NCBI RefSeq assembly: GCF_039696035.1
Contig: NZ_CP155567.1
Location: 1,439,501 to 1,503,500, forward strand
DNA: 64,000 nt
From: Microbulbifer sp. SAOS-129_SWC
Lineage (GTDB): Bacteria; Pseudomonadota; Gammaproteobacteria; Pseudomonadales; Cellvibrionaceae
Direction: 5' to 3'
Of this stretch, positions 1-64,000 are shown piece by piece; within the stretch, counting starts at the first letter, position 1; each line of letters begins with the position of its first letter. The translations under genes and the position numbers were made by a program. The notes beneath the pieces are model-generated. The model made no database searches and had not been told where the DNA came from. It saw only the letters and a program-made list of their open reading frames with translations.

Positions 1-202
1 TCAGCGGGGTCGGTGCCATGCCGCTGGGGGTGCGGGTGAACAGGGGGTCATCGAGGCTTCGGCGCAGGCGCGCCAGGGCATTGCTGACCGCGGGCTGGGT
101 GATATGCAGCTGCTCGGCGGCGCGGGTCAGGTTGCGGGCAGTGTAGATGGCCTCGAGTACCAGGAAGAGATTCATATCGATCTGTTGCAGTTGCACGGCC
201 AT
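1..202 (-). CDS. LysR-family transcriptional regulator, N-terminal part (cut by window edge)
   Basis: Reading leftwards from an ATG at 202, the first 67 residues are visible before the window ends. They form a typical LysR winged helix-turn-helix: an opening DMNLFLVLEAIYTARN, then LTRAAEQLHITQPAVSNAL as the recognition part, then the LARLRRSLDDPLFTR segment that follows it in the family. A second in-frame ATG at 175 is possible, but the upstream one keeps a slightly longer N-terminus. The gene diverges from the histidine phosphatase/acyl-CoA dehydrogenase operon, so that operon is its natural candidate target. The effector-binding domain lies outside the window, so no ligand can be suggested. 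Confidence 0.9.
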   Translation of the reverse strand, partial: MAVQLQQIDMNLFLVLEAIYTARNLTRAAEQLHITQPAVSNALARLRRSLDDPLFTRTPSGMAPTPL

Positions 203-304
203 CCTCACTATCACGGTTGTGAATGATTGAATATTCGCATAATAAACTTCGCTGATCCATAAGCTGGCGCTAGGGTAGAAGGCCAATAGCAGGGGGTATT
301 CCCA

Positions 305-976
305 GTGGCTGAGTTCTATGCCGTGCGCCACGGCCAGGCGTCATTTGGCGCCGCCGATTACGACAAGTTATCCGAGCTGGGTTGGCGCCAGGCGCGCTGG
401 CTCGGCGAGCACTGGCGCGATGCCGGGATGCAGTTCGACCGCATCCTGTGTGGCGATCTGCGGCGCCACCGGGAGACGGCCAATGGTATCTGTGCGGGGC
501 TGGATCTGGATTCGTCCCGGGTGGAGCTGCTGCCGCAACTGAATGAATTCGATTTTCACGGCGTCATGCGCAGCTACGGCGAGCGCGAGCCGCACGCCGT
601 TCCGGCCGCGGATGCCGGCCGTTCCGACTACTACCGCTTCTTGAAAAAGGCCATGCTGGCCTGGTCTGCCGGGGAGATAAGCCCGGCGGAGAGCTGGCGG
701 GAATTCGAGCGGCGTATTGACGAGGCATTGGCGGTGGTTGGCGCCGGCCCGAGGGGCAGCAGGGCGCTGGTGGTCAGCTCTGGCGGCGCTATCGCGATGA
801 TGGTGCGCCGTGTGCTCGACGCCCACGCGGACACGGTGACCAAGCTGAATATGCAGATCAAGAATACCGCGGTAAGCCAGTTCTTTGCCGGTGCCGGCGG
901 CATCAGTTTGCACAGCTTCAATCATGTGCCGCATCTGGAGCTCCGCGAGCGCCAGGACTTTATTACTTACAGTTAG
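305..976 (+). CDS. Histidine phosphatase family protein
   Basis: A 223-residue cytoplasmic protein of the phosphoglycerate-mutase-like (histidine phosphatase) family. The phosphate-accepting motif RHG is at residues 8-10, where the family expects it, and a conserved acidic position appears around E81. The second family motif, usually SHGG, reads SSGG at 158-161, so the second catalytic-pocket histidine is replaced by serine. The start is a GTG at 305, preceded by an AGGGGG ribosome-binding site. It lies 26 bases before an acyl-CoA dehydrogenase gene and so probably heads that operon. The substrate is unknown. Its position next to a kinase-like phosphotransferase suggests, as inference only, a link with phosphorylated acyl intermediates. 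Confidence 0.85.
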
Positions 977-1002
977 CAGATTGTGGAAAAGGTGAGCGAA
1001 CA

Positions 1003-2220
1003 GTGGATTTTGAATATTCCGATAACGTGAAGCGACTGCTGGAGCGCCTGCAGCAATTTATGCACGAGCAGGTATACCCGGCCGAGGAGACCTTTCACCA
1101 GCAATTGCAGCAAGACCGCTGGGGCGAGCCGCCGGTGCTGGCGGAACTGAAAATCAAGGCGCGGGAGGCCGGGCTGTGGAACCTGTTTATGCCCGACCCG
1201 CGCTTCGGTGCCGGCCTGACAAACCTTGAATACGCACCGCTCGCCGAAGAGATGGGCAAGGTGCTGTTCTCGTCGGAAATCTTCAACTGCAGCGCGCCGG
1301 ATACCGGCAATATGGAAGTGCTGGCCCAATACGGTAGCCCGCAGCAGCAGGAACAGTGGCTGCAACCGCTGCTGACCGGTGAGATCCGCTCCGCCTTCGC
1401 CATGACCGAGCCGAAGGTGGCATCGTCGGACGCGACCAATATCGAGACCTCGATCGTGCGCGATGGCGATGACTACATCATCAATGGCCACAAGTTCTAT
1501 ATCAGCGGCCTGATGAACGAGCGCTGCAAAATTCTGATCGTGATGGGCAAGACCGACCCGGACAATCCCAATCGCCACCAACAGCAATCGCAGATACTGG
1601 TACCGACGGAGACTGCGGGCGTCAACATCGTCCGCCCGATGACCGTATTCGGTTACGACGACGCACCGGAAGGCCACGCCGAAGTGATCTTCGACAATGT
1701 GCGGGTGCCGGCTGCCAACCTGATTGTCGGCGAGGGCCGCGGTTTCGAGATCGCCCAGGGGCGTCTCGGCCCGGGCCGCATTCACCACTGCATGCGCCTG
1801 ATCGGCCAGGCCCAGCGCGCCCTCGAGGCGATGGCGAAACGCGCGGAACAGCGTGTGGTATTCGGGCGGCCGATGAGTAAACAGGGCTCGGTGCGCGAAG
1901 ATATCGCCAAGTCCGCCTGTGAGATCGAACAGGCGCGCCTGCTCACGCTGAAGGCGGCCGACCAGATGGACCGCTACGGTAACAAGGCGGCCAGGGACCT
2001 GATCGCGATGATCAAGATCGTTGCGCCGCAGATGGCCTGCAATGTGATCGACCGGGCGATGCAGATCCACGGGGCCGCCGGCCTGAGCCAGGATTTCCAT
2101 CTCGCCCAGCACTATGCCTACGCGCGCACCATCCGCTTGGCGGATGGCCCCGATCAGGTGCATATGATGCAGCTGGGGCGCAACCTGGCAGCGCGCTACG
2201 GCGCGGAAAAAGATGCGTAA
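1003..2220 (+). CDS. Acyl-CoA dehydrogenase, ACAD10/11-like group
   Basis: A 405-residue flavoprotein of the acyl-CoA dehydrogenase family. Visible signatures are the substrate-loop motif [13 protein letters not shown], the FAD-contacting [14 protein letters not shown] and the C-terminal [12 protein letters not shown] region. These are the features of the subgroup related to mammalian ACAD10/ACAD11, which acts with an attached or neighbouring phosphotransferase. The start is GTG at 1003, with AAGGTGAG a few bases upstream. The next gene, that phosphotransferase, follows 16 bases after the stop. In characterised relatives (LvaA/LvaC in Pseudomonas levulinate catabolism, ACAD11 in mammals) the pair turns 4-hydroxyacyl-CoA into an isomeric product through a phosphorylated intermediate. 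The same role here is inferred. Confidence 0.9.
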
Positions 2221-2236
2221 CGCGGGAGCTCAGAGA

Positions 2237-3295
2237 ATGACACAGGCGAGTGCAACAGCGAATAACAGTGCCGTGGAGCAGCTGCCGATTGAACAGCTGA
2301 CGGCATACCTGACGGCAAACATCGAGGGATTTCGCGGCCCTATCGCGGTGGAAAAATTTGCCGGCGGCCAGTCCAATCCCACCTTCAAGATCACCGCCGC
2401 TTCCGGCATTTACGTCTTGCGCCGGCAGCCGCCGGGCAAACTGCTGAAGTCCGCGCACGCAGTGGATCGCGAGTTTCGCGTGATGCGCGCGCTGGCCGAT
2501 AGCGATGTGCCGGTGCCCCGTGTTCTGCACCTGTGTGAAGACCGCGCGCTGATCGGCTCCATGTTCTACCTGATGGAGTACTGCGAGGGACGCATTTTCT
2601 GGGATGCGGCGTTGCCGGAGCTGGACAACACGCAGCGCAGCGCTTTCTACGAAGAGATGAACCGGGTACTGGCGGCGCTGCACAGCGTCGACGTGACGGC
2701 GGTGGGGCTCGCGGATTTCGGCAAGCCGGGCAATTATTTCGCACGCCAGCTGGAGCGCTGGAGCGGCCAGTACCGCGCCTCGGAACTGCACACCATCGAC
2801 GCGATGGACCGGCTGATCAACTGGCTCGGCGGCGCACTGCCGGCGGATGACGGTCGTGCAACCCTGGTGCATGGCGATTACCGGCTCGACAATATTGTGT
2901 TCCACCCGACCGAGAGCCGCGCCATCGCGGTGCTGGATTGGGAACTCTCCACCCTCGGTCATCCGTTTGCCGATCTTGCCTACCAGTGCATGCAGCTGCG
3001 CATGCCGGCCAATGCCGGCAATATCTCCGGCCTGATGGGGGTGGATCGCAGTGCACTGGGTATTCCATCCGAACAGGCGTATGTGGCGCGCTACTGCGAG
3101 CGCATGGGCATCGAAAAAATCGATAACTGGGCGTTTTACCTGGCGTTCAGCTTCTTCCGCCTGGCGGCGATTGTGCAGGGTGTCGCCAAGCGCGCACACG
3201 ACGGCAACGCCTCCAGCAAGAGTGCGGCGAAACTCGGCGCTTTTGTGGAGCCACTGGCGTTGATGGCGCTGGATGTGATCGAAAAAGAATCTTAA
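2237..3295 (+). CDS. Phosphotransferase family protein (APH/ChoK fold), partner of acyl-CoA dehydrogenase
   Basis: A 352-residue protein of the aminoglycoside-phosphotransferase fold. The nucleotide-binding Lys/Arg region, the catalytic loop HGDYRLDN (H212 to N219) and the metal-binding aspartate in LDWELSTLGHP (D234) are intact, so an active kinase is expected. I chose ATG 2237 because GGGAG lies just upstream; an ATG at 2213 would overlap the preceding gene. Bacterial relatives next to ACAD10/11-type dehydrogenases phosphorylate hydroxyacyl-CoA rather than antibiotics. A paralogue in the same arrangement lies at 25662-26681. No small LvaB-like accessory gene is seen beside either copy. Confidence 0.9.
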   Translation: MTQASATANNSAVEQLPIEQLTAYLTANIEGFRGPIAVEKFAGGQSNPTFKITAASGIYVLRRQPPGKLLKSAHAVDREFRVMRALADSDVPVPRVLHLCEDRALIGSMFYLMEYCEGRIFWDAALPELDNTQRSAFYEEMNRVLAALHSVDVTAVGLADFGKPGNYFARQLERWSGQYRASELHTIDAMDRLINWLGGALPADDGRATLVHGDYRLDNIVFHPTESRAIAVLDWELSTLGHPFADLAYQCMQLRMPANAGNISGLMGVDRSALGIPSEQAYVARYCERMGIEKIDNWAFYLAFSFFRLAAIVQGVAKRAHDGNASSKSAAKLGAFVEPLALMALDVIEKES

Positions 3296-3322
3296 AAACG
3301 CGAATATAAGTGGGAGAAAATT

Positions 3323-4099
3323 ATGGCGACCAATCTGTTTGACCTGACCGGAAAAATTGCCCTGGTGACCGGCGCCAGCCGCGGTATCGGTGAGGCCATC
3401 GCCAGACTGCTGGCGGAGCAGGGCGCCCATGTGCTGGTGTCCAGCCGTAAAATCGAAGGCTGCCAGGGGGTGGCAGACGCCATTGTCGCGGCCGGGGGCA
3501 AGGCCGAGGCGCTGCCGTGCCATATTGGCGATATGCAGGAGATTGAACGAGCGTTTGCCGATATCCGCGAGAGATATGGGCGCCTCGATATCCTGGTCAA
3601 CAACGCTGCCACCAACCCCTACTTCGGGCATATCCTGGACACGGATCTGGGCGCTTTCCAGAAGACCGTGGATGTGAATATCCGCGGCTACTTCTTCATG
3701 TCGGTGGAAGCGGGCAAATTGATGCGCGAGCAGGGCGGCGGCTGTATCGTCAATACCGCCTCGATCAATGCGCTGCAGCCGGGCGTCGGCCAGGGTATTT
3801 ACTCGATTACCAAGGCGGCGGTGGTCAATATGACCAAAGCCTTCGCCAAGGAGTGTGCGCCGTTCAATATCCGCGTCAATGCGCTGTTGCCGGGGCTCAC
3901 CAAGACCAAGTTTGCCGGGGCACTGTTTTCCCACGAGGAAATCTACAATACCGCGATCGATCATATTCCGCTGCACCGCCATGCGGAGCCGGAGGAAATG
4001 GCCGGCACGGTGCTCTACCTGGTTTCCAATGCCTCCAGCTACACCACCGGCGAATGTGTGGTGGTGGACGGCGGTATGACTTCCTGCGGGGGAATCTGA
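3323..4099 (+). CDS. SDR family oxidoreductase (DHRS4/FabG-like)
   Basis: A classical short-chain dehydrogenase of 258 residues. The cofactor motif TGASRGIG is at 16-23, the structural NNA motif (LVNNAATNPY) near 93, and the catalytic S147, Y160 and K164 are all present. NADP(H) is likely because basic residues (SSRK) follow the second strand. It ends two bases before the next SDR gene, within the operon that starts with the histidine phosphatase and acyl-CoA dehydrogenase. In such modules SDRs typically oxidise 3-hydroxy or reduce oxo groups of acyl chains; the exact substrate is unknown. Confidence 0.9.
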   Translation: MATNLFDLTGKIALVTGASRGIGEAIARLLAEQGAHVLVSSRKIEGCQGVADAIVAAGGKAEALPCHIGDMQEIERAFADIRERYGRLDILVNNAATNPYFGHILDTDLGAFQKTVDVNIRGYFFMSVEAGKLMREQGGGCIVNTASINALQPGVGQGIYSITKAAVVNMTKAFAKECAPFNIRVNALLPGLTKTKFAGALFSHEEIYNTAIDHIPLHRHAEPEEMAGTVLYLVSNASSYTTGECVVVDGGMTSCGGI

Positions 4100-4100
4100 T

Positions 4101-4880
4101 ATGCGTGATCCGATACTCGATTTTGATGGCCAGGTGGCACTGATTACCGGTGCGGCCAGCGGTTTCGGTTGCCTGCTGGCGCGGGAGCTGGGCGCGCGTG
4201 GTGCGCGCCTGATACTCGGCGACATCAATACCGCGGCGCTGGATAAAGTGGCGGGCGAACTGGTAGAGGCCGGCTACGAGGTGCGCGCACAGCGCTGCGA
4301 TGTGTCGGTGGAGCGCGACTGCGCAACACTGGTGGCGCTGGCAGAAAAGGAATTCGGCAGCCTGGATATTGCCGTCAACAATGCCGGGGTGGCGCCGCCG
4401 CTGATGCCGCTGGAACAGACCAGCGAAGCGGAGCTCGACCGCCAGTACAACGTCAACCTGAAAGGCGTGTTTTTCGGGCTCAAGTATCAGCTGCCGCTGA
4501 TGAAACAGCGCGGCACCGGCACGATTCTGAATGTCTCGTCGATGGCCGGGCTCGGCGCTACGCCCAAGGGGGTGTCTTACTCCGCGGCCAAGCACGCGGT
4601 GATCGGGGTGACCAAGACCGCCGCGGTGGAAAATGCCAAACACGGCGTGCGTGTCAATGCCATCTGCCCTTTCTTTACCCTGACACCGATGGTGACGGAG
4701 ATGGATACGCACGGTGCCAGTGCGGACGAGTTCCAGACCTTCCTGGCTTCGGGCTGCCCGATGAAGCGCCTCGCGCAGCCGGAGGAAGTGGTGACCGCGA
4801 TGCTGATGCTGTTGTCGCCGCGCCTGACTTATGTCACTGGCCAGGCGCTGGCAGTGGACGGTGGGCTATCGGCCTTCTGA
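4101..4880 (+). CDS. SDR family oxidoreductase
   Basis: A 259-residue classical short-chain dehydrogenase, second of a tandem pair. TGAASGFG forms the cofactor loop, with D41 (LGDIN) after the second strand, which favours NAD. NNAG at 93-96 and the catalytic S146/S147, Y160 and K164 are conserved. One base separates it from the preceding SDR stop, so the two are probably translationally coupled. The pair probably catalyses successive or alternative alcohol/ketone steps on the acyl-CoA substrates of the neighbouring dehydrogenase. The cofactor difference between the two SDRs is inferred from sequence only. Confidence 0.9.
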   Translation: MRDPILDFDGQVALITGAASGFGCLLARELGARGARLILGDINTAALDKVAGELVEAGYEVRAQRCDVSVERDCATLVALAEKEFGSLDIAVNNAGVAPPLMPLEQTSEAELDRQYNVNLKGVFFGLKYQLPLMKQRGTGTILNVSSMAGLGATPKGVSYSAAKHAVIGVTKTAAVENAKHGVRVNAICPFFTLTPMVTEMDTHGASADEFQTFLASGCPMKRLAQPEEVVTAMLMLLSPRLTYVTGQALAVDGGLSAF

Positions 4881-4917
4881 GCGGCGGCGCCGCAGTGTTG
4901 AAAATAGGGAGCGAGTA

Positions 4918-5904
4918 ATGCGCGCATTGATCTGTGTCGAATACGGAACCGCGGAGCAGTTGCAGATTGGTGAACACCAGTTGCGCCCGCTGAAAGCCAG
5001 CGAGGTGCGCATCGACGTGCGCGCCGCGGGAATCAATTTCCCGGATGCGCTGATTATCGCCGGCAAATACCAGGTCAAGCCGCCGCTGCCGTTTGTGCCC
5101 GGTGGCGAGTGTGCCGGTGTGGTCAGCGCGGTCGGCGACGCGGTGAAAAACTTCAAGGTGGGGGACCGGGTGATTGCCATGCCGGGCATGGCGGCGTTTG
5201 CCGAGCAGGTACAGGTGGATGAAAACCTGCTGGTACCGATGCCGGATAACCTCACCTTCGAACAGGCCGCCGGTTTCTGTATCACCTATGCCACCTCCTA
5301 CTATGCGCTGAAACAGCGTGCAGGCCTGCAGCCGGGGGAAACCCTCGTGGTACTGGGGGCGGCCGGCGGCGTCGGTGTAACCGCGATACAGCTGGGCAAG
5401 GCGCTCGGTGCGCGGGTGATCGCCTGTGCATCCACCCCGGAGAAGCTGGCGTTCTGCCGCGATGTCGGGGCCGATGAGCTGGTAAATTACTGCAGTGAGG
5501 ATCTCAAGGAGCGTATCAAGGCGCTGACGGACGGGCGCGGTGCCGATGTGATTTTCGATCCGGTGGGCGGTGACTTTACCGAGGCCGCTTATCGCTCCAT
5601 CGCCTGGAGCGGGCGCTACCTGGTGATCGGTTTTGCTTCCGGCGATATTCCCCGGTTACCGATGAACCTGCCGTTGCTGAAGGCGGGGGACATTATGGGG
5701 ATATTTTGGGGCAGCTGGGCGCAGCGGGAACCGAAGGCCAACCTGCAGAATTTTTCCGAGCTGCTGCAGATGGTCGAAGAGGGCAGGCTGAAGCCGTTGA
5801 CCACAGAGGTTTATCACTTCGAGGAATATGTGCAGGCGTTTGCGTCGATTACCGAGCGCCGCGCGCGCGGTAAGGTGATTCTTACTTTAAGCCAGCGCGG
5901 ATAG
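4918..5904 (+). CDS. NADPH:quinone oxidoreductase-like MDR protein
   Basis: A 328-residue medium-chain dehydrogenase/reductase of the zinc-free quinone oxidoreductase type. The N-terminal GroES-like part carries AAGINFPDALIIAGKYQ and the GDRV segment. The Rossmann part has LGAAGGVG (148-153) and the family segment VIFDPVGGD. No cysteine/histidine pattern for a catalytic or structural zinc is seen. The start is ATG 4918, after GGGAGCGAG. It is the last gene of the operon; six bases later a convergent gene ends. It may reduce an enone or enoyl group produced by this operon. Confidence 0.88.
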   Translation: MRALICVEYGTAEQLQIGEHQLRPLKASEVRIDVRAAGINFPDALIIAGKYQVKPPLPFVPGGECAGVVSAVGDAVKNFKVGDRVIAMPGMAAFAEQVQVDENLLVPMPDNLTFEQAAGFCITYATSYYALKQRAGLQPGETLVVLGAAGGVGVTAIQLGKALGARVIACASTPEKLAFCRDVGADELVNYCSEDLKERIKALTDGRGADVIFDPVGGDFTEAAYRSIAWSGRYLVIGFASGDIPRLPMNLPLLKAGDIMGIFWGSWAQREPKANLQNFSELLQMVEEGRLKPLTTEVYHFEEYVQAFASITERRARGKVILTLSQRG

Positions 5905-5910
5905 CACTAA

Positions 5911-6363
5911 TCAGTGGCTGGGGAGTATTCGGCAGTGCTCCCGCGCCATGGTTTCCAGATCGCGGGGCAGGCGCTCGCTGCGGTCGCCACGCTGCTGCTT
6001 TCGCCACTGCTGGCACAGCTGCAGGTAGTTGCCCGCGTGCACTGCGCTGCGCAGTTCAAACCACGGGTCCGACGCCGGCGTGGAGGCCTTTGCCGTGGCC
6101 GGGTTCCAGTTGGCAAGCGGGCCACTGGAGGCGTCGGCGGCACCGCTCAGTTTCGGGGTCAGCGCGCCGAGGTATTGGGCCGGGTGCACCAGCAGCACGA
6201 CAATGGCCACGGCGGTAAAGCTGCTGGCAGTGCGCGACAGCCAGCGCTTGTCCTGTTTGCGCGGCTTGAACTGACGGGCCTGTTGCAGGATCTTTTCATC
6301 GAGTGCTCCGGGGGAGGCTATATCCGCAACCGCATCCCGGTATCGGTTTTCCCAAATACTCAT
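5911..6363 (-). CDS. Putative anti-sigma-like single-pass membrane protein
   Basis: A 150-residue protein that I do not recognise by family. It has a basic, charged N-terminal cytoplasmic part (PRKQDKRWLSR), one predicted membrane segment at about 48-68 (SSFTAVAIVVLLVHPAQYL) and a soluble C-terminal part with several Trp and Cys residues. It overlaps the sigma-factor-like gene upstream by four bases (ATGA), as sigma/anti-sigma pairs often do. That coupling, the size and the topology support an anti-sigma or membrane sensor role, but no zinc-binding HxxxCxxC motif is present, so the call is inference. Confidence 0.6.
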   Translation of the reverse strand: MSIWENRYRDAVADIASPGALDEKILQQARQFKPRKQDKRWLSRTASSFTAVAIVVLLVHPAQYLGALTPKLSGAADASSGPLANWNPATAKASTPASDPWFELRSAVHAGNYLQLCQQWRKQQRGDRSERLPRDLETMAREHCRILPSH

Positions 6364-6893
6364 ACTGTTACCTCCACTTCCTCAATTCGCCAGGGTTGCC
6401 GTTTGGGGCCGTGCAGGATTTCGTCCAGGTGCTCGCGACCGCGATGATAGTGGTCGCGGCAGGCAGCGAGGGAAATACTTTCGATGTCGGCCACCGTGGC
6501 CAGCGGCAATTCGCACTCTAGGTGCAGCAACAGCACATTGCGCTGGATGCGCGGCAGCTGCTGGATACCGCACAGCAACGTGTCGTCGACCAGTGCTGGT
6601 GCGGGTTCCCTGTTGTCGGTGTCAGTGCAATTACGCAGTAATTTATTCAGGCGAATGAACAGCCAGCTGCGAAGCAGGCGACCGCAAAGTTGCGGCGGAC
6701 GCTCGAGCAGGCTGCGCCAGAGTTCCTCGAGTACGCCGGCCGCGCTGGCCGCGCACATCTGGCTGCAGTATCGGTAGAGGCTGTCTTTGTGGCGCGCATA
6801 GAGCTGGCGGAATGCTTTCAGGTTGCGCGTCGAGTGGTAATAGTCGAGTAACGCCTCGTCACTCAGGTGCTGAATTTCTTTCCGGGACAACAT
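6360..6893 (-). CDS. RNA polymerase sigma-70-like factor (ECF-type, divergent)
   Basis: A 177-residue protein resembling an ECF sigma factor. The N-terminal part (DEALLDYYHSTRNLKAFRQLYARHKDSLYRYC) matches region 2.1. A C-terminal helix-turn-helix-like segment (LPRIQRNVLLLHLECELPLATVADIESIS) matches region 4. Region 2.4 is weak, with unusual cysteines in the middle (SQMCAASAAG, RPPQLCGR), so promoter recognition may be atypical. It is followed by an overlapping membrane-protein gene that looks like its anti-sigma factor. The target regulon is unknown. Confidence 0.7.
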   Translation of the reverse strand: MLSRKEIQHLSDEALLDYYHSTRNLKAFRQLYARHKDSLYRYCSQMCAASAAGVLEELWRSLLERPPQLCGRLLRSWLFIRLNKLLRNCTDTDNREPAPALVDDTLLCGIQQLPRIQRNVLLLHLECELPLATVADIESISLAACRDHYHRGREHLDEILHGPKRQPWRIEEVEVTV

Positions 6894-6965
6894 GCTTGCG
6901 CCTCCGTGCGCTCAGTACACCTGCTCCAATGGGTTCGAAGATGGGGGGCGCTCCCGCCCCCGCAT

Positions 6966-7235
6966 TCAGAGCTTTCGCTTTTCCCGCGAATTGGTTTCTG
7001 TGTCCCCGCCGCGATCTGCCGCTGCCCACTCCCTGGGCGGCGGGGCTTTTTTCCGGCGCCCCAGATAGAGGGTAAACAGCCCCAGCAGCAATTCGTCCAC
7101 GAAGGGTACCGGGTCCGGAATAAACAGGTTTACCAGGAAGATGACGCTGATCCACTTGAAGAGCAGCGGGTGTTCCAGCTTGGTGGCGTAATTCAGGAAC
7201 CAGCCAACGAGTGCGCTGGGGAGTGCTTTCTTCAT
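6966..7235 (-). CDS. Small membrane protein, DUF6116-like
   Basis: An 89-residue protein with two hydrophobic stretches, about 24-40 (PLLFKWISVIFLVNLFIPD) and 43-58 (PFVDELLLGLFTLYLG), followed by a basic RRKK end and a charged tail. The pattern IPDPVPFVDE between the helices resembles the small DUF6116 family of inner-membrane proteins; I cannot confirm this without a profile search. It lies 73 bases upstream of the sigma-like gene on the same strand and may be cotranscribed. Function unknown. Confidence 0.65.
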   Translation of the reverse strand: MKKALPSALVGWFLNYATKLEHPLLFKWISVIFLVNLFIPDPVPFVDELLLGLFTLYLGRRKKAPPPREWAAADRGGDTETNSREKRKL

Positions 7236-7383
7236 CAGCCCGCTCTTCGCCGGTAGTCTGGGGAGTATAGTTCCCGGCCCCGCGGTCCTCCTTGTGGTGA
7301 GTGAGCGGCGACGCCAGATTTACTGACTGGTACGTGCTATATGGTAGTGAATTCGGGTGCCAATAGGCCCGGGCGCCACGCCG

Positions 7384-8478
7384 TTAAGCAGACAGGCTGT
7401 GGATTCCCGGGTCGGGCAGGGGCAGCGGCAGCGGCAGTTGTTCCGGACCCAGTTCGGCGCGCAAATCCTTGAGTTTTACGCCGACTCCGAGCAGGCGGAT
7501 CGGTTCCGGACGCTTGTTCCAACACTGTTGCAGCAGGTGTTTGAATTCGGAAATGCGGGCGGCCTGGCTGGTGCGTTCCTGCGTCATGGTGGAGAAGTCG
7601 CCGTATTTCACTTTTACGCCCGCGCCGCTGACCTCATAGCGGTCGTCGAGGTTTTCCAGGCGCTCCAGCAGGCGCACATAGAGCTCGGTGAGTTGTTCCT
7701 GCCAGTCGCTGTATGTGGTGAGATCCTCGCTGAATGTGTGTTCCACGCTCGCGCTCTTGCGCGCGCCGTCGCCGCTGACCGGGCGATCGTCGATGCCGCG
7801 GCACAGCTGGTACAGGCGGTTGCCGAATTTGCCGTAGTCCCGTGTCAGCTCGATCTGTGAGAAGTGACGCAGGTCGGCGCAGGTGCGGATACCCTGGCGT
7901 AGCAGCTTCTCCGCTGTCACGCGGCCAACGCCGTGAATCTTCGCCACCGGCAGCCTGAGCACAAATGCGTTTACCTGGTCGGGAGTGATGACCGTGAGGC
8001 CATCGGGCTTGTGCCAGTCGCTGGCGATCTTGGCGAGAAACTTGTTGGGAGCGACACCGGCGGAGATGGTGATGCCGAGTTCCTCATGCACGCGACGGCG
8101 GATTTCGGTGGCGATCAGGGTGGCGCTGCCGCGGCAGTGGCCGCTGTCGGTGACATCCAGGTACGCTTCATCGAGAGACAGGGGTTCTATGAAATCGGTG
8201 AATTCCAGGAAGATATCCCGGATCTGCGCGCCGATCTCCCGATATTTTTTCATGTTACCCGGTACTACAATCAAGTCAGGGCAGAGTTTTTTTGCCTGGG
8301 CGCTGGGCATGGCCGAGCGCACACCGTAGCGGCGCGCCTCGTAGTTGCAGGTGGAGATGACCCCGCGCCGGTCGCTGGCGCCGCCCACGGCCAATGGGCG
8401 ACCGCGCAGGTTGGGGTCGTCGCGCATTTCGACCGATGCGTAGAAACAGTCGCAATCGCAGTGGATGATCTTTCGCAT
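7384..8478 (-). CDS. dinB: DNA polymerase IV
   Basis: A 364-residue Y-family translesion polymerase. The catalytic carboxylates are visible: D8 in HCDCDCFYASVE, and D103/E104 in SLDEAYLDVT. The thumb helix-hairpin-helix (KIHGVGRVTAEKLLRQGIRTCADL) and the little-finger domain follow, at normal family length. ATG 8478 gives the canonical N-terminus. A 16-bp LexA-type box and a TATAAT -10 box end only a few bases upstream, which implies SOS induction and an mRNA with almost no leader. No Shine-Dalgarno is present. A TTG at 8532 would be inside or upstream of the promoter and is less likely. Confidence 0.95.
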   Translation of the reverse strand: MRKIIHCDCDCFYASVEMRDDPNLRGRPLAVGGASDRRGVISTCNYEARRYGVRSAMPSAQAKKLCPDLIVVPGNMKKYREIGAQIRDIFLEFTDFIEPLSLDEAYLDVTDSGHCRGSATLIATEIRRRVHEELGITISAGVAPNKFLAKIASDWHKPDGLTVITPDQVNAFVLRLPVAKIHGVGRVTAEKLLRQGIRTCADLRHFSQIELTRDYGKFGNRLYQLCRGIDDRPVSGDGARKSASVEHTFSEDLTTYSDWQEQLTELYVRLLERLENLDDRYEVSGAGVKVKYGDFSTMTQERTSQAARISEFKHLLQQCWNKRPEPIRLLGVGVKLKDLRAELGPEQLPLPLPLPDPGIHSLSA

Positions 8479-8479
8479 G

Positions 8480-8495
8480 CTGGGATTATATACAG
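8480..8495. promoter_or_regulatory. LexA (SOS) box of dinB
   Basis: The 16 bases fit CTG-N10-CAG, with an AT-rich centre (GGATTATATA) and a flanking TA after CAG, as in the gammaproteobacterial LexA consensus. The box overlaps the dinB -10 element and ends two bases before the ATG, so LexA would block polymerase directly. The divergent gene at 8577 may also be influenced. Confidence 0.8.
8485..8490 (-). promoter_or_regulatory. -10 element of dinB promoter (TATAAT), probable leaderless start
   Basis: On the minus strand the sequence reads TATAAT at 8490-8485. A weak -35-like TTCGCA lies 16 bases upstream. Seven bases downstream of the -10 box is the A of the dinB ATG, the usual distance to the transcription start, so the transcript probably begins at or next to the start codon. 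Confidence 0.6.
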
Positions 8496-8576
8496 TAATT
8501 GCGGTGTGCGAACAGTCGCTGCTGGCGCGCAAAACCGGCGGCAGACACGAAAGCCCGATAGAGAGATAGGTGCACT

Positions 8577-9110
8577 ATGAGCCTGATTCCATTGGTGGAG
8601 AGCCCGGCGGAGGATCGGGTAACGGTGATTTTTACCGAGATCGAGGAGGAGCTGGGGGCCGTGCCGAGCCTGTTTCGCGCCCACGCGCAACACCCGGCCC
8701 TGCTCGAAGCCAACTGGCAAATGTACCGGGCGGTGATGTTGAGCGGCTGCCTGTCGGCCCAGCTGAAAGAGGGCATGGCACTGGCGATTTCCGCCGACAA
8801 CCACTGCGATTACGGTATCTACCACCACAGCGCCACACTGCAGGGCCTCGGAGTCGATCCGAAAGAGGTTTTGCGAATCCGTACGGATCCTGAGCATGTG
8901 CACTATTCGGCCAAGGAACACGCTCTGTTCGATCTCGCCCGCCACGCCAACTCTGCCCCCAGCGACCACGGCGAGCGGCTGGTCATTGCCGCGCGCAAGC
9001 TGGGCGCCCGGGATGACGAAATCATCGAGGCCCTGGGGGTCATGGAGTTGATATCGGGCTTCAACCACTTCGCCGACCTGTTGGGGCTGGAACCCCAGCG
9101 CGACAGGTAG
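8577..9110 (+). CDS. Carboxymuconolactone decarboxylase (AhpD-like) family protein
   Basis: A 177-residue alpha-helical protein of the CMD/AhpD superfamily. The conserved core is LKEGMALAISADNHCDYGIYHH: E65, C77 and H83/H84 are in place. Where peroxidase-active members have CxxC, this protein has C77-D-Y-G80, so the resolving cysteine is missing and AhpD-type disulfide chemistry is doubtful. The gene is divergent from dinB, and its upstream region shares the LexA box. The start ATG at 8577 follows GAGAGATAGG. Its role may be hydroperoxide-related or structural; the substrate is unknown. Confidence 0.8.
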   Translation: MSLIPLVESPAEDRVTVIFTEIEEELGAVPSLFRAHAQHPALLEANWQMYRAVMLSGCLSAQLKEGMALAISADNHCDYGIYHHSATLQGLGVDPKEVLRIRTDPEHVHYSAKEHALFDLARHANSAPSDHGERLVIAARKLGARDDEIIEALGVMELISGFNHFADLLGLEPQRDR

Positions 9111-9124
9111 AGTGCGGGGCAGAG

Positions 9125-9150
9125 AAAAAGACGGCGGCACAGGGCCGCCG
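9125..9150 (-). terminator. Rho-independent terminator downstream of the DUF1328 gene
   Basis: A perfect 7-bp GC stem, CGGCGGC (9132-9138) with GCCGCCG (9144-9150), has a five-base loop. Read on the minus strand it is followed by TCTTTTTCTCT. It lies just beyond the DUF1328 stop and between two convergent genes. Confidence 0.65.
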
Positions 9151-9170
9151 GCAGTGAATTCTGGATGTGG

Positions 9171-9338
9171 TCAGCTCGGCGGGCCGCGGCGGCCGAAGAT
9201 CAGGGCCAGCACGAAGAGTGCCAGGAAGACGAAGAAGAGCACCTTGGCAATGCTCGCTGCCGTGGATGCTACGCCGCCGAAGCCGAAGAAGGCCGCGATC
9301 AGCGCAATAACGAGACAGATAATAGCCCAGCGCAACAT
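9171..9338 (-). CDS. DUF1328 small membrane protein
   Basis: A 55-residue peptide starting [20 protein letters not shown] and ending in FGRRGPPS. It has two hydrophobic segments, at about 4-20 and 31-48, separated by a small Gly/Ala-rich linker ([12 protein letters not shown]). The LRWA opening, the FGFGG turn and the C-terminal basic end are typical of the DUF1328/YtjA family, abundant small inner-membrane proteins of proteobacteria with no established biochemical role. The ATG at 9338 has AGGAGAAT a short distance upstream. It stands alone, followed by a clear terminator. Confidence 0.88.
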
Positions 9339-9535
9339 GGTCATTCTCCTGTTGTGACAGGGGTCGGGTTCCGCTTAGCGCGGATGCTGCGGACCGCCCA
9401 TCGCCCGAAGGCAAAATGGGCCAATCCGTGGTTCCAATTTGTAACGTTATTCCACGTTAACGACCACTCCACTTACCGCCGGCTGCGCGGGAGATAGCGG
9501 AGTAGTGTCTCGAGTGGCGTCTGCACAGAAACCCT

Positions 9536-10204
9536 TCAGCTGGCGTGGCGCGGCAACAGGTCGGATAGGGTGGTGAACTCGTAGCCGCGCGCGCGCAGTT
9601 TTTCACTGATCAGTGGCAGGGCGTTCAGGACCTGGCGGCGCTGGCCGTACATCGGGTGCAGCAGCAACACGGCGCCGGGAAACGCATTGTCGGCTACATA
9701 GTCCGCCACTTCCTCGGCATCCGTCATTTCGGTATCGGATTCTGGCAGCAGGTTCCAGTTGCCGGCACCGGCGTCACGGCTGTCGGCACTCTGCCCCTGG
9801 GGCCGTGGTAACAGGCTCAGCGGCGCCCGGAATGCGAGCGAATCGCGATAGCCCATCTCGCGCAGGATTTTCGCGGCGCCGGCAACCTCGCGCCTGGCTG
9901 CCGGTCCCGCGAGTTCCATGCGCGGGGGTGTTGCGCGGCGGCTCTGGCCATCAATCGCGTGGCCGGCTTTGATAATGGCGTTGGCCTGTGCCGGGAATTG
10001 TTTGACCGCATTGCCGGCCGGGAAAAAAGTGGCCTTTATCTGCAGGCGGTCCAGCTCGTCGAGCAGTGCCTCGGTGGCGCCCGGTGTGGGGCCATCGTCG
10101 AAGGTCAGGGCGATTTTCTTGTCGTCGTTGGCCAGTGTTTCGGCGGGGATGCTCAGTAGTGCAATCGCCAGCGTGCGGCGCAGCAGAACGCGGAGGGTCT
10201 TCAT
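9536..10204 (-). CDS. Polysaccharide deacetylase (CE4)-like protein with altered catalytic motifs
   Basis: A 222-residue exported protein: a short basic start (MKTLRVLLRR), a hydrophobic segment and an AETLA cleavage-like site at about 26. Motif 1 of the NodB-homology domain, TFDDGP, is intact at 34-39. Motif 2, which should supply two metal-binding histidines just after the GH at 81-82, reads DGQSRRATPPRM and has none. Motif 3 reads FRAPL instead of RxPY. The C-terminal LLLHPMY and FTTLSDLL segments are conserved. The protein may be non-catalytic or an eroding gene. The frame remains open throughout, so it is kept as a CDS. Confidence 0.75.
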   Translation of the reverse strand: MKTLRVLLRRTLAIALLSIPAETLANDDKKIALTFDDGPTPGATEALLDELDRLQIKATFFPAGNAVKQFPAQANAIIKAGHAIDGQSRRATPPRMELAGPAARREVAGAAKILREMGYRDSLAFRAPLSLLPRPQGQSADSRDAGAGNWNLLPESDTEMTDAEEVADYVADNAFPGAVLLLHPMYGQRRQVLNALPLISEKLRARGYEFTTLSDLLPRHAS

Positions 10205-10273
10205 GGAAATGTTTGCCTTACTTCGTAATACGGGCGGAGTGCCAGGCCTTTCCGTGGGATTTTTATCCGGTGA

Positions 10274-10301
10274 TAAAAAAAGCCGTCGATGACGGCTTTT
10301 C
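10274..10301 (-). terminator. Rho-independent terminator of fdxA
   Basis: The stem GCCGTC (10281-10286)/GACGGC (10290-10295) with a three-base loop is flanked by A and T runs, so it can act on either strand. On the minus strand it sits immediately downstream of the ferredoxin gene and ends in TTTTTTT. Confidence 0.8.
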
Positions 10302-10314
10302 GTTTCGTGCCGAC

Positions 10315-10638
10315 TCAGCGTTCCAGCTGGTCGAGCTTACCCTTCTTACCGTCCCATTCGGCGGCGTCGGGCAGTGGGTCTTTCTGTTCGGTGATATTCG
10401 GCCACACCTCGGCCAGCTCCGCGTTCAGCTCGATAAACTGCTGCTGATCCTCGGGTACCTCGTCTTCGGAGAAGATGGCGTTGGCCGGGCACTCCGGCTC
10501 GCACAGGGCGCAGTCGATGCATTCGTCCGGGTGGATCACCAGGAAGTTGGGGCCCTCATAGAAGCAGTCCACTGGGCAGACTTCCACACAGTCGGTGTAT
10601 TTGCACTTGATGCAGTTTTCCCCAATTACGAATGTCAT
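10315..10638 (-). CDS. fdxA: 7Fe ferredoxin (3Fe-4S/4Fe-4S), FdxA type
   Basis: A 107-residue soluble electron carrier. The cysteine pattern C9, C17, C50 (for a 3Fe-4S cluster) and C21, C40, C43, C46 (for a 4Fe-4S cluster) matches Azotobacter vinelandii ferredoxin I shifted by one residue. The acidic tail [14 protein letters not shown] is also typical. It starts at ATG 10638 with GAGGGAC upstream. The neighbouring mutS gene on the same strand reproduces an order known from Pseudomonas and relatives. The terminator at 10274-10301 closes the unit. Whether it serves any of the distant P450 or Rieske oxygenases in this window is not shown. Confidence 0.95.
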
Positions 10639-10768
10639 GCTTGTCCCTCGAGAATACCCAATTCGGTGAAGCAGCGGATTTTAGCAATAACTGGCGCGAA
10701 TTGTAGTGGCTTTTCAGTCGAATTGGTTGGGTTGTTATAACTGGCGACCTGCGGTTCGGGCGCCCCGG

Positions 10769-13420
10769 TCACAGTAGCGCCCGCAGTGCGTACAGCTGCT
10801 CCAGGGCCTGCCGCGGGGTCATTTCGTCCGGATCCAGCTCCTCCAGCGCGTTCACGGCCGGGTGACTGGGGGCGCCGAACAGGTCTACCTGCTGTTGCGG
10901 GGAGGCCGGGGCCTGAGCGGTCTGAGGGGCCGCGGTAACTTGTGGTTCTGCCGTGGGTTGCGGTTCCACGGCGCGGGGCGCGGGCTCAGCGGTAGCGGGC
11001 GCGCCGGATTCCAGCGCCGCCAGCCGTGTGCGCGCCTCGACGAGCACGTCGTTGGGAATCCCGGCCAGCTTGGCCACCTGCAGGCCGTAGCTCTTGGACG
11101 CCGGCCCTTCCTGGATACGGTGCAGGAACACGATGCTGTCGCCGTGCTCGGTGGCGTTCAGGTGGATGTTGGCCGCCTCCGGGCACTGGTTCGGCAGATC
11201 GGTCAGCTCGAAGTAGTGGGTGGCGAACAGCGTGAAGGCGCGCACCTGATCGGCCAGGAAGTGGGCGCAGGCCCAGGCCAGCGACAGGCCGTCGTAGGTG
11301 CTGGTACCGCGGCCGATCTCGTCCATCAGTACCAGGCTGTGGGCGCTGGCATTGCGCAGGATATTGGCCGTCTCGGTCATCTCCACCATAAAGGTGGAGC
11401 GGCCGCCGGCCAGGTCGTCGGCGCTGCCGATGCGGGTGAAGATACGGTCCAGCAGGCCGATTCTGGCCTCGTCCGCGGGCACATAGCTGCCGCAGTGGGC
11501 GAGCAGGGCGATCAGCGCGGTCTGGCGCATGTAGGTGGATTTACCGCCCATATTCGGGCCAGTGATCACCAGCATGCGGCGGTCGTCGCGCAGTTCGATA
11601 TCGTTGGCGACGAACGGATCGTCGAGTACCTGCTCCACCACCGGGTGGCGGCCGGCAGTGATATGCAGGCCGGGCTCGGTGCCGAGTTGCGGGCGGCACA
11701 GGCGCAGGTTGTCGGCGCGCTCGGCCAGGCAGGCGAGCACATCCAGCTGTGACACCGCGGCGGCGGCAGTTTGCAGCTGGGCGAGGAATTCGTTCAGTTT
11801 GGTGATCAGGGCTTCGTACAGGGCTTTCTCACGCGTTAGCGCGCGGCTCTTGGCAGACAGCGCCTTGTCCTCGAACTCTTTCAGTTCCGGGGTGATAAAG
11901 CGCTCGGCGTTTTTCAGGGTCTGGCGGCGGATATAGTCCGCCGGCGCCTTGTCGCTCTGGCCGCGGCTGATCTCGATAAAGTAGCCGTGTACGCGGTTGT
12001 AGCCCACTTTTAGGGTGGGGATACCGGTGCGCTCTTTTTCCCGCACCTCCAGCTGCACCAGGTAGTCGCCGGCGTTCTCGCTGATCGAGCGCAGCTCGTC
12101 CAGCTCATCGTCATAGCCCTCGGCGATGACACCGCCATCGCGGATCACCACCGGCGGGTTGTCTACCAGCGCGCGCTCGAGCAGTTCGACCGTCTCCGGC
12201 CACTCGCCGATTTCCCGCAGCAGCTCTTTCAGCAGTACCGATTCGGTGTCCGCCAGCTCGCGCTGGATCTCCGGAAACTGGCTCAGCGACTGGCCGAGGC
12301 GCGCCAGGTCGCGCGGGCGCGCGGAGCGCAGGGCCAGGCGACCGAGAATACGCTCCATATCGCCCACGGGCTTGAGTGCGTCGCGCAGCGGCTCGAAGCG
12401 GTAGCCGTCGACCAGCGCGGCTACGGCGTCCTGGCGGTTGGTCAGCGTGGTGAGCTGGCGCAGCGGATTGTTCAGCCAGCGGCGCAGCAGGCGGCTGCCC
12501 ATGGCTGTCTTGCAGCTGTCGAACACCGACAGCAGCGTATTGTCGTCGCCGCCGGACAGGTTCAGGTCGATCTCCAGGTTGCGGCGGCTGGCGCCGTCGA
12601 GGGCCACGGTATCGTCGCTGCTCTCGGTCTGCAGGCTGCGGATATGCGGCAGCTCGGTGCGCTGGGTGTCGCGCGCGTACTGCAGCAGGCAGCCGGCGGC
12701 GGTCACCGCTGCGTGCATATGGCTGCAGCCGAAGGCCTCGAGATTGAGGGTGCCGAACTGCTGGTTCAGCAGGCGCAGTGCGGTTTCCAGCTCGAACTCC
12801 CACGGCGCGCGGCGGCGCAGGCCGGCGCGGCGCTCGATATCCGCCGGCAGCGCCAGCTCTTCTGCGACCAATAGTTCCGCCGGGCTGTGGCGCTGCACCT
12901 GCTCCGCCAGCGCCTCCACCGAATCCATCTCCTGCACCACGAAGCGGCCGGTGGCCAGGTCCAGCAGCGCCAGGCCGTACTGGTCGCCGACCAGTGCCGC
13001 TGCCGCCAGCAGGTTGTCGCGGCGCTCGTTCAGCAGCGCCTCGTCGGTGACGGTGCCCGGGGTGACGATGCGCACCACCTTGCGCTCCACCGGTCCCTTG
13101 CTGGTGGCCGGATCGCCGATCTGCTCGCAGATCGCCACCGATACGCCCTGCTTGATCAACCGCGCCAGGTAGCCCTCCGCCGCGTGGTAGGGGATGCCCG
13201 CCATCGGGATCGGCTCGCCGCCGGACTTGCCGCGCGCGGTCAGGGTCACGTCCAAAAGCTCCGAGGCGCGCTTGGCGTCGTCATGGAACAGCTCGTAGAA
13301 GTCACCCATGCGGTAGAACACCAGCTCCTGGGGGTGCTGGGCCTTGATGCGCAGGTACTGCTGCATCATCGGAGTGTGTTCGGGTTTCTGAGCCTTGGCT
13401 CTGTCGGCGATTTTTGGCAT
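10769..13420 (-). CDS. mutS: DNA mismatch repair protein MutS
   Basis: An 883-residue mismatch-recognition ATPase. The N-terminal mismatch-binding Phe-x-Glu motif is in [11 protein letters not shown]. The connector, lever and clamp domains follow. The Walker A motif GPNMGGKST lies around residue 620, and Walker B and the signature region read [16 protein letters not shown]. The C-terminal end ([21 protein letters not shown]) is the usual dimerisation tail. It is preceded by a low-complexity Ala/Pro/Gln-rich linker of about 45 residues, longer than in many MutS proteins. The ATG at 13420 follows AAGAAATG. Full length with no disruption seen. Confidence 0.97.
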
Positions 13421-13887
13421 TTCTTTCTTAAAAATCTATTAAATTCAATAAGTTATGTTTTTTCATGCAGGTTTTTGACAGTGTCGGGCGCGCGACATCT
13501 GGGCTGGAAAAAATCTACATTCGTGGCGCGTCTAGCCTTGTTGGTCGAGCCATCTTGACGGTCTCGCAGGGCAGCGAGCGCCCAACGAAAGCGCGGTGTT
13601 CATGACAGCCGCGCAGAATAACAAACCGCCAAAAAAACCACTATCAGACCTTGCAGTCAGGCCGGTTGCAGCCGGGGAAGAAATCGCGGGTGGATGCCGG
13701 AGCGCAATTCAATGGCCAGTCGATCGGCGGCGCAGCGGTATCGAGGCCGCGACAGCCGCTTCACAGGTACTGTGACCGCAAATATTGCCTGGGTCAGCGT
13801 GACCCGGCCAGCGGCCGCCCCGGGCGCTGGCGCGGCGGTTGTCGCTGGGGTAGATGGGGCCACTGTGCACACGCGGGTGAGGGACTC
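13421..13887. other. Long intergenic region between mutS and an AraC-type gene
   Basis: About 470 bases carry no strongly supported gene. The first 60 bases are AT-rich and form the mutS leader/promoter side. The rest is GC-rich with open frames on both strands that look like chance. The one short frame worth noting (13602-13775) is listed separately. I see no terminator for the AraC-type gene. Confidence 0.6.
13602..13775 (+). CDS. Possible short peptide with Gly-Gly leader-like motif (weak)
   Basis: A 57-codon frame from ATG 13602 encodes a Lys/Pro-rich start (NNKPPKKP), then LSDLAVRPVAAGEEIAGG, then CRSAIQWPVDRR and a short tail. The pattern L-x-D-L-x-V followed by a helical stretch and a double glycine is what Gly-Gly-type leaders of bacterial peptide precursors look like. 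Against it: no clear ribosome-binding site, no modification or export gene nearby, and overlapping open frames in this GC-rich stretch. A frameshifted remnant is also possible. The call is tentative. Confidence 0.25.
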   Translation: MTAAQNNKPPKKPLSDLAVRPVAAGEEIAGGCRSAIQWPVDRRRSGIEAATAASQVL

Positions 13888-14895
13888 CTAGGACAGATCC
13901 TTGCGATAGGTCATGGGAGTCACCCCGGTCCAGCCTTTGAATGCGCGGATAAATGCGCTGGCTTCGGAAAAGCCGGTCTTGAACGCGATTTCCTCGATGG
14001 AACTCTTCCGGGTGGATAAGTGATAGATGGCAAGGTCCCGGCGCAATTGGGTTTTCAGGTTGCTGTAGCCAATTCCCTCCTCATTCAGCAAGCGCCGCAG
14101 TTTTTTCGGGTTGAGATCCAAGGCGTTCGCAATATCGGCAAAGGTTGGCAGATCACTCAGGTCGTTGCCGATCACGTCCTTCACGCGCTGGCTCCAGCTC
14201 TTGCTGCGATAGCTGTTCACCAGCGTGTTATAGAGCGGCCTGCGCAGGAAGTCGACCAGGTCGTCGGGTGTCTGCTGCACCGGTTTTTCCAACAGCGTGC
14301 GCTCGAACACGAGCCGGCAGCAGTCGGTATCGAAAAGCACCGGGGCGCCGACAAACAGCGGGCGGTACTCGTGGCTGTGCGCTGGCTCACTATAGGGTAG
14401 CTGTACTTGCCGGATCGGCAGGTTGGTGCGCGTGAGCCAACACATCTGGCGGTGCAGGCTAAAGGTGAAGAGTTCGTAGGCGTAGGGCTCGAGCGGCGCT
14501 GATGCGGGGTTTGCGAGGCGGATTTCAAGCGTCGCGACATCGCCGCTGGCCTGCAGGCGCGGCAACAGGGTTTTGTCCAGCAGGTTGTAAAACAGGCAGA
14601 AGCGCTTAAGTGCCTGCCCCAGGGTTTTGCACTGGATCAACCAGTGGCAGAGCGCCGACCACTGGCCGAGCCTGAACGGCTGGTGGCAGTAACCCAGCAT
14701 TTCATCACCCATCTCGCGCATGGTCACAGTCTGGAGTTTGGCGTATTGCTCGGCACTGACCCGTGCGTGTTGTTCGTGCAGCAGGCGCGGAGAGATACGG
14801 CTGCGCCGGAGCAATGTCTCCGGTTCATATCCGCATTTTGCCACGTGCTCCAGTACTGCCTTGACGAAATAGATATGAATGGAAATGTCCTGCAT
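13888..14895 (-). CDS. AraC-family transcriptional regulator (Arabinose_bd-type N-terminus)
   Basis: A 335-residue regulator. The N-terminal 200 residues resemble the ligand-binding domain of the OruR/ArgR-like AraC subgroup (LLRRSRISPRLLHEQHARVSAEQYAKLQTVTMREMGDEMLGY). The C-terminal about 100 residues carry two helix-turn-helices (DLPTFADIANALDLNPKKLRRLLNEEG and SIEEIAFKTGFSEASAFIRAFKGWTGVTP). I chose ATG 14895, preceded by GGGAGG, over the ATG at 14925, which lacks one. It diverges from the thiolase-led beta-oxidation operon with a 169-base shared region and is the obvious candidate activator of that operon. Confidence 0.9.
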   Translation of the reverse strand: MQDISIHIYFVKAVLEHVAKCGYEPETLLRRSRISPRLLHEQHARVSAEQYAKLQTVTMREMGDEMLGYCHQPFRLGQWSALCHWLIQCKTLGQALKRFCLFYNLLDKTLLPRLQASGDVATLEIRLANPASAPLEPYAYELFTFSLHRQMCWLTRTNLPIRQVQLPYSEPAHSHEYRPLFVGAPVLFDTDCCRLVFERTLLEKPVQQTPDDLVDFLRRPLYNTLVNSYRSKSWSQRVKDVIGNDLSDLPTFADIANALDLNPKKLRRLLNEEGIGYSNLKTQLRRDLAIYHLSTRKSSIEEIAFKTGFSEASAFIRAFKGWTGVTPMTYRKDLS

Positions 14896-15064
14896 GGAAA
14901 GCCGAACCTCCCTGTTGAAGCGCATTTCTTATGCGTTAGCCCAAAATGTCTATTTATGTCCGCCATGGTCATTGTTTTGCACGTTTCAGGCAAGTAAAAA
15001 TGCATAAAAAGCACATTATCTCGCTGTTTGTGCACGGACAGTCCAATCGAGCAGGGTAGCTTCA

Positions 15065-16276
15065 ATGGCGCCAAATACCGCGTATATCTACGATGCCATA
15101 CGTACTCCCCGGGGCAAGGGTAAAAAAGATGGCTCTCTCCACGAAGTCAAATCCGTCGCCCTCGGCGCCGGGCTGCTGCGGGAGTTGCAGCAGCGCCACG
15201 ACCTGGATACCAGCCAGGTTGACGATGTGGTGATGGGTTGCGTATCGCCGGTGGGGGAACAGGGCGGTGACGTGGCCAAGACCATCGTGCAATACGCGCA
15301 GTGGCACGAGAGTGTCGCCGGCGTGCAGCTGGATCGCTTCTGCGCCTCTGGCCTCGAAGCGGTGAATCTGGCGGCGATGAAAATTGCCTCCGGCTGGGAA
15401 GAACTGGTCGTTGCCGGCGGTGTGGAATCCATGTCGCGCGTGCCCATGGGGGCTGCCGGCGGGGCCTGGCTGAATGATCCGGAAGTCAACATCAAAACCG
15501 GCGCGGTCCCGCAGGGTATTGGTGCAGATACCATCGCCACCCTCGAAGGCTGGAGCCGCGAGGTGGTGGATGCTTTCGCGCTGGCATCGCAGCAGCGCGC
15601 GACCAATGCCCGGCGCAACGGCTACTTCGAGCGATCCGTGGTGCCGGTAAAGGACCTGAACGGAGTCACCATCCTCGCGCAAGACGAGTTCATCAAACCG
15701 GCAACCACGATGGATATACTGGGCAATCTGCGCCCCTCTTTCGAAGCCATCGGTGCGCTCGGGTTTGATGACCTGATGCTGCGTAAATACCCGATGCTGG
15801 CCGCCATCAATCATGTACATACACCCGGCAATTCGTCCGGCATCGTCGACGGTGCAGCGGCGGTGCTGGTGGGCTCGGAAAAGGCGGGCCGGAACCTTGG
15901 CCTGGCGCCGCGCGCTCGTATCGTCGCCACCGCAGTACTCGCAACTGATCCCACCATTATGTTGATCGGGCCTGGACCCGCGGCGAAAAAAGTGCTGTCC
16001 AAGGCCGGTATGACCACTGCCGACATCGACCTGTTTGAAATCAACGAAGCCTTTGCGTCGGTGGCGCTGCGTTTCATGCAAGACCTGGATATCTCCCACG
16101 AAGTGACCAACGTCAACGGCGGGGCAATCGCCATGGGGCATCCGCTCGGCGCCACCGGCGCGATGCTTGTGGGCACCATGCTTGACGAGCTGGAGCGGCG
16201 CAAACTCAAGCGCGGCCTGGTGGCGCTTTGCGTTGGCGGTGGACAGGGTATTGCCACCATCATTGAGCGGGTGTGA
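15065..16276 (+). CDS. Acetyl-CoA C-acyltransferase (thiolase)
   Basis: A 403-residue degradative-type thiolase. The nucleophile is C93 in [11 protein letters not shown]. The catalytic histidine H359 lies in [14 protein letters not shown], and the second cysteine C389 in CVGGGQG. All three are intact, so a working 3-ketoacyl-CoA thiolase is expected, releasing acetyl-CoA or propionyl-CoA. It starts at ATG 15065 after AGGGTAG and leads an operon whose next gene encodes the preceding two steps of beta-oxidation (hydratase and 3-hydroxyacyl-CoA dehydrogenase). Confidence 0.93.
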
Positions 16277-16347
16277 CTACCGCCAACAAAACCCGCGGCC
16301 AGACGAGTCGTGCAGCGGATTGATAGCCTAGAGCAGGGCAAGCAAAT

Positions 16348-18519
16348 ATGCGTGAACACAGCCACGGATTCCTTTACGAGAAAGACAGCGCCGGCATTGT
16401 CACCATCACCATGGATATGGATGGCCCGGTCAATGCCATGAATGCACAATACCGCGAGGCGATGGCGGAAATTCCCGACCGGCTGGAAGCCGAGCAGGAT
16501 CTCGCCGGCGTGATACTCGCGTCTGCGAAGCCGACCTTCTTTGCCGGCGGAGACCTGAAAGAACTCTGCGCCGTGCCCGAGGGGGGCGAGGAAGCTCAAT
16601 TCCGCACGATTGAGGACTGTATCAAGGCGCCCCTGCGTCGCCTGGAAAAACTACCGGTGCCGGTGGTGGCAGCCATTAATGGGGCTGCTCTCGGCGGCGG
16701 CCTGGAAATCTGCCTGGCCTGCAACCACCGTATCGCGGTGAATGACAAACGTGTGGTGATCGGGTTTCCGGAAGTCACGCTGGGCCTGTTGCCGGGCGCC
16801 GGTGGTATTGTGCGCTCCATTCATATACTGGGGCTCGACAAAGCGCTGCCTTTCCTTATGCAGGGCACACGCTTGCGTCCCGCCGAAGCGCTGGATGCAG
16901 GTTTTATTGATGCGCTGGTCGAGTCTGTCGACGAACTGGTGCCCGCGGCGAAGGCCTGGATTGAGGCCAACCCCGATGCGGCCACACAACCCTGGGACCG
17001 CAAGGGTCACAAAATTCCTGGCGGGGATATCTGGAGTCCGGCCATCGTTGCCACCCTGGCGGTGGCGCCGGCGCAGAACTTTCGCAAAACCCGCGGCCTG
17101 CTGCCTGCGCCTGAGCGTATCCTGGCGGTGGCCGGCGATACCATGGCGGTGGATTTTGATACCGCCCTGCGCATTGAATCCCGCGGCCTCGCGTATCTGG
17201 TCACCACACCGCAGGCCAAGAACATCATTACCGCCAATTTCTTCCAGCTCAACAGCGTAAACAGCGGCGCCAGCCGGCCCCGCGACATCGCTCCCACAAC
17301 CGTGAAGAAGCTGGGCATCCTCGGTGCCGGCATGATGGGGCAGGGGATCGCCTACGCCTCGGCCTGTGCGGGCATCGCAGTGGTGATGACGGATGTCAGT
17401 GCAGCCGCGGCTGCAAAAGGCAAGGCCTATAGCGCCGCGCTGCTGGATCGCGAAATCGAGCGCGGCCGAAAAACCGAGCGGGACAAGCAGGCCATCCTCG
17501 ATCTTATTACGGCCACTGACAATTACGCGGCGCTGGCGGGCTGCGACCTGATCATAGAGGCGGTGTACGAGGACCTGGAACTGAAAGCGCAGGTTACCCG
17601 CGACGCGCAGCAGTTTCTGCAGGACGGCGGTGTGTTTGCCACCAATACCTCCACTCTACCCATTACCCGGCTGGCCGAAGCCTGTGATTTTGCGGAAAAC
17701 TATATTGGTATCCACTTCTTTTCCCCGGTGGAGCGCATGCCACTGATTGAAATCATCTGTGGCGCAAAGACGAGCGAAGAGACCCTGGCCAGGGCCTTCG
17801 ATTACATCCGCCAGATCCGCAAGACCCCGATCGTGGTGAACGATTCCCTCGGCTTCTTTACCTCGCGCGTGTTCGGCACCTTTATGGATGAGGGCGCACG
17901 CCTGCTGGTCGAGGGGGTCGATCCGGTACTGATCGATGCGCTGGCCAAACAGGTGGGTATGCCGGTGGGTCCGCTGGCGGTCCAGGATGAAGTGAGCCAG
18001 GAGCTCACCCGCAAGGTCGCACAAACGCACCGCCAGATGGGGGTGTTTTGCACCCTGGGCGACAACAGTTGCAATGCGGCGGTGTCGGAAACCCTGATCC
18101 AGGAATACGGCCGCGGTGGTCGACATCACGGCGGCGGTTACTACGAGTACGCCGCCGACGGCAGCAAGACAATCTGGCCACCATTGTATGAGCTGTATCA
18201 CAAGCCGGAAGTCGCGTTGCCGCACCGGGATATCCAGGACCGCATCCTGTTCCGCCAGGTGGTGGAAAGCCTGAAATGCCTGCAGGAGGGCGTGCTGCGC
18301 TCGGTGGCCGATGGCAATGTCGGCTCGCTGCTCGGCATCGGCGCGCCGGTATGGACCGGTGGTTTCCTGCAGCTGGTCAATACCTACGAGTGCGACGGAG
18401 AGACCGGATTGCAGGCATTTATCTCTCGCTGCGATCAGCTGGCCGCCCGTTACGGCGAGCGCTTTGCCGCGCCCGCCATCGTGCGCGAAACGCTGGCGGC
18501 GGGCGGGTGCTTCGAGTGA
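16348..18519 (+). CDS. Multifunctional enoyl-CoA hydratase/3-hydroxyacyl-CoA dehydrogenase (FadB/FadJ type)
   Basis: A 723-residue fusion. The N-terminal crotonase domain has the oxyanion-hole segments FFAGGDLKEL and AALGGGLEICLACNHRI, with the glutamate-bearing GFPEVTLGLLPGAGG. From about residue 315 an NAD-binding domain begins with LGILGAGMMGQGIAYASA. The catalytic histidine is in IGIHFFSPVERMPLIE, and the C-terminal helical domain follows. Both activities look intact. It follows the thiolase gene by 71 bases on the same strand, giving the classic fadA/fadB-like pair. Domain order and length fit FadJ-like proteins; the chain-length preference is unknown. Confidence 0.93.
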   Translation: MREHSHGFLYEKDSAGIVTITMDMDGPVNAMNAQYREAMAEIPDRLEAEQDLAGVILASAKPTFFAGGDLKELCAVPEGGEEAQFRTIEDCIKAPLRRLEKLPVPVVAAINGAALGGGLEICLACNHRIAVNDKRVVIGFPEVTLGLLPGAGGIVRSIHILGLDKALPFLMQGTRLRPAEALDAGFIDALVESVDELVPAAKAWIEANPDAATQPWDRKGHKIPGGDIWSPAIVATLAVAPAQNFRKTRGLLPAPERILAVAGDTMAVDFDTALRIESRGLAYLVTTPQAKNIITANFFQLNSVNSGASRPRDIAPTTVKKLGILGAGMMGQGIAYASACAGIAVVMTDVSAAAAAKGKAYSAALLDREIERGRKTERDKQAILDLITATDNYAALAGCDLIIEAVYEDLELKAQVTRDAQQFLQDGGVFATNTSTLPITRLAEACDFAENYIGIHFFSPVERMPLIEIICGAKTSEETLARAFDYIRQIRKTPIVVNDSLGFFTSRVFGTFMDEGARLLVEGVDPVLIDALAKQVGMPVGPLAVQDEVSQELTRKVAQTHRQMGVFCTLGDNSCNAAVSETLIQEYGRGGRHHGGGYYEYAADGSKTIWPPLYELYHKPEVALPHRDIQDRILFRQVVESLKCLQEGVLRSVADGNVGSLLGIGAPVWTGGFLQLVNTYECDGETGLQAFISRCDQLAARYGERFAAPAIVRETLAAGGCFE

Positions 18520-18559
18520 TGGCCCGGCGTAAATGGCTTTGCAGGGGCGCTAGCCGACC

Positions 18560-19738
18560 ATGCTGAAGCGGGATTTCACCGAAGAACAGCATATGTTCCG
18601 CAGCGCCTACCGGAAATTCCTGCAGCAGGAAATCGCACCGCATATGGAGCGGTGGCGGGAACAGGGCATCGTCGATCGCGAAGCCTTCCGCAGGGCGGGC
18701 GACCAGGGCTTCCTGATGGTGTGGCCGGAAGAGGCGTATGGCGGGCTTGGCGATACGGATTTCCGCTTCGAACAGATCATTATCGAGGAAAACCAGTACG
18801 CGCTCACCGCAGACTGGAACTGTACCCTGCACAGCCGCCTGGTCGGCCCCTACCTGAAACGTTTCGGCAGTCGCGAACAGCAGCAGCGCTGGTTACCCGG
18901 ATGCGTCGCTGGCGACACGATTCTCGCCATCGCCATGACCGAGCCCGATGCCGGCAGTGACCTTGCTGGCATCAGGACCACGGCAATCGATCAGGGCGAT
19001 CATTTTCTACTGAACGGCACCAAAACCTATATCTCCAATGGTCTCAATGCCGACCTGGTGATCGTGGCTGCGAAAACCGATCCGCTCAACAAACCGCGAC
19101 AACTGGGCCTGTTTGTGGTTGAGCGCGGAGCCGAGGGTTTCGCCCGCGGTGCGCCGCTGAAAAAAATGGGGCAAAAAGCCCAGGATACCGCCGAGCTGTT
19201 TTTCCAGAATGTGATTGTACCCAGGGAAAATGTGCTGTGCGATCCCGGCAAGGGGTTTGCCTACTTGATGGAAGGATTGGCGGAAGAACGCCTGATCGCG
19301 GCGGTGGAGTGCCTGGCTGCCGCGCAGAAGGCCTTTGATATAACGCTGGAATTTACCCGCGAGCGCAAGTTGTTTGGCGGCCAGCTCGGGGACTTGCAGA
19401 ACACCCAGTTCAAGCTTTCCGAATTGCGCGCCGAACTCGATATGCAACAGGTTTATATCGACCAGTGTGTCACAGCGCTCAACGGCGGACAGCTGAACTC
19501 GGTAGACGCCGCCAAGGCCAAGCTGGTGACCAGTGAGCTGCTGTGCCACGTGGTCGATGAGGGGGTGCAGCTGCACGGCGGCGCGGGTTATATGGACGAA
19601 TACCCCATCTGTCGTATGTACACGGATGCCCGCGTGACTCGTATCTACGCCGGAACCTCGGAGGTCATGAAGTTGATCGTGGGGCGCGACCTTTACCGAC
19701 AGGAGACGGTGCCATTTATCGATCGGGATCTGGCGTAG
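18560..19738 (+). CDS. Acyl-CoA dehydrogenase
   Basis: A 392-residue FAD enzyme of the acyl-CoA dehydrogenase family. Signatures include AIAMTEPDAGSDLAGI (FAD/substrate loop), FTRERKLFGGQLGDLQNTQFKLSEL, and the C-terminal QLHGGAGYMDEYPICRMYTDARVTRIYAGTSEVMK with the usual glutamate region. This matches the long-chain or branched-chain group rather than the ACAD10/11 group seen twice elsewhere in the window. It lies 40 bases after the multifunctional enzyme, so the operon encodes a nearly complete beta-oxidation cycle. Electrons would pass to an electron-transfer flavoprotein that is not in this window. Confidence 0.93.
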   Translation: MLKRDFTEEQHMFRSAYRKFLQQEIAPHMERWREQGIVDREAFRRAGDQGFLMVWPEEAYGGLGDTDFRFEQIIIEENQYALTADWNCTLHSRLVGPYLKRFGSREQQQRWLPGCVAGDTILAIAMTEPDAGSDLAGIRTTAIDQGDHFLLNGTKTYISNGLNADLVIVAAKTDPLNKPRQLGLFVVERGAEGFARGAPLKKMGQKAQDTAELFFQNVIVPRENVLCDPGKGFAYLMEGLAEERLIAAVECLAAAQKAFDITLEFTRERKLFGGQLGDLQNTQFKLSELRAELDMQQVYIDQCVTALNGGQLNSVDAAKAKLVTSELLCHVVDEGVQLHGGAGYMDEYPICRMYTDARVTRIYAGTSEVMKLIVGRDLYRQETVPFIDRDLA

Positions 19739-19793
19739 CGGGCTTGTAAACCATTTAGCGAAAAGTGACATCGGTCTTCAAGGGAGTCGATCA

Positions 19794-20564
19794 ATGGATA
19801 TCAAGGGAAAAACTGCCATCGTTACCGGGGGGGCATCGGGACTCGGTGCCGCCACGGTGGAGCGCTATGCCGCAGATGGTGCCAACGTCGCCATCTTCGA
19901 TCTGAATGAAGATGCCGGCAATGCACTTGCAGACCGATTGGGACCCAGTGTCGCCTTCTTCGCGGTAAATGTCACCGAAGAGGCGTCGGTCCAGGCCGGC
20001 ATCGACGCAGTGGTGGAAAAGTTTGGTGCCCTGCATATTGTGAATAATTACGCGGGTATTGGTCCGGCGTGTAAAACCTATGGAAAAAAAGGGCCGCACC
20101 CCATCGACCTGTATATGACCGTGGTGATGGTGAATCAGGTCGGCACCTTCAATGTCTCGCGTCTGGCCGCAGAGAAGATGGCTGCCAACGAGCCGATGAA
20201 CAATGATGGTGCACGCGGGGTCATCATCAATACGGCCTCGGTCGCAGCCTACGAGGGGCAGGTCGGACAAGTGGCCTACAGTGCGACCAAGGGCGCAATT
20301 GTCGGCATGACATTGCCGATGGCACGCGAGCTGGCGTACTACGGTATTCGCGTGAACACCATCGTGCCGGGCCTGATCCATACCCCGCTGTTCGATACCA
20401 TCGAGGAGTCCTATTACAAATCGCTGGAGGCGTCGACGGTCTATCCCCAGCGCCTGGGTAAAACCAGCGAAATTGCCAAGCTCTCTGCTCATATCGTCGA
20501 TAACGATTACCTGAATGGCGAGTGTATTCGCGTGGACGCCGGGGTGCGCATGCAACCGAAGTAG
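19794..20564 (+). CDS. SDR, 3-hydroxyacyl-CoA dehydrogenase type-2 (HSD17B10)-like
   Basis: A 256-residue short-chain dehydrogenase. TGGASGLGAATVERYA, D36 after the second strand (NAD preference), the long RGVIINTASVAAYEGQ segment, S149, Y162, K166 and the final LNGECIRVDAGVRMQP match the HSD10/type-2 hydroxyacyl-CoA dehydrogenase group. One oddity is visible: the usual NNAG/NCAG motif reads NNYAG at 84-88, an apparent one-residue insertion near the cofactor. HSD10-type enzymes act on 2-methyl-3-hydroxyacyl-CoA and hydroxysteroids, which fits a branched or isoprenoid substrate; that link is inference. A strong terminator follows. Confidence 0.9.
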   Translation: MDIKGKTAIVTGGASGLGAATVERYAADGANVAIFDLNEDAGNALADRLGPSVAFFAVNVTEEASVQAGIDAVVEKFGALHIVNNYAGIGPACKTYGKKGPHPIDLYMTVVMVNQVGTFNVSRLAAEKMAANEPMNNDGARGVIINTASVAAYEGQVGQVAYSATKGAIVGMTLPMARELAYYGIRVNTIVPGLIHTPLFDTIEESYYKSLEASTVYPQRLGKTSEIAKLSAHIVDNDYLNGECIRVDAGVRMQPK

Positions 20565-20611
20565 TGTCGGCTCATGCAAGGGCAGATCCTGTTCATGTGG
20601 TACGTCCTGTT

Positions 20612-20634
20612 GGCCAGCCCTGCTGGCCTTTTTT
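20612..20634 (+). terminator. Rho-independent terminator
   Basis: A perfect 7-bp stem, GGCCAGC (20612-20618)/GCTGGCC (20622-20628), with a three-base loop is followed by six T residues. It ends the thiolase-to-SDR transcript and leaves the next gene (CoA transferase) 18 bases downstream, so that gene needs read-through or its own promoter. Confidence 0.85.
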
Positions 20635-20651
20635 AAATCGGGTGAATGCGT

Positions 20652-21791
20652 ATGGCCGTACTCAGTGGTTATACCGTGATTGAAATGGCAGGGCTCGGCC
20701 CCTGCCCCATGGCGGGTATGCTGTTGGCGGATATGGGGGCCGAGGTTATCCGGGTCGAGCGCAGCGCTCAGCGCGATCCCCTCTATGCGCGGGATATGAG
20801 CGCTCGCGGCAAGAAATCTATTGTGCTCAACCTCAAGCATGAACAGGGGCGGGAAGCGCTGCTGGCACTGGGGCAGAGGGCCGATGTGCTACTGGAAGGC
20901 TACAGGCCGGGCGTGGCCGAGAAACTGGGCATAGGCCCGGAGGTGTGCCGGCAACGCAATCCAGGCCTCGTGTACGGCCGTATGACCGGTTGGGGGCAGA
21001 GTGGTCCGCTGGCCCTTTCCGCCGGTCACGATGCAAACTATATCGCCCTGACCGGTGCCCTCCACGCCATCGGCCGCCCGGGCCAAAAGCCGGTGCTGCC
21101 CCTCAACCTGGTCGGTGATTTTGGCGGTGGCACCATGTTTCTGGTTGCCGGTGTCCTCGCAGCGTTGCTCGAGCGTCAGGTATCCGGCCAGGGGCAGGTG
21201 GTGGACGCGGCCATGGTGGACGGTACGGCCAACCTGATGTGGATGTGCCACAGTTTCTCCGCCGGCGGACACTGGGATGCCGCGGACCGCGGCGTAAACC
21301 TGCTCGATGGCGGTGCCTTTTTTTACGACACCTATGAAACCAGTGATGGAAAATTTATTGCCTTGGCCCCGATTGAACCGCAGTTTTATGCCGAACTGGT
21401 GCAGCGCGCGGGCCTGGACCCGGATACTTTCAGCGGGCAGAAACAGTATGAGCGTGAAAGCTGGGCCGATAATGCCATCGCCTTCGCCGAAATATTCAGA
21501 AGTCGCACGCGCGATCAGTGGTGTGAATTACTGGAACAGACGGATGCCTGCTTCGCACCGGTGCTGAGTGTGGAGGAGGCGCCATCGCATCCGCACCACA
21601 GGGCTCGCAAGACCTATTGTGAGGTCGATGGTTTCCAGCAACCAGCACCGGCACCAAGGTTCAGTCGCACACCATCCAGTATCCGGCATGGCCAGCATAC
21701 GCCCGGGGAGGACACCGTTCAGGTACTGTCTGCTGCGGGTTTCACGCCAGACCAGATCCGTCTCCTGCGGGAACAGGGCGCGGTGGTTTAG
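20652..21791 (+). CDS. CaiB/BaiF family CoA transferase or alpha-methylacyl-CoA racemase
   Basis: A 379-residue class III CoA-transferase-fold protein. The N-terminal VIEMAGLGPCPMAGMLLADMGAEVIRVER and the segment GQSGPLALSAGHDANYIALTGAL, with the aspartate in NLVGDFGGGTMFLVAGVLAAL, match the alpha-methylacyl-CoA racemase branch. In that branch the histidine (GHDANY) and aspartate act as the acid/base pair. I chose ATG 20652, since GGGTGA lies six bases upstream; an ATG at 20646 leaves no spacing. A racemase would let 2-methyl-branched acyl-CoAs enter the neighbouring beta-oxidation enzymes. Transferase activity cannot be excluded. Confidence 0.9.
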   Translation: MAVLSGYTVIEMAGLGPCPMAGMLLADMGAEVIRVERSAQRDPLYARDMSARGKKSIVLNLKHEQGREALLALGQRADVLLEGYRPGVAEKLGIGPEVCRQRNPGLVYGRMTGWGQSGPLALSAGHDANYIALTGALHAIGRPGQKPVLPLNLVGDFGGGTMFLVAGVLAALLERQVSGQGQVVDAAMVDGTANLMWMCHSFSAGGHWDAADRGVNLLDGGAFFYDTYETSDGKFIALAPIEPQFYAELVQRAGLDPDTFSGQKQYERESWADNAIAFAEIFRSRTRDQWCELLEQTDACFAPVLSVEEAPSHPHHRARKTYCEVDGFQQPAPAPRFSRTPSSIRHGQHTPGEDTVQVLSAAGFTPDQIRLLREQGAVV

Positions 21792-21847
21792 GGCATCGTG
21801 CCGCGTTTTTGCATTGATCACATTACCGGTAACAGAGGCAGATAAGC

Positions 21848-22639
21848 ATGAGTGATTTTGAAACGGTCAGCTACCATATCGACGAACAGGTTGCGGTCAT
21901 CACGCTGAACAGACCCCAGTCGCGCAATGCGTTAAACGCGCAAATGCGGGCCGAATTAGTCCGCGCCATTGGCCGGGCCAACGCTGACAGTGCGGTGCGC
22001 GCGGTCATGTTGACAGGTGCCGGGAAGGGGTTCTGTGCCGGGGCGGATTTGACCGAGCAAATGCCGGATTCCGATAGCGATGGCTATATTACGCAGCAGC
22101 TGCGCACCGAATACCACCCGATCTTGCTGGGCATTATCGAGTCCAGCAAGCCTTATATCTGCGCTGTGCATGGTGCTGCAGCGGGGATCGGTGCTGCGAT
22201 CGCCATGGCCTGCGATCTGCTGGTGATGGCCGAGAATGCCTTTCTGTATTCCGCTTTCGGTGCCATCGGATTGATTCCAGACGGCGGTAGCCACTGGCTG
22301 CTGGGTCGATCACTGGGGAGCAAGAAGGCCTTTGAATTGATTGCCGAGTCGCAGAAGCTGAGCGCTGGCGAATGTGTGCAGCTGGGTATTGCCAATCGCA
22401 TGGCGCAGGAACCGCACTTGCAGGAAGAGGTTCTCGGCTGGGCCAAATCGTTGACCACACGGGCACCGCTGACACTGCAGTACAGCAAGCAGTTACTGCG
22501 CGAGGCGAGCAGCCTGAGTCTGGCGCAAACCATGGACCGCGAAGCTCAGGTGCAGAATATTCACTACCGCAGTGCCGATTTCAAGGAGGGCGCCCGGGCG
22601 TTTTTCGAAAAACGTGCAGCCAGGTTTCAGGGTAAGTAA
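21848..22639 (+). CDS. Enoyl-CoA hydratase/isomerase family protein
   Basis: A 263-residue crotonase-fold protein. The oxyanion-hole segments are GAGKGFCAGADLTEQ and HGAAAGIGAAIAMACDLLVMA. The region where hydratases carry a catalytic glutamate reads AFGAIGLIPDGGSHWLL: one glutamate position is occupied by glycine and the second by aspartate (PDGGS). This resembles PaaG/PaaB-like isomerases more than classical hydratases. It starts at ATG 21848 within the same-strand series between the racemase-like gene and an SDR. Specific reaction unknown. Confidence 0.88.
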   Translation: MSDFETVSYHIDEQVAVITLNRPQSRNALNAQMRAELVRAIGRANADSAVRAVMLTGAGKGFCAGADLTEQMPDSDSDGYITQQLRTEYHPILLGIIESSKPYICAVHGAAAGIGAAIAMACDLLVMAENAFLYSAFGAIGLIPDGGSHWLLGRSLGSKKAFELIAESQKLSAGECVQLGIANRMAQEPHLQEEVLGWAKSLTTRAPLTLQYSKQLLREASSLSLAQTMDREAQVQNIHYRSADFKEGARAFFEKRAARFQGK

Positions 22640-22691
22640 GTCATTTTTTCAGTGCACACACTGGTATTCAATCCAGGTGGAGTGATAGAGA

Positions 22692-23495
22692 ATGGTTGGC
22701 ACATCGGACGGAACTGCGTCTGTGGATCTGGCAAAGCTGTATACCCTAGCGGGTAAAACTGCGCTGGTGACCGGGGCATCGAGCGGACTCGGTGACTATT
22801 TTGCGCGGGTTATGGCACAGGCTGGTGCGGAGGTGATTGTCGCTGCGCGGCGCGTGCAAAAACTGGAAACGCTGGTGGCGGAAATCCGCGATACGGGCGG
22901 CACGGCCCACGCCGTGGCGCTGGATGTCTCCGATCGCGACAGTGTGCGCGCGGCTTTTTCCCGGATTGACCGATTCGTGGGGAAGCTGGATATCGTGGTC
23001 AACAATGCGGGTATTGCCAACAGCCCGAAAAAGTTTGTCGACCTGCCGGAAGCCGAGTGGGAGCAACTGCTCGAGACCAATCTCAACGGAGCCTGGCGCG
23101 TCGCGCACGAGGCCGCACGGCGTATGCGCGACGCCGGTCACGGCTGCATCGTCAATACCAGTTCTATCTACAGCCTGGCCACCGGCTTGTACAAAACCGA
23201 CTACAACGTTTCCAAGGCTGCACTGGCCCAGCTCAGAAAAAATATGGCACTGGAGCTTGCACGCCACGGCGTGCGTGTTAACACCCTGTGCCCCGGCTAT
23301 TTTTCCTCCGCCATCAACGCGCGGGAATTCAATACCGAACGCGGCCGGGAATATATCAAGCGCCTGGTTCCCCAGCGCCTGGGTGCATTGCCGGAACTGG
23401 CCGGCCCGCTGTTGTTACTGGTCAGCGACGCCGGTTCTTTTATCAACGGCATCACCCTTCCGGTCGACGGGGGAGCACTACTGGCCCCTGTTTGA
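22692..23495 (+). CDS. SDR family oxidoreductase
   Basis: A 267-residue classical short-chain dehydrogenase with a 20-residue N-terminal extension before the Rossmann start (KTALVTGASSGLGDYFARVMAQAG). VNNAGIANSPKKF, S157/S158, Y171 and K175 form the conserved active site. It closely resembles the SDR at 49519-50295 in layout (same TGASSGLG, LCPGYF and SDAGS segments), so the two are likely paralogues. Basic residues after the second strand (AARR) suggest NADP(H). It probably acts on a 3-hydroxy or 3-oxoacyl group in the AraC-linked operon. Confidence 0.9.
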   Translation: MVGTSDGTASVDLAKLYTLAGKTALVTGASSGLGDYFARVMAQAGAEVIVAARRVQKLETLVAEIRDTGGTAHAVALDVSDRDSVRAAFSRIDRFVGKLDIVVNNAGIANSPKKFVDLPEAEWEQLLETNLNGAWRVAHEAARRMRDAGHGCIVNTSSIYSLATGLYKTDYNVSKAALAQLRKNMALELARHGVRVNTLCPGYFSSAINAREFNTERGREYIKRLVPQRLGALPELAGPLLLLVSDAGSFINGITLPVDGGALLAPV

Positions 23496-23549
23496 GCGCA
23501 GCGTGATCTGGCAGTGGTTGTCGGTATTGAGATATTTGCAGCGAGCTAA

Positions 23550-24578
<1,029 letters not shown>

Positions 24579-24586
24579 GGCAAGCG

Positions 24587-25552
24587 CTAACTGGTCGTTG
24601 GTGTCGTGGCTCTTTTTGTGGCGATGTCCTGCAGGCCGAGTGCGGCGCGCAGGAAGTGCTCATTATCGCCGTAGAGCGCCCGGGCGATACCGGAGTCGGG
24701 GGCGATGGTCTCGAAGGCATGGGGCGCCATGGGCGCCAGGTGGAGTCGACAGTGAACGCCGGCAGCAGTCAGCCGACGGGCGTACTCCTGCGCTTCTGCA
24801 CGGAACAGGTCGATGCCTCCGACCCCGATCCAGGTCGGCGGCAAGCCCGCCAGGTTCTTTCTTCTGGCCGCTACCGCGTAACGGGGCACTTCGGCTGCGC
24901 CAGCAGGTATCCCCAGGTAGGCGGACCAGCCGGCGCGATTGCTTTTATTGTTCCAGATTCGGTGATCGAGCGCATCGAGTTCCGTTCGCAGTGCGGTGCG
25001 GTCGTCCAGCATGGGGCTGAACAGGGCCAGCGCGGCCGGTTGCGCGATGCCCTCGTCGCGGATCTTTTGCACCAGACTGGCTGCCAGGCCGCCACCGGCA
25101 CTCTGCCCGGCAATGGCGATGCGGGTAGGCTCCAATCCATGGCGATCAGCTGTATTCAGCAACCACTGCCAGGCCTCATAACAGTCGTCCAGCGCGGCGG
25201 GGAACGGGTGCCGCGGCGCCAGCCGGTAGTCGATGGAGAATACTGACAGGCCCAGCTGCCGCGCCCAGGCGCTGCAGAGCCGATCGTCCTGTGCCGCGCG
25301 CCCGGTGATCATGCCGCCACCGTGAATCCACAACAGCCCGGCGCCGCTGGAACCTTCCAGCGGGCGGTAGATGCGCAAGCTGCCGTGTGACAGCGCCTGC
25401 CGCTCCAGTGCAATGCCGGCGATGGATTTCTGTGCGGGCAGCAATTTCAGCAGCAGATTACTGATGCGAACAAACAGCGGGCGGTGGAACGGCAAGCGTG
25501 GCACAAGCCGGATGGCTTGCCTTATTTGTGGATGGACTTGTTCAATATCCAT
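24587..25552 (-). CDS. Alpha/beta hydrolase, hormone-sensitive lipase-like (family IV esterase)
   Basis: A 321-residue esterase. The oxyanion motif HGGG is in LLWIHGGGMITG, the nucleophile elbow in GQSAGGG, and the late catalytic acid and histidine in the GGIDLFRAEAQEYARRL and APMAPHAFETI regions. There is no signal peptide, so it is probably cytoplasmic. The ATG at 25552 gives the natural N-terminus; a longer frame upstream has no homology. It is the last gene of a five-gene minus-strand operon headed by an aldehyde dehydrogenase. A likely role is hydrolysis of an ester or lactone substrate. Confidence 0.9.
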   Translation of the reverse strand: MDIEQVHPQIRQAIRLVPRLPFHRPLFVRISNLLLKLLPAQKSIAGIALERQALSHGSLRIYRPLEGSSGAGLLWIHGGGMITGRAAQDDRLCSAWARQLGLSVFSIDYRLAPRHPFPAALDDCYEAWQWLLNTADRHGLEPTRIAIAGQSAGGGLAASLVQKIRDEGIAQPAALALFSPMLDDRTALRTELDALDHRIWNNKSNRAGWSAYLGIPAGAAEVPRYAVAARRKNLAGLPPTWIGVGGIDLFRAEAQEYARRLTAAGVHCRLHLAPMAPHAFETIAPDSGIARALYGDNEHFLRAALGLQDIATKRATTPTTS

Positions 25553-25661
25553 ATCGGCTACCAAGTGTTCGCCATTAATAGGACGCCCCGGTTCCCTTTG
25601 CCCGTACGCTGCCGGAACTGGTGATTGGCGCCGGCCAACAACGGGCCAGCCGCGGCCGGAT

Positions 25662-26681
25662 TCAGCACAACTCGAGGGCCATTTCCGCCAGTGGCCGCGC
25701 CAGGTTGCCCATTTGCAGCGCCTTGTCGCTGGACGCGTTGCCGGCCAGTGCACGCTGCTTTACGCCCTGCAGAATGGCAGCGAAGCGGAAGAAGCTGAAG
25801 ACCAGATAGAAATTCCAGTGCGGGATTTCGTCGATGCCCATCTGCGCGCAGTATGCGGCCACGTAGTCTTTCTCGGACGGAATTCCCAGGTCAGAGCGCT
25901 CCAGCCCGCCCAGGCCGGGCATGATGCCGTCGTGGTCCATGCGCAGCTGCATGCACTGGTAGGCCAGGTCGGCAAATGGGTGCCCGAGAGTCGACAACTC
26001 CCAGTCCAGCAGTGCCAGTACCCGCGGCTCCAGCGGGTGGAACAGCATATTATCCAACCGGAAATCGCCATGGACGAGCGACACCCGGCCATCCTCAGCC
26101 GGCATATTGGCGGGCAACCACTGCAGTAAGTGCTCCATGGCGGCAATGGTTTCGGTTTCCGAGGCGCGGTACTGCCTCGACCAGCGACCAACCTGCCGCG
26201 CAAAGTAATTGCCGGGTTTACCGTAATCCGTGAGCCCGACCGCCTCGATATCCACCGAGTGCAGGGCAGCGAGTACGCGATTCATCTCGGCGTAGATGGC
26301 CCGACGCTGCGGTGGCTGCAGATCGGGCAGGGCGGGGTTCCACAGCATCCGACCCTCAACATATTCCATCAGATAAAACATGCTGCCGATGATGCTGTCA
26401 TCCTCACACAGGTGATAGGTTCGCGCGACGGGGACGTCGGTTCCGGCGAGGGCGGACATAACGCGGAATTCCCGGTCCACCGCATGTGCCGACTTCAGTA
26501 GCTGGCCCGCAGGCTTGCGGCGCAGCACATATCTGCCACTTTGGGCCCGGACCAGGAAGGTGGGATTGGATTGCCCATCGGGGAATTTCTCGATGGTGAT
26601 CGGGCCGCGGAATCCCGCGACCTGCTGTTGCAGATATCCGCCGAGCGTGCGGGCGTCTGTTTCCGCTGCGATGGTGGTCAT
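25662..26681 (-). CDS. Phosphotransferase family protein (APH/ChoK fold), second copy
   Basis: A 339-residue paralogue of the kinase at 2237-3295, with near-identical blocks (GQSNPTFLV, LLKSAHAVDREFRVMSALA, IGSMFYLMEYVEGR). The catalytic loop HGDFRLDN and the metal-binding LDWELSTLGHP are intact. ATG 26681 starts four bases after the acyl-CoA dehydrogenase stop, so the two are almost certainly translationally coupled. The conserved pairing with an ACAD10/11-type dehydrogenase points to phosphorylation of a hydroxyacyl-CoA, as in bacterial levulinate catabolism; activity on antibiotics is unlikely. Confidence 0.9.
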   Translation of the reverse strand: MTTIAAETDARTLGGYLQQQVAGFRGPITIEKFPDGQSNPTFLVRAQSGRYVLRRKPAGQLLKSAHAVDREFRVMSALAGTDVPVARTYHLCEDDSIIGSMFYLMEYVEGRMLWNPALPDLQPPQRRAIYAEMNRVLAALHSVDIEAVGLTDYGKPGNYFARQVGRWSRQYRASETETIAAMEHLLQWLPANMPAEDGRVSLVHGDFRLDNMLFHPLEPRVLALLDWELSTLGHPFADLAYQCMQLRMDHDGIMPGLGGLERSDLGIPSEKDYVAAYCAQMGIDEIPHWNFYLVFSFFRFAAILQGVKQRALAGNASSDKALQMGNLARPLAEMALELC

Positions 26682-26685
26682 GGTG

Positions 26686-27912
26686 TTAGCCCCGCTCGGC
26701 GTAACGTTCGATAATCTGCTTGCCCAGTGCCATCTGGTGAACCTGGTCGGGGCCGTCGGCCTGGCGACACCAGCGCGCGTAATTGAAAGCCTCGGCCATC
26801 GGGTAATCTGCGGTGAGGCCCCCGGCACCGTGTATCTGCATACAGCGGTCGAGAATATTCTGTACCAGCAAAGGCACGGTAGTTTTGCTCGCGGCGATCA
26901 TATCCACGCTGGCGGCAACGCCCTGTTGATCCATTTTGTGGCTGGTCTTGAGAACCAGCAAGCGGGCCATCTCGATTTCGGAAAAGCTTCTGGCAATCTC
27001 CTCACGCACAGACTGGTGTTTGCTCAGGGTACGGCCGAAGGTTGTGCGTGATGCGGCGCGCTGGCATGCCAGTTCCAACGCGCGCTGGGCGGCGCCGACC
27101 AGGCGCATACAGTGGTGCATCCGGCCCGGTCCGAGTCGTCCCTGGGCGATTTCAAATCCGCGTCCCTCGCCGAGCAGGACGTTCCCAAGCGGAACCCGCA
27201 CATTGTCGAAAGCAATTTCGGCGTGGCCGATGGGAGCATCGTCATAGCCCAGGGTGGACAGCGGGCGGATCAGCTGAATTCCCGGGGTTTCCTTCGGAAC
27301 CAGGACCTGGGTCTGCTGCTTGTGTCGGTCGGGATTGTGCGGATCGGACTTGCCCATCACGATAAACAGCCGCGTGCGTTCGTTCATGGCGCCGGTAATA
27401 AACCACTTGCGCCCGTTCAGTACCCAGCTGTCGCCCTCACGCCTGATGGACAGTTCAATATTGGTGGCGTCACTGGAAGCGACTTGTGGTTCCGTCATGG
27501 CATAGGAAGAACGGATTTCACCATTGAGCAGTGGTGTGAGCCACTCCTCGCGCTGAAACTCGCTGGCATAGTTCATCAGAACTTCCATATTGCCGGTATC
27601 CGGGGCGTTACAGTTGAACACTTCCGGCGACCAACTGACCCTGCCCATCATTTCCGCCAGGGGCGCATAGTCGAAATTGCTCAGGCCGCCGTGGCTGCAA
27701 TATTGACCGTGACTTTCCGGTGTGAATAGATTCCACAGGCCGGCGGCCTTGGCCCTGGCTTTCAATGCGTCCATGAGTGGCAAAGGCGCAAAACGGTTTT
27801 CGGTAGCGTGCAGTTGCGCGGCGTAAGCGGCTTCATTTGGGAAAATATGCTCGTCCATGAAGGCGCTGAGCTCGGCCTGCAGTTGCCGCGATTTATGACT
27901 GAATGTGTACAT
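26686..27912 (-). CDS. Acyl-CoA dehydrogenase, ACAD10/11-like group, second copy
   Basis: A 408-residue paralogue of the enzyme at 1003-2220, sharing [38 protein letters not shown] and GLGPGRMHHCMRL-type blocks. The C-terminal [34 protein letters not shown] matches as well. ATG 27912 is chosen as the point where family similarity begins; the upstream frame is the shadow of another gene. It lies between the rubredoxin-reductase fusion and its kinase partner. The duplication suggests either two substrates or two regulatory contexts for one reaction type. Confidence 0.92.
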   Translation of the reverse strand: MYTFSHKSRQLQAELSAFMDEHIFPNEAAYAAQLHATENRFAPLPLMDALKARAKAAGLWNLFTPESHGQYCSHGGLSNFDYAPLAEMMGRVSWSPEVFNCNAPDTGNMEVLMNYASEFQREEWLTPLLNGEIRSSYAMTEPQVASSDATNIELSIRREGDSWVLNGRKWFITGAMNERTRLFIVMGKSDPHNPDRHKQQTQVLVPKETPGIQLIRPLSTLGYDDAPIGHAEIAFDNVRVPLGNVLLGEGRGFEIAQGRLGPGRMHHCMRLVGAAQRALELACQRAASRTTFGRTLSKHQSVREEIARSFSEIEMARLLVLKTSHKMDQQGVAASVDMIAASKTTVPLLVQNILDRCMQIHGAGGLTADYPMAEAFNYARWCRQADGPDQVHQMALGKQIIERYAERG

Positions 27913-27971
27913 GGGATGCTCCGTAGTATGCTGGCGTTTTCCCGCGGAAAGAGGGAAAGGCCATGCGCGGC

Positions 27972-29393
27972 TTATTGCACTTCGGGCAGCATGATCGGCT
28001 GCGTCAGTGCGGCCAGGCTTTCCCTGGCTCCGACGCACTCGCCGGTCAGGGCGAAACCGGCAATAACGCCATGGCAGGTCTTGAATACGGCCCTGACGCC
28101 TTCTGCGGTATCCTGCTCGATGATCCACCCCCCTTTGACATCCGCGGCGGGCGGGTGACTGACAACCGGAAAGACGGTGGTTTTAATCAATACCGGCATG
28201 GTTCCATAGCAGACCCGGGTAGGATTGCCGGTGAGGGTTTTGGCCAGGGCGCGGGCGCATGCCATCAGGGGGGCGACATACACCAGCACATGCCCGTCAA
28301 CCTCGGCGCAATCCCCCAGCGCATAGATGTTCTCTGCACTGGTCTGCAGTTCCCGATCGACGACAATACCGCGATTGACGGCCAGTCCCGCAGCGCTGGC
28401 CAGTTCCGTGCGCGGCCGCACACCGACGGCGCACAGTATGATGTCGGCACGGAGAATTTCCCCATTGCGCAGGGTGACGGACACACCCTCGCCGTCAGCT
28501 GGGTGCGCGACGGTTTTCACTACCGTCCCGAAATGAAAGCGTACCCCGGCTTTCTCCAGAGCCCGCTGTACGGACTGTGAAGCCGGTGGCGGCAGCAGGG
28601 TCGCCAGTGCGGTTGCCATCGGGTCGACCACTTCCACTTCATATCCGGACAGGATCAGGTCATTGGCATATTCACAGCCGATCAGGCCGGCACCGATCAC
28701 CAGTACTTTCCTGACACCGTCCATGGACGCGCGAAAACGTGTGTAGTCGGTCAGATCATTGATGGAATAAACGTGCTCTGTGGCATTCCCTGCCAGCGGC
28801 AGCTCTGCGCATGCCGCGCCGGTGGCGAGCACCAGTTGGCGATAGCCGAGCGTTCGTGCGTCTTCCGGCTGTTGGCTGAACCGCACCACACGGGCTCGAG
28901 TATCAATCGCCGTGACGTGGCAGAAAGTACGCACTTCGATATTCAGCTCGCCGGCCATATCCAGTGCCGAGGCGCTGGACATCTGTTCCGGCGTTAGCGC
29001 GCGATGAAAGCCTGTGGACAGCAATGGCTTGGAATAAAAGCGACCGTCGTCTGCCGTGAGCAGCACGACGGGTATCTGCTTGTCGTGTTTGCGAATCTCC
29101 CGGGCCAGGTTATAGCCGGCCAGCCCTGAGCCGACAATGACGATCGGCTCGGCGGTTGCGTCGGTGGATTCGCGGCTTTGGTCGGTGATGGCTTCGGTGG
29201 CCGCTGCTTCCTGAGGCTCACAGACCAACACCATTTCGAAATCCGCCTTGCTGACGCCGCACTCCGGGCAGAGCCAGTCTTCGGGGATATCCTCCCAGCG
29301 TGTTCCGGGCAGAATGTCATCTTCGGGCCAGCCATCCGCTTCGTTGTACACCCAGCCACAGACCAGGCATTCCCAGATTCTGTAATTCGCCAT
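27972..29393 (-). CDS. Rubredoxin-rubredoxin reductase fusion (FAD/NAD(P)H-dependent)
   Basis: A 473-residue two-domain electron carrier. Residues 1-55 are a rubredoxin with the iron ligands C9, C12, C42 and C45 (ECLVCG and LCPECG). After a linker of about 28 residues rich in Ala/Glu/Thr comes a FAD-binding Rossmann start ([16 protein letters not shown]), then a second NAD(P)-binding fold ([17 protein letters not shown]) and the [13 protein letters not shown] segment. Separate rubredoxin and reductase proteins normally feed alkane hydroxylases. Here no AlkB-type gene is visible, so the partner may be an oxygenase elsewhere in the regulon or outside the window. Confidence 0.92.
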
Positions 29394-29486
29394 CGTGATA
29401 CTACCCTTTCCTTCTTATTTTACGGTTTGCCATTGAGCTGTGCGCAGCGCGCAAAAGGCGATGCCGGGCGACGGGGGCAGGGCGCG

Positions 29487-30968
29487 TCAACCCTTGAGCA
29501 TTTGCTGAATAGTTTTTTCTGTCTTGTCATTAAACGGCGGGCTCATGCCGGTCATGGCAGCGATATCCAGTTTGGACTGGCGAAAGATCGATTTTGTATG
29601 GCTGAAAGTCCTGAATCCATCGAATCCGTGGTAACACCCCATGCCACTTTGACCCACCCCACCAAACGGCAGGTCTTCCTGGCTCACGTGCATGACCACA
29701 TCGTTGATGGTGACTCCACCGGAGGTGGTTCGATCGAGAACCGTTCTTTCCTCGCGCGGGTCATGTCCGAAATAGTACAGGCCGAGTGGGCGCGGCCTAC
29801 GGTTGATATAATGGAGAGCGTCACCCATGTTTTGATAGGTCATAACCGGCAGCAATGGGCCAAAGATTTCCTCTTGCATGATCAGCATGTCGTCGGTGAC
29901 ATTCAGCAGCAGTGTTGGTGGCATCTTGTGGTAGGGCTGGCTCTCAAAGGACTCGCTGGCGGGGTTGATCTCGATAATTGTTGCCCCCTTTGCTTTCGCG
30001 TCAGCGAGGTAGGATTGCAGGCGCTGGTAGTGGCGCTCGTTAACGATTGATGTGTAGTCGGGGTTATGCAGCAGGCTGGGCAGCATTTTCGCGACCGAGG
30101 TTTTGAAGCCCGCAATATAGTGCTGCAGTTGGTCCTCATGGACAAAGCAGTAATCCGGCGCCAGGCAGATCTGGCCAGCGTTGGTGATTTTTCCCCATAT
30201 AATGCGATCGCATGCCAGCGCCGTGTTTGCGCTCTTGCCGATAATCACCGGTGACTTCCCACCCAGCTCCAGGGTTACCGGGACGAGGTTCCGTGCGGCC
30301 GCGGCCAGCACATGTCGAGCAATGGAAGTGGCGCCGGTGAAAATCAGGTGGTCGAAGGGCAGGCTGCTAAATGCCTCGCCAATTTCAGGCCCGCCGGTGA
30401 CCACCGCGACCTCACTGGGATCGAATGCCTCCGCCACCATGCGCTGCATCAGCGCGGAGGTGTTCGGGGTAAATTCCGATGGCTTGATCATCGCCCGGTT
30501 TCCCGCTGCGAGCGCCTGTGCCAGTGGTGCAAATGCCAGGTTCACAGGGAAGTTCCACGGGCTGATGATGCCAATGACCCCCAGAGGCTGGTATTCAATG
30601 CGGGAGCGCGCCCCGAATAAGTTCAGGGGGAAAAGGGTGCTGCGTTTTTGCGGGCGCATCCATTTTTTGACATGTTTCCGGGCGTGCTGCAGCGGCGCAA
30701 TTCCCGCCGCCACGTCCATCAGCTTGCTGTGTTGCAGTGGGCGATGGCCGAAGTCCTGCCGCAGCGCTTCGGCGATGTCGTCCTGATATTTCTGAAGCTG
30801 GGCGATGGCCCGGTCGATACGATCGATGCGGGTTTTGGCTGACACCGCGCCCTCGGCCTCGAAGGACGCCTTTTGTGCGGCGAGGATGCGGTCGAGGTGC
30901 CCGGCGTCCGGGGCTTGCGGTTGGTCAGGGGCTTTGCTGGCGACGTCCTGTTCTGGCGTAGAGTACAC
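29487..30968 (-). CDS. Aldehyde dehydrogenase, coniferyl-aldehyde-dehydrogenase-like
   Basis: A 493-residue NAD(P)-dependent aldehyde dehydrogenase of the class 3-like group. GIISPWNFPVNLAFAPLAQALAAGNRAMIKPSE, the glutamate in LELGGKSPVII and the catalytic cysteine in NAGQICLAPDY are conserved. Length and the C-terminal FSHTKSIFRQSKLD resemble coniferyl aldehyde dehydrogenases. The start is a GTG at 30968 preceded by AAAGGGA; a TTG at 31031 would extend it without a binding site. It heads the minus-strand operon down to the hydrolase, and an inverted-repeat operator lies 89 bases upstream. It fits oxidation of an aldehyde produced by double-bond cleavage. Confidence 0.88.
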   Translation of the reverse strand: MYSTPEQDVASKAPDQPQAPDAGHLDRILAAQKASFEAEGAVSAKTRIDRIDRAIAQLQKYQDDIAEALRQDFGHRPLQHSKLMDVAAGIAPLQHARKHVKKWMRPQKRSTLFPLNLFGARSRIEYQPLGVIGIISPWNFPVNLAFAPLAQALAAGNRAMIKPSEFTPNTSALMQRMVAEAFDPSEVAVVTGGPEIGEAFSSLPFDHLIFTGATSIARHVLAAAARNLVPVTLELGGKSPVIIGKSANTALACDRIIWGKITNAGQICLAPDYCFVHEDQLQHYIAGFKTSVAKMLPSLLHNPDYTSIVNERHYQRLQSYLADAKAKGATIIEINPASESFESQPYHKMPPTLLLNVTDDMLIMQEEIFGPLLPVMTYQNMGDALHYINRRPRPLGLYYFGHDPREERTVLDRTTSGGVTINDVVMHVSQEDLPFGGVGQSGMGCYHGFDGFRTFSHTKSIFRQSKLDIAAMTGMSPPFNDKTEKTIQQMLKG

Positions 30969-31056
30969 GGTGGGATTCCCTTTCTTTTGCTGGTATGACC
31001 CGGCACGTGGATGATGTTCCTCTCGGTTCAAATTCTATTTCAATTTCCTCCGCAAT

Positions 31057-31080
31057 AAAACAGTCTGGCCTGATTGTTTT
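31057..31080. promoter_or_regulatory. Inverted-repeat operator, AAAACAGT-N8-ATTGTTTT
   Basis: The half-sites AAAACAGT and ATTGTTTT (one mismatch to perfect dyad) are separated by CTGGCCTG. The same half-sites recur in six other intergenic regions of this window, including the leader of the TetR gene at 32560-33249. Placed in a divergent promoter region, it can control both flanking transcripts. Confidence 0.75.
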
Positions 31081-31122
31081 GTATGGGGCCTTCTGGTAGT
31101 GTTGAGTCACTGACAGTTGTCA

Positions 31123-31144
31123 CCAGCGTGGCTGGACACGCTGG
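31123..31144. repeat. Perfect inverted repeat, 8-bp arms
   Basis: CCAGCGTG (31123-31130) and CACGCTGG (31137-31144) are separated by GCTGGA. No T-tract follows, so a terminator is unlikely. It differs from the AAAACAGT operator and could bind another regulator or form an RNA hairpin in the leader of the downstream acyl-CoA dehydrogenase. Confidence 0.5.
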
Positions 31145-31245
31145 ATGTGAACGTCGCGGCGCCCGGTAACCCATGAATAGACGGCAAACCGGGCCAGGCA
31201 GACCCTGCACCCCAGCAATCGGGATAATCGCGTAACAGGCTAGCT

Positions 31246-32361
31246 ATGGACTTTTCACTCACCGAAGAACAGATGCTGTTGAAAGACAGTGTGGAAAAAT
31301 TCGTGCGGGATCATTGTGGAGTAGAGCGCCACCGCCGATTGGCCGGCACCGAGTTGGGGTTCGATCCGGATGCCTGGGGTCAGTTCGCCGAGCTGGGCTG
31401 GCTGTGCATGCCATTCTCCGAAGCGCTGGGTGGCTTCGGTGGCGGGGCCGTCGATACCATGGTCATGACGGAAGCGATGGGGCGTGGGCTGGTCCGGGAG
31501 CCGTTCCTGACCACGGTGGTGACCTGTGGCGGTTTTTTGCAGCACGCGGGCAGTGGTGCCCAGCAGGACCGCTATGTAGCCGGTATCATCGATGGTCGCA
31601 CGCAGTGGGCGTTTGCCTTCGCCGAGTCGCGCGGTGGTTATGACCTGGAATGCGTATCCACCCGTGTGACAGCTGCCCCGGGCGGCTATCGCCTGAGTGG
31701 CAAGAAGTTGGCAGTGCTCAACGGCCACTGTGCCGACTTCCTGATTGTGACCGCCGAGAGCGAGGCGGGGCTCGGACTATTTATTGTCGATGCAGAGGCG
31801 CAAGGCGTAATGCGCACTCCTTTCACTGCGGTGGATGGCAGCCGTGGTGCGCACATTGAATTCGCGAGCGTCACTCTGACCCCGGGGCAGCAATTGGGCG
31901 CCGCGGGGGAGGCCAGTGGTCACATCGAGAAAGTCCTCGCGATGACAACCGTCGCAATGGGCGGTGAAGCGCTGGGGGCAATGCAGGTATTACTGGATAC
32001 CACGGTTGAATACACCAGGACGCGGGAGCAGTTTGGCCAGCCGATTGGCAAGTTCCAGGCGCTCCAGCACCGCATGGCCGATATGTACCTGAAAATAGAG
32101 GAAGCCCGTTCCCTGTTATTCTATGCGGCCATCCTGCTGGACGAGGGCAGCGCCGATGCTGCCCGGGCCTGCGCTGCGCTCAAGCTTAAAATTGCTGAAG
32201 CCGGCCGCCATGTATCCCAGGAGGCGGTGCAGCTGCACGGCGGCATTGGTATGACCGATGAGTTAATTGTGGGCCATCACTTCAAGCGGCTGTTGTTGCT
32301 GGGCATGCTCTACGGCGATGAGGAATACCAACTGCAGAAGTATATGGCCTTGGCGGCATAA
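31246..32361 (+). CDS. Acyl-CoA dehydrogenase, FadE/pimeloyl-CoA dehydrogenase small-subunit-like
   Basis: A 371-residue member of the acyl-CoA dehydrogenase family. The N-terminus MDFSLTEEQMLLKDSVEKFVRDH and the C-terminal QLHGGIGMTDELIVGHHFKRLLLL resemble the small subunits of heteromeric dehydrogenases (pimeloyl-CoA and steroid side-chain FadE types). The usual AMTEP block reads AFAESRGGYDLECV, which is weaker in the FAD/substrate loop. No obvious large-subunit partner is adjacent, so it may pair with a distant protein or act alone. It is monocistronic, divergent from the aldehyde dehydrogenase operon and convergent with the TetR gene. Confidence 0.88.
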   Translation: MDFSLTEEQMLLKDSVEKFVRDHCGVERHRRLAGTELGFDPDAWGQFAELGWLCMPFSEALGGFGGGAVDTMVMTEAMGRGLVREPFLTTVVTCGGFLQHAGSGAQQDRYVAGIIDGRTQWAFAFAESRGGYDLECVSTRVTAAPGGYRLSGKKLAVLNGHCADFLIVTAESEAGLGLFIVDAEAQGVMRTPFTAVDGSRGAHIEFASVTLTPGQQLGAAGEASGHIEKVLAMTTVAMGGEALGAMQVLLDTTVEYTRTREQFGQPIGKFQALQHRMADMYLKIEEARSLLFYAAILLDEGSADAARACAALKLKIAEAGRHVSQEAVQLHGGIGMTDELIVGHHFKRLLLLGMLYGDEEYQLQKYMALAA

Positions 32362-32559
32362 ACGGTTGGGCGCCCTGCACAGGTGATTGCCCGCCTGGGG
32401 CGCTGCAGTCTTTTAGTGACCAGCCACCAGCCACCGATTGGGGAAAAGGTTCGCCTGGATGTGTTCCTGCCATCGCATAAAAGCTGCCAGCGCGGCTTGC
32501 CGGGCTGGCATATGGAGGGCGCCGTGAATCGATTTCGGCCACGCAGCGACTTGTCGGGA

Positions 32560-33249
32560 TCAGGGCTTTTTCGTGTGGCGTGATATCGCGGTCTGGCCCT
32601 TGTCGGAAAAAATTTCTTCCAGTCGGTCTCCCAGATAGTCCAGCAACCGGTCAATTCTCTGGTCCTTATTCTTTCCCCACTGGCCGACGGCCATGCCTTC
32701 CATCAGGTATTTGGTAATGTCCATGGCGAGAAAGTAGAGATCGCCGCGATCATTCCATTCCTTGAACATTTCCTTGTTGGATTCGTGCACATGCTCTTCA
32801 AAGCGGGATACGGAGCTTTCCAGAATTGCGTTGAGCTCGGGATCGGTCCGTCCGGCCACGCACAGCTCGTGATACACGACAGCCAGGTCACCGGTGAGGT
32901 GATCCCAGTAGGCGTCCAGCCCCGCGCGGCGGCGATCCTTGCCTTTCAGCTTTTTCGGAATCAGGGACACCCGTTGCGTGTAGTCATCGAGTAGCTTCTG
33001 GTGGAGATATTCAACTGTCGCCTGGATTAATTCCGTCTTGGAGGGGAAGTGGTGCAGCATTGCACCCCGTGAGACACCCGCGGCATCGGCGACCTTGGCC
33101 GTGGTTACGTTGGAATAGCCGAGGTTGAGAAAGCAGTCGATGGCGGCTTCCAGAATACGGTCGCGCGTCATTGCGCTTTTCTGGGACTGCCAGCTAACGC
33201 CTTCCTCGTTCTTAACGCGTTTGGACTTGGGTGATTTAACTGCGGTCAT
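32560..33249 (-). CDS. TetR-family transcriptional regulator
   Basis: A 229-residue repressor-type regulator. After a 28-residue basic N-terminal extension comes the helix-turn-helix (RDRILEAAIDCFLNLGYSNVTTAKVADAAGVSRGAMLHHFPSKTELI, residues 30-75). The all-helical C-terminal domain (about 90-225) is of the type that binds acyl-CoA or small hydrophobic ligands; no ligand can be named. The gene stands alone between convergent and same-strand catabolic units. An inverted repeat with the shared regulon half-sites lies 30 bases before its ATG, downstream of a TATAAT box, which supports autorepression and makes it the best candidate for binding all seven repeats. Confidence 0.92.
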   Translation of the reverse strand: MTAVKSPKSKRVKNEEGVSWQSQKSAMTRDRILEAAIDCFLNLGYSNVTTAKVADAAGVSRGAMLHHFPSKTELIQATVEYLHQKLLDDYTQRVSLIPKKLKGKDRRRAGLDAYWDHLTGDLAVVYHELCVAGRTDPELNAILESSVSRFEEHVHESNKEMFKEWNDRGDLYFLAMDITKYLMEGMAVGQWGKNKDQRIDRLLDYLGDRLEEIFSDKGQTAISRHTKKP

Positions 33250-33278
33250 TACTTTGTGATCCCAACATTCGAAGAACC

Positions 33279-33298
33279 AAAACAGTGCAGACTGTTTT
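33279..33298. promoter_or_regulatory. Inverted-repeat operator in the TetR leader, AAAACAGT-N4-ACTGTTTT
   Basis: A perfect 8-bp dyad with GCAG as spacer. It lies 30 bases upstream of the TetR ATG and about 14 bases downstream of the probable transcription start, where bound repressor would block elongation. The half-sites equal those at the other operators, but the spacer is four bases instead of eight. Confidence 0.75.
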
Positions 33299-33318
33299 AA
33301 GCAGGAGGTACTGGGTTA

Positions 33319-33324
33319 ATTATA
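33319..33324 (-). promoter_or_regulatory. -10 element of the TetR gene (TATAAT)
   Basis: On the minus strand TATAAT is read at 33324-33319. The -35 region is poor (a T-run about 17 bases upstream). The expected start near 33312 leaves a leader of about 60 bases containing the operator. Confidence 0.5.
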
Positions 33325-33524
33325 AGCGAAACCTGACAGGGAAAAAATGGCATTACGCGATAGTCCGTAAATAAGCAGTGAAACTGTCCGGGTTGTTTTT
33401 TGATCATGGCATTTGAAGGCCGCACCTTGCTCCTGGTCCGCCTTTAGCGCGGCTTCGGTCTCGGTATGCTTGTTTGGTCATAATTGTTGTTTTTTATAGT
33501 ACGAACCTTCGACCGCAGTGGATG

Positions 33525-33565
33525 AAAAAAGCCCCCGCAATACGCCATTGGCAATTGTAGGGGGC
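33525..33565 (-). terminator. Rho-independent terminator of the semialdehyde dehydrogenase gene
   Basis: On the minus strand GCCCCC at 33565-33560 pairs with GGGGGC at 33536-33531. Inner bases ACAAT/ATTG add pairing, and six T residues follow. It lies about 70 bases beyond the stop of the aldehyde dehydrogenase at 33632. Confidence 0.8.
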
Positions 33566-33631
33566 CGTAAGGGAGAGAGGATAGGTTGCCCGGATTTGCT
33601 GCTGACCCGGGTATTGGCGGCGCGGGGCCGG

Positions 33632-35098
33632 TTAAGGGGTTATCCCGCCCATGCACAGGTATTTGATTTCCAGGTAGTCATCGATGCCGTATTTGGAGCC
33701 CTCGCGGCCGATACCCGACTCCTTGACCCCGCCAAACGGCGCGACTTCGGTGGAGATAATGCCTTCATTGATACCGACGATGCCGTAATCCAGCGCTTCG
33801 CTGACACGCCATATCCGCCCGATATCGCGGGCATAAAAATAGGCGGAAAGTCCATAAGGGGTGTCGTTGCTCATGCGGATGGCTTCCGCTTCCGTCTTGA
33901 ACTTGAGTATCGGTGCTACCGGGCCGAAGATTTCCTCGTTGTACACGTCCATACTGTTATCCACCCCGGTTAATACCGTGGGTTGGTAAAAATAGCCGCC
34001 ATTTGCCGTGGAGCCCCGACCGCCAATCAGTACCTGGGCACCGCTGTTCACCGCCTGATCCACCAGCTCGTTGACTTTCCGGTATGCCCACTCGTTGATC
34101 AGTGGCCCAATGGTGACACCTTCCTCTGATCCGTCTCCGGTCTTGAGTGCGCTGACAGCGGTAAGAAACTTGTCGACAAAAGCCTCGAAGACGCCTTCCT
34201 GTACCAGAATGCGATTGGCGCACACGCAGGTTTGCCCTGCATTGCGAAACTTCGATGCCATCAGGCCGGCAACGGCGGCATCCAGGTCGGCATCCTCGAA
34301 GACGACAAACGGCGCATTGCCGCCCAGCTCCATGGAGGTCTTTTTGATGCTACCGGCACATTGTGCCATCAGTGCCCTGCCGATTACGGTGGAGCCGGTA
34401 AAAGTAAGCTTGCGAATGATGCTATTGCTGGTCATCTCGCGGCCGATCTCGCGCGCGTGGTCACCGGCGACCACGCTGAAGACCCCCGGCGGAATACCTG
34501 CCTCCTCACCGAGCCGGGCCAGCGCCAGTGCACATAGCGGGGTTTCTGTGGCCGGTTTCAACACGATGGTGCAGCCAGCTGCCAGAGCGGGTGCCACCTT
34601 GCGTGTGATCATCGCAATGGGGAAGTTCCAGGGTGTGATTGCCGCGACAACACCGATAGGCTGTTTCAGTGTGACGATGCGTTGCGCCGGATTATTGGCC
34701 GCAATGGTATCGCCATAAATACGCCGACCTTCTTCCGCAAACCATTCGACAAATGCTGCACCGTAAGCGACTTCACCGCGGGACTCAGCGAGCGGCTTGC
34801 CCTGTTCGGCGGTCATGAGCCTGGCCAGATCTTCCTGGTTGTCCATGATCAGCCGGAACCATCGCTTGAGTACGGCCGAGCGTTCCTTGGCCACCAGGTT
34901 GCGCCAGCTCTGAATGGCTCTGTCGGCGGCCTCGATGGCGCGACGCGTTTCTGCAGCGCCGGCGTTGGGGATGCTGGCAATCGGCTGGTTGTTGGCTGGA
35001 TTTACCACCTGCACGGTATCGCCACTATCGGCGTCGACCCACTCACCGTTGATATACAGCTGCGTACGTAACAGGGATTTATTCGAAAGCTCTGGCAT
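33632..35098 (-). CDS. NAD(P)-dependent succinate-semialdehyde dehydrogenase-like aldehyde dehydrogenase
   Basis: A 488-residue aldehyde dehydrogenase of the GabD group. PWNFPIAMITRKVAPALAAGCTIVLKPA, the base in MELGGNAPFVVFEDADLD and the nucleophile in NAGQTCVCANR (two cysteines three apart) are conserved. The C-terminal PFGGVKESGIGREGSKYGIDDYLEIKYLC is typical of succinate or glutarate semialdehyde dehydrogenases. The real substrate here may be another short aldehyde acid from the local pathway. It follows the molybdopterin oxidoreductase gene by 84 bases on the same strand and ends at a strong terminator. Confidence 0.9.
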   Translation of the reverse strand: MPELSNKSLLRTQLYINGEWVDADSGDTVQVVNPANNQPIASIPNAGAAETRRAIEAADRAIQSWRNLVAKERSAVLKRWFRLIMDNQEDLARLMTAEQGKPLAESRGEVAYGAAFVEWFAEEGRRIYGDTIAANNPAQRIVTLKQPIGVVAAITPWNFPIAMITRKVAPALAAGCTIVLKPATETPLCALALARLGEEAGIPPGVFSVVAGDHAREIGREMTSNSIIRKLTFTGSTVIGRALMAQCAGSIKKTSMELGGNAPFVVFEDADLDAAVAGLMASKFRNAGQTCVCANRILVQEGVFEAFVDKFLTAVSALKTGDGSEEGVTIGPLINEWAYRKVNELVDQAVNSGAQVLIGGRGSTANGGYFYQPTVLTGVDNSMDVYNEEIFGPVAPILKFKTEAEAIRMSNDTPYGLSAYFYARDIGRIWRVSEALDYGIVGINEGIISTEVAPFGGVKESGIGREGSKYGIDDYLEIKYLCMGGITP

Positions 35099-35182
35099 CG
35101 ACGACCTCGACCGGTAAATGTTGTATCACTTGTAGCTGGCTACAGTGTTCAGTGAGAAGAGTAGGGTGCCCGAGAGCGCAGG

Positions 35183-37372
35183 TCACGCAGTGCCACCTGT
35201 GAGTCTCTCAATCGTGATTGGGATAGCGCTCTGTTGTGCCATGCCAGAATACTTTTCCGGATTGTCCAGATTGCTTATCAGGCGGTTGGTGTTGGCACCG
35301 ATCTCGCGCACGCGATCGTCGCTGGCGCCATCCGGTGCGGCGCCCCAGCAGTGGGCCATGGAAACCACGCCGCGCTTGATATCCGGGCTGCTTTTTACCA
35401 CGGCGGGTATCTGCCCCTGTGGCGAGCGTATGGCAACCACTTCTCCATCCTGCAGGTTCAGCGCGCTCACGTCGTCGGGGTGTATAAAGGCCGGGTTGGT
35501 CGTTCCCTTGGAGGCGAGAAAACTCAATTCCTGCCCGGTGGAGTTGTAGACATTTTTCATCCGGCGGCTCACGAGCAGGAACGGGTAGTCCTTTTTCAGG
35601 TTTAGGCCGCGATCGGCATCCCGCGCGGCACCTTCCAGCTCGTCGGCAAGGCCAGCGGGGAACAGGTCCATCAACCCCCTGGTGGCCGGATCCGCGGGGG
35701 CGACAATGACGTCGGGAAGGTCGTACACATGGCCGCCCTCGCGATGGTAGATTTCCGCCAGTGGCACGCGCGAGCCCACTGTCATCTTTTCCAGAATCTC
35801 GTACTTTGATGGCTTGTTGACCATGTCGAGGGGCTGTTCGCGGATACTGAGCTCCAGGCCCAGTCGTTTGCCCAGCTCCCAGAACAGTTCCCATTCCTCG
35901 ATGACATCCCCTTCGGCCTCGACAACGGTCTTGGTGTACTGGCTGTATGGCTGTTCGTACCAGATATCCGTGAGCACGGTGAGGTCATCGCGCTCCAGAC
36001 AGAGTTTCGATCCGATCACATAATCCGCGAGCTCGGCAGTGACCGACATTTTGTAATCCAGGCAGACCAGCAGTTCGAGGCTTTTCAGCGCCTCGTAGGC
36101 CTTGGCCTGACCCGGCCATGCCAGTAGCGGGTTGCCGCCGATCACGATCAGCGCTTTGATCTGGCCGTTGCCTTCCAGCAGGATTTCATCGGCGCAGATC
36201 GCGGTGGGCATCTCCTTGATCGGCCCGTTGGCAGTCAGCACCGTGACTTCACCAATATCCTCGGACACCCGGCTGCGCACACCGGTCAACCATTCTGGCT
36301 GCGGGGGAATCGCCTGTGCCGGGCGCGGCATCGGTGGCGACAGCACACCGGCATTGGGGAGTTTTTCCCCGGCGCGGTAGTGTCGGCCGCAAATCGCGTT
36401 GAGCGCCTGGGTCAGATGTTGCACCAGGTTGGGGTAGGGCCCCATCTCCGGCCCGGTACCGGTTGTCGCCGAGCCCCGCGGGCCGGCGGCGAACAGGCGC
36501 GCGGCGGTGATAATGTCTTCCCGCTCGAGTTCGGTGCGCGCGGCGACATATTCGGGCGTAAAGCGTTCCAGGCTGGCCTTGAAGACGTCGAGATTGGTGA
36601 TGTTCTCGCTACAGAAGTCGGCGTCGTGCAGCCCCTCGTCGAGGATGATATGCAGCAGTCCGGCGAGCAATACCGCATCCTGACCGGGTTTTACCTGCAA
36701 GTGGAGGTCCGCGCGTGCGGCAACTTCCGATTTGCGCGGGTCCACACAAATAATTTTCATGCCCCGCTTCTTCCCTTCGCGCAGGGCGCTGCTGGGGCTG
36801 AAGGAGGGGATGCCGCCCGGAATCGAAAAATGCGAGACCAGCGTATTGTTGCCGATAATCAGCGCAACATCGGAATCCTGCCAGGTGTGATTGCCCCCCA
36901 GCCAGAACCCCATGCGCGCCTGGCCGATACCGACTTTGGCCGGCTGGTCGATGGTAATGCTCGTGTAGTATGAGGGTGATTCCAGTGCCACGTGCCAGGC
37001 TTTGGCCACTGGGTGTGTGGCGGAATTCTGGAATGAAACGGTGCCGTTATAGCTGGCGATACTGCGCGGGCCGTACTTTTTGCGCAGTTCCTGTAATTTT
37101 CCGGCAATTTCATCCAGTGCCTGGGCGCTGCTGATTTCAGTCCAGCCGCCCTCACTGTTTTTCTTCAGTGAGGCCTGGATACGCTCGGGAAGATACAGCT
37201 GCTCGGGCATCTGTCGCCCCTTGAGGCAGGTATATCCGCCGAAAATCTCGTTGTCGGTATCCGGCCGCAGGGCAGTGAGCTTATTGTCCTTGACGGTAGC
37301 CACCATCGGGCAATTGGCGTGGCAGAAGCGGCAAAATGTTTTTACCTGATCGCTCTGATTCTTTTGTTGCAT
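35183..37372 (-). CDS. Molybdopterin-dependent oxidoreductase (DMSO reductase family)
   Basis: A 729-residue catalytic subunit with an N-terminal 4Fe-4S site (C14, C17, C21, C49). The molybdopterin domains (VALIIGNNTLVSHFSIPGG, KIICVDPRKSEVAARADLHLQVKPGQDAVLLAGLLHIIL, ALIVIGGNPLLAWPGQ) and the C-terminal cap domain (FIHPDDVSALNLQDGEVVAIRSPQG) follow. No twin-arginine signal is present, so it should be cytoplasmic. No electron-transfer subunits are adjacent. Such enzymes can hydroxylate or reduce substrates with water as the oxygen source; the substrate is unknown. It lies downstream of a small monooxygenase-like gene and upstream of an aldehyde dehydrogenase, all on the minus strand. Confidence 0.9.
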   Translation of the reverse strand: MQQKNQSDQVKTFCRFCHANCPMVATVKDNKLTALRPDTDNEIFGGYTCLKGRQMPEQLYLPERIQASLKKNSEGGWTEISSAQALDEIAGKLQELRKKYGPRSIASYNGTVSFQNSATHPVAKAWHVALESPSYYTSITIDQPAKVGIGQARMGFWLGGNHTWQDSDVALIIGNNTLVSHFSIPGGIPSFSPSSALREGKKRGMKIICVDPRKSEVAARADLHLQVKPGQDAVLLAGLLHIILDEGLHDADFCSENITNLDVFKASLERFTPEYVAARTELEREDIITAARLFAAGPRGSATTGTGPEMGPYPNLVQHLTQALNAICGRHYRAGEKLPNAGVLSPPMPRPAQAIPPQPEWLTGVRSRVSEDIGEVTVLTANGPIKEMPTAICADEILLEGNGQIKALIVIGGNPLLAWPGQAKAYEALKSLELLVCLDYKMSVTAELADYVIGSKLCLERDDLTVLTDIWYEQPYSQYTKTVVEAEGDVIEEWELFWELGKRLGLELSIREQPLDMVNKPSKYEILEKMTVGSRVPLAEIYHREGGHVYDLPDVIVAPADPATRGLMDLFPAGLADELEGAARDADRGLNLKKDYPFLLVSRRMKNVYNSTGQELSFLASKGTTNPAFIHPDDVSALNLQDGEVVAIRSPQGQIPAVVKSSPDIKRGVVSMAHCWGAAPDGASDDRVREIGANTNRLISNLDNPEKYSGMAQQSAIPITIERLTGGTA

Positions 37373-37429
37373 GATGTAGCCACCGAATTCGTGATTGGTT
37401 TTTCGGCCGTGTAACCCTGCCAGCAGCGC

Positions 37430-37774
37430 TCAGACGGTAAAGAAGTCTCCCCTGGGGTTTCCGTCTGGATCGTAGACCGGTTCTTCGATGGCAATCTTGA
37501 ACTTCGAAACCATCGTATCGAGAATCCCGAATCTGCCCAGGATCGCCAGCATCTTCGCGTAATACGGCCCCGACAGGTGGGCGTTCAGGGCATCGCTCGA
37601 CTCCCAGTTCTCATAAACGTAAATCCGCGTATCGGAAGTGGGATCGGCAGACCAGACATAGTGCTTGCAGCCCTTCTGTGCCCGGGTCGCCGGAATCAGT
37701 TCGGCGGCGGCGGCGAGGGCTTCGGCCCGCTCTTCTGCTTTTATATCAACGGTTCCGTTAATCAGTACGGTCAT
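37430..37774 (-). CDS. Antibiotic biosynthesis monooxygenase (ABM)-domain protein
   Basis: A 114-residue ferredoxin-like-fold protein with the ABM pattern: an N-terminal strand (TVLINGTVDIKAE), a helix (ALAAAAELIPATRAQKGCKHYVWSADPTSD) and the strand-turn YVYENWESSDALNAHLSGPYYAKM. Members are small cofactor-free oxygenases or aldehyde-handling proteins, often dimeric. ATG 37774 is chosen where the family starts. It leads a minus-strand unit with the molybdopterin oxidoreductase, and the operator at 37846-37869 lies 72 bases upstream. Confidence 0.85.
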   Translation of the reverse strand: MTVLINGTVDIKAEERAEALAAAAELIPATRAQKGCKHYVWSADPTSDTRIYVYENWESSDALNAHLSGPYYAKMLAILGRFGILDTMVSKFKIAIEEPVYDPDGNPRGDFFTV

Positions 37775-37845
37775 AGTGATTTCCTGTGTTGGCAAAAGCG
37801 TAAAACCTCTGGCACTTACCCTGACGCTACCAGAACCATTGCCAT

Positions 37846-37869
37846 AAAACAATCAGGGTTGACTGCTTT
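37846..37869. promoter_or_regulatory. Inverted-repeat operator, AAAACAAT-N8-ACTGCTTT
   Basis: The half-sites match the regulon consensus with one mismatch each and the eight-base spacer CAGGGTTG. Its right half covers the -35 element of the plus-strand promoter at 37859-37887. It lies between a minus-strand ABM/molybdoenzyme unit and a plus-strand reductase gene. Confidence 0.7.
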
Positions 37870-37887
37870 TTTTGTCGAGGCTATATT
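37859..37887 (+). promoter_or_regulatory. Sigma-70-type promoter for the 38097 gene
   Basis: TTGACT (37859-37864), a 17-base spacer and TATATT (37882-37887) form a good sigma-70 promoter. The -35 element lies inside the operator at 37846-37869, so a bound repressor would exclude polymerase. The expected start is about 200 bases before the reductase ATG. Confidence 0.65.
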
Positions 37888-38096
37888 CTGCCGACCGATC
37901 CCGATCGGGGAGTGCCGGGCAAGTGTTTACCGTGATTGGTTTCGAGTGCCCTGGCCGTGTCGTCACCGGTTGCTGCTGATGGCTGTTGATGTTGGCTGCG
38001 TTCCGCTGGTGGAAATGAGGTGAGATTCGAACCGACCAGTGTTGATTTCTATTTCAACTTGACCGCGACAGCGCATAGCCAGGAGCGACAGGGGAT

Positions 38097-39110
38097 ATGA
38101 CTGAACCAATGAATCGGCAGTATTATCTGGCATCCCGCCCAACCACTCTGCCCACGCCCAGTGACGTACCATTCCGGGATGTTCCGCTGCCGGAACCGGC
38201 CGCTGGTGAAGCCATCATCCGGAATCTCTATATTTCCCTGGATCCGGCGATTCGCGGCTGGATGAGTGAGGCAAATAACTATATCGAGCCCATTGCCATT
38301 GGCGATCCGATCCGCAGCTCGGTGATCGGCCGGGTGGTGAAGTCCTGCAGCGATCTGCTTCGGGAGGGGGATATCGTGATGTCGCTGGGGGGCTGGGAGC
38401 GTTATACCCGCGGCAGCGCCGCCACCATGACCAAGCTCGATGAGAATTCGGGTATCCCCCTGAGCAACTTCTTGAGCGTGCTCGGCCCCACAGGCCTCAC
38501 CGCCTATTTCGGGCTGTTGGACGTCGGGCGCCCCCTGGCCGGGGAGACGGTGCTGGTCAGTGCCGCCGCCGGTGCGGTCGGATCCGTCGTTGGTCAGATC
38601 GCAAAAATGCAGGGCTGTCACGTTGTGGGTATCGCCGGTTCCGACGAAAAGTGCGATTGGATTACCAGTGAACTCGGCTTCGATCGGGCAATCAATTACA
38701 AGACGTGCGGCGACTATCAGGCGGCTATTCAGCAGGCATGTCCGCAGGGTGTCGATGTCTATTTTGATAATGTGGGCGGGGAGATTCTCGACGCCGCACT
38801 GATGTGCCTGAACAAGTTCGCGCGGGTCGCAGTCTGTGGCTGGATCTCCACCTATAACGACCCGGATGCGCCCGGGCCAAAGAACCTGTGGCAGCTGGTT
38901 GCCGAGAGCGTCACGATTCAGGGCTTTGTCGTGCTTGATTATCAGGACCGTTTTGCCGAGGGGGTAGAGCAGCTGGCCAGTTGGATGATGGCCGGGAAGC
39001 TCAGGTTCCGGGAGGATATCGTCGACGGCCTGGATAATGTTTTGCCGACCTTCCTGAAACTGTTCAATGGCTCAAATAACGGCAAGTTGATTATTCATAA
39101 TCCCGAGTGA
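38097..39110 (+). CDS. NADP-dependent oxidoreductase (MDR; CurA/leukotriene B4 12-hydroxydehydrogenase-like)
   Basis: A 337-residue zinc-free medium-chain reductase. The N-terminal YISLDPAIRGWMSE, the Rossmann segment VSAAAGAVGSVVGQIAKMQGCHVVGIAGSDEK and the tyrosine-containing DVYFDNVGGEILDAAL match the double-bond reductase group (PTGR1, CurA). These reduce alpha,beta-unsaturated ketones or aldehydes with NADPH. ATG 38097 follows AGGAGCGACAGGGG. It is monocistronic, convergent with an NTF2-like gene, and driven by the operator-overlapped promoter at 37859. Reduction of an enone made by double-bond cleavage is a reasonable inferred role. Confidence 0.9.
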   Translation: MTEPMNRQYYLASRPTTLPTPSDVPFRDVPLPEPAAGEAIIRNLYISLDPAIRGWMSEANNYIEPIAIGDPIRSSVIGRVVKSCSDLLREGDIVMSLGGWERYTRGSAATMTKLDENSGIPLSNFLSVLGPTGLTAYFGLLDVGRPLAGETVLVSAAAGAVGSVVGQIAKMQGCHVVGIAGSDEKCDWITSELGFDRAINYKTCGDYQAAIQQACPQGVDVYFDNVGGEILDAALMCLNKFARVAVCGWISTYNDPDAPGPKNLWQLVAESVTIQGFVVLDYQDRFAEGVEQLASWMMAGKLRFREDIVDGLDNVLPTFLKLFNGSNNGKLIIHNPE

Positions 39111-39292
39111 TTACCGGTATTCATGCACTGGCAGTGGCTCACCGGGTATCTGTTCAGGTGGTGGAAAAGCGTGCTGGCGTGCCGCGAAGCCGTTTGCGGG
39201 CTGCATCTCCGGCTGAGTGCGCAGCCTTACCCGGCAAATCTTGCGCTGCACTTTTTCGATGAACCGCCTGCGTTACCGGAGTGCAGCGACGC

Positions 39293-39775
39293 TCAATCGG
39301 TGATCTGAAGCGGGTTTCCGGGCAGCTTGACGAGGGGGTTGTAGGGTCCATCAAGTCCCGCAGCGCCACTGACAATAAAGTGGCACTCCCGGGTTTGATA
39401 GCGCCACTGTCCGTCTACTTCCCGGTAGGTATCCCGGTAACGGCTGATATTGGTTGTCGAATTACCGTGTTTATCGCGCGTATATTCCTGCAGGTACCAG
39501 TGCCCCGTGACGGTGGTGCCTTCCACCGCAAACAGGCAGGAGCTGGGCAGCATCAGCACAAAGTCGAAGCCGGACATCAATTGTTGCCACAGGGCCAGGA
39601 TGTCCCGTTGACCGCTTACCCCGGTGCCCATGAGTACCCACTGCGCGTCGTCGGCCCAGCAACTGATCCAGTCGTCGCCATCCTGCCGGTTGACGGCATC
39701 GCAGTAGCGCGCCATCAGTGCCCGCAGCTCCCGTTCTACTTCCGGCCCTCTATTCCGCTCTGCGCTGGCGTTCAT
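39293..39775 (-). CDS. NTF2/SnoaL-like protein
   Basis: A 160-residue protein of the cone-shaped alpha+beta NTF2 fold. The first helix region (VERELRALMARYCDAVNRQDGDDWISCWADDAQWVLMG) and the later strands (VEGTTVTGHWYLQEYTRD, TNISRYRDTYREVDGQWRYQTRECHF) fit SnoaL-type or ring-hydroxylating-dioxygenase-small-subunit-like proteins. It diverges from the first carotenoid-cleavage-type oxygenase with a shared operator between them. A second NTF2-like gene sits directly before the second such oxygenase, so a functional pairing (isomerase or dehydratase acting on the cleavage product or substrate) is likely but unproven. Confidence 0.85.
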   Translation of the reverse strand: MNASAERNRGPEVERELRALMARYCDAVNRQDGDDWISCWADDAQWVLMGTGVSGQRDILALWQQLMSGFDFVLMLPSSCLFAVEGTTVTGHWYLQEYTRDKHGNSTTNISRYRDTYREVDGQWRYQTRECHFIVSGAAGLDGPYNPLVKLPGNPLQITD

Positions 39776-39828
39776 TGCGGCTCTCCCAGTTGACTGCTTG
39801 CGACTCTAGCGGCAAATGAGCCAAAAAG

Positions 39829-39848
39829 AAACAATCGGTACTGTTTTA
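39829..39848. promoter_or_regulatory. Inverted-repeat operator, GAAACAAT-N4-ACTGTTTT
   Basis: The right half-site is perfect and the left carries two mismatches; the spacer is CGGT (four bases, as in the TetR leader). It lies 53 bases before the NTF2-like ATG on one side and 90 bases before the oxygenase ATG on the other. Confidence 0.65.
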
Positions 39849-39938
39849 TTTAGGCTGGAGCTGTTAGTATTTTTCCACCGTAGGCCTGAAAGTGCCGTTG
39901 GCCTCCGTAAAAGAACAATAGATTTCGAGGAGCGTCAC

Positions 39939-41345
39939 ATGGATTTAAGTGCCTTTCCCTACCTGCAGGGGAATTACGCGCCGGTCCTGGAGGAGAGTGA
40001 TTTCGGTCCCGGGGAGCTGCGTGTTGAAGGGAATATTCCCGCGAACCTGACCGGGGCGTTCATGCGCGACGGCCCGAACACCGCCTATCAACCGAACCAC
40101 TATGTCTATCCCCTCGATGGCGACGGTATGATCCATTCGATCTACCTGCAGGACGGGCAGGCCACCTACAAGAATCGATGGGTAGAAACCAGTCACCTGA
40201 AGACCGAACGCCAGTTTGGCCGCACCATCTACGGCAGTGTTGGCAAGCTGCTCGAGGTGCCCGCCGAGGTCATAGAGCAGGGCGGCGATCCAAACCCGGT
40301 GCGAAATACCGCCAATACCAATGTGATCTATCACGGTGGAAAACTCCTCGCCATGTGGGAGGGCGGCTTTCCGCACCTTCTGCAAAATGACCTGAGCACA
40401 GTCGGGCTATATGACTACGAGGGCACGCTCAAGCCCGGGGATGCGCTCACCGCCCATCCAAAAATCTGCCCGGACACAGGAGACCTGATCAGCTGCACCC
40501 AGCGTTGGGACAGCCCCAATTATTGGTTGCAGATTTTTGACAAGCACGCCCACCACAAGCAGACGATCCCGGTGCAATTTGCGCGCAAGGCCATTATTCA
40601 CGACCTGCAGATTACCGAAAACCACGTGCTTATCTTCTATGCGCCGGCCTTCCATGACGTAACGAGGGCAATGCGCGGCGAGGATCCATTTTCCTGGGAG
40701 CCGGAACAGGGCACCAAAATTCTGGTGATACCTCGTGATGGAAAAGGAGAGGTGGTCACTTACGAAACCGAGGCGTTCTTCAGCTGGCATTTCTGCAACG
40801 GATTTGAGCGCGGCGGTAAGATCATCATCGACTATGTGTGGATCAACCGTATGCCTTTCACCCAGGCGATGGATACCGGGGTGGAGAAGCAGCCGCGACG
40901 CATGTACCGCATGACCCTGGACAAGGCCACCAGGACCCTGACCAACGAACAGTTCTCCGATGTATTTTGCGAGTTTTCCCGTGTCGATGAACGCCGTATG
41001 GGCAAGCCATACCGCTATGGTTTCGCCGCTTCCAGCGATCGCCAGTGGGACGATGCGCACGGTTACAACTGTACCGGCCGGTTCGATTTCAATACCGGAG
41101 AAACCGCCCTGTTCAACTATGGCGAGCAGGCGAACGCCGGTGAACCTGTGTATGTTCCTGATCCCGATAGTCCACATGAAGAAGACGGCTGGCTCATGTG
41201 CTTCGTTTTCAACCCCGGTGAGGGCCAATACCTGTCCATTATCTCGGCCGGCGACGTAGCCGCGGGACCAGTGGCCAAGATTTACGTACCTACACGAATC
41301 CCCAATGGTTTTCACGCTAACTGGATGCAAAACCTGACTCTGTAA
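39939..41345 (+). CDS. Carotenoid oxygenase/lignostilbene dioxygenase family protein (copy 1)
   Basis: A 468-residue non-heme iron dioxygenase of the carotenoid-cleavage family. The four iron-binding histidines appear as H173 (TAHPKIC), H221 (IIHDLQ), H284 (FSWHFCNGFE) and H459 (GFHANWM). There is no signal peptide. ATG 39939 follows GAGGAG; the family N-terminus (FPYLQGNYAPV) starts at once. Members split a C=C bond of carotenoids, apocarotenoids or stilbene-type phenolics into two carbonyls. Substrate choice cannot be read from sequence. It heads the long plus-strand operon that continues through the 2-oxoacid dehydrogenase, Rieske oxygenase and CoA ligase genes. Confidence 0.92.
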   Translation: MDLSAFPYLQGNYAPVLEESDFGPGELRVEGNIPANLTGAFMRDGPNTAYQPNHYVYPLDGDGMIHSIYLQDGQATYKNRWVETSHLKTERQFGRTIYGSVGKLLEVPAEVIEQGGDPNPVRNTANTNVIYHGGKLLAMWEGGFPHLLQNDLSTVGLYDYEGTLKPGDALTAHPKICPDTGDLISCTQRWDSPNYWLQIFDKHAHHKQTIPVQFARKAIIHDLQITENHVLIFYAPAFHDVTRAMRGEDPFSWEPEQGTKILVIPRDGKGEVVTYETEAFFSWHFCNGFERGGKIIIDYVWINRMPFTQAMDTGVEKQPRRMYRMTLDKATRTLTNEQFSDVFCEFSRVDERRMGKPYRYGFAASSDRQWDDAHGYNCTGRFDFNTGETALFNYGEQANAGEPVYVPDPDSPHEEDGWLMCFVFNPGEGQYLSIISAGDVAAGPVAKIYVPTRIPNGFHANWMQNLTL

Positions 41346-41435
41346 CCAAAACCAGCGACCGCGCGCAAGTGTGCAAGCAGAAATTTTCGGTGCCAGATCA
41401 GGGAAAAGAACAGGCAATAATAATCGAGGCAACCT

Positions 41436-42452
41436 ATGTCTACTGAAACGAACTCGCTCCTGGAGCCAAAATCCACCGAGCAGTTGCTCGATGCAGAGAA
41501 ATTTCTGCAAGCCTATCGCGCCATGCGCACGATCCGGTCTTTTGAAGACAGAATCAGCGAACAGTTTATGAAGGGGAATATCCCCGGGTTCCTGCATCTG
41601 TACTCGGGCCAGGAAGCGGTTGCGGCGGGGATCTGCCTCCTGCTTGATGATAATGACTACGTGATCAGTACCCACCGCGGACACGGCCATTGCATCGCAA
41701 AAGGTGCGGACGTGGGGGCCATGATGAAGGAAATCATGGCCAAGCAGGGCGGTCTCTGCGATGGCAAGGGCGGCTCGATGCACATCGCTGATTTTGACAA
41801 AGGTATGCTCGGCGCCAATGCCATCGTCGGAGGTGGCCCACCGATTATTGTCGGTGCGGCACTTTCTGCAAAAACGCTTGGTACCGATCGGGTTGGTGTG
41901 GCGTTCGGGGGGGATGGCTCTTCGAACCAGGGAACCACTTTCGAGGCGATGAACCTGGCTGTCGTCTTGAAGTTGCCGGCAATTTTCCTGTTTGAAAACA
42001 ATGGCTATGGCGAAGGTACTCACGCGAGCTATGCGGTGGGCTCCAGGGATATTGCCAGCCGTGCCCAGGGATTCGGCATGCCGGCCTATCAAGTCGATGG
42101 GACCGACCTGTTTGCCGTATATGAAACGTGCCGAAAAGCAGTGGAACACTGTCGTGCCGGCAAGGGCCCGGTCACTATCGAGGCCAATGTGCCGCGCTTC
42201 AAGGGGCATTTCGAGGGCGACCCGCAGGCCTATCGCGGAGAGCAGGAAGTCGAGAAGCTGATGAAAGATCAGGACTGTCTCGCCATCGCCCGGGCGCGCG
42301 CCCTCAAGGAAAAAATCGTCAAAGCCAAGGATCTCGACCGTGTCGACCAGGAGGTGGCCGAGCTTATCGAGCAAGCGACGGAAGCGGCGCTTGCGGCGCC
42401 GGCACCCGATGATTCTGAACTGCTGAAGAATGTATACAGCTCCGCATACTAA
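41436..42452 (+). CDS. 2-oxoacid/acetoin dehydrogenase E1 alpha subunit (TPP-dependent)
   Basis: A 338-residue protein of the E1-alpha family. The thiamine diphosphate motif GDGSSNQG, with the downstream FENN, is intact, as are the alpha-subunit segments FLHLYSGQEAVAAGICLLL and STHRGHGHCIAKGADV. These features resemble acetoin dehydrogenase AcoA and pyruvate dehydrogenase PdhA of the heterotetrameric type. The partner beta subunit, E2 and E3 follow in order. The natural substrate may be acetoin, a diketone or a 2-oxoacid; in this operon a product of double-bond cleavage is a candidate. Confidence 0.9.
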   Translation: MSTETNSLLEPKSTEQLLDAEKFLQAYRAMRTIRSFEDRISEQFMKGNIPGFLHLYSGQEAVAAGICLLLDDNDYVISTHRGHGHCIAKGADVGAMMKEIMAKQGGLCDGKGGSMHIADFDKGMLGANAIVGGGPPIIVGAALSAKTLGTDRVGVAFGGDGSSNQGTTFEAMNLAVVLKLPAIFLFENNGYGEGTHASYAVGSRDIASRAQGFGMPAYQVDGTDLFAVYETCRKAVEHCRAGKGPVTIEANVPRFKGHFEGDPQAYRGEQEVEKLMKDQDCLAIARARALKEKIVKAKDLDRVDQEVAELIEQATEAALAAPAPDDSELLKNVYSSAY

Positions 42453-42502
42453 CCCTCGGGCGTACCTTGGAAATACAAGAAATACAATTTGGAGTCGACA
42501 GG

Positions 42503-43513
42503 ATGCCAGTCAAAACATACAGAGAAGCAATCAACGAAGCGTTGCACCAGGCGATGCGCGAAGACTCCACCGTGATTGTGCTCGGTGAAGAAGTTTCCGG
42601 TGGTGCTGGTTGCGATGGATCACGGGATGCATACGGCGGTGTGATGGGGGTCACCAAAGGGTTGCTGCCCGCTTATGGGGAAGCCCGTGTGATCGACACA
42701 CCGATTACCGAATCCGCCATTATCGGCGCCGCCGCCGGCGCCGCACAAACCGGCTTGCGCCCGGTGGCTGAACTCATGTTCATGGATTTTTTCGGCGTCT
42801 GCTTTGACCAGATTTATAACCAGGCGGCCAAGTTCCATTACATGTTCGGCGGCAAGGCGCAGTGCCCGATGGTGATTCGCTGTACCACTGGTGCCGGCTG
42901 GCGCGCGGGCGCGCAGCACTCACAGAACCTCACGCAAATGGTAACGATGGTGCCGGGCCTGAAAGTGGTTTGCCCCACCAATGCCTACGATGCGAAAGGG
43001 CTGATGTTGCAGGCGATTCAGGACAATGACTGTGTGATCTTCGTCGAGGACAAGATCCTCTATGACACCAGTTGTGAAGTTCCAGACGAGATGTACACCG
43101 TGCCGTTTGGCGAGGCAAAGTTCTACCGCGAAGGCAGCGATCTCACAATCGTTGCCATCTCCAACCCGATGCACAAAGTCCTTGCAGTCGTGGATCGGCT
43201 TGCCAGCGAGGGTATCAGCTGCGACGTGATCGACCCGCGCACCACATCCCCGCTCGACGAGGAGGCAATCCTCGAAAGCGTGGAAACGACCGGGCGCCTG
43301 ATTGTGGTGGACGAGATGACACCGCGTTGCGGCCTGGCTGCGGATATCTCCAGCATCGTCGCGGAAAAGGCTTTCGATTCACTGCGCGCGCCAATCAGGA
43401 AAGTGACGGCTGCGCACTCTCCGGTTCCGTTTGCCCCGAATCTGGAGGACACCTGGATGCCGCAGGAGTCCGATATTGAAAGCGCGATCCGCGACGTACT
43501 GGAGTATGCCTGA
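42503..43513 (+). CDS. 2-oxoacid/acetoin dehydrogenase E1 beta subunit
   Basis: A 336-residue transketolase-like beta subunit. KTYREAINEALHQAMREDSTVIVLGEEVS, the TESAIIGAAAGAAQTGLRPVAELMFMDFFGVCFDQI core and the C-terminal VIDPRTTSPLDEEAILESVETTGRLIVVDE are typical. ATG 42503 follows GGAG at an eight-base spacing; an upstream TTG is unlikely. The stop TGA overlaps the E2 start by one base (TGATG), showing translational coupling with the next gene. Confidence 0.92.
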   Translation: MPVKTYREAINEALHQAMREDSTVIVLGEEVSGGAGCDGSRDAYGGVMGVTKGLLPAYGEARVIDTPITESAIIGAAAGAAQTGLRPVAELMFMDFFGVCFDQIYNQAAKFHYMFGGKAQCPMVIRCTTGAGWRAGAQHSQNLTQMVTMVPGLKVVCPTNAYDAKGLMLQAIQDNDCVIFVEDKILYDTSCEVPDEMYTVPFGEAKFYREGSDLTIVAISNPMHKVLAVVDRLASEGISCDVIDPRTTSPLDEEAILESVETTGRLIVVDEMTPRCGLAADISSIVAEKAFDSLRAPIRKVTAAHSPVPFAPNLEDTWMPQESDIESAIRDVLEYA

Positions 43514-44961
43514 TGAGCACATTGCACGCGATAACCGTACCCAAGTGGGGCATGTCGATGGAGGAGGGCGAGATCACCGAGTGGCGTGTCGACGTCGGTG
43601 ACGAAGTTTCTGTCGGTGATGAAATTGTCGATATAGAGACCTCGAAAATCGTCAATACCGCGGAGAGTACCTGTAGCGGCACGCTGGTCAGGATTGTCGC
43701 CCAGCCGGGTGAAATCCATAAGGTCGCGATGCTGCTCGGTGTGGTTGCCGAGGGCGAGGTCAGCGAGGCGGAGGTCGATGCGTTTATATCCAGCTATACC
43801 CCGGATGCCGCCGCCCTGAACAAACCGCTGGTCGGACGTGAAGAACCCCATTCCACAGCGCAGCCGGCCGTCGCGACGGCGCAAGCCGAAGCGCAGCCAG
43901 CGCCCGCTGCGGACACGACCCGCGCGCTCGAGGACGATCCCGACGATTCGGCGGTAAAGGCGTCGACGGTCGCGCGCCGCATTGCCAGGGCGCATGGGAT
44001 CAACCTGCATAACGTTGCCGCCACCGGTCGCCACGGTCGGGTCTCTAAGTGGGATGTAGAGAAAGCGGCAGGTATCCGTATCCGGGCCAAGGCCGCCCGT
44101 GTTGCCGCAGCGGAGCAAGAGCGCTCCACCGCCGACGATTCGCGTACCTCGGCCACCCCGGTGGCGCGACGCCTGGCGAAAAAGCTCAATATCAACCTGA
44201 ACGACGTGACGCCCAGCGGCCGTCACCAGCGGGTCACCAAGCGCGATATCGAACAGGCGGCGCGCGCGACCAGCGGAGTAGAGCACTACAGCGAAGAACC
44301 GCTCAGCGGCATGCGCAAGGCCATCGCCAGACACCTGAGTGAGGCCAAGCAGAGCATCCCGCACTACCGCGTCAGCGTTGACATCGAGCTCGACAGCCTG
44401 CTCTCGCAGAGGAGCTACATGAATGGCGAGCTCGGCCAGCGTATTTCTGTCAACGATTTTATTGTCAAGGCGTGTGCCAGCGCGCTGCGCCAGGTACCTG
44501 CGGTCAACGTGCAGTTTGCCGGAGACCGCATTCGTCACTTCGAGCAGGCAGATATCTCGGTGGCGGTGGCACTGGAAAGTGGCCTGGTGACACCAGTGAT
44601 CCGTAAAGCCGATTGCAAAAGCCTGCCGCAGATTGCGGCGGAAACGCAGCGGCTCGTCCAGCGGGCACAGTCCGGCCAACTATCACTCGATGAAATCCGC
44701 GGCGGCTCGTTCACCGTTTCCAACCTGGGAATGTATGGCGTCGATCAGTTCGACGCCATCATCAATATGCCGCAGGCCGCAATCCTGGCTGTCGGCACAG
44801 CGCGGGAGCAGCCGGTGGTCCGCGATGGCAGGATCCTCGCCGCCACCGTCATGCGAATTTCCCTGTCCAGCGATCACCGCGCGATTGATGGCGCCACCGC
44901 GGCGAAATTCCTCCGCGCCCTGAAAGGGTTGCTCGAGAACCCTGCCTCAATGCTGCTGTAA
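43513..44961 (+). CDS. Dihydrolipoamide acyltransferase E2 with two peripheral-subunit-binding domains
   Basis: A 482-residue E2. Residues 1-80 are a lipoyl domain (KWGMSMEEGEITEW; lipoylated K45 in ETSKIV) with an acetoin-dehydrogenase-like flavour. After an Ala/Pro-rich linker, two separate E3/E1-binding domains follow, at about 150-186 (ARRIARAHGINLHNVAATGRHGRV) and 215-251 (ARRLAKKLNINLNDVTPSGRHQRV), divided by another Ala/Arg-rich linker. The catalytic domain (about 258-482) contains SSDHRAIDGATAAKF with the active-site histidine and aspartate. Most E2 proteins carry only one such binding domain. The start overlaps the E1-beta stop. Confidence 0.92.
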   Translation: MSTLHAITVPKWGMSMEEGEITEWRVDVGDEVSVGDEIVDIETSKIVNTAESTCSGTLVRIVAQPGEIHKVAMLLGVVAEGEVSEAEVDAFISSYTPDAAALNKPLVGREEPHSTAQPAVATAQAEAQPAPAADTTRALEDDPDDSAVKASTVARRIARAHGINLHNVAATGRHGRVSKWDVEKAAGIRIRAKAARVAAAEQERSTADDSRTSATPVARRLAKKLNINLNDVTPSGRHQRVTKRDIEQAARATSGVEHYSEEPLSGMRKAIARHLSEAKQSIPHYRVSVDIELDSLLSQRSYMNGELGQRISVNDFIVKACASALRQVPAVNVQFAGDRIRHFEQADISVAVALESGLVTPVIRKADCKSLPQIAAETQRLVQRAQSGQLSLDEIRGGSFTVSNLGMYGVDQFDAIINMPQAAILAVGTAREQPVVRDGRILAATVMRISLSSDHRAIDGATAAKFLRALKGLLENPASMLL

Positions 44962-44966
44962 GGAAA

Positions 44967-46388
44967 ATGGCCGTGGAAGCTAAAGAAGCGGAGTATCAGG
45001 CGTTTGATATCGCCGTTGTCGGCGCCGGCCCGGGCGGTTATGTGGCGGCGATCAGGGCGGCACAACTGGGTATGCGAGCCGCCATTATCGAGAAGCAGCA
45101 TATGGGCGGGATATGCCTGAACTGGGGCTGTATCCCTACCAAGAGCTTGCTGAAGAGCGCCGAGGTTTACCAGTCGATTCTCAAGGCCGGTGAGTATGGC
45201 CTGGATGTCAGCGCCGGCGATGTGGATATCAGTAGGGTGGTGCAGCGCAGCCGCGATATTGCCAGCCGCCTGAGTGGCGGAATCGATTACCTGATGGATA
45301 AGAACCGCATCAGAGTCATCCGCGGTGCGGCCCGTCTGTCCGGCCCGGGTGAACTCGAAGTCTGTGAAGCGGGTGTCGTTACCCACCGTGTCACGGCGCC
45401 TCATATCATTCTGGCAACCGGCGCCAGCCCCCGGGTAATCCCGGGTATGGAGCCGGATGGCGAAGTAATCTGGACCGCCAGGGATGCGATGACACCAGCG
45501 CGTTTGCCAGAGTCACTGCTGGTGATTGGCTCCGGTGCGATCGGCATCGAATTTGCGAGCTTCTACCGCAGTTTCGGTACCAAGGTGACGGTGATCGAAC
45601 AGCTCGACCGTATCCTGCCCCAGGAAGATCGCGATATTTCCCGAGCGGCCTTGGGCTATTTCAGCAAGCGCGGAATCGACTTCTTTACCGGCGGTACGGT
45701 CGAGAGCCTGAAAGTGGAAAATTCAGCGGCCAGCGTGACCTGGAAGACGGCATCCGGAGAGTACCGCGGTACTTTTGAGCGCGTGATCCTCGCGGTAGGC
45801 GTTACCGCCAATACCGCGGGCCTTGGCCTGGAGGAGCAGGGGGTACGTCTGGAGCGCGGCCAGGTTGTGGTCAATGAATGGTGCGAGACTTCCGTCAGCG
45901 GGCTCTATGCCATCGGTGATATGACCGCGCCACCCTGGCTGGCACACAAAGCCAGCCACGAAGCGGTTCTCTGCGTGGAAAAAATTGCCGGGCAACCGGA
46001 TCTTGAACCCCTGGATCCCCTGGGTATCCCCGCCTGTACCTACAGCGCTCCACAAATCGCCAGCGTGGGTATGACCGAGCAGCAGGCACAGGCAGAGAGC
46101 ATTAAGTACCGGGTCGGCCGCTTTGACCTACAGGCATCGGGTAAAGCCCAGGTCATTGGCCAGACCGAGGGGTTTGTCAAAACCCTGTTCGATGAAGAGA
46201 CCGGCGAACTTCTCGGCGCGCATATGATCGGTCCAGATGTGACCGAGCTCATCCAGGGATATGTCATCGCCCGCAAGCTGGAGAGCACGGAGGAGGAATT
46301 GTCGCAAACCGTTTTTGCGCATCCAACGATGTCGGAAGCCATGCATGAATCGGTACTTGATGCCTTCGATCAGGCAATTCACAGCTAG
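44967..46388 (+). CDS. lpdA: Dihydrolipoyl dehydrogenase (E3)
   Basis: A 473-residue FAD-dependent disulfide reductase. The FAD motif VGAGPGGYVAAIRAAQLG, the redox pair C50/C55 (GGICLNWGCIPTKS), the NAD fold LVIGSGAIGIEFASFY and the C-terminal HAHPTMSE-type catalytic segment (FAHPTMSEAMHESV) are all intact. It begins six bases after the E2 stop with AAGGAAA. It completes an operon-encoded four-protein dehydrogenase complex, so this complex does not depend on the housekeeping E3. Confidence 0.95.
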   Translation: MAVEAKEAEYQAFDIAVVGAGPGGYVAAIRAAQLGMRAAIIEKQHMGGICLNWGCIPTKSLLKSAEVYQSILKAGEYGLDVSAGDVDISRVVQRSRDIASRLSGGIDYLMDKNRIRVIRGAARLSGPGELEVCEAGVVTHRVTAPHIILATGASPRVIPGMEPDGEVIWTARDAMTPARLPESLLVIGSGAIGIEFASFYRSFGTKVTVIEQLDRILPQEDRDISRAALGYFSKRGIDFFTGGTVESLKVENSAASVTWKTASGEYRGTFERVILAVGVTANTAGLGLEEQGVRLERGQVVVNEWCETSVSGLYAIGDMTAPPWLAHKASHEAVLCVEKIAGQPDLEPLDPLGIPACTYSAPQIASVGMTEQQAQAESIKYRVGRFDLQASGKAQVIGQTEGFVKTLFDEETGELLGAHMIGPDVTELIQGYVIARKLESTEEELSQTVFAHPTMSEAMHESVLDAFDQAIHS

Positions 46389-46405
46389 GGGCCAGGGGGA
46401 TAACC

Positions 46406-46831
46406 ATGACCGAGAGAAAACCTATCGCCGATGGCCTGTTCACCTGGCCGTCAGATAACCCGGCGTTACTCGGCAGTCGCTGCCGGCAGTGCAAAATCGC
46501 GGAGTTCCCGTGTAAAGCCAGCTGCCCGGCCTGCGGCAGTGAGGAAGTTGCTGTCGAGGAACTGCCGCGCCGTGGAAAATTGTGGACCTGGACGATCCAG
46601 GGGTTTATGCCCAAGTCCCCATATAACTCGGGTGAGACCGTGGATACATTCACACCATATGGTGTTGGCTATATCGAGCTGCCGGGTGCTGTGTGTGTAG
46701 AAAGCCGGCTGGTCGAGAATACCACCAGGGACCTTGCTATCGGTATGGATATGGAGCTGGTCATCGAGACGTTTCGTTATGACGACGTGGGCAACGAGAT
46801 CGTTACCTTCGCTTTCAAGGCGGTGAATTAA
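46406..46831 (+). CDS. DUF35 zinc-ribbon/OB-fold acyl-CoA-binding protein
   Basis: A 141-residue protein with an N-terminal rubredoxin-like zinc ribbon (C26, C29, C40, C43) and a C-terminal OB-fold (about 55-140: GKLWTWTIQGF, PYGVGYIELPGAVCVESRLVE). DUF35 proteins act as obligate partners of SCP2-type thiolases or of steroid and bile-acid side-chain aldolases, delivering or holding acyl-CoA. The next gene is exactly such a thiolase-like protein, 113 bases downstream, so they probably form one complex. Confidence 0.88.
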   Translation: MTERKPIADGLFTWPSDNPALLGSRCRQCKIAEFPCKASCPACGSEEVAVEELPRRGKLWTWTIQGFMPKSPYNSGETVDTFTPYGVGYIELPGAVCVESRLVENTTRDLAIGMDMELVIETFRYDDVGNEIVTFAFKAVN

Positions 46832-46944
46832 ACAGTAGAGCCGTGACTCCGGCATCATAAGTCATTCCGCGCTGGCGAATATAAACCTACCAGTGCGCAG
46901 AAGAGAGTCGGCACGCACAGCGTAAAAATTGGCAGGAAGCATCC

Positions 46945-48087
46945 ATGGACGTAGCAATTGTTGGCATAGGTATTCATCCGTTTGGAAGAACTCCGGAGCG
47001 CAGTGGATTACAGCAGGGGGCTTTTGCGGCGCGACTGGCACTCAAAGACGCCGGTGTCGAGTGGCGCGATATGCAATTCGGCTTCGGTGGCAGTGCGAGT
47101 GCCGGCAGTGCCGACGCCCTGGTTAACGAGTTGGGGCTAACCGGAATGCCCTTTATCAATGTTGCCAATGGGTGTGCCACTGGTGGAAGTGCCCTGCTGT
47201 CAGCTTATAACGCGATCAAATCTGGCGAATACGATATCGGTATCGTGGTGGGCTTCGACAAGCATGACCGCGGTGCCTTCAATGCCGATCCGCGTCAGAT
47301 GGGAATCGGGGCCTGGTACGGCGAAACCGGACTGATGCTGACGACGCAGTTCTTTGCCATGAAGATCCAGCGCTATATGCATGCATTCAATATCAGCGCA
47401 GGCACCTTGGCTAAGGTCGCCAGCAAGGCGTTCAGCAATGGGGCGAAGAACCCCAACGCCTGGCGTCGCGAGGAGATCAGCGAAGAGGAAATTTTAACCT
47501 CGACCATGATCAGTGACCCGCTGACAAAGTTTATGTTTTGTGCCCCGGGAGAGGGGGGCGTGGCACTGGTTATTTGCCGTGCAGACCAGGCGCGGCGCTA
47601 CACCGACAGGCCGGTTTACCTGAAGGGTGCTGCGCTGCGTTCTCGTCGCTACGGTTCTTTCGAAGTTTTTGCACCCTCGCAGGCGTTACAGCAGGTCGAC
47701 GGGCCAACCGTCGACACATCGCGGGCCGCGTTCGATATGGCCGGAGTCGGTCCCCGGGACATCGATGTCCTGCAGCTTCAGGATACCGAATCCGGCGCTG
47801 AAGTGATGCACATGGCGGAAAACGGGTTCTGTGAGCACGGGGAGCAGGAAGCATTGATCCAGGCCGGGGAAACCGCTATTGGCGGCAAGCTGCCGGTCAA
47901 TACGGACGGTGGCTGCCTTGCCAGCGGCGAACCGATAGGCGCCACTGGCCTGCGGCAGGTCTATGAAACCTGCCTGCAGTTGCGCGGCGACGCCGGCCCG
48001 AGGCAGGTCCCCAATAATCCCAAACTTGGTTACACCCATGTATACGGCGCACCCGGTATCAGCGCCGTGACCATTTTGCAGCGATAA
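46945..48087 (+). CDS. SCP2-thiolase-like protein (possible acyl-CoA aldolase, Ltp2-type)
   Basis: A 380-residue thiolase-fold protein of the lipid-transfer/SCP2 branch. The nucleophile position C77 is present (VANGCATGGSAL). The catalytic GHPxGATG motif reads GEPIGATG, and the C-terminal CxG region reads YGAPGISAV, so the second cysteine and the histidine of true thiolases are absent. This is the pattern of Ltp2-like enzymes that, with a DUF35 partner, perform retro-aldol cleavage of 3-hydroxyacyl-CoA side chains on steroids. The adjacent DUF35 gene supports that reading over thiolysis. The substrate is unknown. Confidence 0.88.
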   Translation: MDVAIVGIGIHPFGRTPERSGLQQGAFAARLALKDAGVEWRDMQFGFGGSASAGSADALVNELGLTGMPFINVANGCATGGSALLSAYNAIKSGEYDIGIVVGFDKHDRGAFNADPRQMGIGAWYGETGLMLTTQFFAMKIQRYMHAFNISAGTLAKVASKAFSNGAKNPNAWRREEISEEEILTSTMISDPLTKFMFCAPGEGGVALVICRADQARRYTDRPVYLKGAALRSRRYGSFEVFAPSQALQQVDGPTVDTSRAAFDMAGVGPRDIDVLQLQDTESGAEVMHMAENGFCEHGEQEALIQAGETAIGGKLPVNTDGGCLASGEPIGATGLRQVYETCLQLRGDAGPRQVPNNPKLGYTHVYGAPGISAVTILQR

Positions 48088-48101
48088 AAGAGGAATTCTC
48101 T

Positions 48102-49487
48102 ATGAGCGATACGGTAGAGCTTACCGCGGAAAAGATCACGGCCCGCAACCCCTCTGACAGCTTTCAGGACCTGCTGAAAATCGAAACGGTGGAAGTGCCA
48201 CCGGCACTGCTGGAGAGTACCGAGACCTATCTGGGATCCGAGGATATCTCCACCGACCGGTATACCTCGCGGGAGTTCTTTGATCTGGAAGTCGAGAAAG
48301 TGTGGCGAAAGACCTGGCAGGTCGCCTGTCGCGAGAATCGCCTGCGCAAATCCGGCGATTATTATGTGTACGATATCGTCAACGATTCCATTTTGCTGAC
48401 CCGCACCGAATCGGGCGAAATCAGGGGCTTCCACAATTCCTGCCTGCATCGCGGTCGCGCGTTGAAGAAGGGCGCGGGTAACAGTGACCACCTGCGCTGC
48501 CCGTATCACGGTTGGTCGTGGGATCTCGATGGCGAATTTCTGGGTGCACCCTGCCAGTGGGACTTTCCCCACGTTGACAAGGCGAAGGCAAAGCTGCCGC
48601 AAGTGCGTGTTGCCACCTGGGGTGGCTGGGTCTTCATCAATATGGATGAGGATGCGCCATCGCTTGAAGACTACATGGAAGTGCTGCCCGAGCATATGAA
48701 CCAGTGGAAGCATGAACAACGCTTCGTCGCATTACATATTGAAAAAGTCATCGCGTGCAACTGGAAGGTCGCTTTTGAAGCGTTCATTGAGTCCTACCAT
48801 GCTCTGGCCACTCACCCGCAACTGATGCCATTCCAGGGGATCGATAACTCCCAGTACGATGTATGGGGAGACCATGTCAGCCGCACGATCACCGCTTATG
48901 GTGTTCCCAACCCGGCTCATGCGGACCAGTTCACCGAGCAACAATCGCTGGATGCGATGATGGAGCTGATCGGTGTGCCCGACCGCCCGCAACTGGCGCC
49001 GGGACAGACCGCGCGCGAGAAATATGCCGAACTCAACTTGCCGGTGGCCAGTCAGCAGGCAGGTGAGGACCTCAGTGGAAAAACCACAATGTCGGAGTTG
49101 ATGGACTCGACGTTGTACTCATTGTTCCCGAACTTCGCCCCGTGGGCTGGACAGGGCACGGTAATTACCTATCGGCATCGCCCGAACGGTGATGATGTGG
49201 ACAGCTGCATCATGGAAATCTTCTTGCTGACCAGGTATCCGGAGGGGGAGGAATCCCCGCCGGATGCAGCGACTTTCCGCCTTGGTATCGATCAGCCCTT
49301 CAGCGAAGCGGCGGAAGTGATGGGGGCAGGGTTTGCCAACGTATTCCACCAGGATGGCGCCAACCTGCCGCAGGTGCAGAAAGGCCTGAAGGCATCGAAA
49401 AAGAAGGCGGTTACCCTGGGTAACTACCAGGAAGTACGTGTTCGCCACTTTAACCAGACCCTGGAAAAATACATAAACGCGAAATAA
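48102..49487 (+). CDS. Rieske non-heme iron oxygenase alpha subunit
   Basis: A 461-residue oxygenase. The 2Fe-2S ligands are C114/H116 (CLHRGRA) and C133/H136 (CPYHGWSW). The mononuclear iron site is formed by H233, H238 and D418 (ESYHALATH and FHQDGANL). The bridging position before the first histidine is Glu (E230) instead of the usual Asp. No ferredoxin, reductase or beta subunit is adjacent, so electrons must come from elsewhere. Its place between a thiolase-like gene and an SDR suggests hydroxylation or demethylation of a CoA-linked or free ring compound; this is inference. Confidence 0.92.
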   Translation: MSDTVELTAEKITARNPSDSFQDLLKIETVEVPPALLESTETYLGSEDISTDRYTSREFFDLEVEKVWRKTWQVACRENRLRKSGDYYVYDIVNDSILLTRTESGEIRGFHNSCLHRGRALKKGAGNSDHLRCPYHGWSWDLDGEFLGAPCQWDFPHVDKAKAKLPQVRVATWGGWVFINMDEDAPSLEDYMEVLPEHMNQWKHEQRFVALHIEKVIACNWKVAFEAFIESYHALATHPQLMPFQGIDNSQYDVWGDHVSRTITAYGVPNPAHADQFTEQQSLDAMMELIGVPDRPQLAPGQTAREKYAELNLPVASQQAGEDLSGKTTMSELMDSTLYSLFPNFAPWAGQGTVITYRHRPNGDDVDSCIMEIFLLTRYPEGEESPPDAATFRLGIDQPFSEAAEVMGAGFANVFHQDGANLPQVQKGLKASKKKAVTLGNYQEVRVRHFNQTLEKYINAK

Positions 49488-49518
49488 TACCAATACTACC
49501 GATTGCGTGGGGAATGCT

Positions 49519-50295
49519 ATGAAAGATCTGTTCCGGCCCTTCAGTCTTGAGGGCAAAGTGGCACTGGTGACCGGTGCGTCCAGCGGTCTCGGGTTGCATT
49601 TCGCCAGGGTGCTGGCACAGGCCGGCGCAAAAGTAGCGCTGGCGGCAAGGCGTTCCGGGCTGCTTGACGAAGCCTGCGCGGAAATAGAGGCAGAGGGTGG
49701 CGAGGCGCTTCCGGTTAACATGGACGTCACAGATTCGGCGAGTGTGCGTGCGGCATTCGATCAGGTCGAAGCCCGCTTTGGGCATGCCGACATCGTTATT
49801 AACAATGCCGGTATTACGATTCCGAAGTTGTTGCTGGATCTTGATGATGAAGACTGGGGCAATGTGATAGACACCAACCTGACCGGCGTTGCCTTCGTTA
49901 CCCGGGAAGCGGGCAAACGCCTGGTGGCGGCGGGCCAACCCGGCAGCATCGTTAATATCGCATCAATCACTGCCGAGCGGGTGCAGAAGTTTCTTTCCAA
50001 CTACTCGGCAGCCAAAGCCGCGGTGGTGCATCTGACCAAGGCAACCGCGCTGGAGTTTGCCCCGCATAATATCCGCGTCAACGCGCTGTGCCCCGGCTAC
50101 TTTAATACGCCCCTGAACAGCGAGTGGTTCAAGACTGAGGGCGGGCAGGCCCTGATACAGCGAGTGCCGACAAAGCGCATCGGTGAGCTGCACGAATTGA
50201 ATGGCCCGCTTTTACTGTTGGCATCCGATGCCGGCTCGCTGATGACAGGTTCTGCCGTGACTGTAGACGGTGGCCATGTGCTATCGGAGCTTTAG
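49519..50295 (+). CDS. SDR family oxidoreductase
   Basis: A 258-residue classical short-chain dehydrogenase, closely similar in layout to the one at 22692-23495. TGASSGLGLHFARVLAQAG, INNAGITIPKLLLDL, the serine of IASITAER and YSAAK form the cofactor and catalytic sites; LCPGYFNTPLN and SDAGSLMTGSAVTVDGG follow. ATG 49519 is preceded by GGGGA; an upstream GTG at 49507 is possible. It follows the Rieske gene by 31 bases, so it may oxidise the hydroxylated product. Confidence 0.9.
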   Translation: MKDLFRPFSLEGKVALVTGASSGLGLHFARVLAQAGAKVALAARRSGLLDEACAEIEAEGGEALPVNMDVTDSASVRAAFDQVEARFGHADIVINNAGITIPKLLLDLDDEDWGNVIDTNLTGVAFVTREAGKRLVAAGQPGSIVNIASITAERVQKFLSNYSAAKAAVVHLTKATALEFAPHNIRVNALCPGYFNTPLNSEWFKTEGGQALIQRVPTKRIGELHELNGPLLLLASDAGSLMTGSAVTVDGGHVLSEL

Positions 50296-50348
50296 GCAAA
50301 TCCGCTTTCGCGACGCAAACCCTGCCCAATCACTTAGGCTGAAAATGC

Positions 50349-51974
50349 ATGGAAAATCCAATTTACCAACAGCGGATCGATCGAGATGCGCATCTCTGGG
50401 CGAATAAGACCATCGCCGATGGCGCCTGGCACAAGGCCGAGATGTGTCCTGATGACGTGGCGATTTACCTAGAACATGAACCTGCTATTACCTTCGGGTC
50501 GATCGCCGACCAGGCTCGCCGGCTCATTACCGGGTTGCAGAAGCTTGGACTGGAGCAAGGTGACGTCATCAGCTTTCAGTTACCCAACTGGCGTGAAGCG
50601 GTCATACTGGATATTGCCGCATCCGCCATGGGTCTTGTCGTTAACCCGGTGATCCCCATCTACCGCGACAGGGAATTGCGTTTTATTCTCAAGGATGCGC
50701 GCACCAAGCTGATTTTTATTCCAGAGCGTGTCAGAAGTCTGGAATTCCCTTCGATGATCGCCCGATTGAAGGCGGAGTTGCCGGATTTACAACATATCGT
50801 TACAGTCCGTGCCGCGGACAACTATGCCGGCATGCTCAGATTTGAAGCACTGCTGGATAGCGACCCGGCAGATCTCTCCAAACTGCCGACTATAGATCCG
50901 AATAGTGTCAAGACTATTCTGTATACCTCCGGAACTACCGGTAATCCGAAGGCTGTACTGCACAGTCACAATACGCTGAGCCGTGTTATCCAGAACTCTG
51001 TTGAAAGCTGGCGACTCACTGGCGAAGATATCATGTTGATGCCGTCCCCGGTGACACATATTACCGGCTATGGATCCGGTATGGTTCTCCCGTTCATCAC
51101 GCCGGTAAAGTCGGCGTTGATGGCGCGCTGGGACGCCGACGCCGCCGTCGAATTTATCCAGCGTATTGCTGCCACCGCGAGTGTCGGTGCAACGCCATTT
51201 CTGGTGGAGTTGCTGGCGGCGGCAAAACGACATAATACAAAATTGCCGAGTATGCGCCTGTTCGCATGTGGTGGCGCTTCCGTACCGCCGAAGCTTATTG
51301 ACCAGTGTTATGACGAACTGGAAAATTGTCGCGCCTTTCGAGTCTACGGAAGTACCGAGGCGCCGGTCATTACCCAGGGTTTTGTGGGAGATGGCCAGCA
51401 GGGCCTGGCGGCCGCAACAGACGGCATGATCTACGGTTACGATATAAAAATCGTCGATGATAGCGGTTCTTCCCTACCCGTTGGTTGCGAAGGCGAAATA
51501 GCTGTTCGCGGTGCGGGGCTGATGCTGGGTTATGCCGACCCGGAGCAAAACCGGGCTTCGCACGATACGGACGGCTATTTCTATACCGGGGACATCGGTA
51601 TGTGCACAGAGGATCAAGCGATTCTGATCACTGACCGTAAGAAGGACATTATTATTCGTGGCGGTGAAAATATCAGTGCCAGGGAAATCGAGGATGTCCT
51701 GTACGAGCATCCGGGTATCAGGGAGGTGGCGGTGGTGGCAATGCCACATGAGCGATTGGGCGAAGGTGTTTGCGCCTATATCGTGCCGGTTGGAAATCCA
51801 CTATCCATCGACCTGAAGGGCGTGGCGGCATTCGCAAGTAAGGCCGGCATGGCCAGGCAAAAAATTCCCGAGCACATCGAAGTGGTGCAAGATCTGCCCA
51901 GAACCGCCAGTGGAAAAGTCAAGAAAGATATTCTCAGGAATGAGATATCCGCAAGGTTTGTCGATTGCTTTTGA
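50349..51974 (+). CDS. Acyl-CoA ligase (AMP-forming, cyclohexanecarboxylate/fatty-acid type)
   Basis: A 541-residue adenylate-forming ligase. The P-loop YTSGTTGNPKAVLHSHN, the A5 motif YGSTEAP, the A7 segment YFYTGDIGM, A8 (RKKDIIIRGGENISAREIEDVL) and the C-terminal catalytic lysine region RTASGKVKKDILR are intact. It activates a carboxylic acid as CoA thioester through an acyl-adenylate. Similarity in layout to cyclohexanecarboxylate-CoA and medium-chain ligases suggests a cyclic or branched acid. It provides the entry step for the CoA-dependent enzymes in the same operon. Confidence 0.92.
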   Translation: MENPIYQQRIDRDAHLWANKTIADGAWHKAEMCPDDVAIYLEHEPAITFGSIADQARRLITGLQKLGLEQGDVISFQLPNWREAVILDIAASAMGLVVNPVIPIYRDRELRFILKDARTKLIFIPERVRSLEFPSMIARLKAELPDLQHIVTVRAADNYAGMLRFEALLDSDPADLSKLPTIDPNSVKTILYTSGTTGNPKAVLHSHNTLSRVIQNSVESWRLTGEDIMLMPSPVTHITGYGSGMVLPFITPVKSALMARWDADAAVEFIQRIAATASVGATPFLVELLAAAKRHNTKLPSMRLFACGGASVPPKLIDQCYDELENCRAFRVYGSTEAPVITQGFVGDGQQGLAAATDGMIYGYDIKIVDDSGSSLPVGCEGEIAVRGAGLMLGYADPEQNRASHDTDGYFYTGDIGMCTEDQAILITDRKKDIIIRGGENISAREIEDVLYEHPGIREVAVVAMPHERLGEGVCAYIVPVGNPLSIDLKGVAAFASKAGMARQKIPEHIEVVQDLPRTASGKVKKDILRNEISARFVDCF

Positions 51975-51996
51975 TTCAGGACCAGGGAGACAGCGC

Positions 51997-52752
51997 ATGG
52001 GTAGCTTGGACGGCCGGACCGCGGTGGTGCTCGGTGCATCGGGGAGCAAAAATTTTGGCAGTGAAATTGCGCGCAGGTTGGCTGCTGCGGGGGCGAAAGT
52101 CGCTGTAGCCGGGCGCCGCAAGGAGCCGTTAACTGAGCTTGCCAACCAGATCAATGGCCTTGCAGTACCCTGTGATGTGACTGAAGAGGACCAGATACAG
52201 TCCCTGTTCGACCGGGCGCTGGAGGAGTTCGGGCATGTGGATATTGCAGTGAACTCGGCCGGCATGCACGCGGGTGGCCGGATCGCAGAACTTGATGCGG
52301 ACAGTATTCGGCCCACGCTCGAGACAAGCTTTATTGGTGCCTTACTGTTTTTCAAATGGGCGGCCGCGGCGATGAGGCGCGGCGGATCCGTAATCACCAT
52401 TTCCTCTCTGACGACGCGGATACCCGGGCCGGAGCTGGCAGTTTATTCGGGCGCCCGCGCCGGAATCGATCACGCGATGAAGGTCGCCGCAGTCGAATAT
52501 GCTGAACAGGGGGTTCGCTTTAACTCGATTGCCGCGGGTCTTATTCAGACAGATATGACCGCGCCGTTTTTCAGCATGGATGCGTTGATCAATGCCTACG
52601 TCCATGATACACCAGCGGGGCGTATGGGTACGGTACAAGATATGGCCGAGGCGGTACTGTTCCTCGCAGACAGCCAGCGCTCCGGATTTATCAATGGCCA
52701 GGTACTCGACCTTTCAGGGGGCCAGCAGATGGGGCACCTGCCGCGCTTCTGA
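51997..52752 (+). CDS. Atypical SDR family protein with YxxxR active site
   Basis: A 251-residue short-chain dehydrogenase fold. The glycine loop is atypical (VLGASGSKNFGSEIARRLA), and the catalytic tetrad region reads SSLTTRIPGPELAVYSGAR: Y150 is present, but the partner lysine is R154. NSAG replaces NNAG at 86-89. The rest of the fold, including GFINGQVLDLSGG, is normal. Arginine may still lower the tyrosine pKa poorly, so activity could be weak or altered. ATG 51997 follows GGGAGA. It is the last gene of the long operon and ends before a strong hairpin. Confidence 0.88.
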   Translation: MGSLDGRTAVVLGASGSKNFGSEIARRLAAAGAKVAVAGRRKEPLTELANQINGLAVPCDVTEEDQIQSLFDRALEEFGHVDIAVNSAGMHAGGRIAELDADSIRPTLETSFIGALLFFKWAAAAMRRGGSVITISSLTTRIPGPELAVYSGARAGIDHAMKVAAVEYAEQGVRFNSIAAGLIQTDMTAPFFSMDALINAYVHDTPAGRMGTVQDMAEAVLFLADSQRSGFINGQVLDLSGGQQMGHLPRF

Positions 52753-52813
52753 TAATTACCTCGGCAGGGGATTATGATCGACCGTTGCAGTGGTGGGTTA
52801 TTGACACGGAAAC

Positions 52814-52849
52814 GGACAGGAACAGGGGCCTGCCGACCTGTTCCTGTCC
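52814..52849. terminator. Strong hairpin between convergent genes
   Basis: A perfect 13-bp stem (GGACAGGAACAGG at 52814-52826 and its complement at 52837-52849) encloses a ten-base loop. The T-tracts on both sides are weak (TGCTTTAA on plus, GTTTCC on minus). It lies between the stop codons of the convergent SDR and P450 genes, so a bidirectional terminator is the best reading. Confidence 0.7.
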
Positions 52850-52892
52850 TGCTTTAAGTACCACTGGAAACTCTTCCTGTGGCCCGCTCACA

Positions 52893-54149
52893 TTACCTGT
52901 CGATGATCACCGGAATTTCCTTCAGACCGCGCAAGAGCAGGTGCGGCATATACTCAAGTTCTCCGGGTTTGCACGCCAGGCTAAATCGGGAACTGTTGCC
53001 AAGCAGGGTTTCCCAGGCAATGATCATTTCCAGCTTTGAAAGATGCTGGCCGATACAGACGTGCGAGCCAAAGCCGAAGGCGATATGACGGTTCAGATTG
53101 GGCCTGGAAATATCAAACTCAAGTGGCTTCTCGAATTTGCTCTCATCGTGATTGGAAGAGAAATATTTCAGTAGCACCATACTGCCTGCGGGGATAAGGA
53201 CGCCTCCGAGTATGTAGTCTGACTTGACGACACGCCACATATTCGAGGTGGGCGAGGCAAGCCGTAGCGTTTCCTCAACCAGGTTGGGTATCAGCGAGTG
53301 ATCTGCACGTATTCGCTCTTGCTGTTCGGGGTGCAGGCAGAGCTGGCGCATGCCTTCGGCCAGCGTTGCGGTTGTGGTTTCATTGCCTGCCACCAGGAAT
53401 TGCGTGCAATGCGATAGTTGCTCTTCAATGGTAAGCGGCCGGCCTTCATAGCTCGCATGGGCAACGAGGTTCAGCAAGTCCTCCCTGGGGTTCGCCCGTC
53501 GCTCATCCAGGGCTTCGGCAAACCAATCGTATTCGTCTTTGAGTCCGGCGTGCGCCGCGAGAAGTGTTTCCTTATCACCCAGCTGGGAAAATACCGTGAC
53601 ATTGTCGACGGTCCATTTGAAGGCCAGTTCGCGCATTTCTTCTGGCATTCCCAGTACGTGCATGATGACTGACAGTGGAAAAGGGCGGGTGAATTGCTCA
53701 ATGAAATTGAAGGGCGTGCCGATAGGCAGGCTATCGAAAAGGGCTGAGGACCTCTCTTTAATCCATGGACGATATTTGGCCAGTTTTTTTGCCAGGAAAA
53801 AATCCTTGAGTTCATCGCGGTAGATTCGATGTGGCGGATCATCAATCGTCAGCAAGGTACCTTTGCCAAGATCATAAGTGCGCCCCATGGCCTCGGCAAT
53901 ATCCTCATCGATCGAATCATCGGCGCCCTTGGCAAGGGCAAAGTCGTTGGAAAATATCGTGGGGTTCTTATGCGCTTCGCGCACCAGGTCGTAGGTCGAC
54001 ACGATAAACACTCCGGAGGCGGGATCCCGGTGCACCGGCGCCTGCTCTCGCAGTGTCTGGTCAAAGTGATACGGACATTTGAGTATTTTGTCGTCAAACA
54101 GCGCCATACCCGCGAGAGCACTATTTTCATCAATCACTGCGTCTGTCAT
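52893..54149 (-). CDS. Cytochrome P450
   Basis: A 418-residue soluble bacterial P450. The heme-cysteine motif FGFGSHVCIGQHL places C365. The I-helix reads LVAGNETTT with the oxygen-activation ETT, and the K-helix ExxR is in LVEETLR. The N-terminus lacks a membrane anchor, as in class I enzymes. No ferredoxin or ferredoxin reductase gene is adjacent; the 7Fe ferredoxin at 10315 and the rubredoxin fusion at 27972 are the only carriers in the window. An operator of the regulon lies 45 bases upstream of ATG 54149. It probably hydroxylates a hydrophobic substrate of the local pathway. Confidence 0.93.
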   Translation of the reverse strand: MTDAVIDENSALAGMALFDDKILKCPYHFDQTLREQAPVHRDPASGVFIVSTYDLVREAHKNPTIFSNDFALAKGADDSIDEDIAEAMGRTYDLGKGTLLTIDDPPHRIYRDELKDFFLAKKLAKYRPWIKERSSALFDSLPIGTPFNFIEQFTRPFPLSVIMHVLGMPEEMRELAFKWTVDNVTVFSQLGDKETLLAAHAGLKDEYDWFAEALDERRANPREDLLNLVAHASYEGRPLTIEEQLSHCTQFLVAGNETTTATLAEGMRQLCLHPEQQERIRADHSLIPNLVEETLRLASPTSNMWRVVKSDYILGGVLIPAGSMVLLKYFSSNHDESKFEKPLEFDISRPNLNRHIAFGFGSHVCIGQHLSKLEMIIAWETLLGNSSRFSLACKPGELEYMPHLLLRGLKEIPVIIDR

Positions 54150-54193
54150 ACCGCTTCTCCCTTTTTCTTTTGCTAATAGTGGGGCATAACTAC

Positions 54194-54217
54194 AAAACAG
54201 TCAATATTGACTGTTAT
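54194..54217. promoter_or_regulatory. Inverted-repeat operator, AAAACAGT-N8-ACTGTTAT
   Basis: The core is a perfect 20-bp palindrome, AACAGTCAAT/ATTGACTGTT, at 54196-54215. On the minus strand the sequence TTGACT (54204-54199) inside it could be the -35 box of the P450 promoter; the -10 region is weak. It lies 45 bases before the P450 ATG. Confidence 0.8.
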
Positions 54218-54430
54218 TGGGGCTGCCCCCGTGCGGAGCTTTGCCGCAAGTGCGCACTGCTTCCTGTCGTAAAGTATTGCGAGGTGCAAAATATCCTAGG
54301 GTTTTGCCGGCAAAGGGATGTCGGGAATTTTGAGATGAGGAGTTTTTAATCCGGAAAAAAAAGGCGGCGTAGGAAGATGACGGTCTCCGTGCTGTCGGCA
54401 GGTTCGCTCCGGCGCCGGGAACTGCGAATA

Positions 54431-54452
54431 GGAAAAAGCCCTTTGTGGCTTA
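54431..54452 (-). terminator. Weak terminator-like hairpin
   Basis: On the minus strand AAGCC-ACAAAG-GGCTT forms a five-base-pair stem followed by TTTCC. It lies about 65 bases beyond the stop of the pyridoxamine-oxidase-like gene. The short stem makes the call uncertain. Confidence 0.35.
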
Positions 54453-54517
54453 AAACCAATCTCCCGGCCCAAAGCTTCGTTACAGCCAGCCTGTTGGTGG
54501 CTTCACGGTAGAGGTTG

Positions 54518-55027
54518 CTATGCTTCGTTGGCCACGGATTCCTCGGTTTTGTCACGCATCAGGCCGCCATCAAACCTGATGGTCTTCTCCGGAACCACCT
54601 CGATAATAATGCGATCGTCGGTATCCAGAAACTGCACGAACAGCTCCGGCGTAGGCGCCGGGCTTACCGTATTGCTGGCAAAGTCGGGATAAAACCAGTC
54701 TCTGGTTTCCTGGTCGGTATGCAATATCGCATGACCTTTGAAGGTAATTGACTGGCTCACATCAATATCTGTACCGGCGCTGGAGATCACCACGCTGCAG
54801 CGATTGTCCCGTGCCAGAGCTTTCATGCGCGCACGTTGCCGGGTAGCGGTACACCAGATTCGGCCGTGGCGCCAGATATAACTCATTGTTACGCCGAGGC
54901 CGTGCCCCTCTTTATTGGTCCAGATAAAAGTCAGCTCATTTTGCTTGCGCAATAGCGCTTCCTCTCTATCGGAGGTGAGCCCGTACATGGTGACATCATC
55001 GTAGTTCTTTACGTGGTCTTCACTCAT
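54518..55027 (-). CDS. Pyridoxamine 5'-phosphate oxidase-like (split beta-barrel) flavin protein
   Basis: A 169-residue protein of the PPOX/split-barrel fold. The segments NELTFIWTNKEGHGLGVTMSYIWRHGRIWCTATRQRARMKALARDNRCSVVISS and FKGHAILHTDQETRDW match the family. The RxRxK(A)xLxRDxR region resembles F420- or FMN-binding members. The natural substrate is unknown. ATG 55027 is chosen where similarity begins. It is transcribed away from the operator at 55256-55279 and may be controlled by it. It lies upstream of the P450 gene on the same strand but is separated from it by 368 bases. Confidence 0.82.
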   Translation of the reverse strand: MSEDHVKNYDDVTMYGLTSDREEALLRKQNELTFIWTNKEGHGLGVTMSYIWRHGRIWCTATRQRARMKALARDNRCSVVISSAGTDIDVSQSITFKGHAILHTDQETRDWFYPDFASNTVSPAPTPELFVQFLDTDDRIIIEVVPEKTIRFDGGLMRDKTEESVANEA

Positions 55028-55255
55028 TATCGCTTTCCTTATTCTCAGTGTCGCTATTCCACAACCGGGCAATCAGGAACTACTTCGTCAAGTTTCCTCC
55101 CGCCAGTCGAAGGTTGCCACAGCCCGCAAACTCTATCATCTTACCTGCGCAAAGACAGAAAAATTCAGTTGTCGTCAATTGGCAAGGCGCTGCTCCATTC
55201 ATCGTGATTGCCGCACTCTTGGGCAGCTCCAGAGCATGATACAAAATTTTGCTTG

Positions 55256-55279
55256 AAAACAGTATGTATTGACTGTTTT
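55256..55279. promoter_or_regulatory. Inverted-repeat operator, AAAACAGT-N8-ACTGTTTT (perfect)
   Basis: Both half-sites are perfect, with ATGTATTG as spacer. It is the best match to the consensus derived from the seven sites. It overlaps the -35 box of the promoter toward the SDR-NTF2-oxygenase operon, and faces the pyridoxamine-oxidase-like gene on the other side. Confidence 0.8.
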
Positions 55280-55296
55280 ATTTGATAGAGTATTTT
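55269..55296 (+). promoter_or_regulatory. Sigma-70-type promoter toward the SDR/oxygenase operon
   Basis: TTGACT (55269-55274), a 16-base spacer and TATTTT (55291-55296). The -35 box lies within the operator. The start near 55303 leaves a leader of about 410 bases before the first recognised gene. Confidence 0.55.
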
Positions 55297-55712
55297 CAAT
55301 TGGATTGGGGTTTGCAATACCCGATGTGCTACTCAAAGCCTTTGTTGCAGTCTGATGACCTTAGAGAAGCTAAAATAAAAGCAATAAATTCAATTGGTTA
55401 TCGCAGAATCTCATCAGCGTGGGCGAATTTTTCGGCAGCAATACCGGGGCGGGGATCCCGCAATAAGCTGCCGTGCTGGCGCGGATATTTTCGGCACTCA
55501 CTTGCGGCAGGAATGTGAGGTCCAGCATATGGATCTGATGTATTAGCGGCGTTGGCCGGGATCGCCGTAATGGATTGCTGTATCACTCCCGGCAGGGAGT
55601 TTTCCATTTCGTCCGGCATGACCGGCTTCTATGGTAGTCGGCGAAAGACGAGAAGGCTGTTAGGTCAATCAAGACTCTGTTGTCTGGTTTACTCGGAGCG
55701 GGTAATTGTTCT

Positions 55713-56504
55713 ATGGGAAGAGTTGAAAGAAAAGTCGCAATTGTCACTGGTGCTGCGTCAGGTCTTGGACTTGCAACCTCTCGGCGGCTGTCGGAAGAAG
55801 GTGCCACGGTCATCATGACAGATATAAATTGCGCGGCCGGAGAATCGGCGGCAGAAAAAATAAAGGGCGCGACATTTCGAGAGCATGATGTCAGTCGCGA
55901 GCAGTGCTGGGAAAAGCTCGTCAATGATGTTGTTACTGATCACGGTTCTCTCGATATTCTAGTCAATTGCGCCGGGGTGGTTCAGCTGGCCAGTATCGAA
56001 CAGACGACCGAAGACATGTGGCGAAAGATACACTCGGTTGGTACCGACGGCACATTCTTTGGCTGTAAACATGCCCTTAATGTGATGAAGCAGCAGGGGC
56101 AGGGCTCGATCATAAATATTTCTTCGACCGCGAGCATCCAGGGTGGCCCTAATATCTTTGCCTATGCCGCGTCAAAGAGTGCAATCCGCGGTATGACCAA
56201 GTCCGTCGCCTGTCTGAGTACCCAGCAGGGTTACGGCGTTCGCTGTAATTCCATTCATCCTGGCAATATGTCCACGCCAATGTTGCGGGGCGTATACGAC
56301 GTTGTGCGGGGGTTTGACCCTGTCATGGCGGATGAACTGGAAAAAATGTGGGTAGGGGATCCCGAAGATGTGGCAAACATGGTCCTCTTTCTGGCATCCG
56401 ATGAGTCGGTAGCGGTGAATGGTGCCGAGTTGGTGGTCGACAATACATTGACGATTACAGAAGGCGTGGTTCTCAAACGGGAATTGCAGGGCGCCGATGC
56501 TTAG
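55713..56504 (+). CDS. SDR family oxidoreductase
   Basis: A 263-residue classical short-chain dehydrogenase. The cofactor loop VTGAASGLGLATSRRL is at 11-25, with D37 after the second strand (NAD preference). NCAG is at 85-88, and SSTASIQGG with Y151/K155 (YAASK) forms the active site. ATG 55713 is where the family begins; upstream codons are not conserved. It starts the second oxygenase operon (SDR, NTF2-like, carotenoid-type oxygenase, GFA). Oxidation of a secondary alcohol before cleavage is a reasonable guess. Confidence 0.9.
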   Translation: MGRVERKVAIVTGAASGLGLATSRRLSEEGATVIMTDINCAAGESAAEKIKGATFREHDVSREQCWEKLVNDVVTDHGSLDILVNCAGVVQLASIEQTTEDMWRKIHSVGTDGTFFGCKHALNVMKQQGQGSIINISSTASIQGGPNIFAYAASKSAIRGMTKSVACLSTQQGYGVRCNSIHPGNMSTPMLRGVYDVVRGFDPVMADELEKMWVGDPEDVANMVLFLASDESVAVNGAELVVDNTLTITEGVVLKRELQGADA

Positions 56505-56580
56505 TTGAGTCAGACTGGTGGCTCGCGATTCCCAGCCGGGGGCGATGCCGATATACGGAATTTACAGGGAGGAAGGCGCA

Positions 56581-57099
56581 ATGTCGAGTGAGGAACTGCC
56601 GGCGCTGTCACAGGCGTTTATCGCCAACTATAACCGCTATGCGGAAGGTCTCGACTCAAAGAACTGGGGTCAGGTCCGCAGCTGCTTTGCTGACGAGGTC
56701 TATATCGACTACGGAGTGATCGTCGATCCTGATGGTGATCCCGGTATCGCCAAGAAGTCGGATGACTGGGTCCGGCAACTGCAGCACAACATCGGTGGCT
56801 TTGATAAAACACGCCATACCATCAGTAACCACCGTGTGTTGCTTGGTGGGGAATCCCCGAGTTGCAGGGCTTACCTCGTCGCTGATCACGTGATGTTTCC
56901 AGACCCCACATTACCTATTGCCGGGGCGGTAGATATTGCTACCGTAATCGGGGAATACACGAATCACTATAGGCTCATTGGAAAACAGTGGAAAATATAT
57001 AAGTCGAAACTGGATATTCACTGGTCGACCGGCAATATCGAATTATTTGCGAAAGCTGTGGGGAAAGTGCATTCGGATCCAGAGATGACGTTGATTTAG
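56581..57099 (+). CDS. NTF2/SnoaL-like protein (copy 2)
   Basis: A 172-residue protein of the NTF2 fold, family SnoaL-like. The helix-strand opening FIANYNRYAEGLDSKNWGQVRSCFADEVYIDYG, a central HTISNHRVLLGGESPSCRAYLVADHVM and the final RLIGKQWKIYKSKLDIHWSTG match the family. It is shorter of acid/base residues than steroid isomerases, so no reaction is assigned. ATG 56581 follows a strong GGGAGGAAGG. It lies 102 bases before the second carotenoid-type oxygenase, mirroring the pairing at 39293-41345. Confidence 0.85.
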   Translation: MSSEELPALSQAFIANYNRYAEGLDSKNWGQVRSCFADEVYIDYGVIVDPDGDPGIAKKSDDWVRQLQHNIGGFDKTRHTISNHRVLLGGESPSCRAYLVADHVMFPDPTLPIAGAVDIATVIGEYTNHYRLIGKQWKIYKSKLDIHWSTGNIELFAKAVGKVHSDPEMTLI

Positions 57100-57200
57100 G
57101 ACGCGTAATTGTTGCTGGGACTTAGGCCGATGGTTAAATTATTCAATTGGGCATCCCGGTAATAGGCAAAGACGCCAATCGTTTTTGACAGGGTGAAGTG

Positions 57201-58640
57201 ATGATGACAACACGACCTGAAATGGATTTAGAGCGCTTCCCCTACCTGCAGGGTAATTATGCTCCGGTACTGGAAGAATCCACGTTTGATGAAGGGGAGG
57301 GAGGGCTGCACGTCGAGGGGCAGATACCGCAGCAGATTACCGGTGCATTTATGCGCAACGGCCCCAACGTGGCCTGGCAGCCGGACCACTATGTGTACCC
57401 GGTGGATGGCGACGGAATGATCCATGCGGTCTATTTCAAGGACGGCCGCGTTCACTATCGCAATCGCTGGGTCAGATCAAACTGGTTCCGGGTTGAGGAG
57501 ACCCTGCGGCGTGCCTGTTGGGGAAGCCACGGAAAGCCATACCCGGTCGATACCGAAACCCTGGCGGCCGGTGGTTCTGCCCACCCATTCAAGAATCCGG
57601 CAAACACGAGCGTGCTTTACCATGGCGGCAAGCTATTCGCGCTGTTTGAGGCAGGTTTTCCGCATGTCCTGTCCAGCGACCTGGAATCCGCTGAAGAATT
57701 TGACTATCACGGGCTGCTGCAGACCGGTGACGGCCTGACCGCGCACCCGAAGATCTGTGCCAGGAACGGGGATCTGATTTCCAATACCCAGCGGTTCGCC
57801 GAACCCTACCTGACCATTCAGATCTTTGATAGCGCCGGCCGCCACAAGCGTTCGATCCCGATTTATGGGATGCACCGCCGGGCGATGATCCACGATATTC
57901 AGCTTTGCGGGGATTATATCGTCGGTCTGTTTGCTCCTGCATTTCCGGATATCGAAGCGGCTATGCGCGGAGAAAATCCGTTTATCTGGGAGGCAGAGAG
58001 ACCAACCCGGATATTTGCCGTGCACCGCGACGGCGGGGATCCCGTCTGGTTCGAGGCACCGACCTTCTTTAGCTGGCACTTCTGCAATGGGTTTCATAGC
58101 GGCAACAAGCTTTATGTAGATTATATCTGGATGGACAGTATGCCGGTATCCAACGATCTGGGCACCGGTGTTGAATCCCAGATGCGGAATTTGCATCGGT
58201 TGACGCTGGATCTGCTAACTGGATCTGTAACCAATGAAAAGGTTGGGCCCACATACTGTGAGTTTTCCCGGGCGGATGAGCGGCGCTGTGGCCTTCAATA
58301 CCGCTATGGTTTCGCGGCTGCCGCAACGCATAGCCGGAGCGAAAGCCCGAATCACGCCTATAACGCGACAATTCGCTATGACATGGAAAGCGGTACCAGC
58401 CAGCTTTGGGACTTCGGTGAAGGGGCAAATGCCGGCGAGCCGGTGCATATCCCCAACCCCGATAGCGACAAGGAAGAGGATGGCTACCTGATGTCATACG
58501 TTACCTGCCCGGGTGAGGGGGCCTTCCTGTCCATCTTGAGCGCAGGTGACCTGACACGCGGGCCATTGGCCAAAATTCATATTCCGGCGCGGGTGCCCAA
58601 CGGATTTCACGCAAACTGGATGAGCGGTATTACCCTCTGA
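57201..58640 (+). CDS. Carotenoid oxygenase/lignostilbene dioxygenase family protein (copy 2)
   Basis: A 479-residue paralogue of the oxygenase at 39939-41345. The four iron-ligand histidines are H182 (TAHPKIC), H231 (MIHDIQ), H293 (FSWHFCNGFH) and H470 (GFHANWM). The N-terminal FPYLQGNYAPVLEES block is almost identical to copy 1, but the segment around 95-130 (FRVEETLRRACWGSHGKPYPVDTETLAAGG) differs and may shape substrate choice. I chose ATG 57201, since AGGGTGA precedes it; a GTG at 57198 is possible. It is likely to cleave a related but distinct double bond. Confidence 0.92.
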   Translation: MMTTRPEMDLERFPYLQGNYAPVLEESTFDEGEGGLHVEGQIPQQITGAFMRNGPNVAWQPDHYVYPVDGDGMIHAVYFKDGRVHYRNRWVRSNWFRVEETLRRACWGSHGKPYPVDTETLAAGGSAHPFKNPANTSVLYHGGKLFALFEAGFPHVLSSDLESAEEFDYHGLLQTGDGLTAHPKICARNGDLISNTQRFAEPYLTIQIFDSAGRHKRSIPIYGMHRRAMIHDIQLCGDYIVGLFAPAFPDIEAAMRGENPFIWEAERPTRIFAVHRDGGDPVWFEAPTFFSWHFCNGFHSGNKLYVDYIWMDSMPVSNDLGTGVESQMRNLHRLTLDLLTGSVTNEKVGPTYCEFSRADERRCGLQYRYGFAAAATHSRSESPNHAYNATIRYDMESGTSQLWDFGEGANAGEPVHIPNPDSDKEEDGYLMSYVTCPGEGAFLSILSAGDLTRGPLAKIHIPARVPNGFHANWMSGITL

Positions 58641-58690
58641 GTCGCTGATTGCGGGCATGCGTCAATCAAGGCGAGCCTGTCCCGGTTTCT

Positions 58691-58699
58691 GGGGGGGGG
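58691..58699. repeat. Nine-G homopolymer tract
   Basis: A run of nine G residues lies in the intergenic space between the second oxygenase and the GFA-family gene. Such tracts are prone to slippage. It is outside coding sequence, so any effect would be on transcription spacing; a sequencing artefact is also possible. Confidence 0.6.
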
Positions 58700-58802
58700 C
58701 GTTAGCGGTGATGGATTATAGAGAAGACTGTGCTGAGGGGATGAATCAAAGTGGCCCCGGAGTGTTTACCGTGTGCATGGTTATACCAAGGAGGAGCGTT
58801 CT

Positions 58803-59228
58803 ATGTCGGAAGTCGCAAAAGGCGGTTGCCTGTGTGGGGCTTGTCGTTATGAGTTTGCACGGGACACCGTGATCTCATCTTTCCATTGTCACTGCAGTGA
58901 TTGTCGCCGGACGACCGGGAGTGGCAAGTCGACCATCGTCCTGGTGCCGGCGGCGGCAGTGCTGACACACGGGGAGCTGAAAACCTTCACTGTCACCGGC
59001 TCGGAGGGGGCACACGTGACCCGGGGCTTCTGTGGCTCCTGTGGTTCCCAGGTGAGTAGCCATGTAGAGGAGATGCCGGAGCTGCGAATGATCAAGGCGG
59101 GAACACTGGACGATAGCGGCTGGCTGACGGTCGATTCAAGTTGCTGGGGCAGCTCGGCACAGCCGTGGTCACCGGTGGATAAGGATAGTCCGGCGTTTGA
59201 ACGCAATCCGGAGCTGGCACCTGCGTGA
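58803..59228 (+). CDS. GFA family protein (glutathione-dependent formaldehyde-activating enzyme-like)
   Basis: A 141-residue zinc protein of the CENP-V/GFA fold. The cysteine motifs are CLCGACRYE near residue 9, HCHCSDCRRTTG near 29 and GFCGSCGSQ near 77, forming the two expected zinc sites. The family name refers to an activity that has been questioned; the actual substrate is unknown, though aldehyde or glutathione-adduct handling fits an operon with aldehyde-forming oxygenases. ATG 58803 follows AAGGAGGAGCG. Confidence 0.88.
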   Translation: MSEVAKGGCLCGACRYEFARDTVISSFHCHCSDCRRTTGSGKSTIVLVPAAAVLTHGELKTFTVTGSEGAHVTRGFCGSCGSQVSSHVEEMPELRMIKAGTLDDSGWLTVDSSCWGSSAQPWSPVDKDSPAFERNPELAPA

Positions 59229-59685
59229 ATATGGCTGCGCAGCGGTAAACATTCGTGGGGGCGTAATCCGCCGTTTCGCGGGTTCGCTCTATCTCCAGTG
59301 ACCTCATTTTCCCCCGTGGAGCCGGGCGCGCTGGATGCGTGCCGATGTGCCATTTCCGCATAAAAAAATCGTTTAAATTCAATTAGATACGCGTATTCTT
59401 GGCGCTTAAATTTGCTTGCCAGATGTGCCTTTTTATGTCATTTTGATATATCAATATAACTTAACGTCGGGGCAAAAACTTGGTTGCAACTTCGTTCGGA
59501 GGGAATGTAGTATAAACAGTATGTCCTGATTGTTTTGTGGTAGGGCTGGGCCGACGTGCTGGGGTAAAAGCAAAATGTCGGCCCGCGATTGCTTTTGAAT
59601 CCGTTACCGGTGGGTCTTGTCACCTCGCTGTAATGACAGGAAGTCAGTAGCCAATCGGTGCTCACAAAATTCGATGGAGAGAGAA
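59229..59685. other. Intergenic region upstream of the TonB-dependent receptors
   Basis: The 457 bases hold an AT-rich stretch with a 12-bp palindrome TTGATATATCAA (59443-59454) and the regulon operator at 59513-59536, 150 bases before the receptor ATG. I see no gene and no clear terminator for the GFA gene. Confidence 0.65.
59513..59536. promoter_or_regulatory. Inverted-repeat operator, TAAACAGT-N8-ATTGTTTT
   Basis: The half-sites each have one mismatch to the consensus; the spacer is ATGTCCTG. It lies upstream of the first TonB-dependent receptor and ties substrate import to the same regulator as the catabolic genes. Confidence 0.7.
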
Positions 59686-62025
59686 ATGCTAACAATAAAT
59701 AAAATCACGTTGGGGATGGCTCTAGCGGGTTCGGTTTCAACGCTAACGGCATTGCCGCATGTCGCGTATGCGAAGGAAGACACGCTCGCCCTCGAGGAAG
59801 TGACCGTTACTGCGCGGAAGAAGGAGGAATCCCTGCAGGATGTTGCCGTATCGGTTACCGCAATTTCCAGCCAGCTCAAGAATGCCGCGGTCAAAAACAT
59901 TCAGGATCTCAACAACTACTCCCCCAATGTCAATATCGATTTTAGCCCCGCAAGCGCCAACGCCGCGGCGATCTCCATCCGCGGTATCAGCCACCAGGAT
60001 CCCGATAAAAGTATGGAAGCTCCGGTCGGTATGATTCTGGATGGCGTGTTTATGGGAACCACGGCAGGTCAGCTGATGGACAGCTTTGACCTCGAGCGCG
60101 TCGAAATATTGCGCGGTCCACAGGGCACGTTGTTCGGTAAAAATACCACCGGAGGCGCGCTTAATGTGATCCGATCCAAGCCCACCAAGGAATTGGGATC
60201 GAAGGTTCGGGTCGGTGTTGGCGATTATGGCCTGGTCGAGACCAAGGCTATCGTAAACACTCCGCTTACATCCACCGGCGGCCTGAAACTCTCAGTCAAT
60301 AAATCCAAGTCGGACGGCTACTGGGAAAATACCACCACGGGTAAAGACGCCGGTGGTATGGACTACCTGCAGTTGGGAGCCATGGTCGCCTTTGATGTGA
60401 CCGATACTTTTGATGTGTCGCTGGCCTATGACCGCATTGACGACAATTCGGATCACGGCGCATTTGCCAATTTCAACGACGATTCCAGCCTGACCTGCCT
60501 GGCGAGTATTGGGGGGCTCAACATCCCCGGCGTCATCACTGTGCCGGCGGACCCGACGAATCCGGATTTTGGTGCCGGATGCATGAGCATGGATAAAGGC
60601 AGTGATGAAGATCATGTATCCATGAATGGGAATAATGAGGCTTCAACCAAGGATAACCTGGCAAACCTGACCTTGAACTGGGATCTGGGGGGGTGGCAGA
60701 TGACCTCAATCACCGGTTATCAGGATCGGGAAGAAACATACAACCATGAATTCGACTCCAGTTCGGTGCGCATGCTCAATGTCACAGGCGGGCACGAGTA
60801 TTCGCAGTTCAGTCAGGAAGTTCGTCTGAATGGCAAGTTTAACGATGCGGTCAACTTGACCGCCGGTGTTTACTACTTTGACTCGGATGTTCGCCAGTAC
60901 CAGGACAGCTTTGATATGTGGTACTACATCGCGTTTGGCCCGGATTTCGCAATTCCCGACGGTATGGGCGGTTTCATACCGATGCCCTTGCCGCTTGGTG
61001 ATGTGAGCGCCAATCTCGATGGTACCGTCACCAACCAGGCGAGCGCCTTGTTCGCCAGCCTCGACTGGCAATTGACCGACGATCTGTCATTGAATCTGGG
61101 TGGCCGCTATACCTGGGAAGAGAAGGGCTTCGAGGGTGGCGCAGGTCGTTATGACTCTAAGATCCTCGGCAAGGGGTTTATCCCTGCCGGGCCTATTCGC
61201 AAGCTGAAGGATGACTGGCAGGAGTTCTCACCTCGCGTCGCGCTTCAGTACAATCTTTCTGACGATATCATGGCATTTGCCTCTTATGCCAACGGGTTTA
61301 AGAGCGGCGGTTTCTTCGCCCGCACGCAAAACGTGAATGCCATTTCTTCTTTTGATCCAGAATATGTGGATACTTACGAGATCGGTTTGAAGAGTGAACT
61401 TCTGGATAAGCGCATTCGTTTAAATGCCACTGCTTTCAAGTCGGATTACACCGATAAACAGGAAGATATTCTCGTGCCGGAAGCGGGTGGCCAAGTGAAT
61501 ACCATTGTCCGCAACGCTGGTGACGTAGGTATCTCCGGTCTTGAGCTGGAAATGCAGGCGGTCATTACCACGAATCTGAATATCTATATGATGGCCGGTC
61601 TGCTCGATGCGAAATACAACAAGTTCTTTGCCGATGTCGATGGTGAGGCTTATCCTGGCGAGGGCGTAATTCCTACCGATAATACCTATCTGAAATTGCG
61701 CAATACTCCAGATAAAACACTCGGCGCCGGATTTGACTATTACAGGAATATCGACCTGGGAGAGCTCTCAGTCAGTTATAGCTATCGCTGGTCCGACGAC
61801 TACGAAAGCGAATTCTTCAACGATCCCCGCGGCCATGTTGACGCCATGGGCTTGCATAGTGCCAGTATAAGCCTCTCGATAGACAGTAAATATCGCCTGA
61901 GTCTCTACGGCCGAAACCTGACCAATGAGCGTTACGCCCGTCTTGTAAAGATAGGTAGCATCGCGCAAATGGGGCAGTACAACGCGCCGCGTACATATGG
62001 TTTTCAGTTTACGGCCGATTTCTAA
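59686..62025 (+). CDS. TonB-dependent outer-membrane receptor (copy 1)
   Basis: A 779-residue receptor. A signal peptide (about 1-30, ending VAYA) is followed by the TonB-box region LEEVTVTARKKEESLQDV. The plug domain contains ISIRGIS, ILDGVFMGTTAGQLMDSFDLERVEILRGPQGTLFGKNTTGGALNVI. A 22-stranded barrel should follow to the aromatic C-terminus QFTADF. The family imports siderophores, vitamins, carbohydrates and hydrophobic aromatic or terpenoid compounds. No iron-regulatory box is seen; the operator at 59513 suggests catabolic control instead. ATG 59686 follows GGAGA. Confidence 0.93.
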   Translation: MLTINKITLGMALAGSVSTLTALPHVAYAKEDTLALEEVTVTARKKEESLQDVAVSVTAISSQLKNAAVKNIQDLNNYSPNVNIDFSPASANAAAISIRGISHQDPDKSMEAPVGMILDGVFMGTTAGQLMDSFDLERVEILRGPQGTLFGKNTTGGALNVIRSKPTKELGSKVRVGVGDYGLVETKAIVNTPLTSTGGLKLSVNKSKSDGYWENTTTGKDAGGMDYLQLGAMVAFDVTDTFDVSLAYDRIDDNSDHGAFANFNDDSSLTCLASIGGLNIPGVITVPADPTNPDFGAGCMSMDKGSDEDHVSMNGNNEASTKDNLANLTLNWDLGGWQMTSITGYQDREETYNHEFDSSSVRMLNVTGGHEYSQFSQEVRLNGKFNDAVNLTAGVYYFDSDVRQYQDSFDMWYYIAFGPDFAIPDGMGGFIPMPLPLGDVSANLDGTVTNQASALFASLDWQLTDDLSLNLGGRYTWEEKGFEGGAGRYDSKILGKGFIPAGPIRKLKDDWQEFSPRVALQYNLSDDIMAFASYANGFKSGGFFARTQNVNAISSFDPEYVDTYEIGLKSELLDKRIRLNATAFKSDYTDKQEDILVPEAGGQVNTIVRNAGDVGISGLELEMQAVITTNLNIYMMAGLLDAKYNKFFADVDGEAYPGEGVIPTDNTYLKLRNTPDKTLGAGFDYYRNIDLGELSVSYSYRWSDDYESEFFNDPRGHVDAMGLHSASISLSIDSKYRLSLYGRNLTNERYARLVKIGSIAQMGQYNAPRTYGFQFTADF

Positions 62026-62310
62026 CCCGCAACGGCCCGCGTGAGCGGGCCGACCTCTTGCACCTGTTTATTGTTGATCCTGCAAGAACATGATTTTCCG
62101 GATGGCCTGTTGATCGGTTCCCGTTTCGGGCGGAAAGGGTTTTCCGATTGAAAGGCATGAACTGTCGATCAAAGCCGTAACGGGTTTCTTACCCGGGCCC
62201 TTGTCTGGCAAGTATCTCCCCTGAGCCGAAGTATGGTTTGCGCAGTAGTGGTTGATTCAAGCTGTCATTGCTGATCGATCACCCGTTGATATGTATCGAT
62301 GGAGATTAAA
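62026..62310. other. Intergenic region between the two receptors
   Basis: It starts with a GC-rich hairpin (62034-62051) and then holds about 220 bases with no recognised gene. No AAAACAGT-type operator is seen, so the second receptor may depend on read-through or on its own promoter. Confidence 0.55.
62034..62051 (+). terminator. Hairpin downstream of the first receptor
   Basis: GGCCCGC (62034-62040) and GCGGGCC (62045-62051) form a perfect 7-bp stem with a GTGA loop. The following sequence (GACCTCTTG) has no strong T-tract, so termination may be partial. Confidence 0.5.
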
Positions 62311-64000
62311 ATGCGAATTAGTCTTAAGAATCCCGCAAATATTGTGTTAACCAGTTGTATTTCTGCTATGGCTGCTTTCCCTGTCGGCGTATGCGCGCAG
62401 GACAAGGGAAAAGACAAGTCCGATACTCGCGCACTGGAAGAGGTTACAGTGACGGCCCGGAAGCGCGCCGAATCGATGCAGGATGTTCCGGTTAGCATCA
62501 CCGCGGTTTCCGCACAGCTCGAAGATCCCTCAGTGCAGAGCCTTCAGGACGTTCAGAATTATGTGCCCAACGTTTCCATTGACCAGATCCCTGGAAATAA
62601 CGGTGCGTCTATTTCGATTCGCGGTATCAGCTTCCAGGAAACCGACAAGAGTCTGGATCCGCCGGTTGGCGTAATCCTCGACGGTGTCTATATCGGCGTC
62701 GCAGCCGGAGAACTGCTGAATAACTTCGACCTCGAACGAGTGGAAGTCCTGAGGGGGCCGCAGGGGACCCTGTTCGGGAAAAACACCATTGCCGGTGCGA
62801 TCAATGTGATTCGCACCGCGCCGACCCGTGAATTTGGCGCAAAGGTGAAGGTTGGTGGTGGGTCGTGGAATCGGCGTGAAGTCAATGCCGTAGTCAATAC
62901 GCCGCTGGGTAACAACGGTGGCTTGAAGATTTATGGCAACAAGCTGGCGCACGATGGATATATCAAGGATCGTCTGATTGGGGATGATCTGGGTGATGTT
63001 GATTACCGCCAATTGGGGGCAACAGCTGTATATGACCCGACGGAGCAACTATCGGTATCGCTCACTGCCGAACGTATCAAGGACAACTCCGAAGTAGGTG
63101 CCTGGTCTAATTTTAATCGCACCACAGATTCTATGGCCTGCTGGTCGACCTTGAATCAGCCGTTCCTGCCGTCGGCGATTTCACCAGATGTACCCTATGG
63201 ATCCGGCTGTATGGAATTTGATGACCAAAGCGGTCCCGGCAAAAGTTCCGTTAATGCCCCGAATACATCTGAGGTGACGAATGACTATGCCAACTTGACG
63301 ATGGAGCTTGGCTTGGGAAGTTGGCAGCTCACGTCAATAACCGGCTATGTGAAGCGCGAGGAGCAGTTCCGTCTTGAATATGATGCCTCGCGGGTACCGT
63401 TTGTCACGGTGCTCGGTGCGCATGACTACTCACAGTTCAGCCAGGAGCTGCGTGCCGATGGGAATCTCACCGAATCGGTAAATCTCACCACGGGTCTCTA
63501 CTACTGGAAGTCGGATTACTGGCAGACGCAAACTTCCTACGACATGTGGTATTACTTTGGAATCGGTTTTGGCCCGGAAGGCGGTTTCAATCCAGGAGAT
63601 ATTTCCCAGGGGCTGACGGGCGATGGGGATAACACGGCTTACGCGTTATTCGCCAGTCTCGATTGGCAGATTACCGATAAATTGCTGTTGAATGCGGGGG
63701 GACGCTTTACCAGAGAACACAAGACATTCAATGGCGGCAGTGGTCCTTTCACCTATGTTCCGATGAACGTTGATATTGTGCCTGCAGGTCCAATTGTCCA
63801 TTTGAAGGATAATTGGCAGGAATTTTCTCCAAAGATAGCCCTTCAGTATGAGCTGGCCGAGGATGTGATGGTGTTCGGATCGTTCGCCAGTGGTTTCAAG
63901 AGTGGCGGATTTTTCGCGCGTACACAGGACGTGTACGGAATGCAGTCATATGATCCTGAGTATGTTGACACCGTGGAAATGGGCCTCAAAAGTGAATGGC
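62311..64000 (+). CDS. TonB-dependent outer-membrane receptor (copy 2, cut by window edge)
   Basis: The first 563 codons are visible before the window ends. A signal peptide (about 1-29, ending VCAQ), a TonB box region ALEEVTVTARKRAESMQDV and a plug domain with ILDGVYIGVAAGELLNNFDLERVEVLRGPQGTLFGKNTIAGAINVI are followed by barrel strands. Many blocks match copy 1 (HDYSQFSQELR, MWYYFG, KDNWQEFSP, FASGFKSGGFFARTQ), so the two arose by tandem duplication. ATG 62311 follows GGAGA. Differences in the loop regions would allow different ligands. Confidence 0.92.
   Translation, partial: MRISLKNPANIVLTSCISAMAAFPVGVCAQDKGKDKSDTRALEEVTVTARKRAESMQDVPVSITAVSAQLEDPSVQSLQDVQNYVPNVSIDQIPGNNGASISIRGISFQETDKSLDPPVGVILDGVYIGVAAGELLNNFDLERVEVLRGPQGTLFGKNTIAGAINVIRTAPTREFGAKVKVGGGSWNRREVNAVVNTPLGNNGGLKIYGNKLAHDGYIKDRLIGDDLGDVDYRQLGATAVYDPTEQLSVSLTAERIKDNSEVGAWSNFNRTTDSMACWSTLNQPFLPSAISPDVPYGSGCMEFDDQSGPGKSSVNAPNTSEVTNDYANLTMELGLGSWQLTSITGYVKREEQFRLEYDASRVPFVTVLGAHDYSQFSQELRADGNLTESVNLTTGLYYWKSDYWQTQTSYDMWYYFGIGFGPEGGFNPGDISQGLTGDGDNTAYALFASLDWQITDKLLLNAGGRFTREHKTFNGGSGPFTYVPMNVDIVPAGPIVHLKDNWQEFSPKIALQYELAEDVMVFGSFASGFKSGGFFARTQDVYGMQSYDPEYVDTVEMGLKSEW

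Follow-up and report, generated by a model that had tools for sequence, protein, structure and literature searches.

Two spacing classes of a probable palindromic operator beside a TetR-family regulator gene in a catabolic gene island of Microbulbifer

Genes of the island

The DNA analysed, hereafter the window, is a stretch of 64,000 nucleotides from the marine bacterium Microbulbifer sp. SAOS-129_SWC. It holds an island of catabolic genes that includes a gene for a TetR-family regulator. The assignments below come from a hand-chosen subset of open reading frames scanned with Pfam, with PDB or NCBIfam matches where given.

29487..31031, minus strand: aldehyde dehydrogenase family (Pfam PF00171)
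31246..32361, plus strand: acyl-CoA dehydrogenase (Pfam)
32560..33249, minus strand: TetR-family regulator, 229 amino acids, the proposed binder of the sites (Pfam TetR_N)
33632..35098, minus strand: aldehyde dehydrogenase (Pfam)
35183..37372, minus strand: molybdopterin oxidoreductase (Pfam)
37430..37774, minus strand: ABM-domain monooxygenase-like protein (Pfam)
38097..39110, plus strand: CurA-like NADPH-dependent enone reductase (Pfam; NCBIfam 366 bits, under the cut-off of 440)
39293..39775, minus strand: SnoaL-like protein (Pfam)
39939..41345, plus strand: RPE65/carotenoid-cleavage-type dioxygenase 1 (Pfam, 1.2e-113)
41436..46388, plus strand: 2-oxoacid dehydrogenase complex E1a, E1b, E2 and E3 (Pfam)
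46406..48087, plus strand: ChsH2-type OB protein and SCP2-type thiolase (Pfam; PDB)
48102..49487, plus strand: Rieske ring-hydroxylating oxygenase alpha subunit (Pfam; PDB)
49507..52752, plus strand: SDR, AMP-dependent CoA ligase and SDR (Pfam)
52893..54149, minus strand: cytochrome P450 (Pfam; PDB)
54518..55072, minus strand: PNPOx-like split-barrel protein (weak Pfam match under the cut-off; fold matches)
55680..59228, plus strand: SDR, SnoaL-like protein, RPE65-type dioxygenase 2 and GFA-domain protein (Pfam)
59617..62025, plus strand: TonB-dependent receptor (Pfam)

An AraC-type gene is also found in the window, at 13888-14925.

The regulator matches TetR_N (PF00440) with an E value of 7.8e-15 and 54.8 bits against a cut-off of 24, and its structure model (pLDDT 86.7) has an all-helical fold with a TetR-type C-terminal domain. 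The matches listed hold no close solved relative, all being at most 23% identical, and the KstR family model (NCBIfam NF033703) gave 24.1 bits against a cut-off of 280.

Both RPE65-type dioxygenases exceed the PF03055 cut-off, and the best solved relative of each is apocarotenoid-15,15'-oxygenase, followed by carotenoid and lignostilbene enzymes. Four histidines of dioxygenase 1 align with those of ACO, which bind iron. The NCBIfam equivalogs listed for these proteins score far under their cut-offs, the best at 297 of 675 bits; this is the 8'-apo-carotenoid 13,14-cleaving dioxygenase model NF052295, which gave 296.6 and 255 bits. The presence of two carotenoid-cleavage-type dioxygenases hints weakly at an apocarotenoid-like alkene as the substrate.

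A complete F420 biosynthesis set lies within the island, and its cofGH genes occur in exactly the five of 48 Microbulbifer genomes that carry the TetR gene. In the 20 kb scanned, the F420 genes have no operator of their own. The PNPOx-like protein, at an E value of 1e-20, is likewise confined to those five genomes; among its fold matches are proteins that bind F420, FMN/FAD or heme (model pLDDT 66, a modest value), so that it may or may not be an F420 enzyme. F420 in Proteobacteria is already known from a review (PMC8498797), in the examined part of which the string 'gammaproteobacter' is absent.

Operator sites and their two spacing classes

Seven intergenic sites and one weaker candidate were located in the window.

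31057..31080: operator S1, 24-bp class, AAAACAGT CTGG CCTG ATTGTTTT, between the aldehyde dehydrogenase (minus) and acyl-CoA dehydrogenase (plus) genes
33279..33298: operator S2, 20-bp class, AAAACAGT GCAG ACTGTTTT, about 30 bp upstream of the tetR start
33380..33399: candidate weaker 20-bp operator, further upstream of tetR than S2, PWM score 18.7
37846..37869: operator S3, 24-bp class, between the ABM-molybdoenzyme-aldehyde dehydrogenase unit (minus) and the CurA-like reductase (plus)
39828..39847: operator S4, 20-bp class, GAAACAAT CGGT ACTGTTTT, between the SnoaL-like gene (minus) and the RPE65-type dioxygenase operon (plus)
54194..54217: operator S5, 24-bp class, about 45 bp upstream of the P450 gene (minus)
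55256..55279: operator S6, 24-bp class, between the PNPOx-like gene (minus) and the SDR-SnoaL-RPE65 operon (plus)
59513..59536: operator S7, 24-bp class, upstream of the TonB-dependent receptor

The initial annotation had described one inverted-repeat operator with the same half-sites at seven places. All seven sites are real, with one or two changes in several half-sites, but the single operator gives way to two architectures, since S2 and S4 have a 4-bp spacer: five sites are 24-bp palindromes with an 8-bp spacer and two are 20-bp palindromes, the latter at the tetR and first-oxygenase promoters. The fourth site, formerly placed at 39829-39848, was off by one base. The sites do lie at the promoters of the units named for them, but the divergent ones also face genes that had been left out, namely those for the acyl-CoA dehydrogenase (31246, plus), the SnoaL-like protein (39293, minus) and the PNPOx-like protein (54518, minus).

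The pattern AAAACAGT-N8-ACTGTTTT with up to three mismatches was matched six times in the window, whereas 100 shuffled copies averaged 0.08 matches and never had more than 1; five are the true 24-bp sites and the sixth, at 39824, is S4 in the wrong register. We built weight matrices on 17 distinct sequences of 28 24-bp sites, plus five 20-bp sites. With the 24-type matrix the five sites scored 31.2-37.3 and the next-best place in the window 9.2, besides the mis-registered S4 (15.0), which bears out the statement that the window has no good copy elsewhere; the weaker 20-type candidate is the one listed above. A reading with one spacing was replaced by two classes on the basis of the gap spectrum over five site sets. 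The top gap was 8 or 4 in all five, and gaps 4 and 8 were the top two in three; in the window set and in G008, gap 4 was tied with gap 12 or with gaps 11-12. The matches at gaps 11 and 12 come from known sites with A- or T-runs read in a shifted register, and from a separate palindrome at position 32511 of G008.

As had been proposed for positions 37859 and 55269, two of the repeats lie over a predicted -35 box. S3 overlaps the promoter-like TTGACT-17-TATATT (37859-37887) and S6 overlaps TTGACT-16-TATTTT (55269-55296), and the SDR gene starts about 400 bp away from S6. Each covers the -35 box of the sole promoter-like match detected in its intergenic stretch; promoter-like matches over the S3 and S6 regions numbered 5 vs 4.8 and 10 vs 5.4 +/- 2.3 in shuffles. 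Rfam, at gathering scores, gave no match in the window, including the long leader between S6 and the SDR gene.

Within the 24-bp sites the core CART is repeated four bases inward. In this +4 register 36 of 48 positions match, vs 11, 13 and 13 in the other registers, and the weaker side of the inner repeat totals 16, where 4.6 +/- 1.7 is expected under the null, a level that none of 200,000 simulations reached. The 24-bp operator thus consists of two overlapping inverted repeats, as in the QacR type, with the embedded -35 boxes as a partial confound: the inner YTGAYT resembles a -35 box at 37859 and 55269, so that the inner repeat could partly be promoter. Since the repeat lies 4 bp inward, the 24-bp sites can be read as two overlapping 20-bp operators, and we think it rather likely that two TetR dimers would occupy the 24-bp sites and one the 20-bp sites.

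Distribution and conservation of the sites

A scan of the whole genome (4.63 Mb) for AAAACART-N8-AYTGTTTT with at most one mismatch placed all six matches at 1470557-1514223, within 44 kb or 0.94% of the genome. The near-perfect 24-bp sites are therefore concentrated in the cluster rather than spread at random density. The sixth lies 10.7 kb past the window end, at the window equivalent of 74700-74723, so the regulon described as about 33 kb long is indeed one cluster but is larger than that. At up to three mismatches the 24-bp pattern gave 39 matches vs 38 for a reversed-pattern control, and only near-perfect sites are thus informative. The 4-bp-spacer class, with up to two mismatches, gave seven places vs one in the control; its sole place without mismatch, and one of its three places with one mismatch, are within the island.

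The TetR gene (E<=1e-40) was found in five of 48 Microbulbifer genomes. These carry 6, 5, 5, 6 and 6 sites, a total of 28; in every one of the five they lie within 40-44 kb and on the same contig as the TetR gene. The other 43 genomes hold 32 scattered sites, 0-4 each. At the level of the order, the strict 24-bp pattern matched in eight of 145 genomes. Several places were found only in G000 (4), G114 (4) and G076 (5), all TetR-positive; five genomes without the TetR gene (G027, G090, G130, G154 and G180) had one place each, and the pattern was absent from three of the six TetR-positive genomes (G032, G098 and G159). In G114 the places are spread, and both there and in G076 one place is either distant from the TetR gene or on a different contig.

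TetR orthologs at loci with operators are 52-72% identical to the window protein, and further relatives 40-48%. The recognition helix is invariant in an alignment of 40 of the 81 TetR sequences (the window and 80 loci), an invariance that is partly built in because the named loci were fetched by peptides including this helix (SRGAMLHH). We therefore dropped it as independent proof; it stands for the two orthologs retrieved by whole-protein search, in which the recognition-helix region is identical.

In 28 Halieaceae-type loci (494,851 bp; L076 was omitted, its contig being identical to that of G032), scores of at least 18 were reached by 63 24-type sites, vs 0, 0, 1, 0 and 0 in Markov copies, and by 28 20-type sites, vs 0, 0, 0, 0 and 1, many sites being counted in both tallies. 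The 49 more distant loci, with TetR proteins 40-48% identical, gave 31 24-type sites (vs 0, 0 and 0) and 30 20-type sites (vs 0, 1 and 0). Control loci consisting of other TetR genes and their flanks (132,559 bp) held no match of at least 15. The predicted operator system is thus widespread, not local.

The class of a site is kept by promoter. Leaving aside promoters cut by a locus end (one ABM, one SnoaL), the Halieaceae-type loci have a 24-type site at 17 of 17 ABM and 16 of 16 CurA promoters, and a 20-type site at the oxygenase 1 promoter in all eight loci with the oxygenase (also in G008) and at nine of ten SnoaL promoters. The acyl-CoA dehydrogenase promoter is 24-type in 18 of 22 such loci and 20-type in one, and it has no site in L056, L074 and G032; its 24-bp sites in Halieaceae are lopsided, with 3-4 inner matches on one side and 0-2 on the other. 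At the tetR promoter, three further Microbulbifer loci retain S2 with 0-1 mismatch and a different spacer, and a score of at least 15 is reached in only five of the 28 Halieaceae-type loci. Counted by mismatches (at most five; two best matches per locus) over 31 loci, gap 4 was best or tied-best in 17, the three Microbulbifer loci included, gap 8 in four, and nothing convincing was found in ten. The case for autoregulation is therefore the weakest point of the reading outside Microbulbifer.

Regulatory reading, alternatives and known systems

A palindromic tag that accompanies one and the same regulator gene in related bacteria looks like a genuine control circuit. The initial annotation had proposed a TetR-controlled regulon, and the co-occurrence of gene and sites across 48 Microbulbifer genomes, together with the recurrence of operators beside TetR orthologs, argues for it: the sites are very probably operators of the TetR protein encoded at 32560-33249 and form one regulon. 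In the mechanism that we infer, a TetR dimer would read CART-N4-AYTG flanked by A/T tracts, as a 20-bp operator. Through single 20-bp sites it would repress its own gene and the oxygenase 1/2-oxoacid dehydrogenase operon, and at the other catabolic promoters the 24-bp sites would offer two elements, offset by 4 bp, each taking a dimer (a dimer of dimers). TetR would be released by an intermediate of the pathway, plausibly a CoA thioester. Release would turn on uptake by the TonB receptor, oxygenative attack by the P450, Rieske and RPE65-type enzymes, activation with CoA, cleavage of the side chain and oxidation of 2-oxoacids.

That the regulated promoter's own -35 box accounts for the inner repeat, with one dimer on the 8-bp-spaced palindrome, seems rather unlikely. 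TTGACT does overlap the repeat, with a -10-like hexamer downstream, at 37859-37887 and 55269-55296; yet the repeat is two-sided, even its weaker side is far above chance, all 34 half-sites of the 17 distinct sites have a purine at the corresponding position, and a single dimer would have to cope with half-sites spaced 4 bp more widely. Rigid dimers seldom accept such a change in spacing, and the 4-bp difference between the classes could also mean two regulators with a common half-site, TetR on the 20-bp class only and another protein on the 24-bp class, a reading to which the often unrecognisable tetR promoter site outside Microbulbifer lends some weight. We regard it as improbable, since the 24-bp sites cluster only in the five of 48 Microbulbifer genomes with TetR, contain the 20-bp element in the +4 register, and stand beside TetR in distant loci too, though those loci were fetched by TetR.

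There is equally small a chance that TetR is an activator or mixed regulator: site-to-start distances vary, with roughly 400 bp between S6 and the SDR gene, but S3 and S6 lie over the -35 boxes of the sole promoter-like matches in their stretches, and most TetR proteins are repressors. Mobile or chance A/T-rich palindromes of no regulatory role, which the equal counts at three mismatches might suggest, were rejected by the genome-wide, genus and family scans and are hardly credible: near-perfect copies occur only at promoters of a single island and have different spacers, and the class is retained at orthologous promoters across families.

Returning to repression by one or two TetR dimers, we tentatively propose, at a little under even chances for the whole, that operator architecture is a promoter-by-promoter code kept across families, with 20-bp one-dimer sites on tetR (in Microbulbifer) and the first oxygenase operon and 24-bp two-dimer sites on the other promoters for catabolism and uptake, controlling an undescribed, widespread and probably F420-assisted pathway for an alkene-containing natural product. 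In a literature search with thin coverage of subscription papers, no title or abstract described the regulon or the operator, and the TetR-operator regulon looks so far undescribed. The proposed link between an orphan TetR and a precise operator, seen across gammaproteobacteria, gives a cheap handle on an undescribed pathway: member genes can be located through the operator, and the substrate can be screened for with the regulator. The F420 tie, if true, would mean a catabolic use of F420 in marine gammaproteobacteria.

Like the regulator proposed here, KstR/KstR2 and FadR are local TetR proteins that control catabolic clusters through palindromes, and their inducers are CoA thioesters; their operators and gene content differ from those here, and the KstR2 structure 4w1u is only distantly similar in fold. 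The dioxygenases that cleave lignostilbene and apocarotenoids belong to the RPE65 family too; the equivalog scores of the two enzymes here are far below cut-off. A parallel with a lignin-dimer pathway was set aside because, in the part of the source consulted (PMC12997858), it shares only RPE65-type and Rieske enzymes. QacR, CgmR and CprB place two dimers on one long operator, of 22-32 bp in the cases listed (PMC4150764); unlike in those dimer-of-dimers binders, a 20-bp single-register class coexists here, and CprB (1ui5) gives only a weak DNA-binding-domain match (E 1.6e-5). According to PMC6449355, FadR of Sulfolobus acidocaldarius is a TetR-family repressor of a 30-kb catabolic cluster that binds as one dimer on some operators and as a dimer of dimers on others, by operator sequence. 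The regulator proposed here would resemble it in being tied to a catabolic cluster and, if the two-dimer reading is right, in its two modes of binding; FadR is archaeal and acts on fatty-acid genes. The two operator classes raise the question whether a single bacterial TetR protein can alternate between one dimer and two according to the sequence of the operator, the behaviour reported for the archaeal family member. In FadR the arrangement is opposite to the one proposed here for tetR: two dimers sit on the autoregulatory site and a single dimer on a target site.

Operator sites and their distribution

Seven shared inverted-repeat sites had been proposed in the initial annotation; all seven are real, but they do not share one architecture, as two of them have a 4-bp spacing. 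Five sites fit the consensus AAAACARTCARt/aYTGAYTGTTTT, a 24-bp palindrome in which 8 bp separate the AAAACART halves. Examination of the whole genome (4.63 Mb, single contig, containing the window at G000:C1:1439501-1503500) added an eighth site.

Operators of the 20-bp class and the additional site
33279-33298, 20-bp class, 4 bp between halves
39828-39847, 20-bp class, 4 bp between halves
G000:C1:1514200-1514223 (L006:10700-10723), beyond the window, eighth site CAAACAGTCAAATCTGATTGTTTT, ~42 bp upstream of a gene run encoding SDR, ThuA-domain, acyl-CoA dehydrogenase and Rieske proteins

The 24-bp pattern matches six times in the window, compared with a shuffle mean of 0.08. The suggestion that such sites concentrate in this cluster was borne out by a genome-wide motif scan, in which 6/6 near-perfect 24-bp places fell within 0.94% of the genome sequence; for the 4-bp class, the tetR promoter held the sole exact place. 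TetR and the sites co-occur across 48 Microbulbifer genomes. In each of the five TetR-positive genomes, 5-6 places (28 in total) fall within a single stretch of 40-44 kb, and the 43 without it hold 32, 0-4 each, with none in 22. At the order level the association is weaker: TetR (E 1e-40) is found in 6/145 genomes. Three of these six are the only genomes with multiple matches to the strict 24-bp pattern, and the other three lack it altogether; among TetR-negative genomes, five show a single place. We noticed a different palindrome-like site, AAAACTGTCTAACTAGATTGTTTT, recurring in several Microbulbifer genomes without TetR (e.g. G009:C22:12140, G003:C1:2297879); it fits the half-site pattern with one mismatch.

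Sequence comparison indicates that the sites are almost certainly regulatory and belong to one regulon. They are predicted with high confidence to be bound by the TetR encoded at 32560-33249 (-), and this protein probably represses the regulon.

Conservation by promoter and locus

The closest named TetR relatives, in M. elongatus, are 89% identical and point to Microbulbifer as the genus of the window genome. The tetR promoter half-sites are kept in three further Microbulbifer loci, where the spacer varies (GCAG in the window genome; ACCA in L048, halves perfect; ATAG in L047 and CCGG in L049, one change each). Further loci were fetched by their TetR using peptides that include the recognition helix, and were thus selected for regulators that probably recognise the same DNA sequence. 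Syntenic clusters in 28 Halieaceae-type loci carry operators at equivalent promoters, and the counts make the tetR promoter site the least conserved.

Operator type by promoter in Halieaceae-type loci (each site assigned to the better-scoring type; score 15 cut-off for tetR)
ABM: 24-type 17/17
CurA: 24-type 16/16
oxygenase 1: 20-type 8/8
SnoaL: 20-type 9/10
acyl-CoA dehydrogenase: 24-type 18/22, 20-type 1, none 3
OB (n=7): 24-type 1, 20-type 3, none 3
tetR: 20-type 5/28, none 23 at score 15

Comparison sets were Markov copies of the loci and 132,559 bp of control loci, the latter giving zero hits at score ≥15. Genome G032 encodes a TetR 53% identical to that of the window.

Sites in G032
55246, upstream of an SDR-ThuA-acyl-CoA dehydrogenase-Rieske-E1 run
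67616, upstream of an OB-thiolase run
54265, ~50 bp upstream of a TonB-receptor-like match (30% identity)

In 49 further loci (TetR 40-48% identical) the operator lies most often upstream of these SDR-ThuA genes, which supports placing the eighth site in the regulon. Several metagenome bins titled Klebsiella, Rhizobium, Janthinobacterium or Candidatus Kuenenia also hold this TetR family and are probably mislabelled.

Gene content and F420 genes

Oxygenases encoded around the sites comprise two RPE65-type dioxygenases, a P450 and two Rieske enzymes, one of which lies beyond the window. Alongside them are genes for a TonB receptor, a CoA ligase, a 2-oxoacid dehydrogenase complex, SDRs, acyl-CoA and aldehyde dehydrogenases, an enone reductase, a molybdoenzyme and an OB/thiolase pair. 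An AraC-type regulator gene (13888-14925) lies ~16 kb from the first operator. The start of the SDR gene following the operator at 55256-55279 is ~400 bp away (~370 bp in a second genome, G008), and this leader (55280-55680) has no Rfam match.

Apocarotenoid oxygenase is the best match among solved structures for both RPE65-type dioxygenases, and four histidines of oxygenase 1 align with its own; no curated equivalog cut-off among those listed was reached. A carotenoid-derived or similar alkene substrate is a tentative possibility. The shared core is also present on the 85-kb G032 contig, where these dioxygenases have no match, suggesting that their reactions may lead into a shared lower pathway.

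The genes npdG, cofE, cofD, cofC and cofGH (L006:3628-9436 = G000:C1:1507128-1512936), each above at least one curated cut-off, form a complete F420 biosynthesis set between the TonB receptor operator (59513-59536) and the eighth site. cofGH is present in exactly 5/48 Microbulbifer genomes, those with TetR, and only these five have the PNPOx-like split-barrel gene (54518-55072; E 1e-20), divergent from the operator at 55256-55279. In 5/5 Halieaceae-type loci tested, the molybdoenzyme gene and tetR flank a Bac_luciferase-family gene, and 3/3 tested exceed the NCBIfam cut-off for the F420-dependent subfamily TIGR03621.

TIGR03621 F420-dependent LLM oxidoreductases between molybdoenzyme and tetR
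L050:7340-8326
L070:5154-6125
L010:446-1426

The window has no room for such a gene at this position, and the single Bac_luciferase Pfam match of its genome is located elsewhere. An F420-dependent step is thus likely in Halieaceae and plausible in the window genome.

Two operator architectures

Scanning spacings of 0-30 in five sets showed that gaps 4 and 8 dominate, being the top two in three sets; in the other two, gap 8 is top and gap 4 is tied with gap 12 or 11-12. With one exception, the gap-11/12 matches are known sites read in a shifted register with A- or T-runs. Sites of the 24-bp class repeat their core CART (positions 5-8) at positions 9-12, and position 11 is a purine in 34/34 half-sites (17 distinct sites). 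In the window genome alone the +4 register gives 36/48 matches, compared with 11-13/48 in other registers, and both flanks contribute. As the spacer played no part in site choice, this test is not circular. Because CART recurs in the +4 register, the 24-bp site is, as read from its sequence, a pair of 20-bp elements (CART-N4-AYTG) shifted by 4 bp relative to each other. Alternatively, the inner YTGAYT, which at two promoters resembles a -35 box, could be just that, but this would leave the repeat on both flanks unexplained.

The simplest reading of the offset elements is that each 20-bp site would take one TetR dimer and each 24-bp site two, the latter a somewhat favoured interpretation. A dimer class and a dimer-of-dimers class of TetR proteins are described (PMC4150764). 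Bacterial TetR proteins are stated to fall into those two classes in a report on an archaeal TetR protein, itself the controller of a 30-kb cluster, which uses both modes depending on the operator (PMC6449355).
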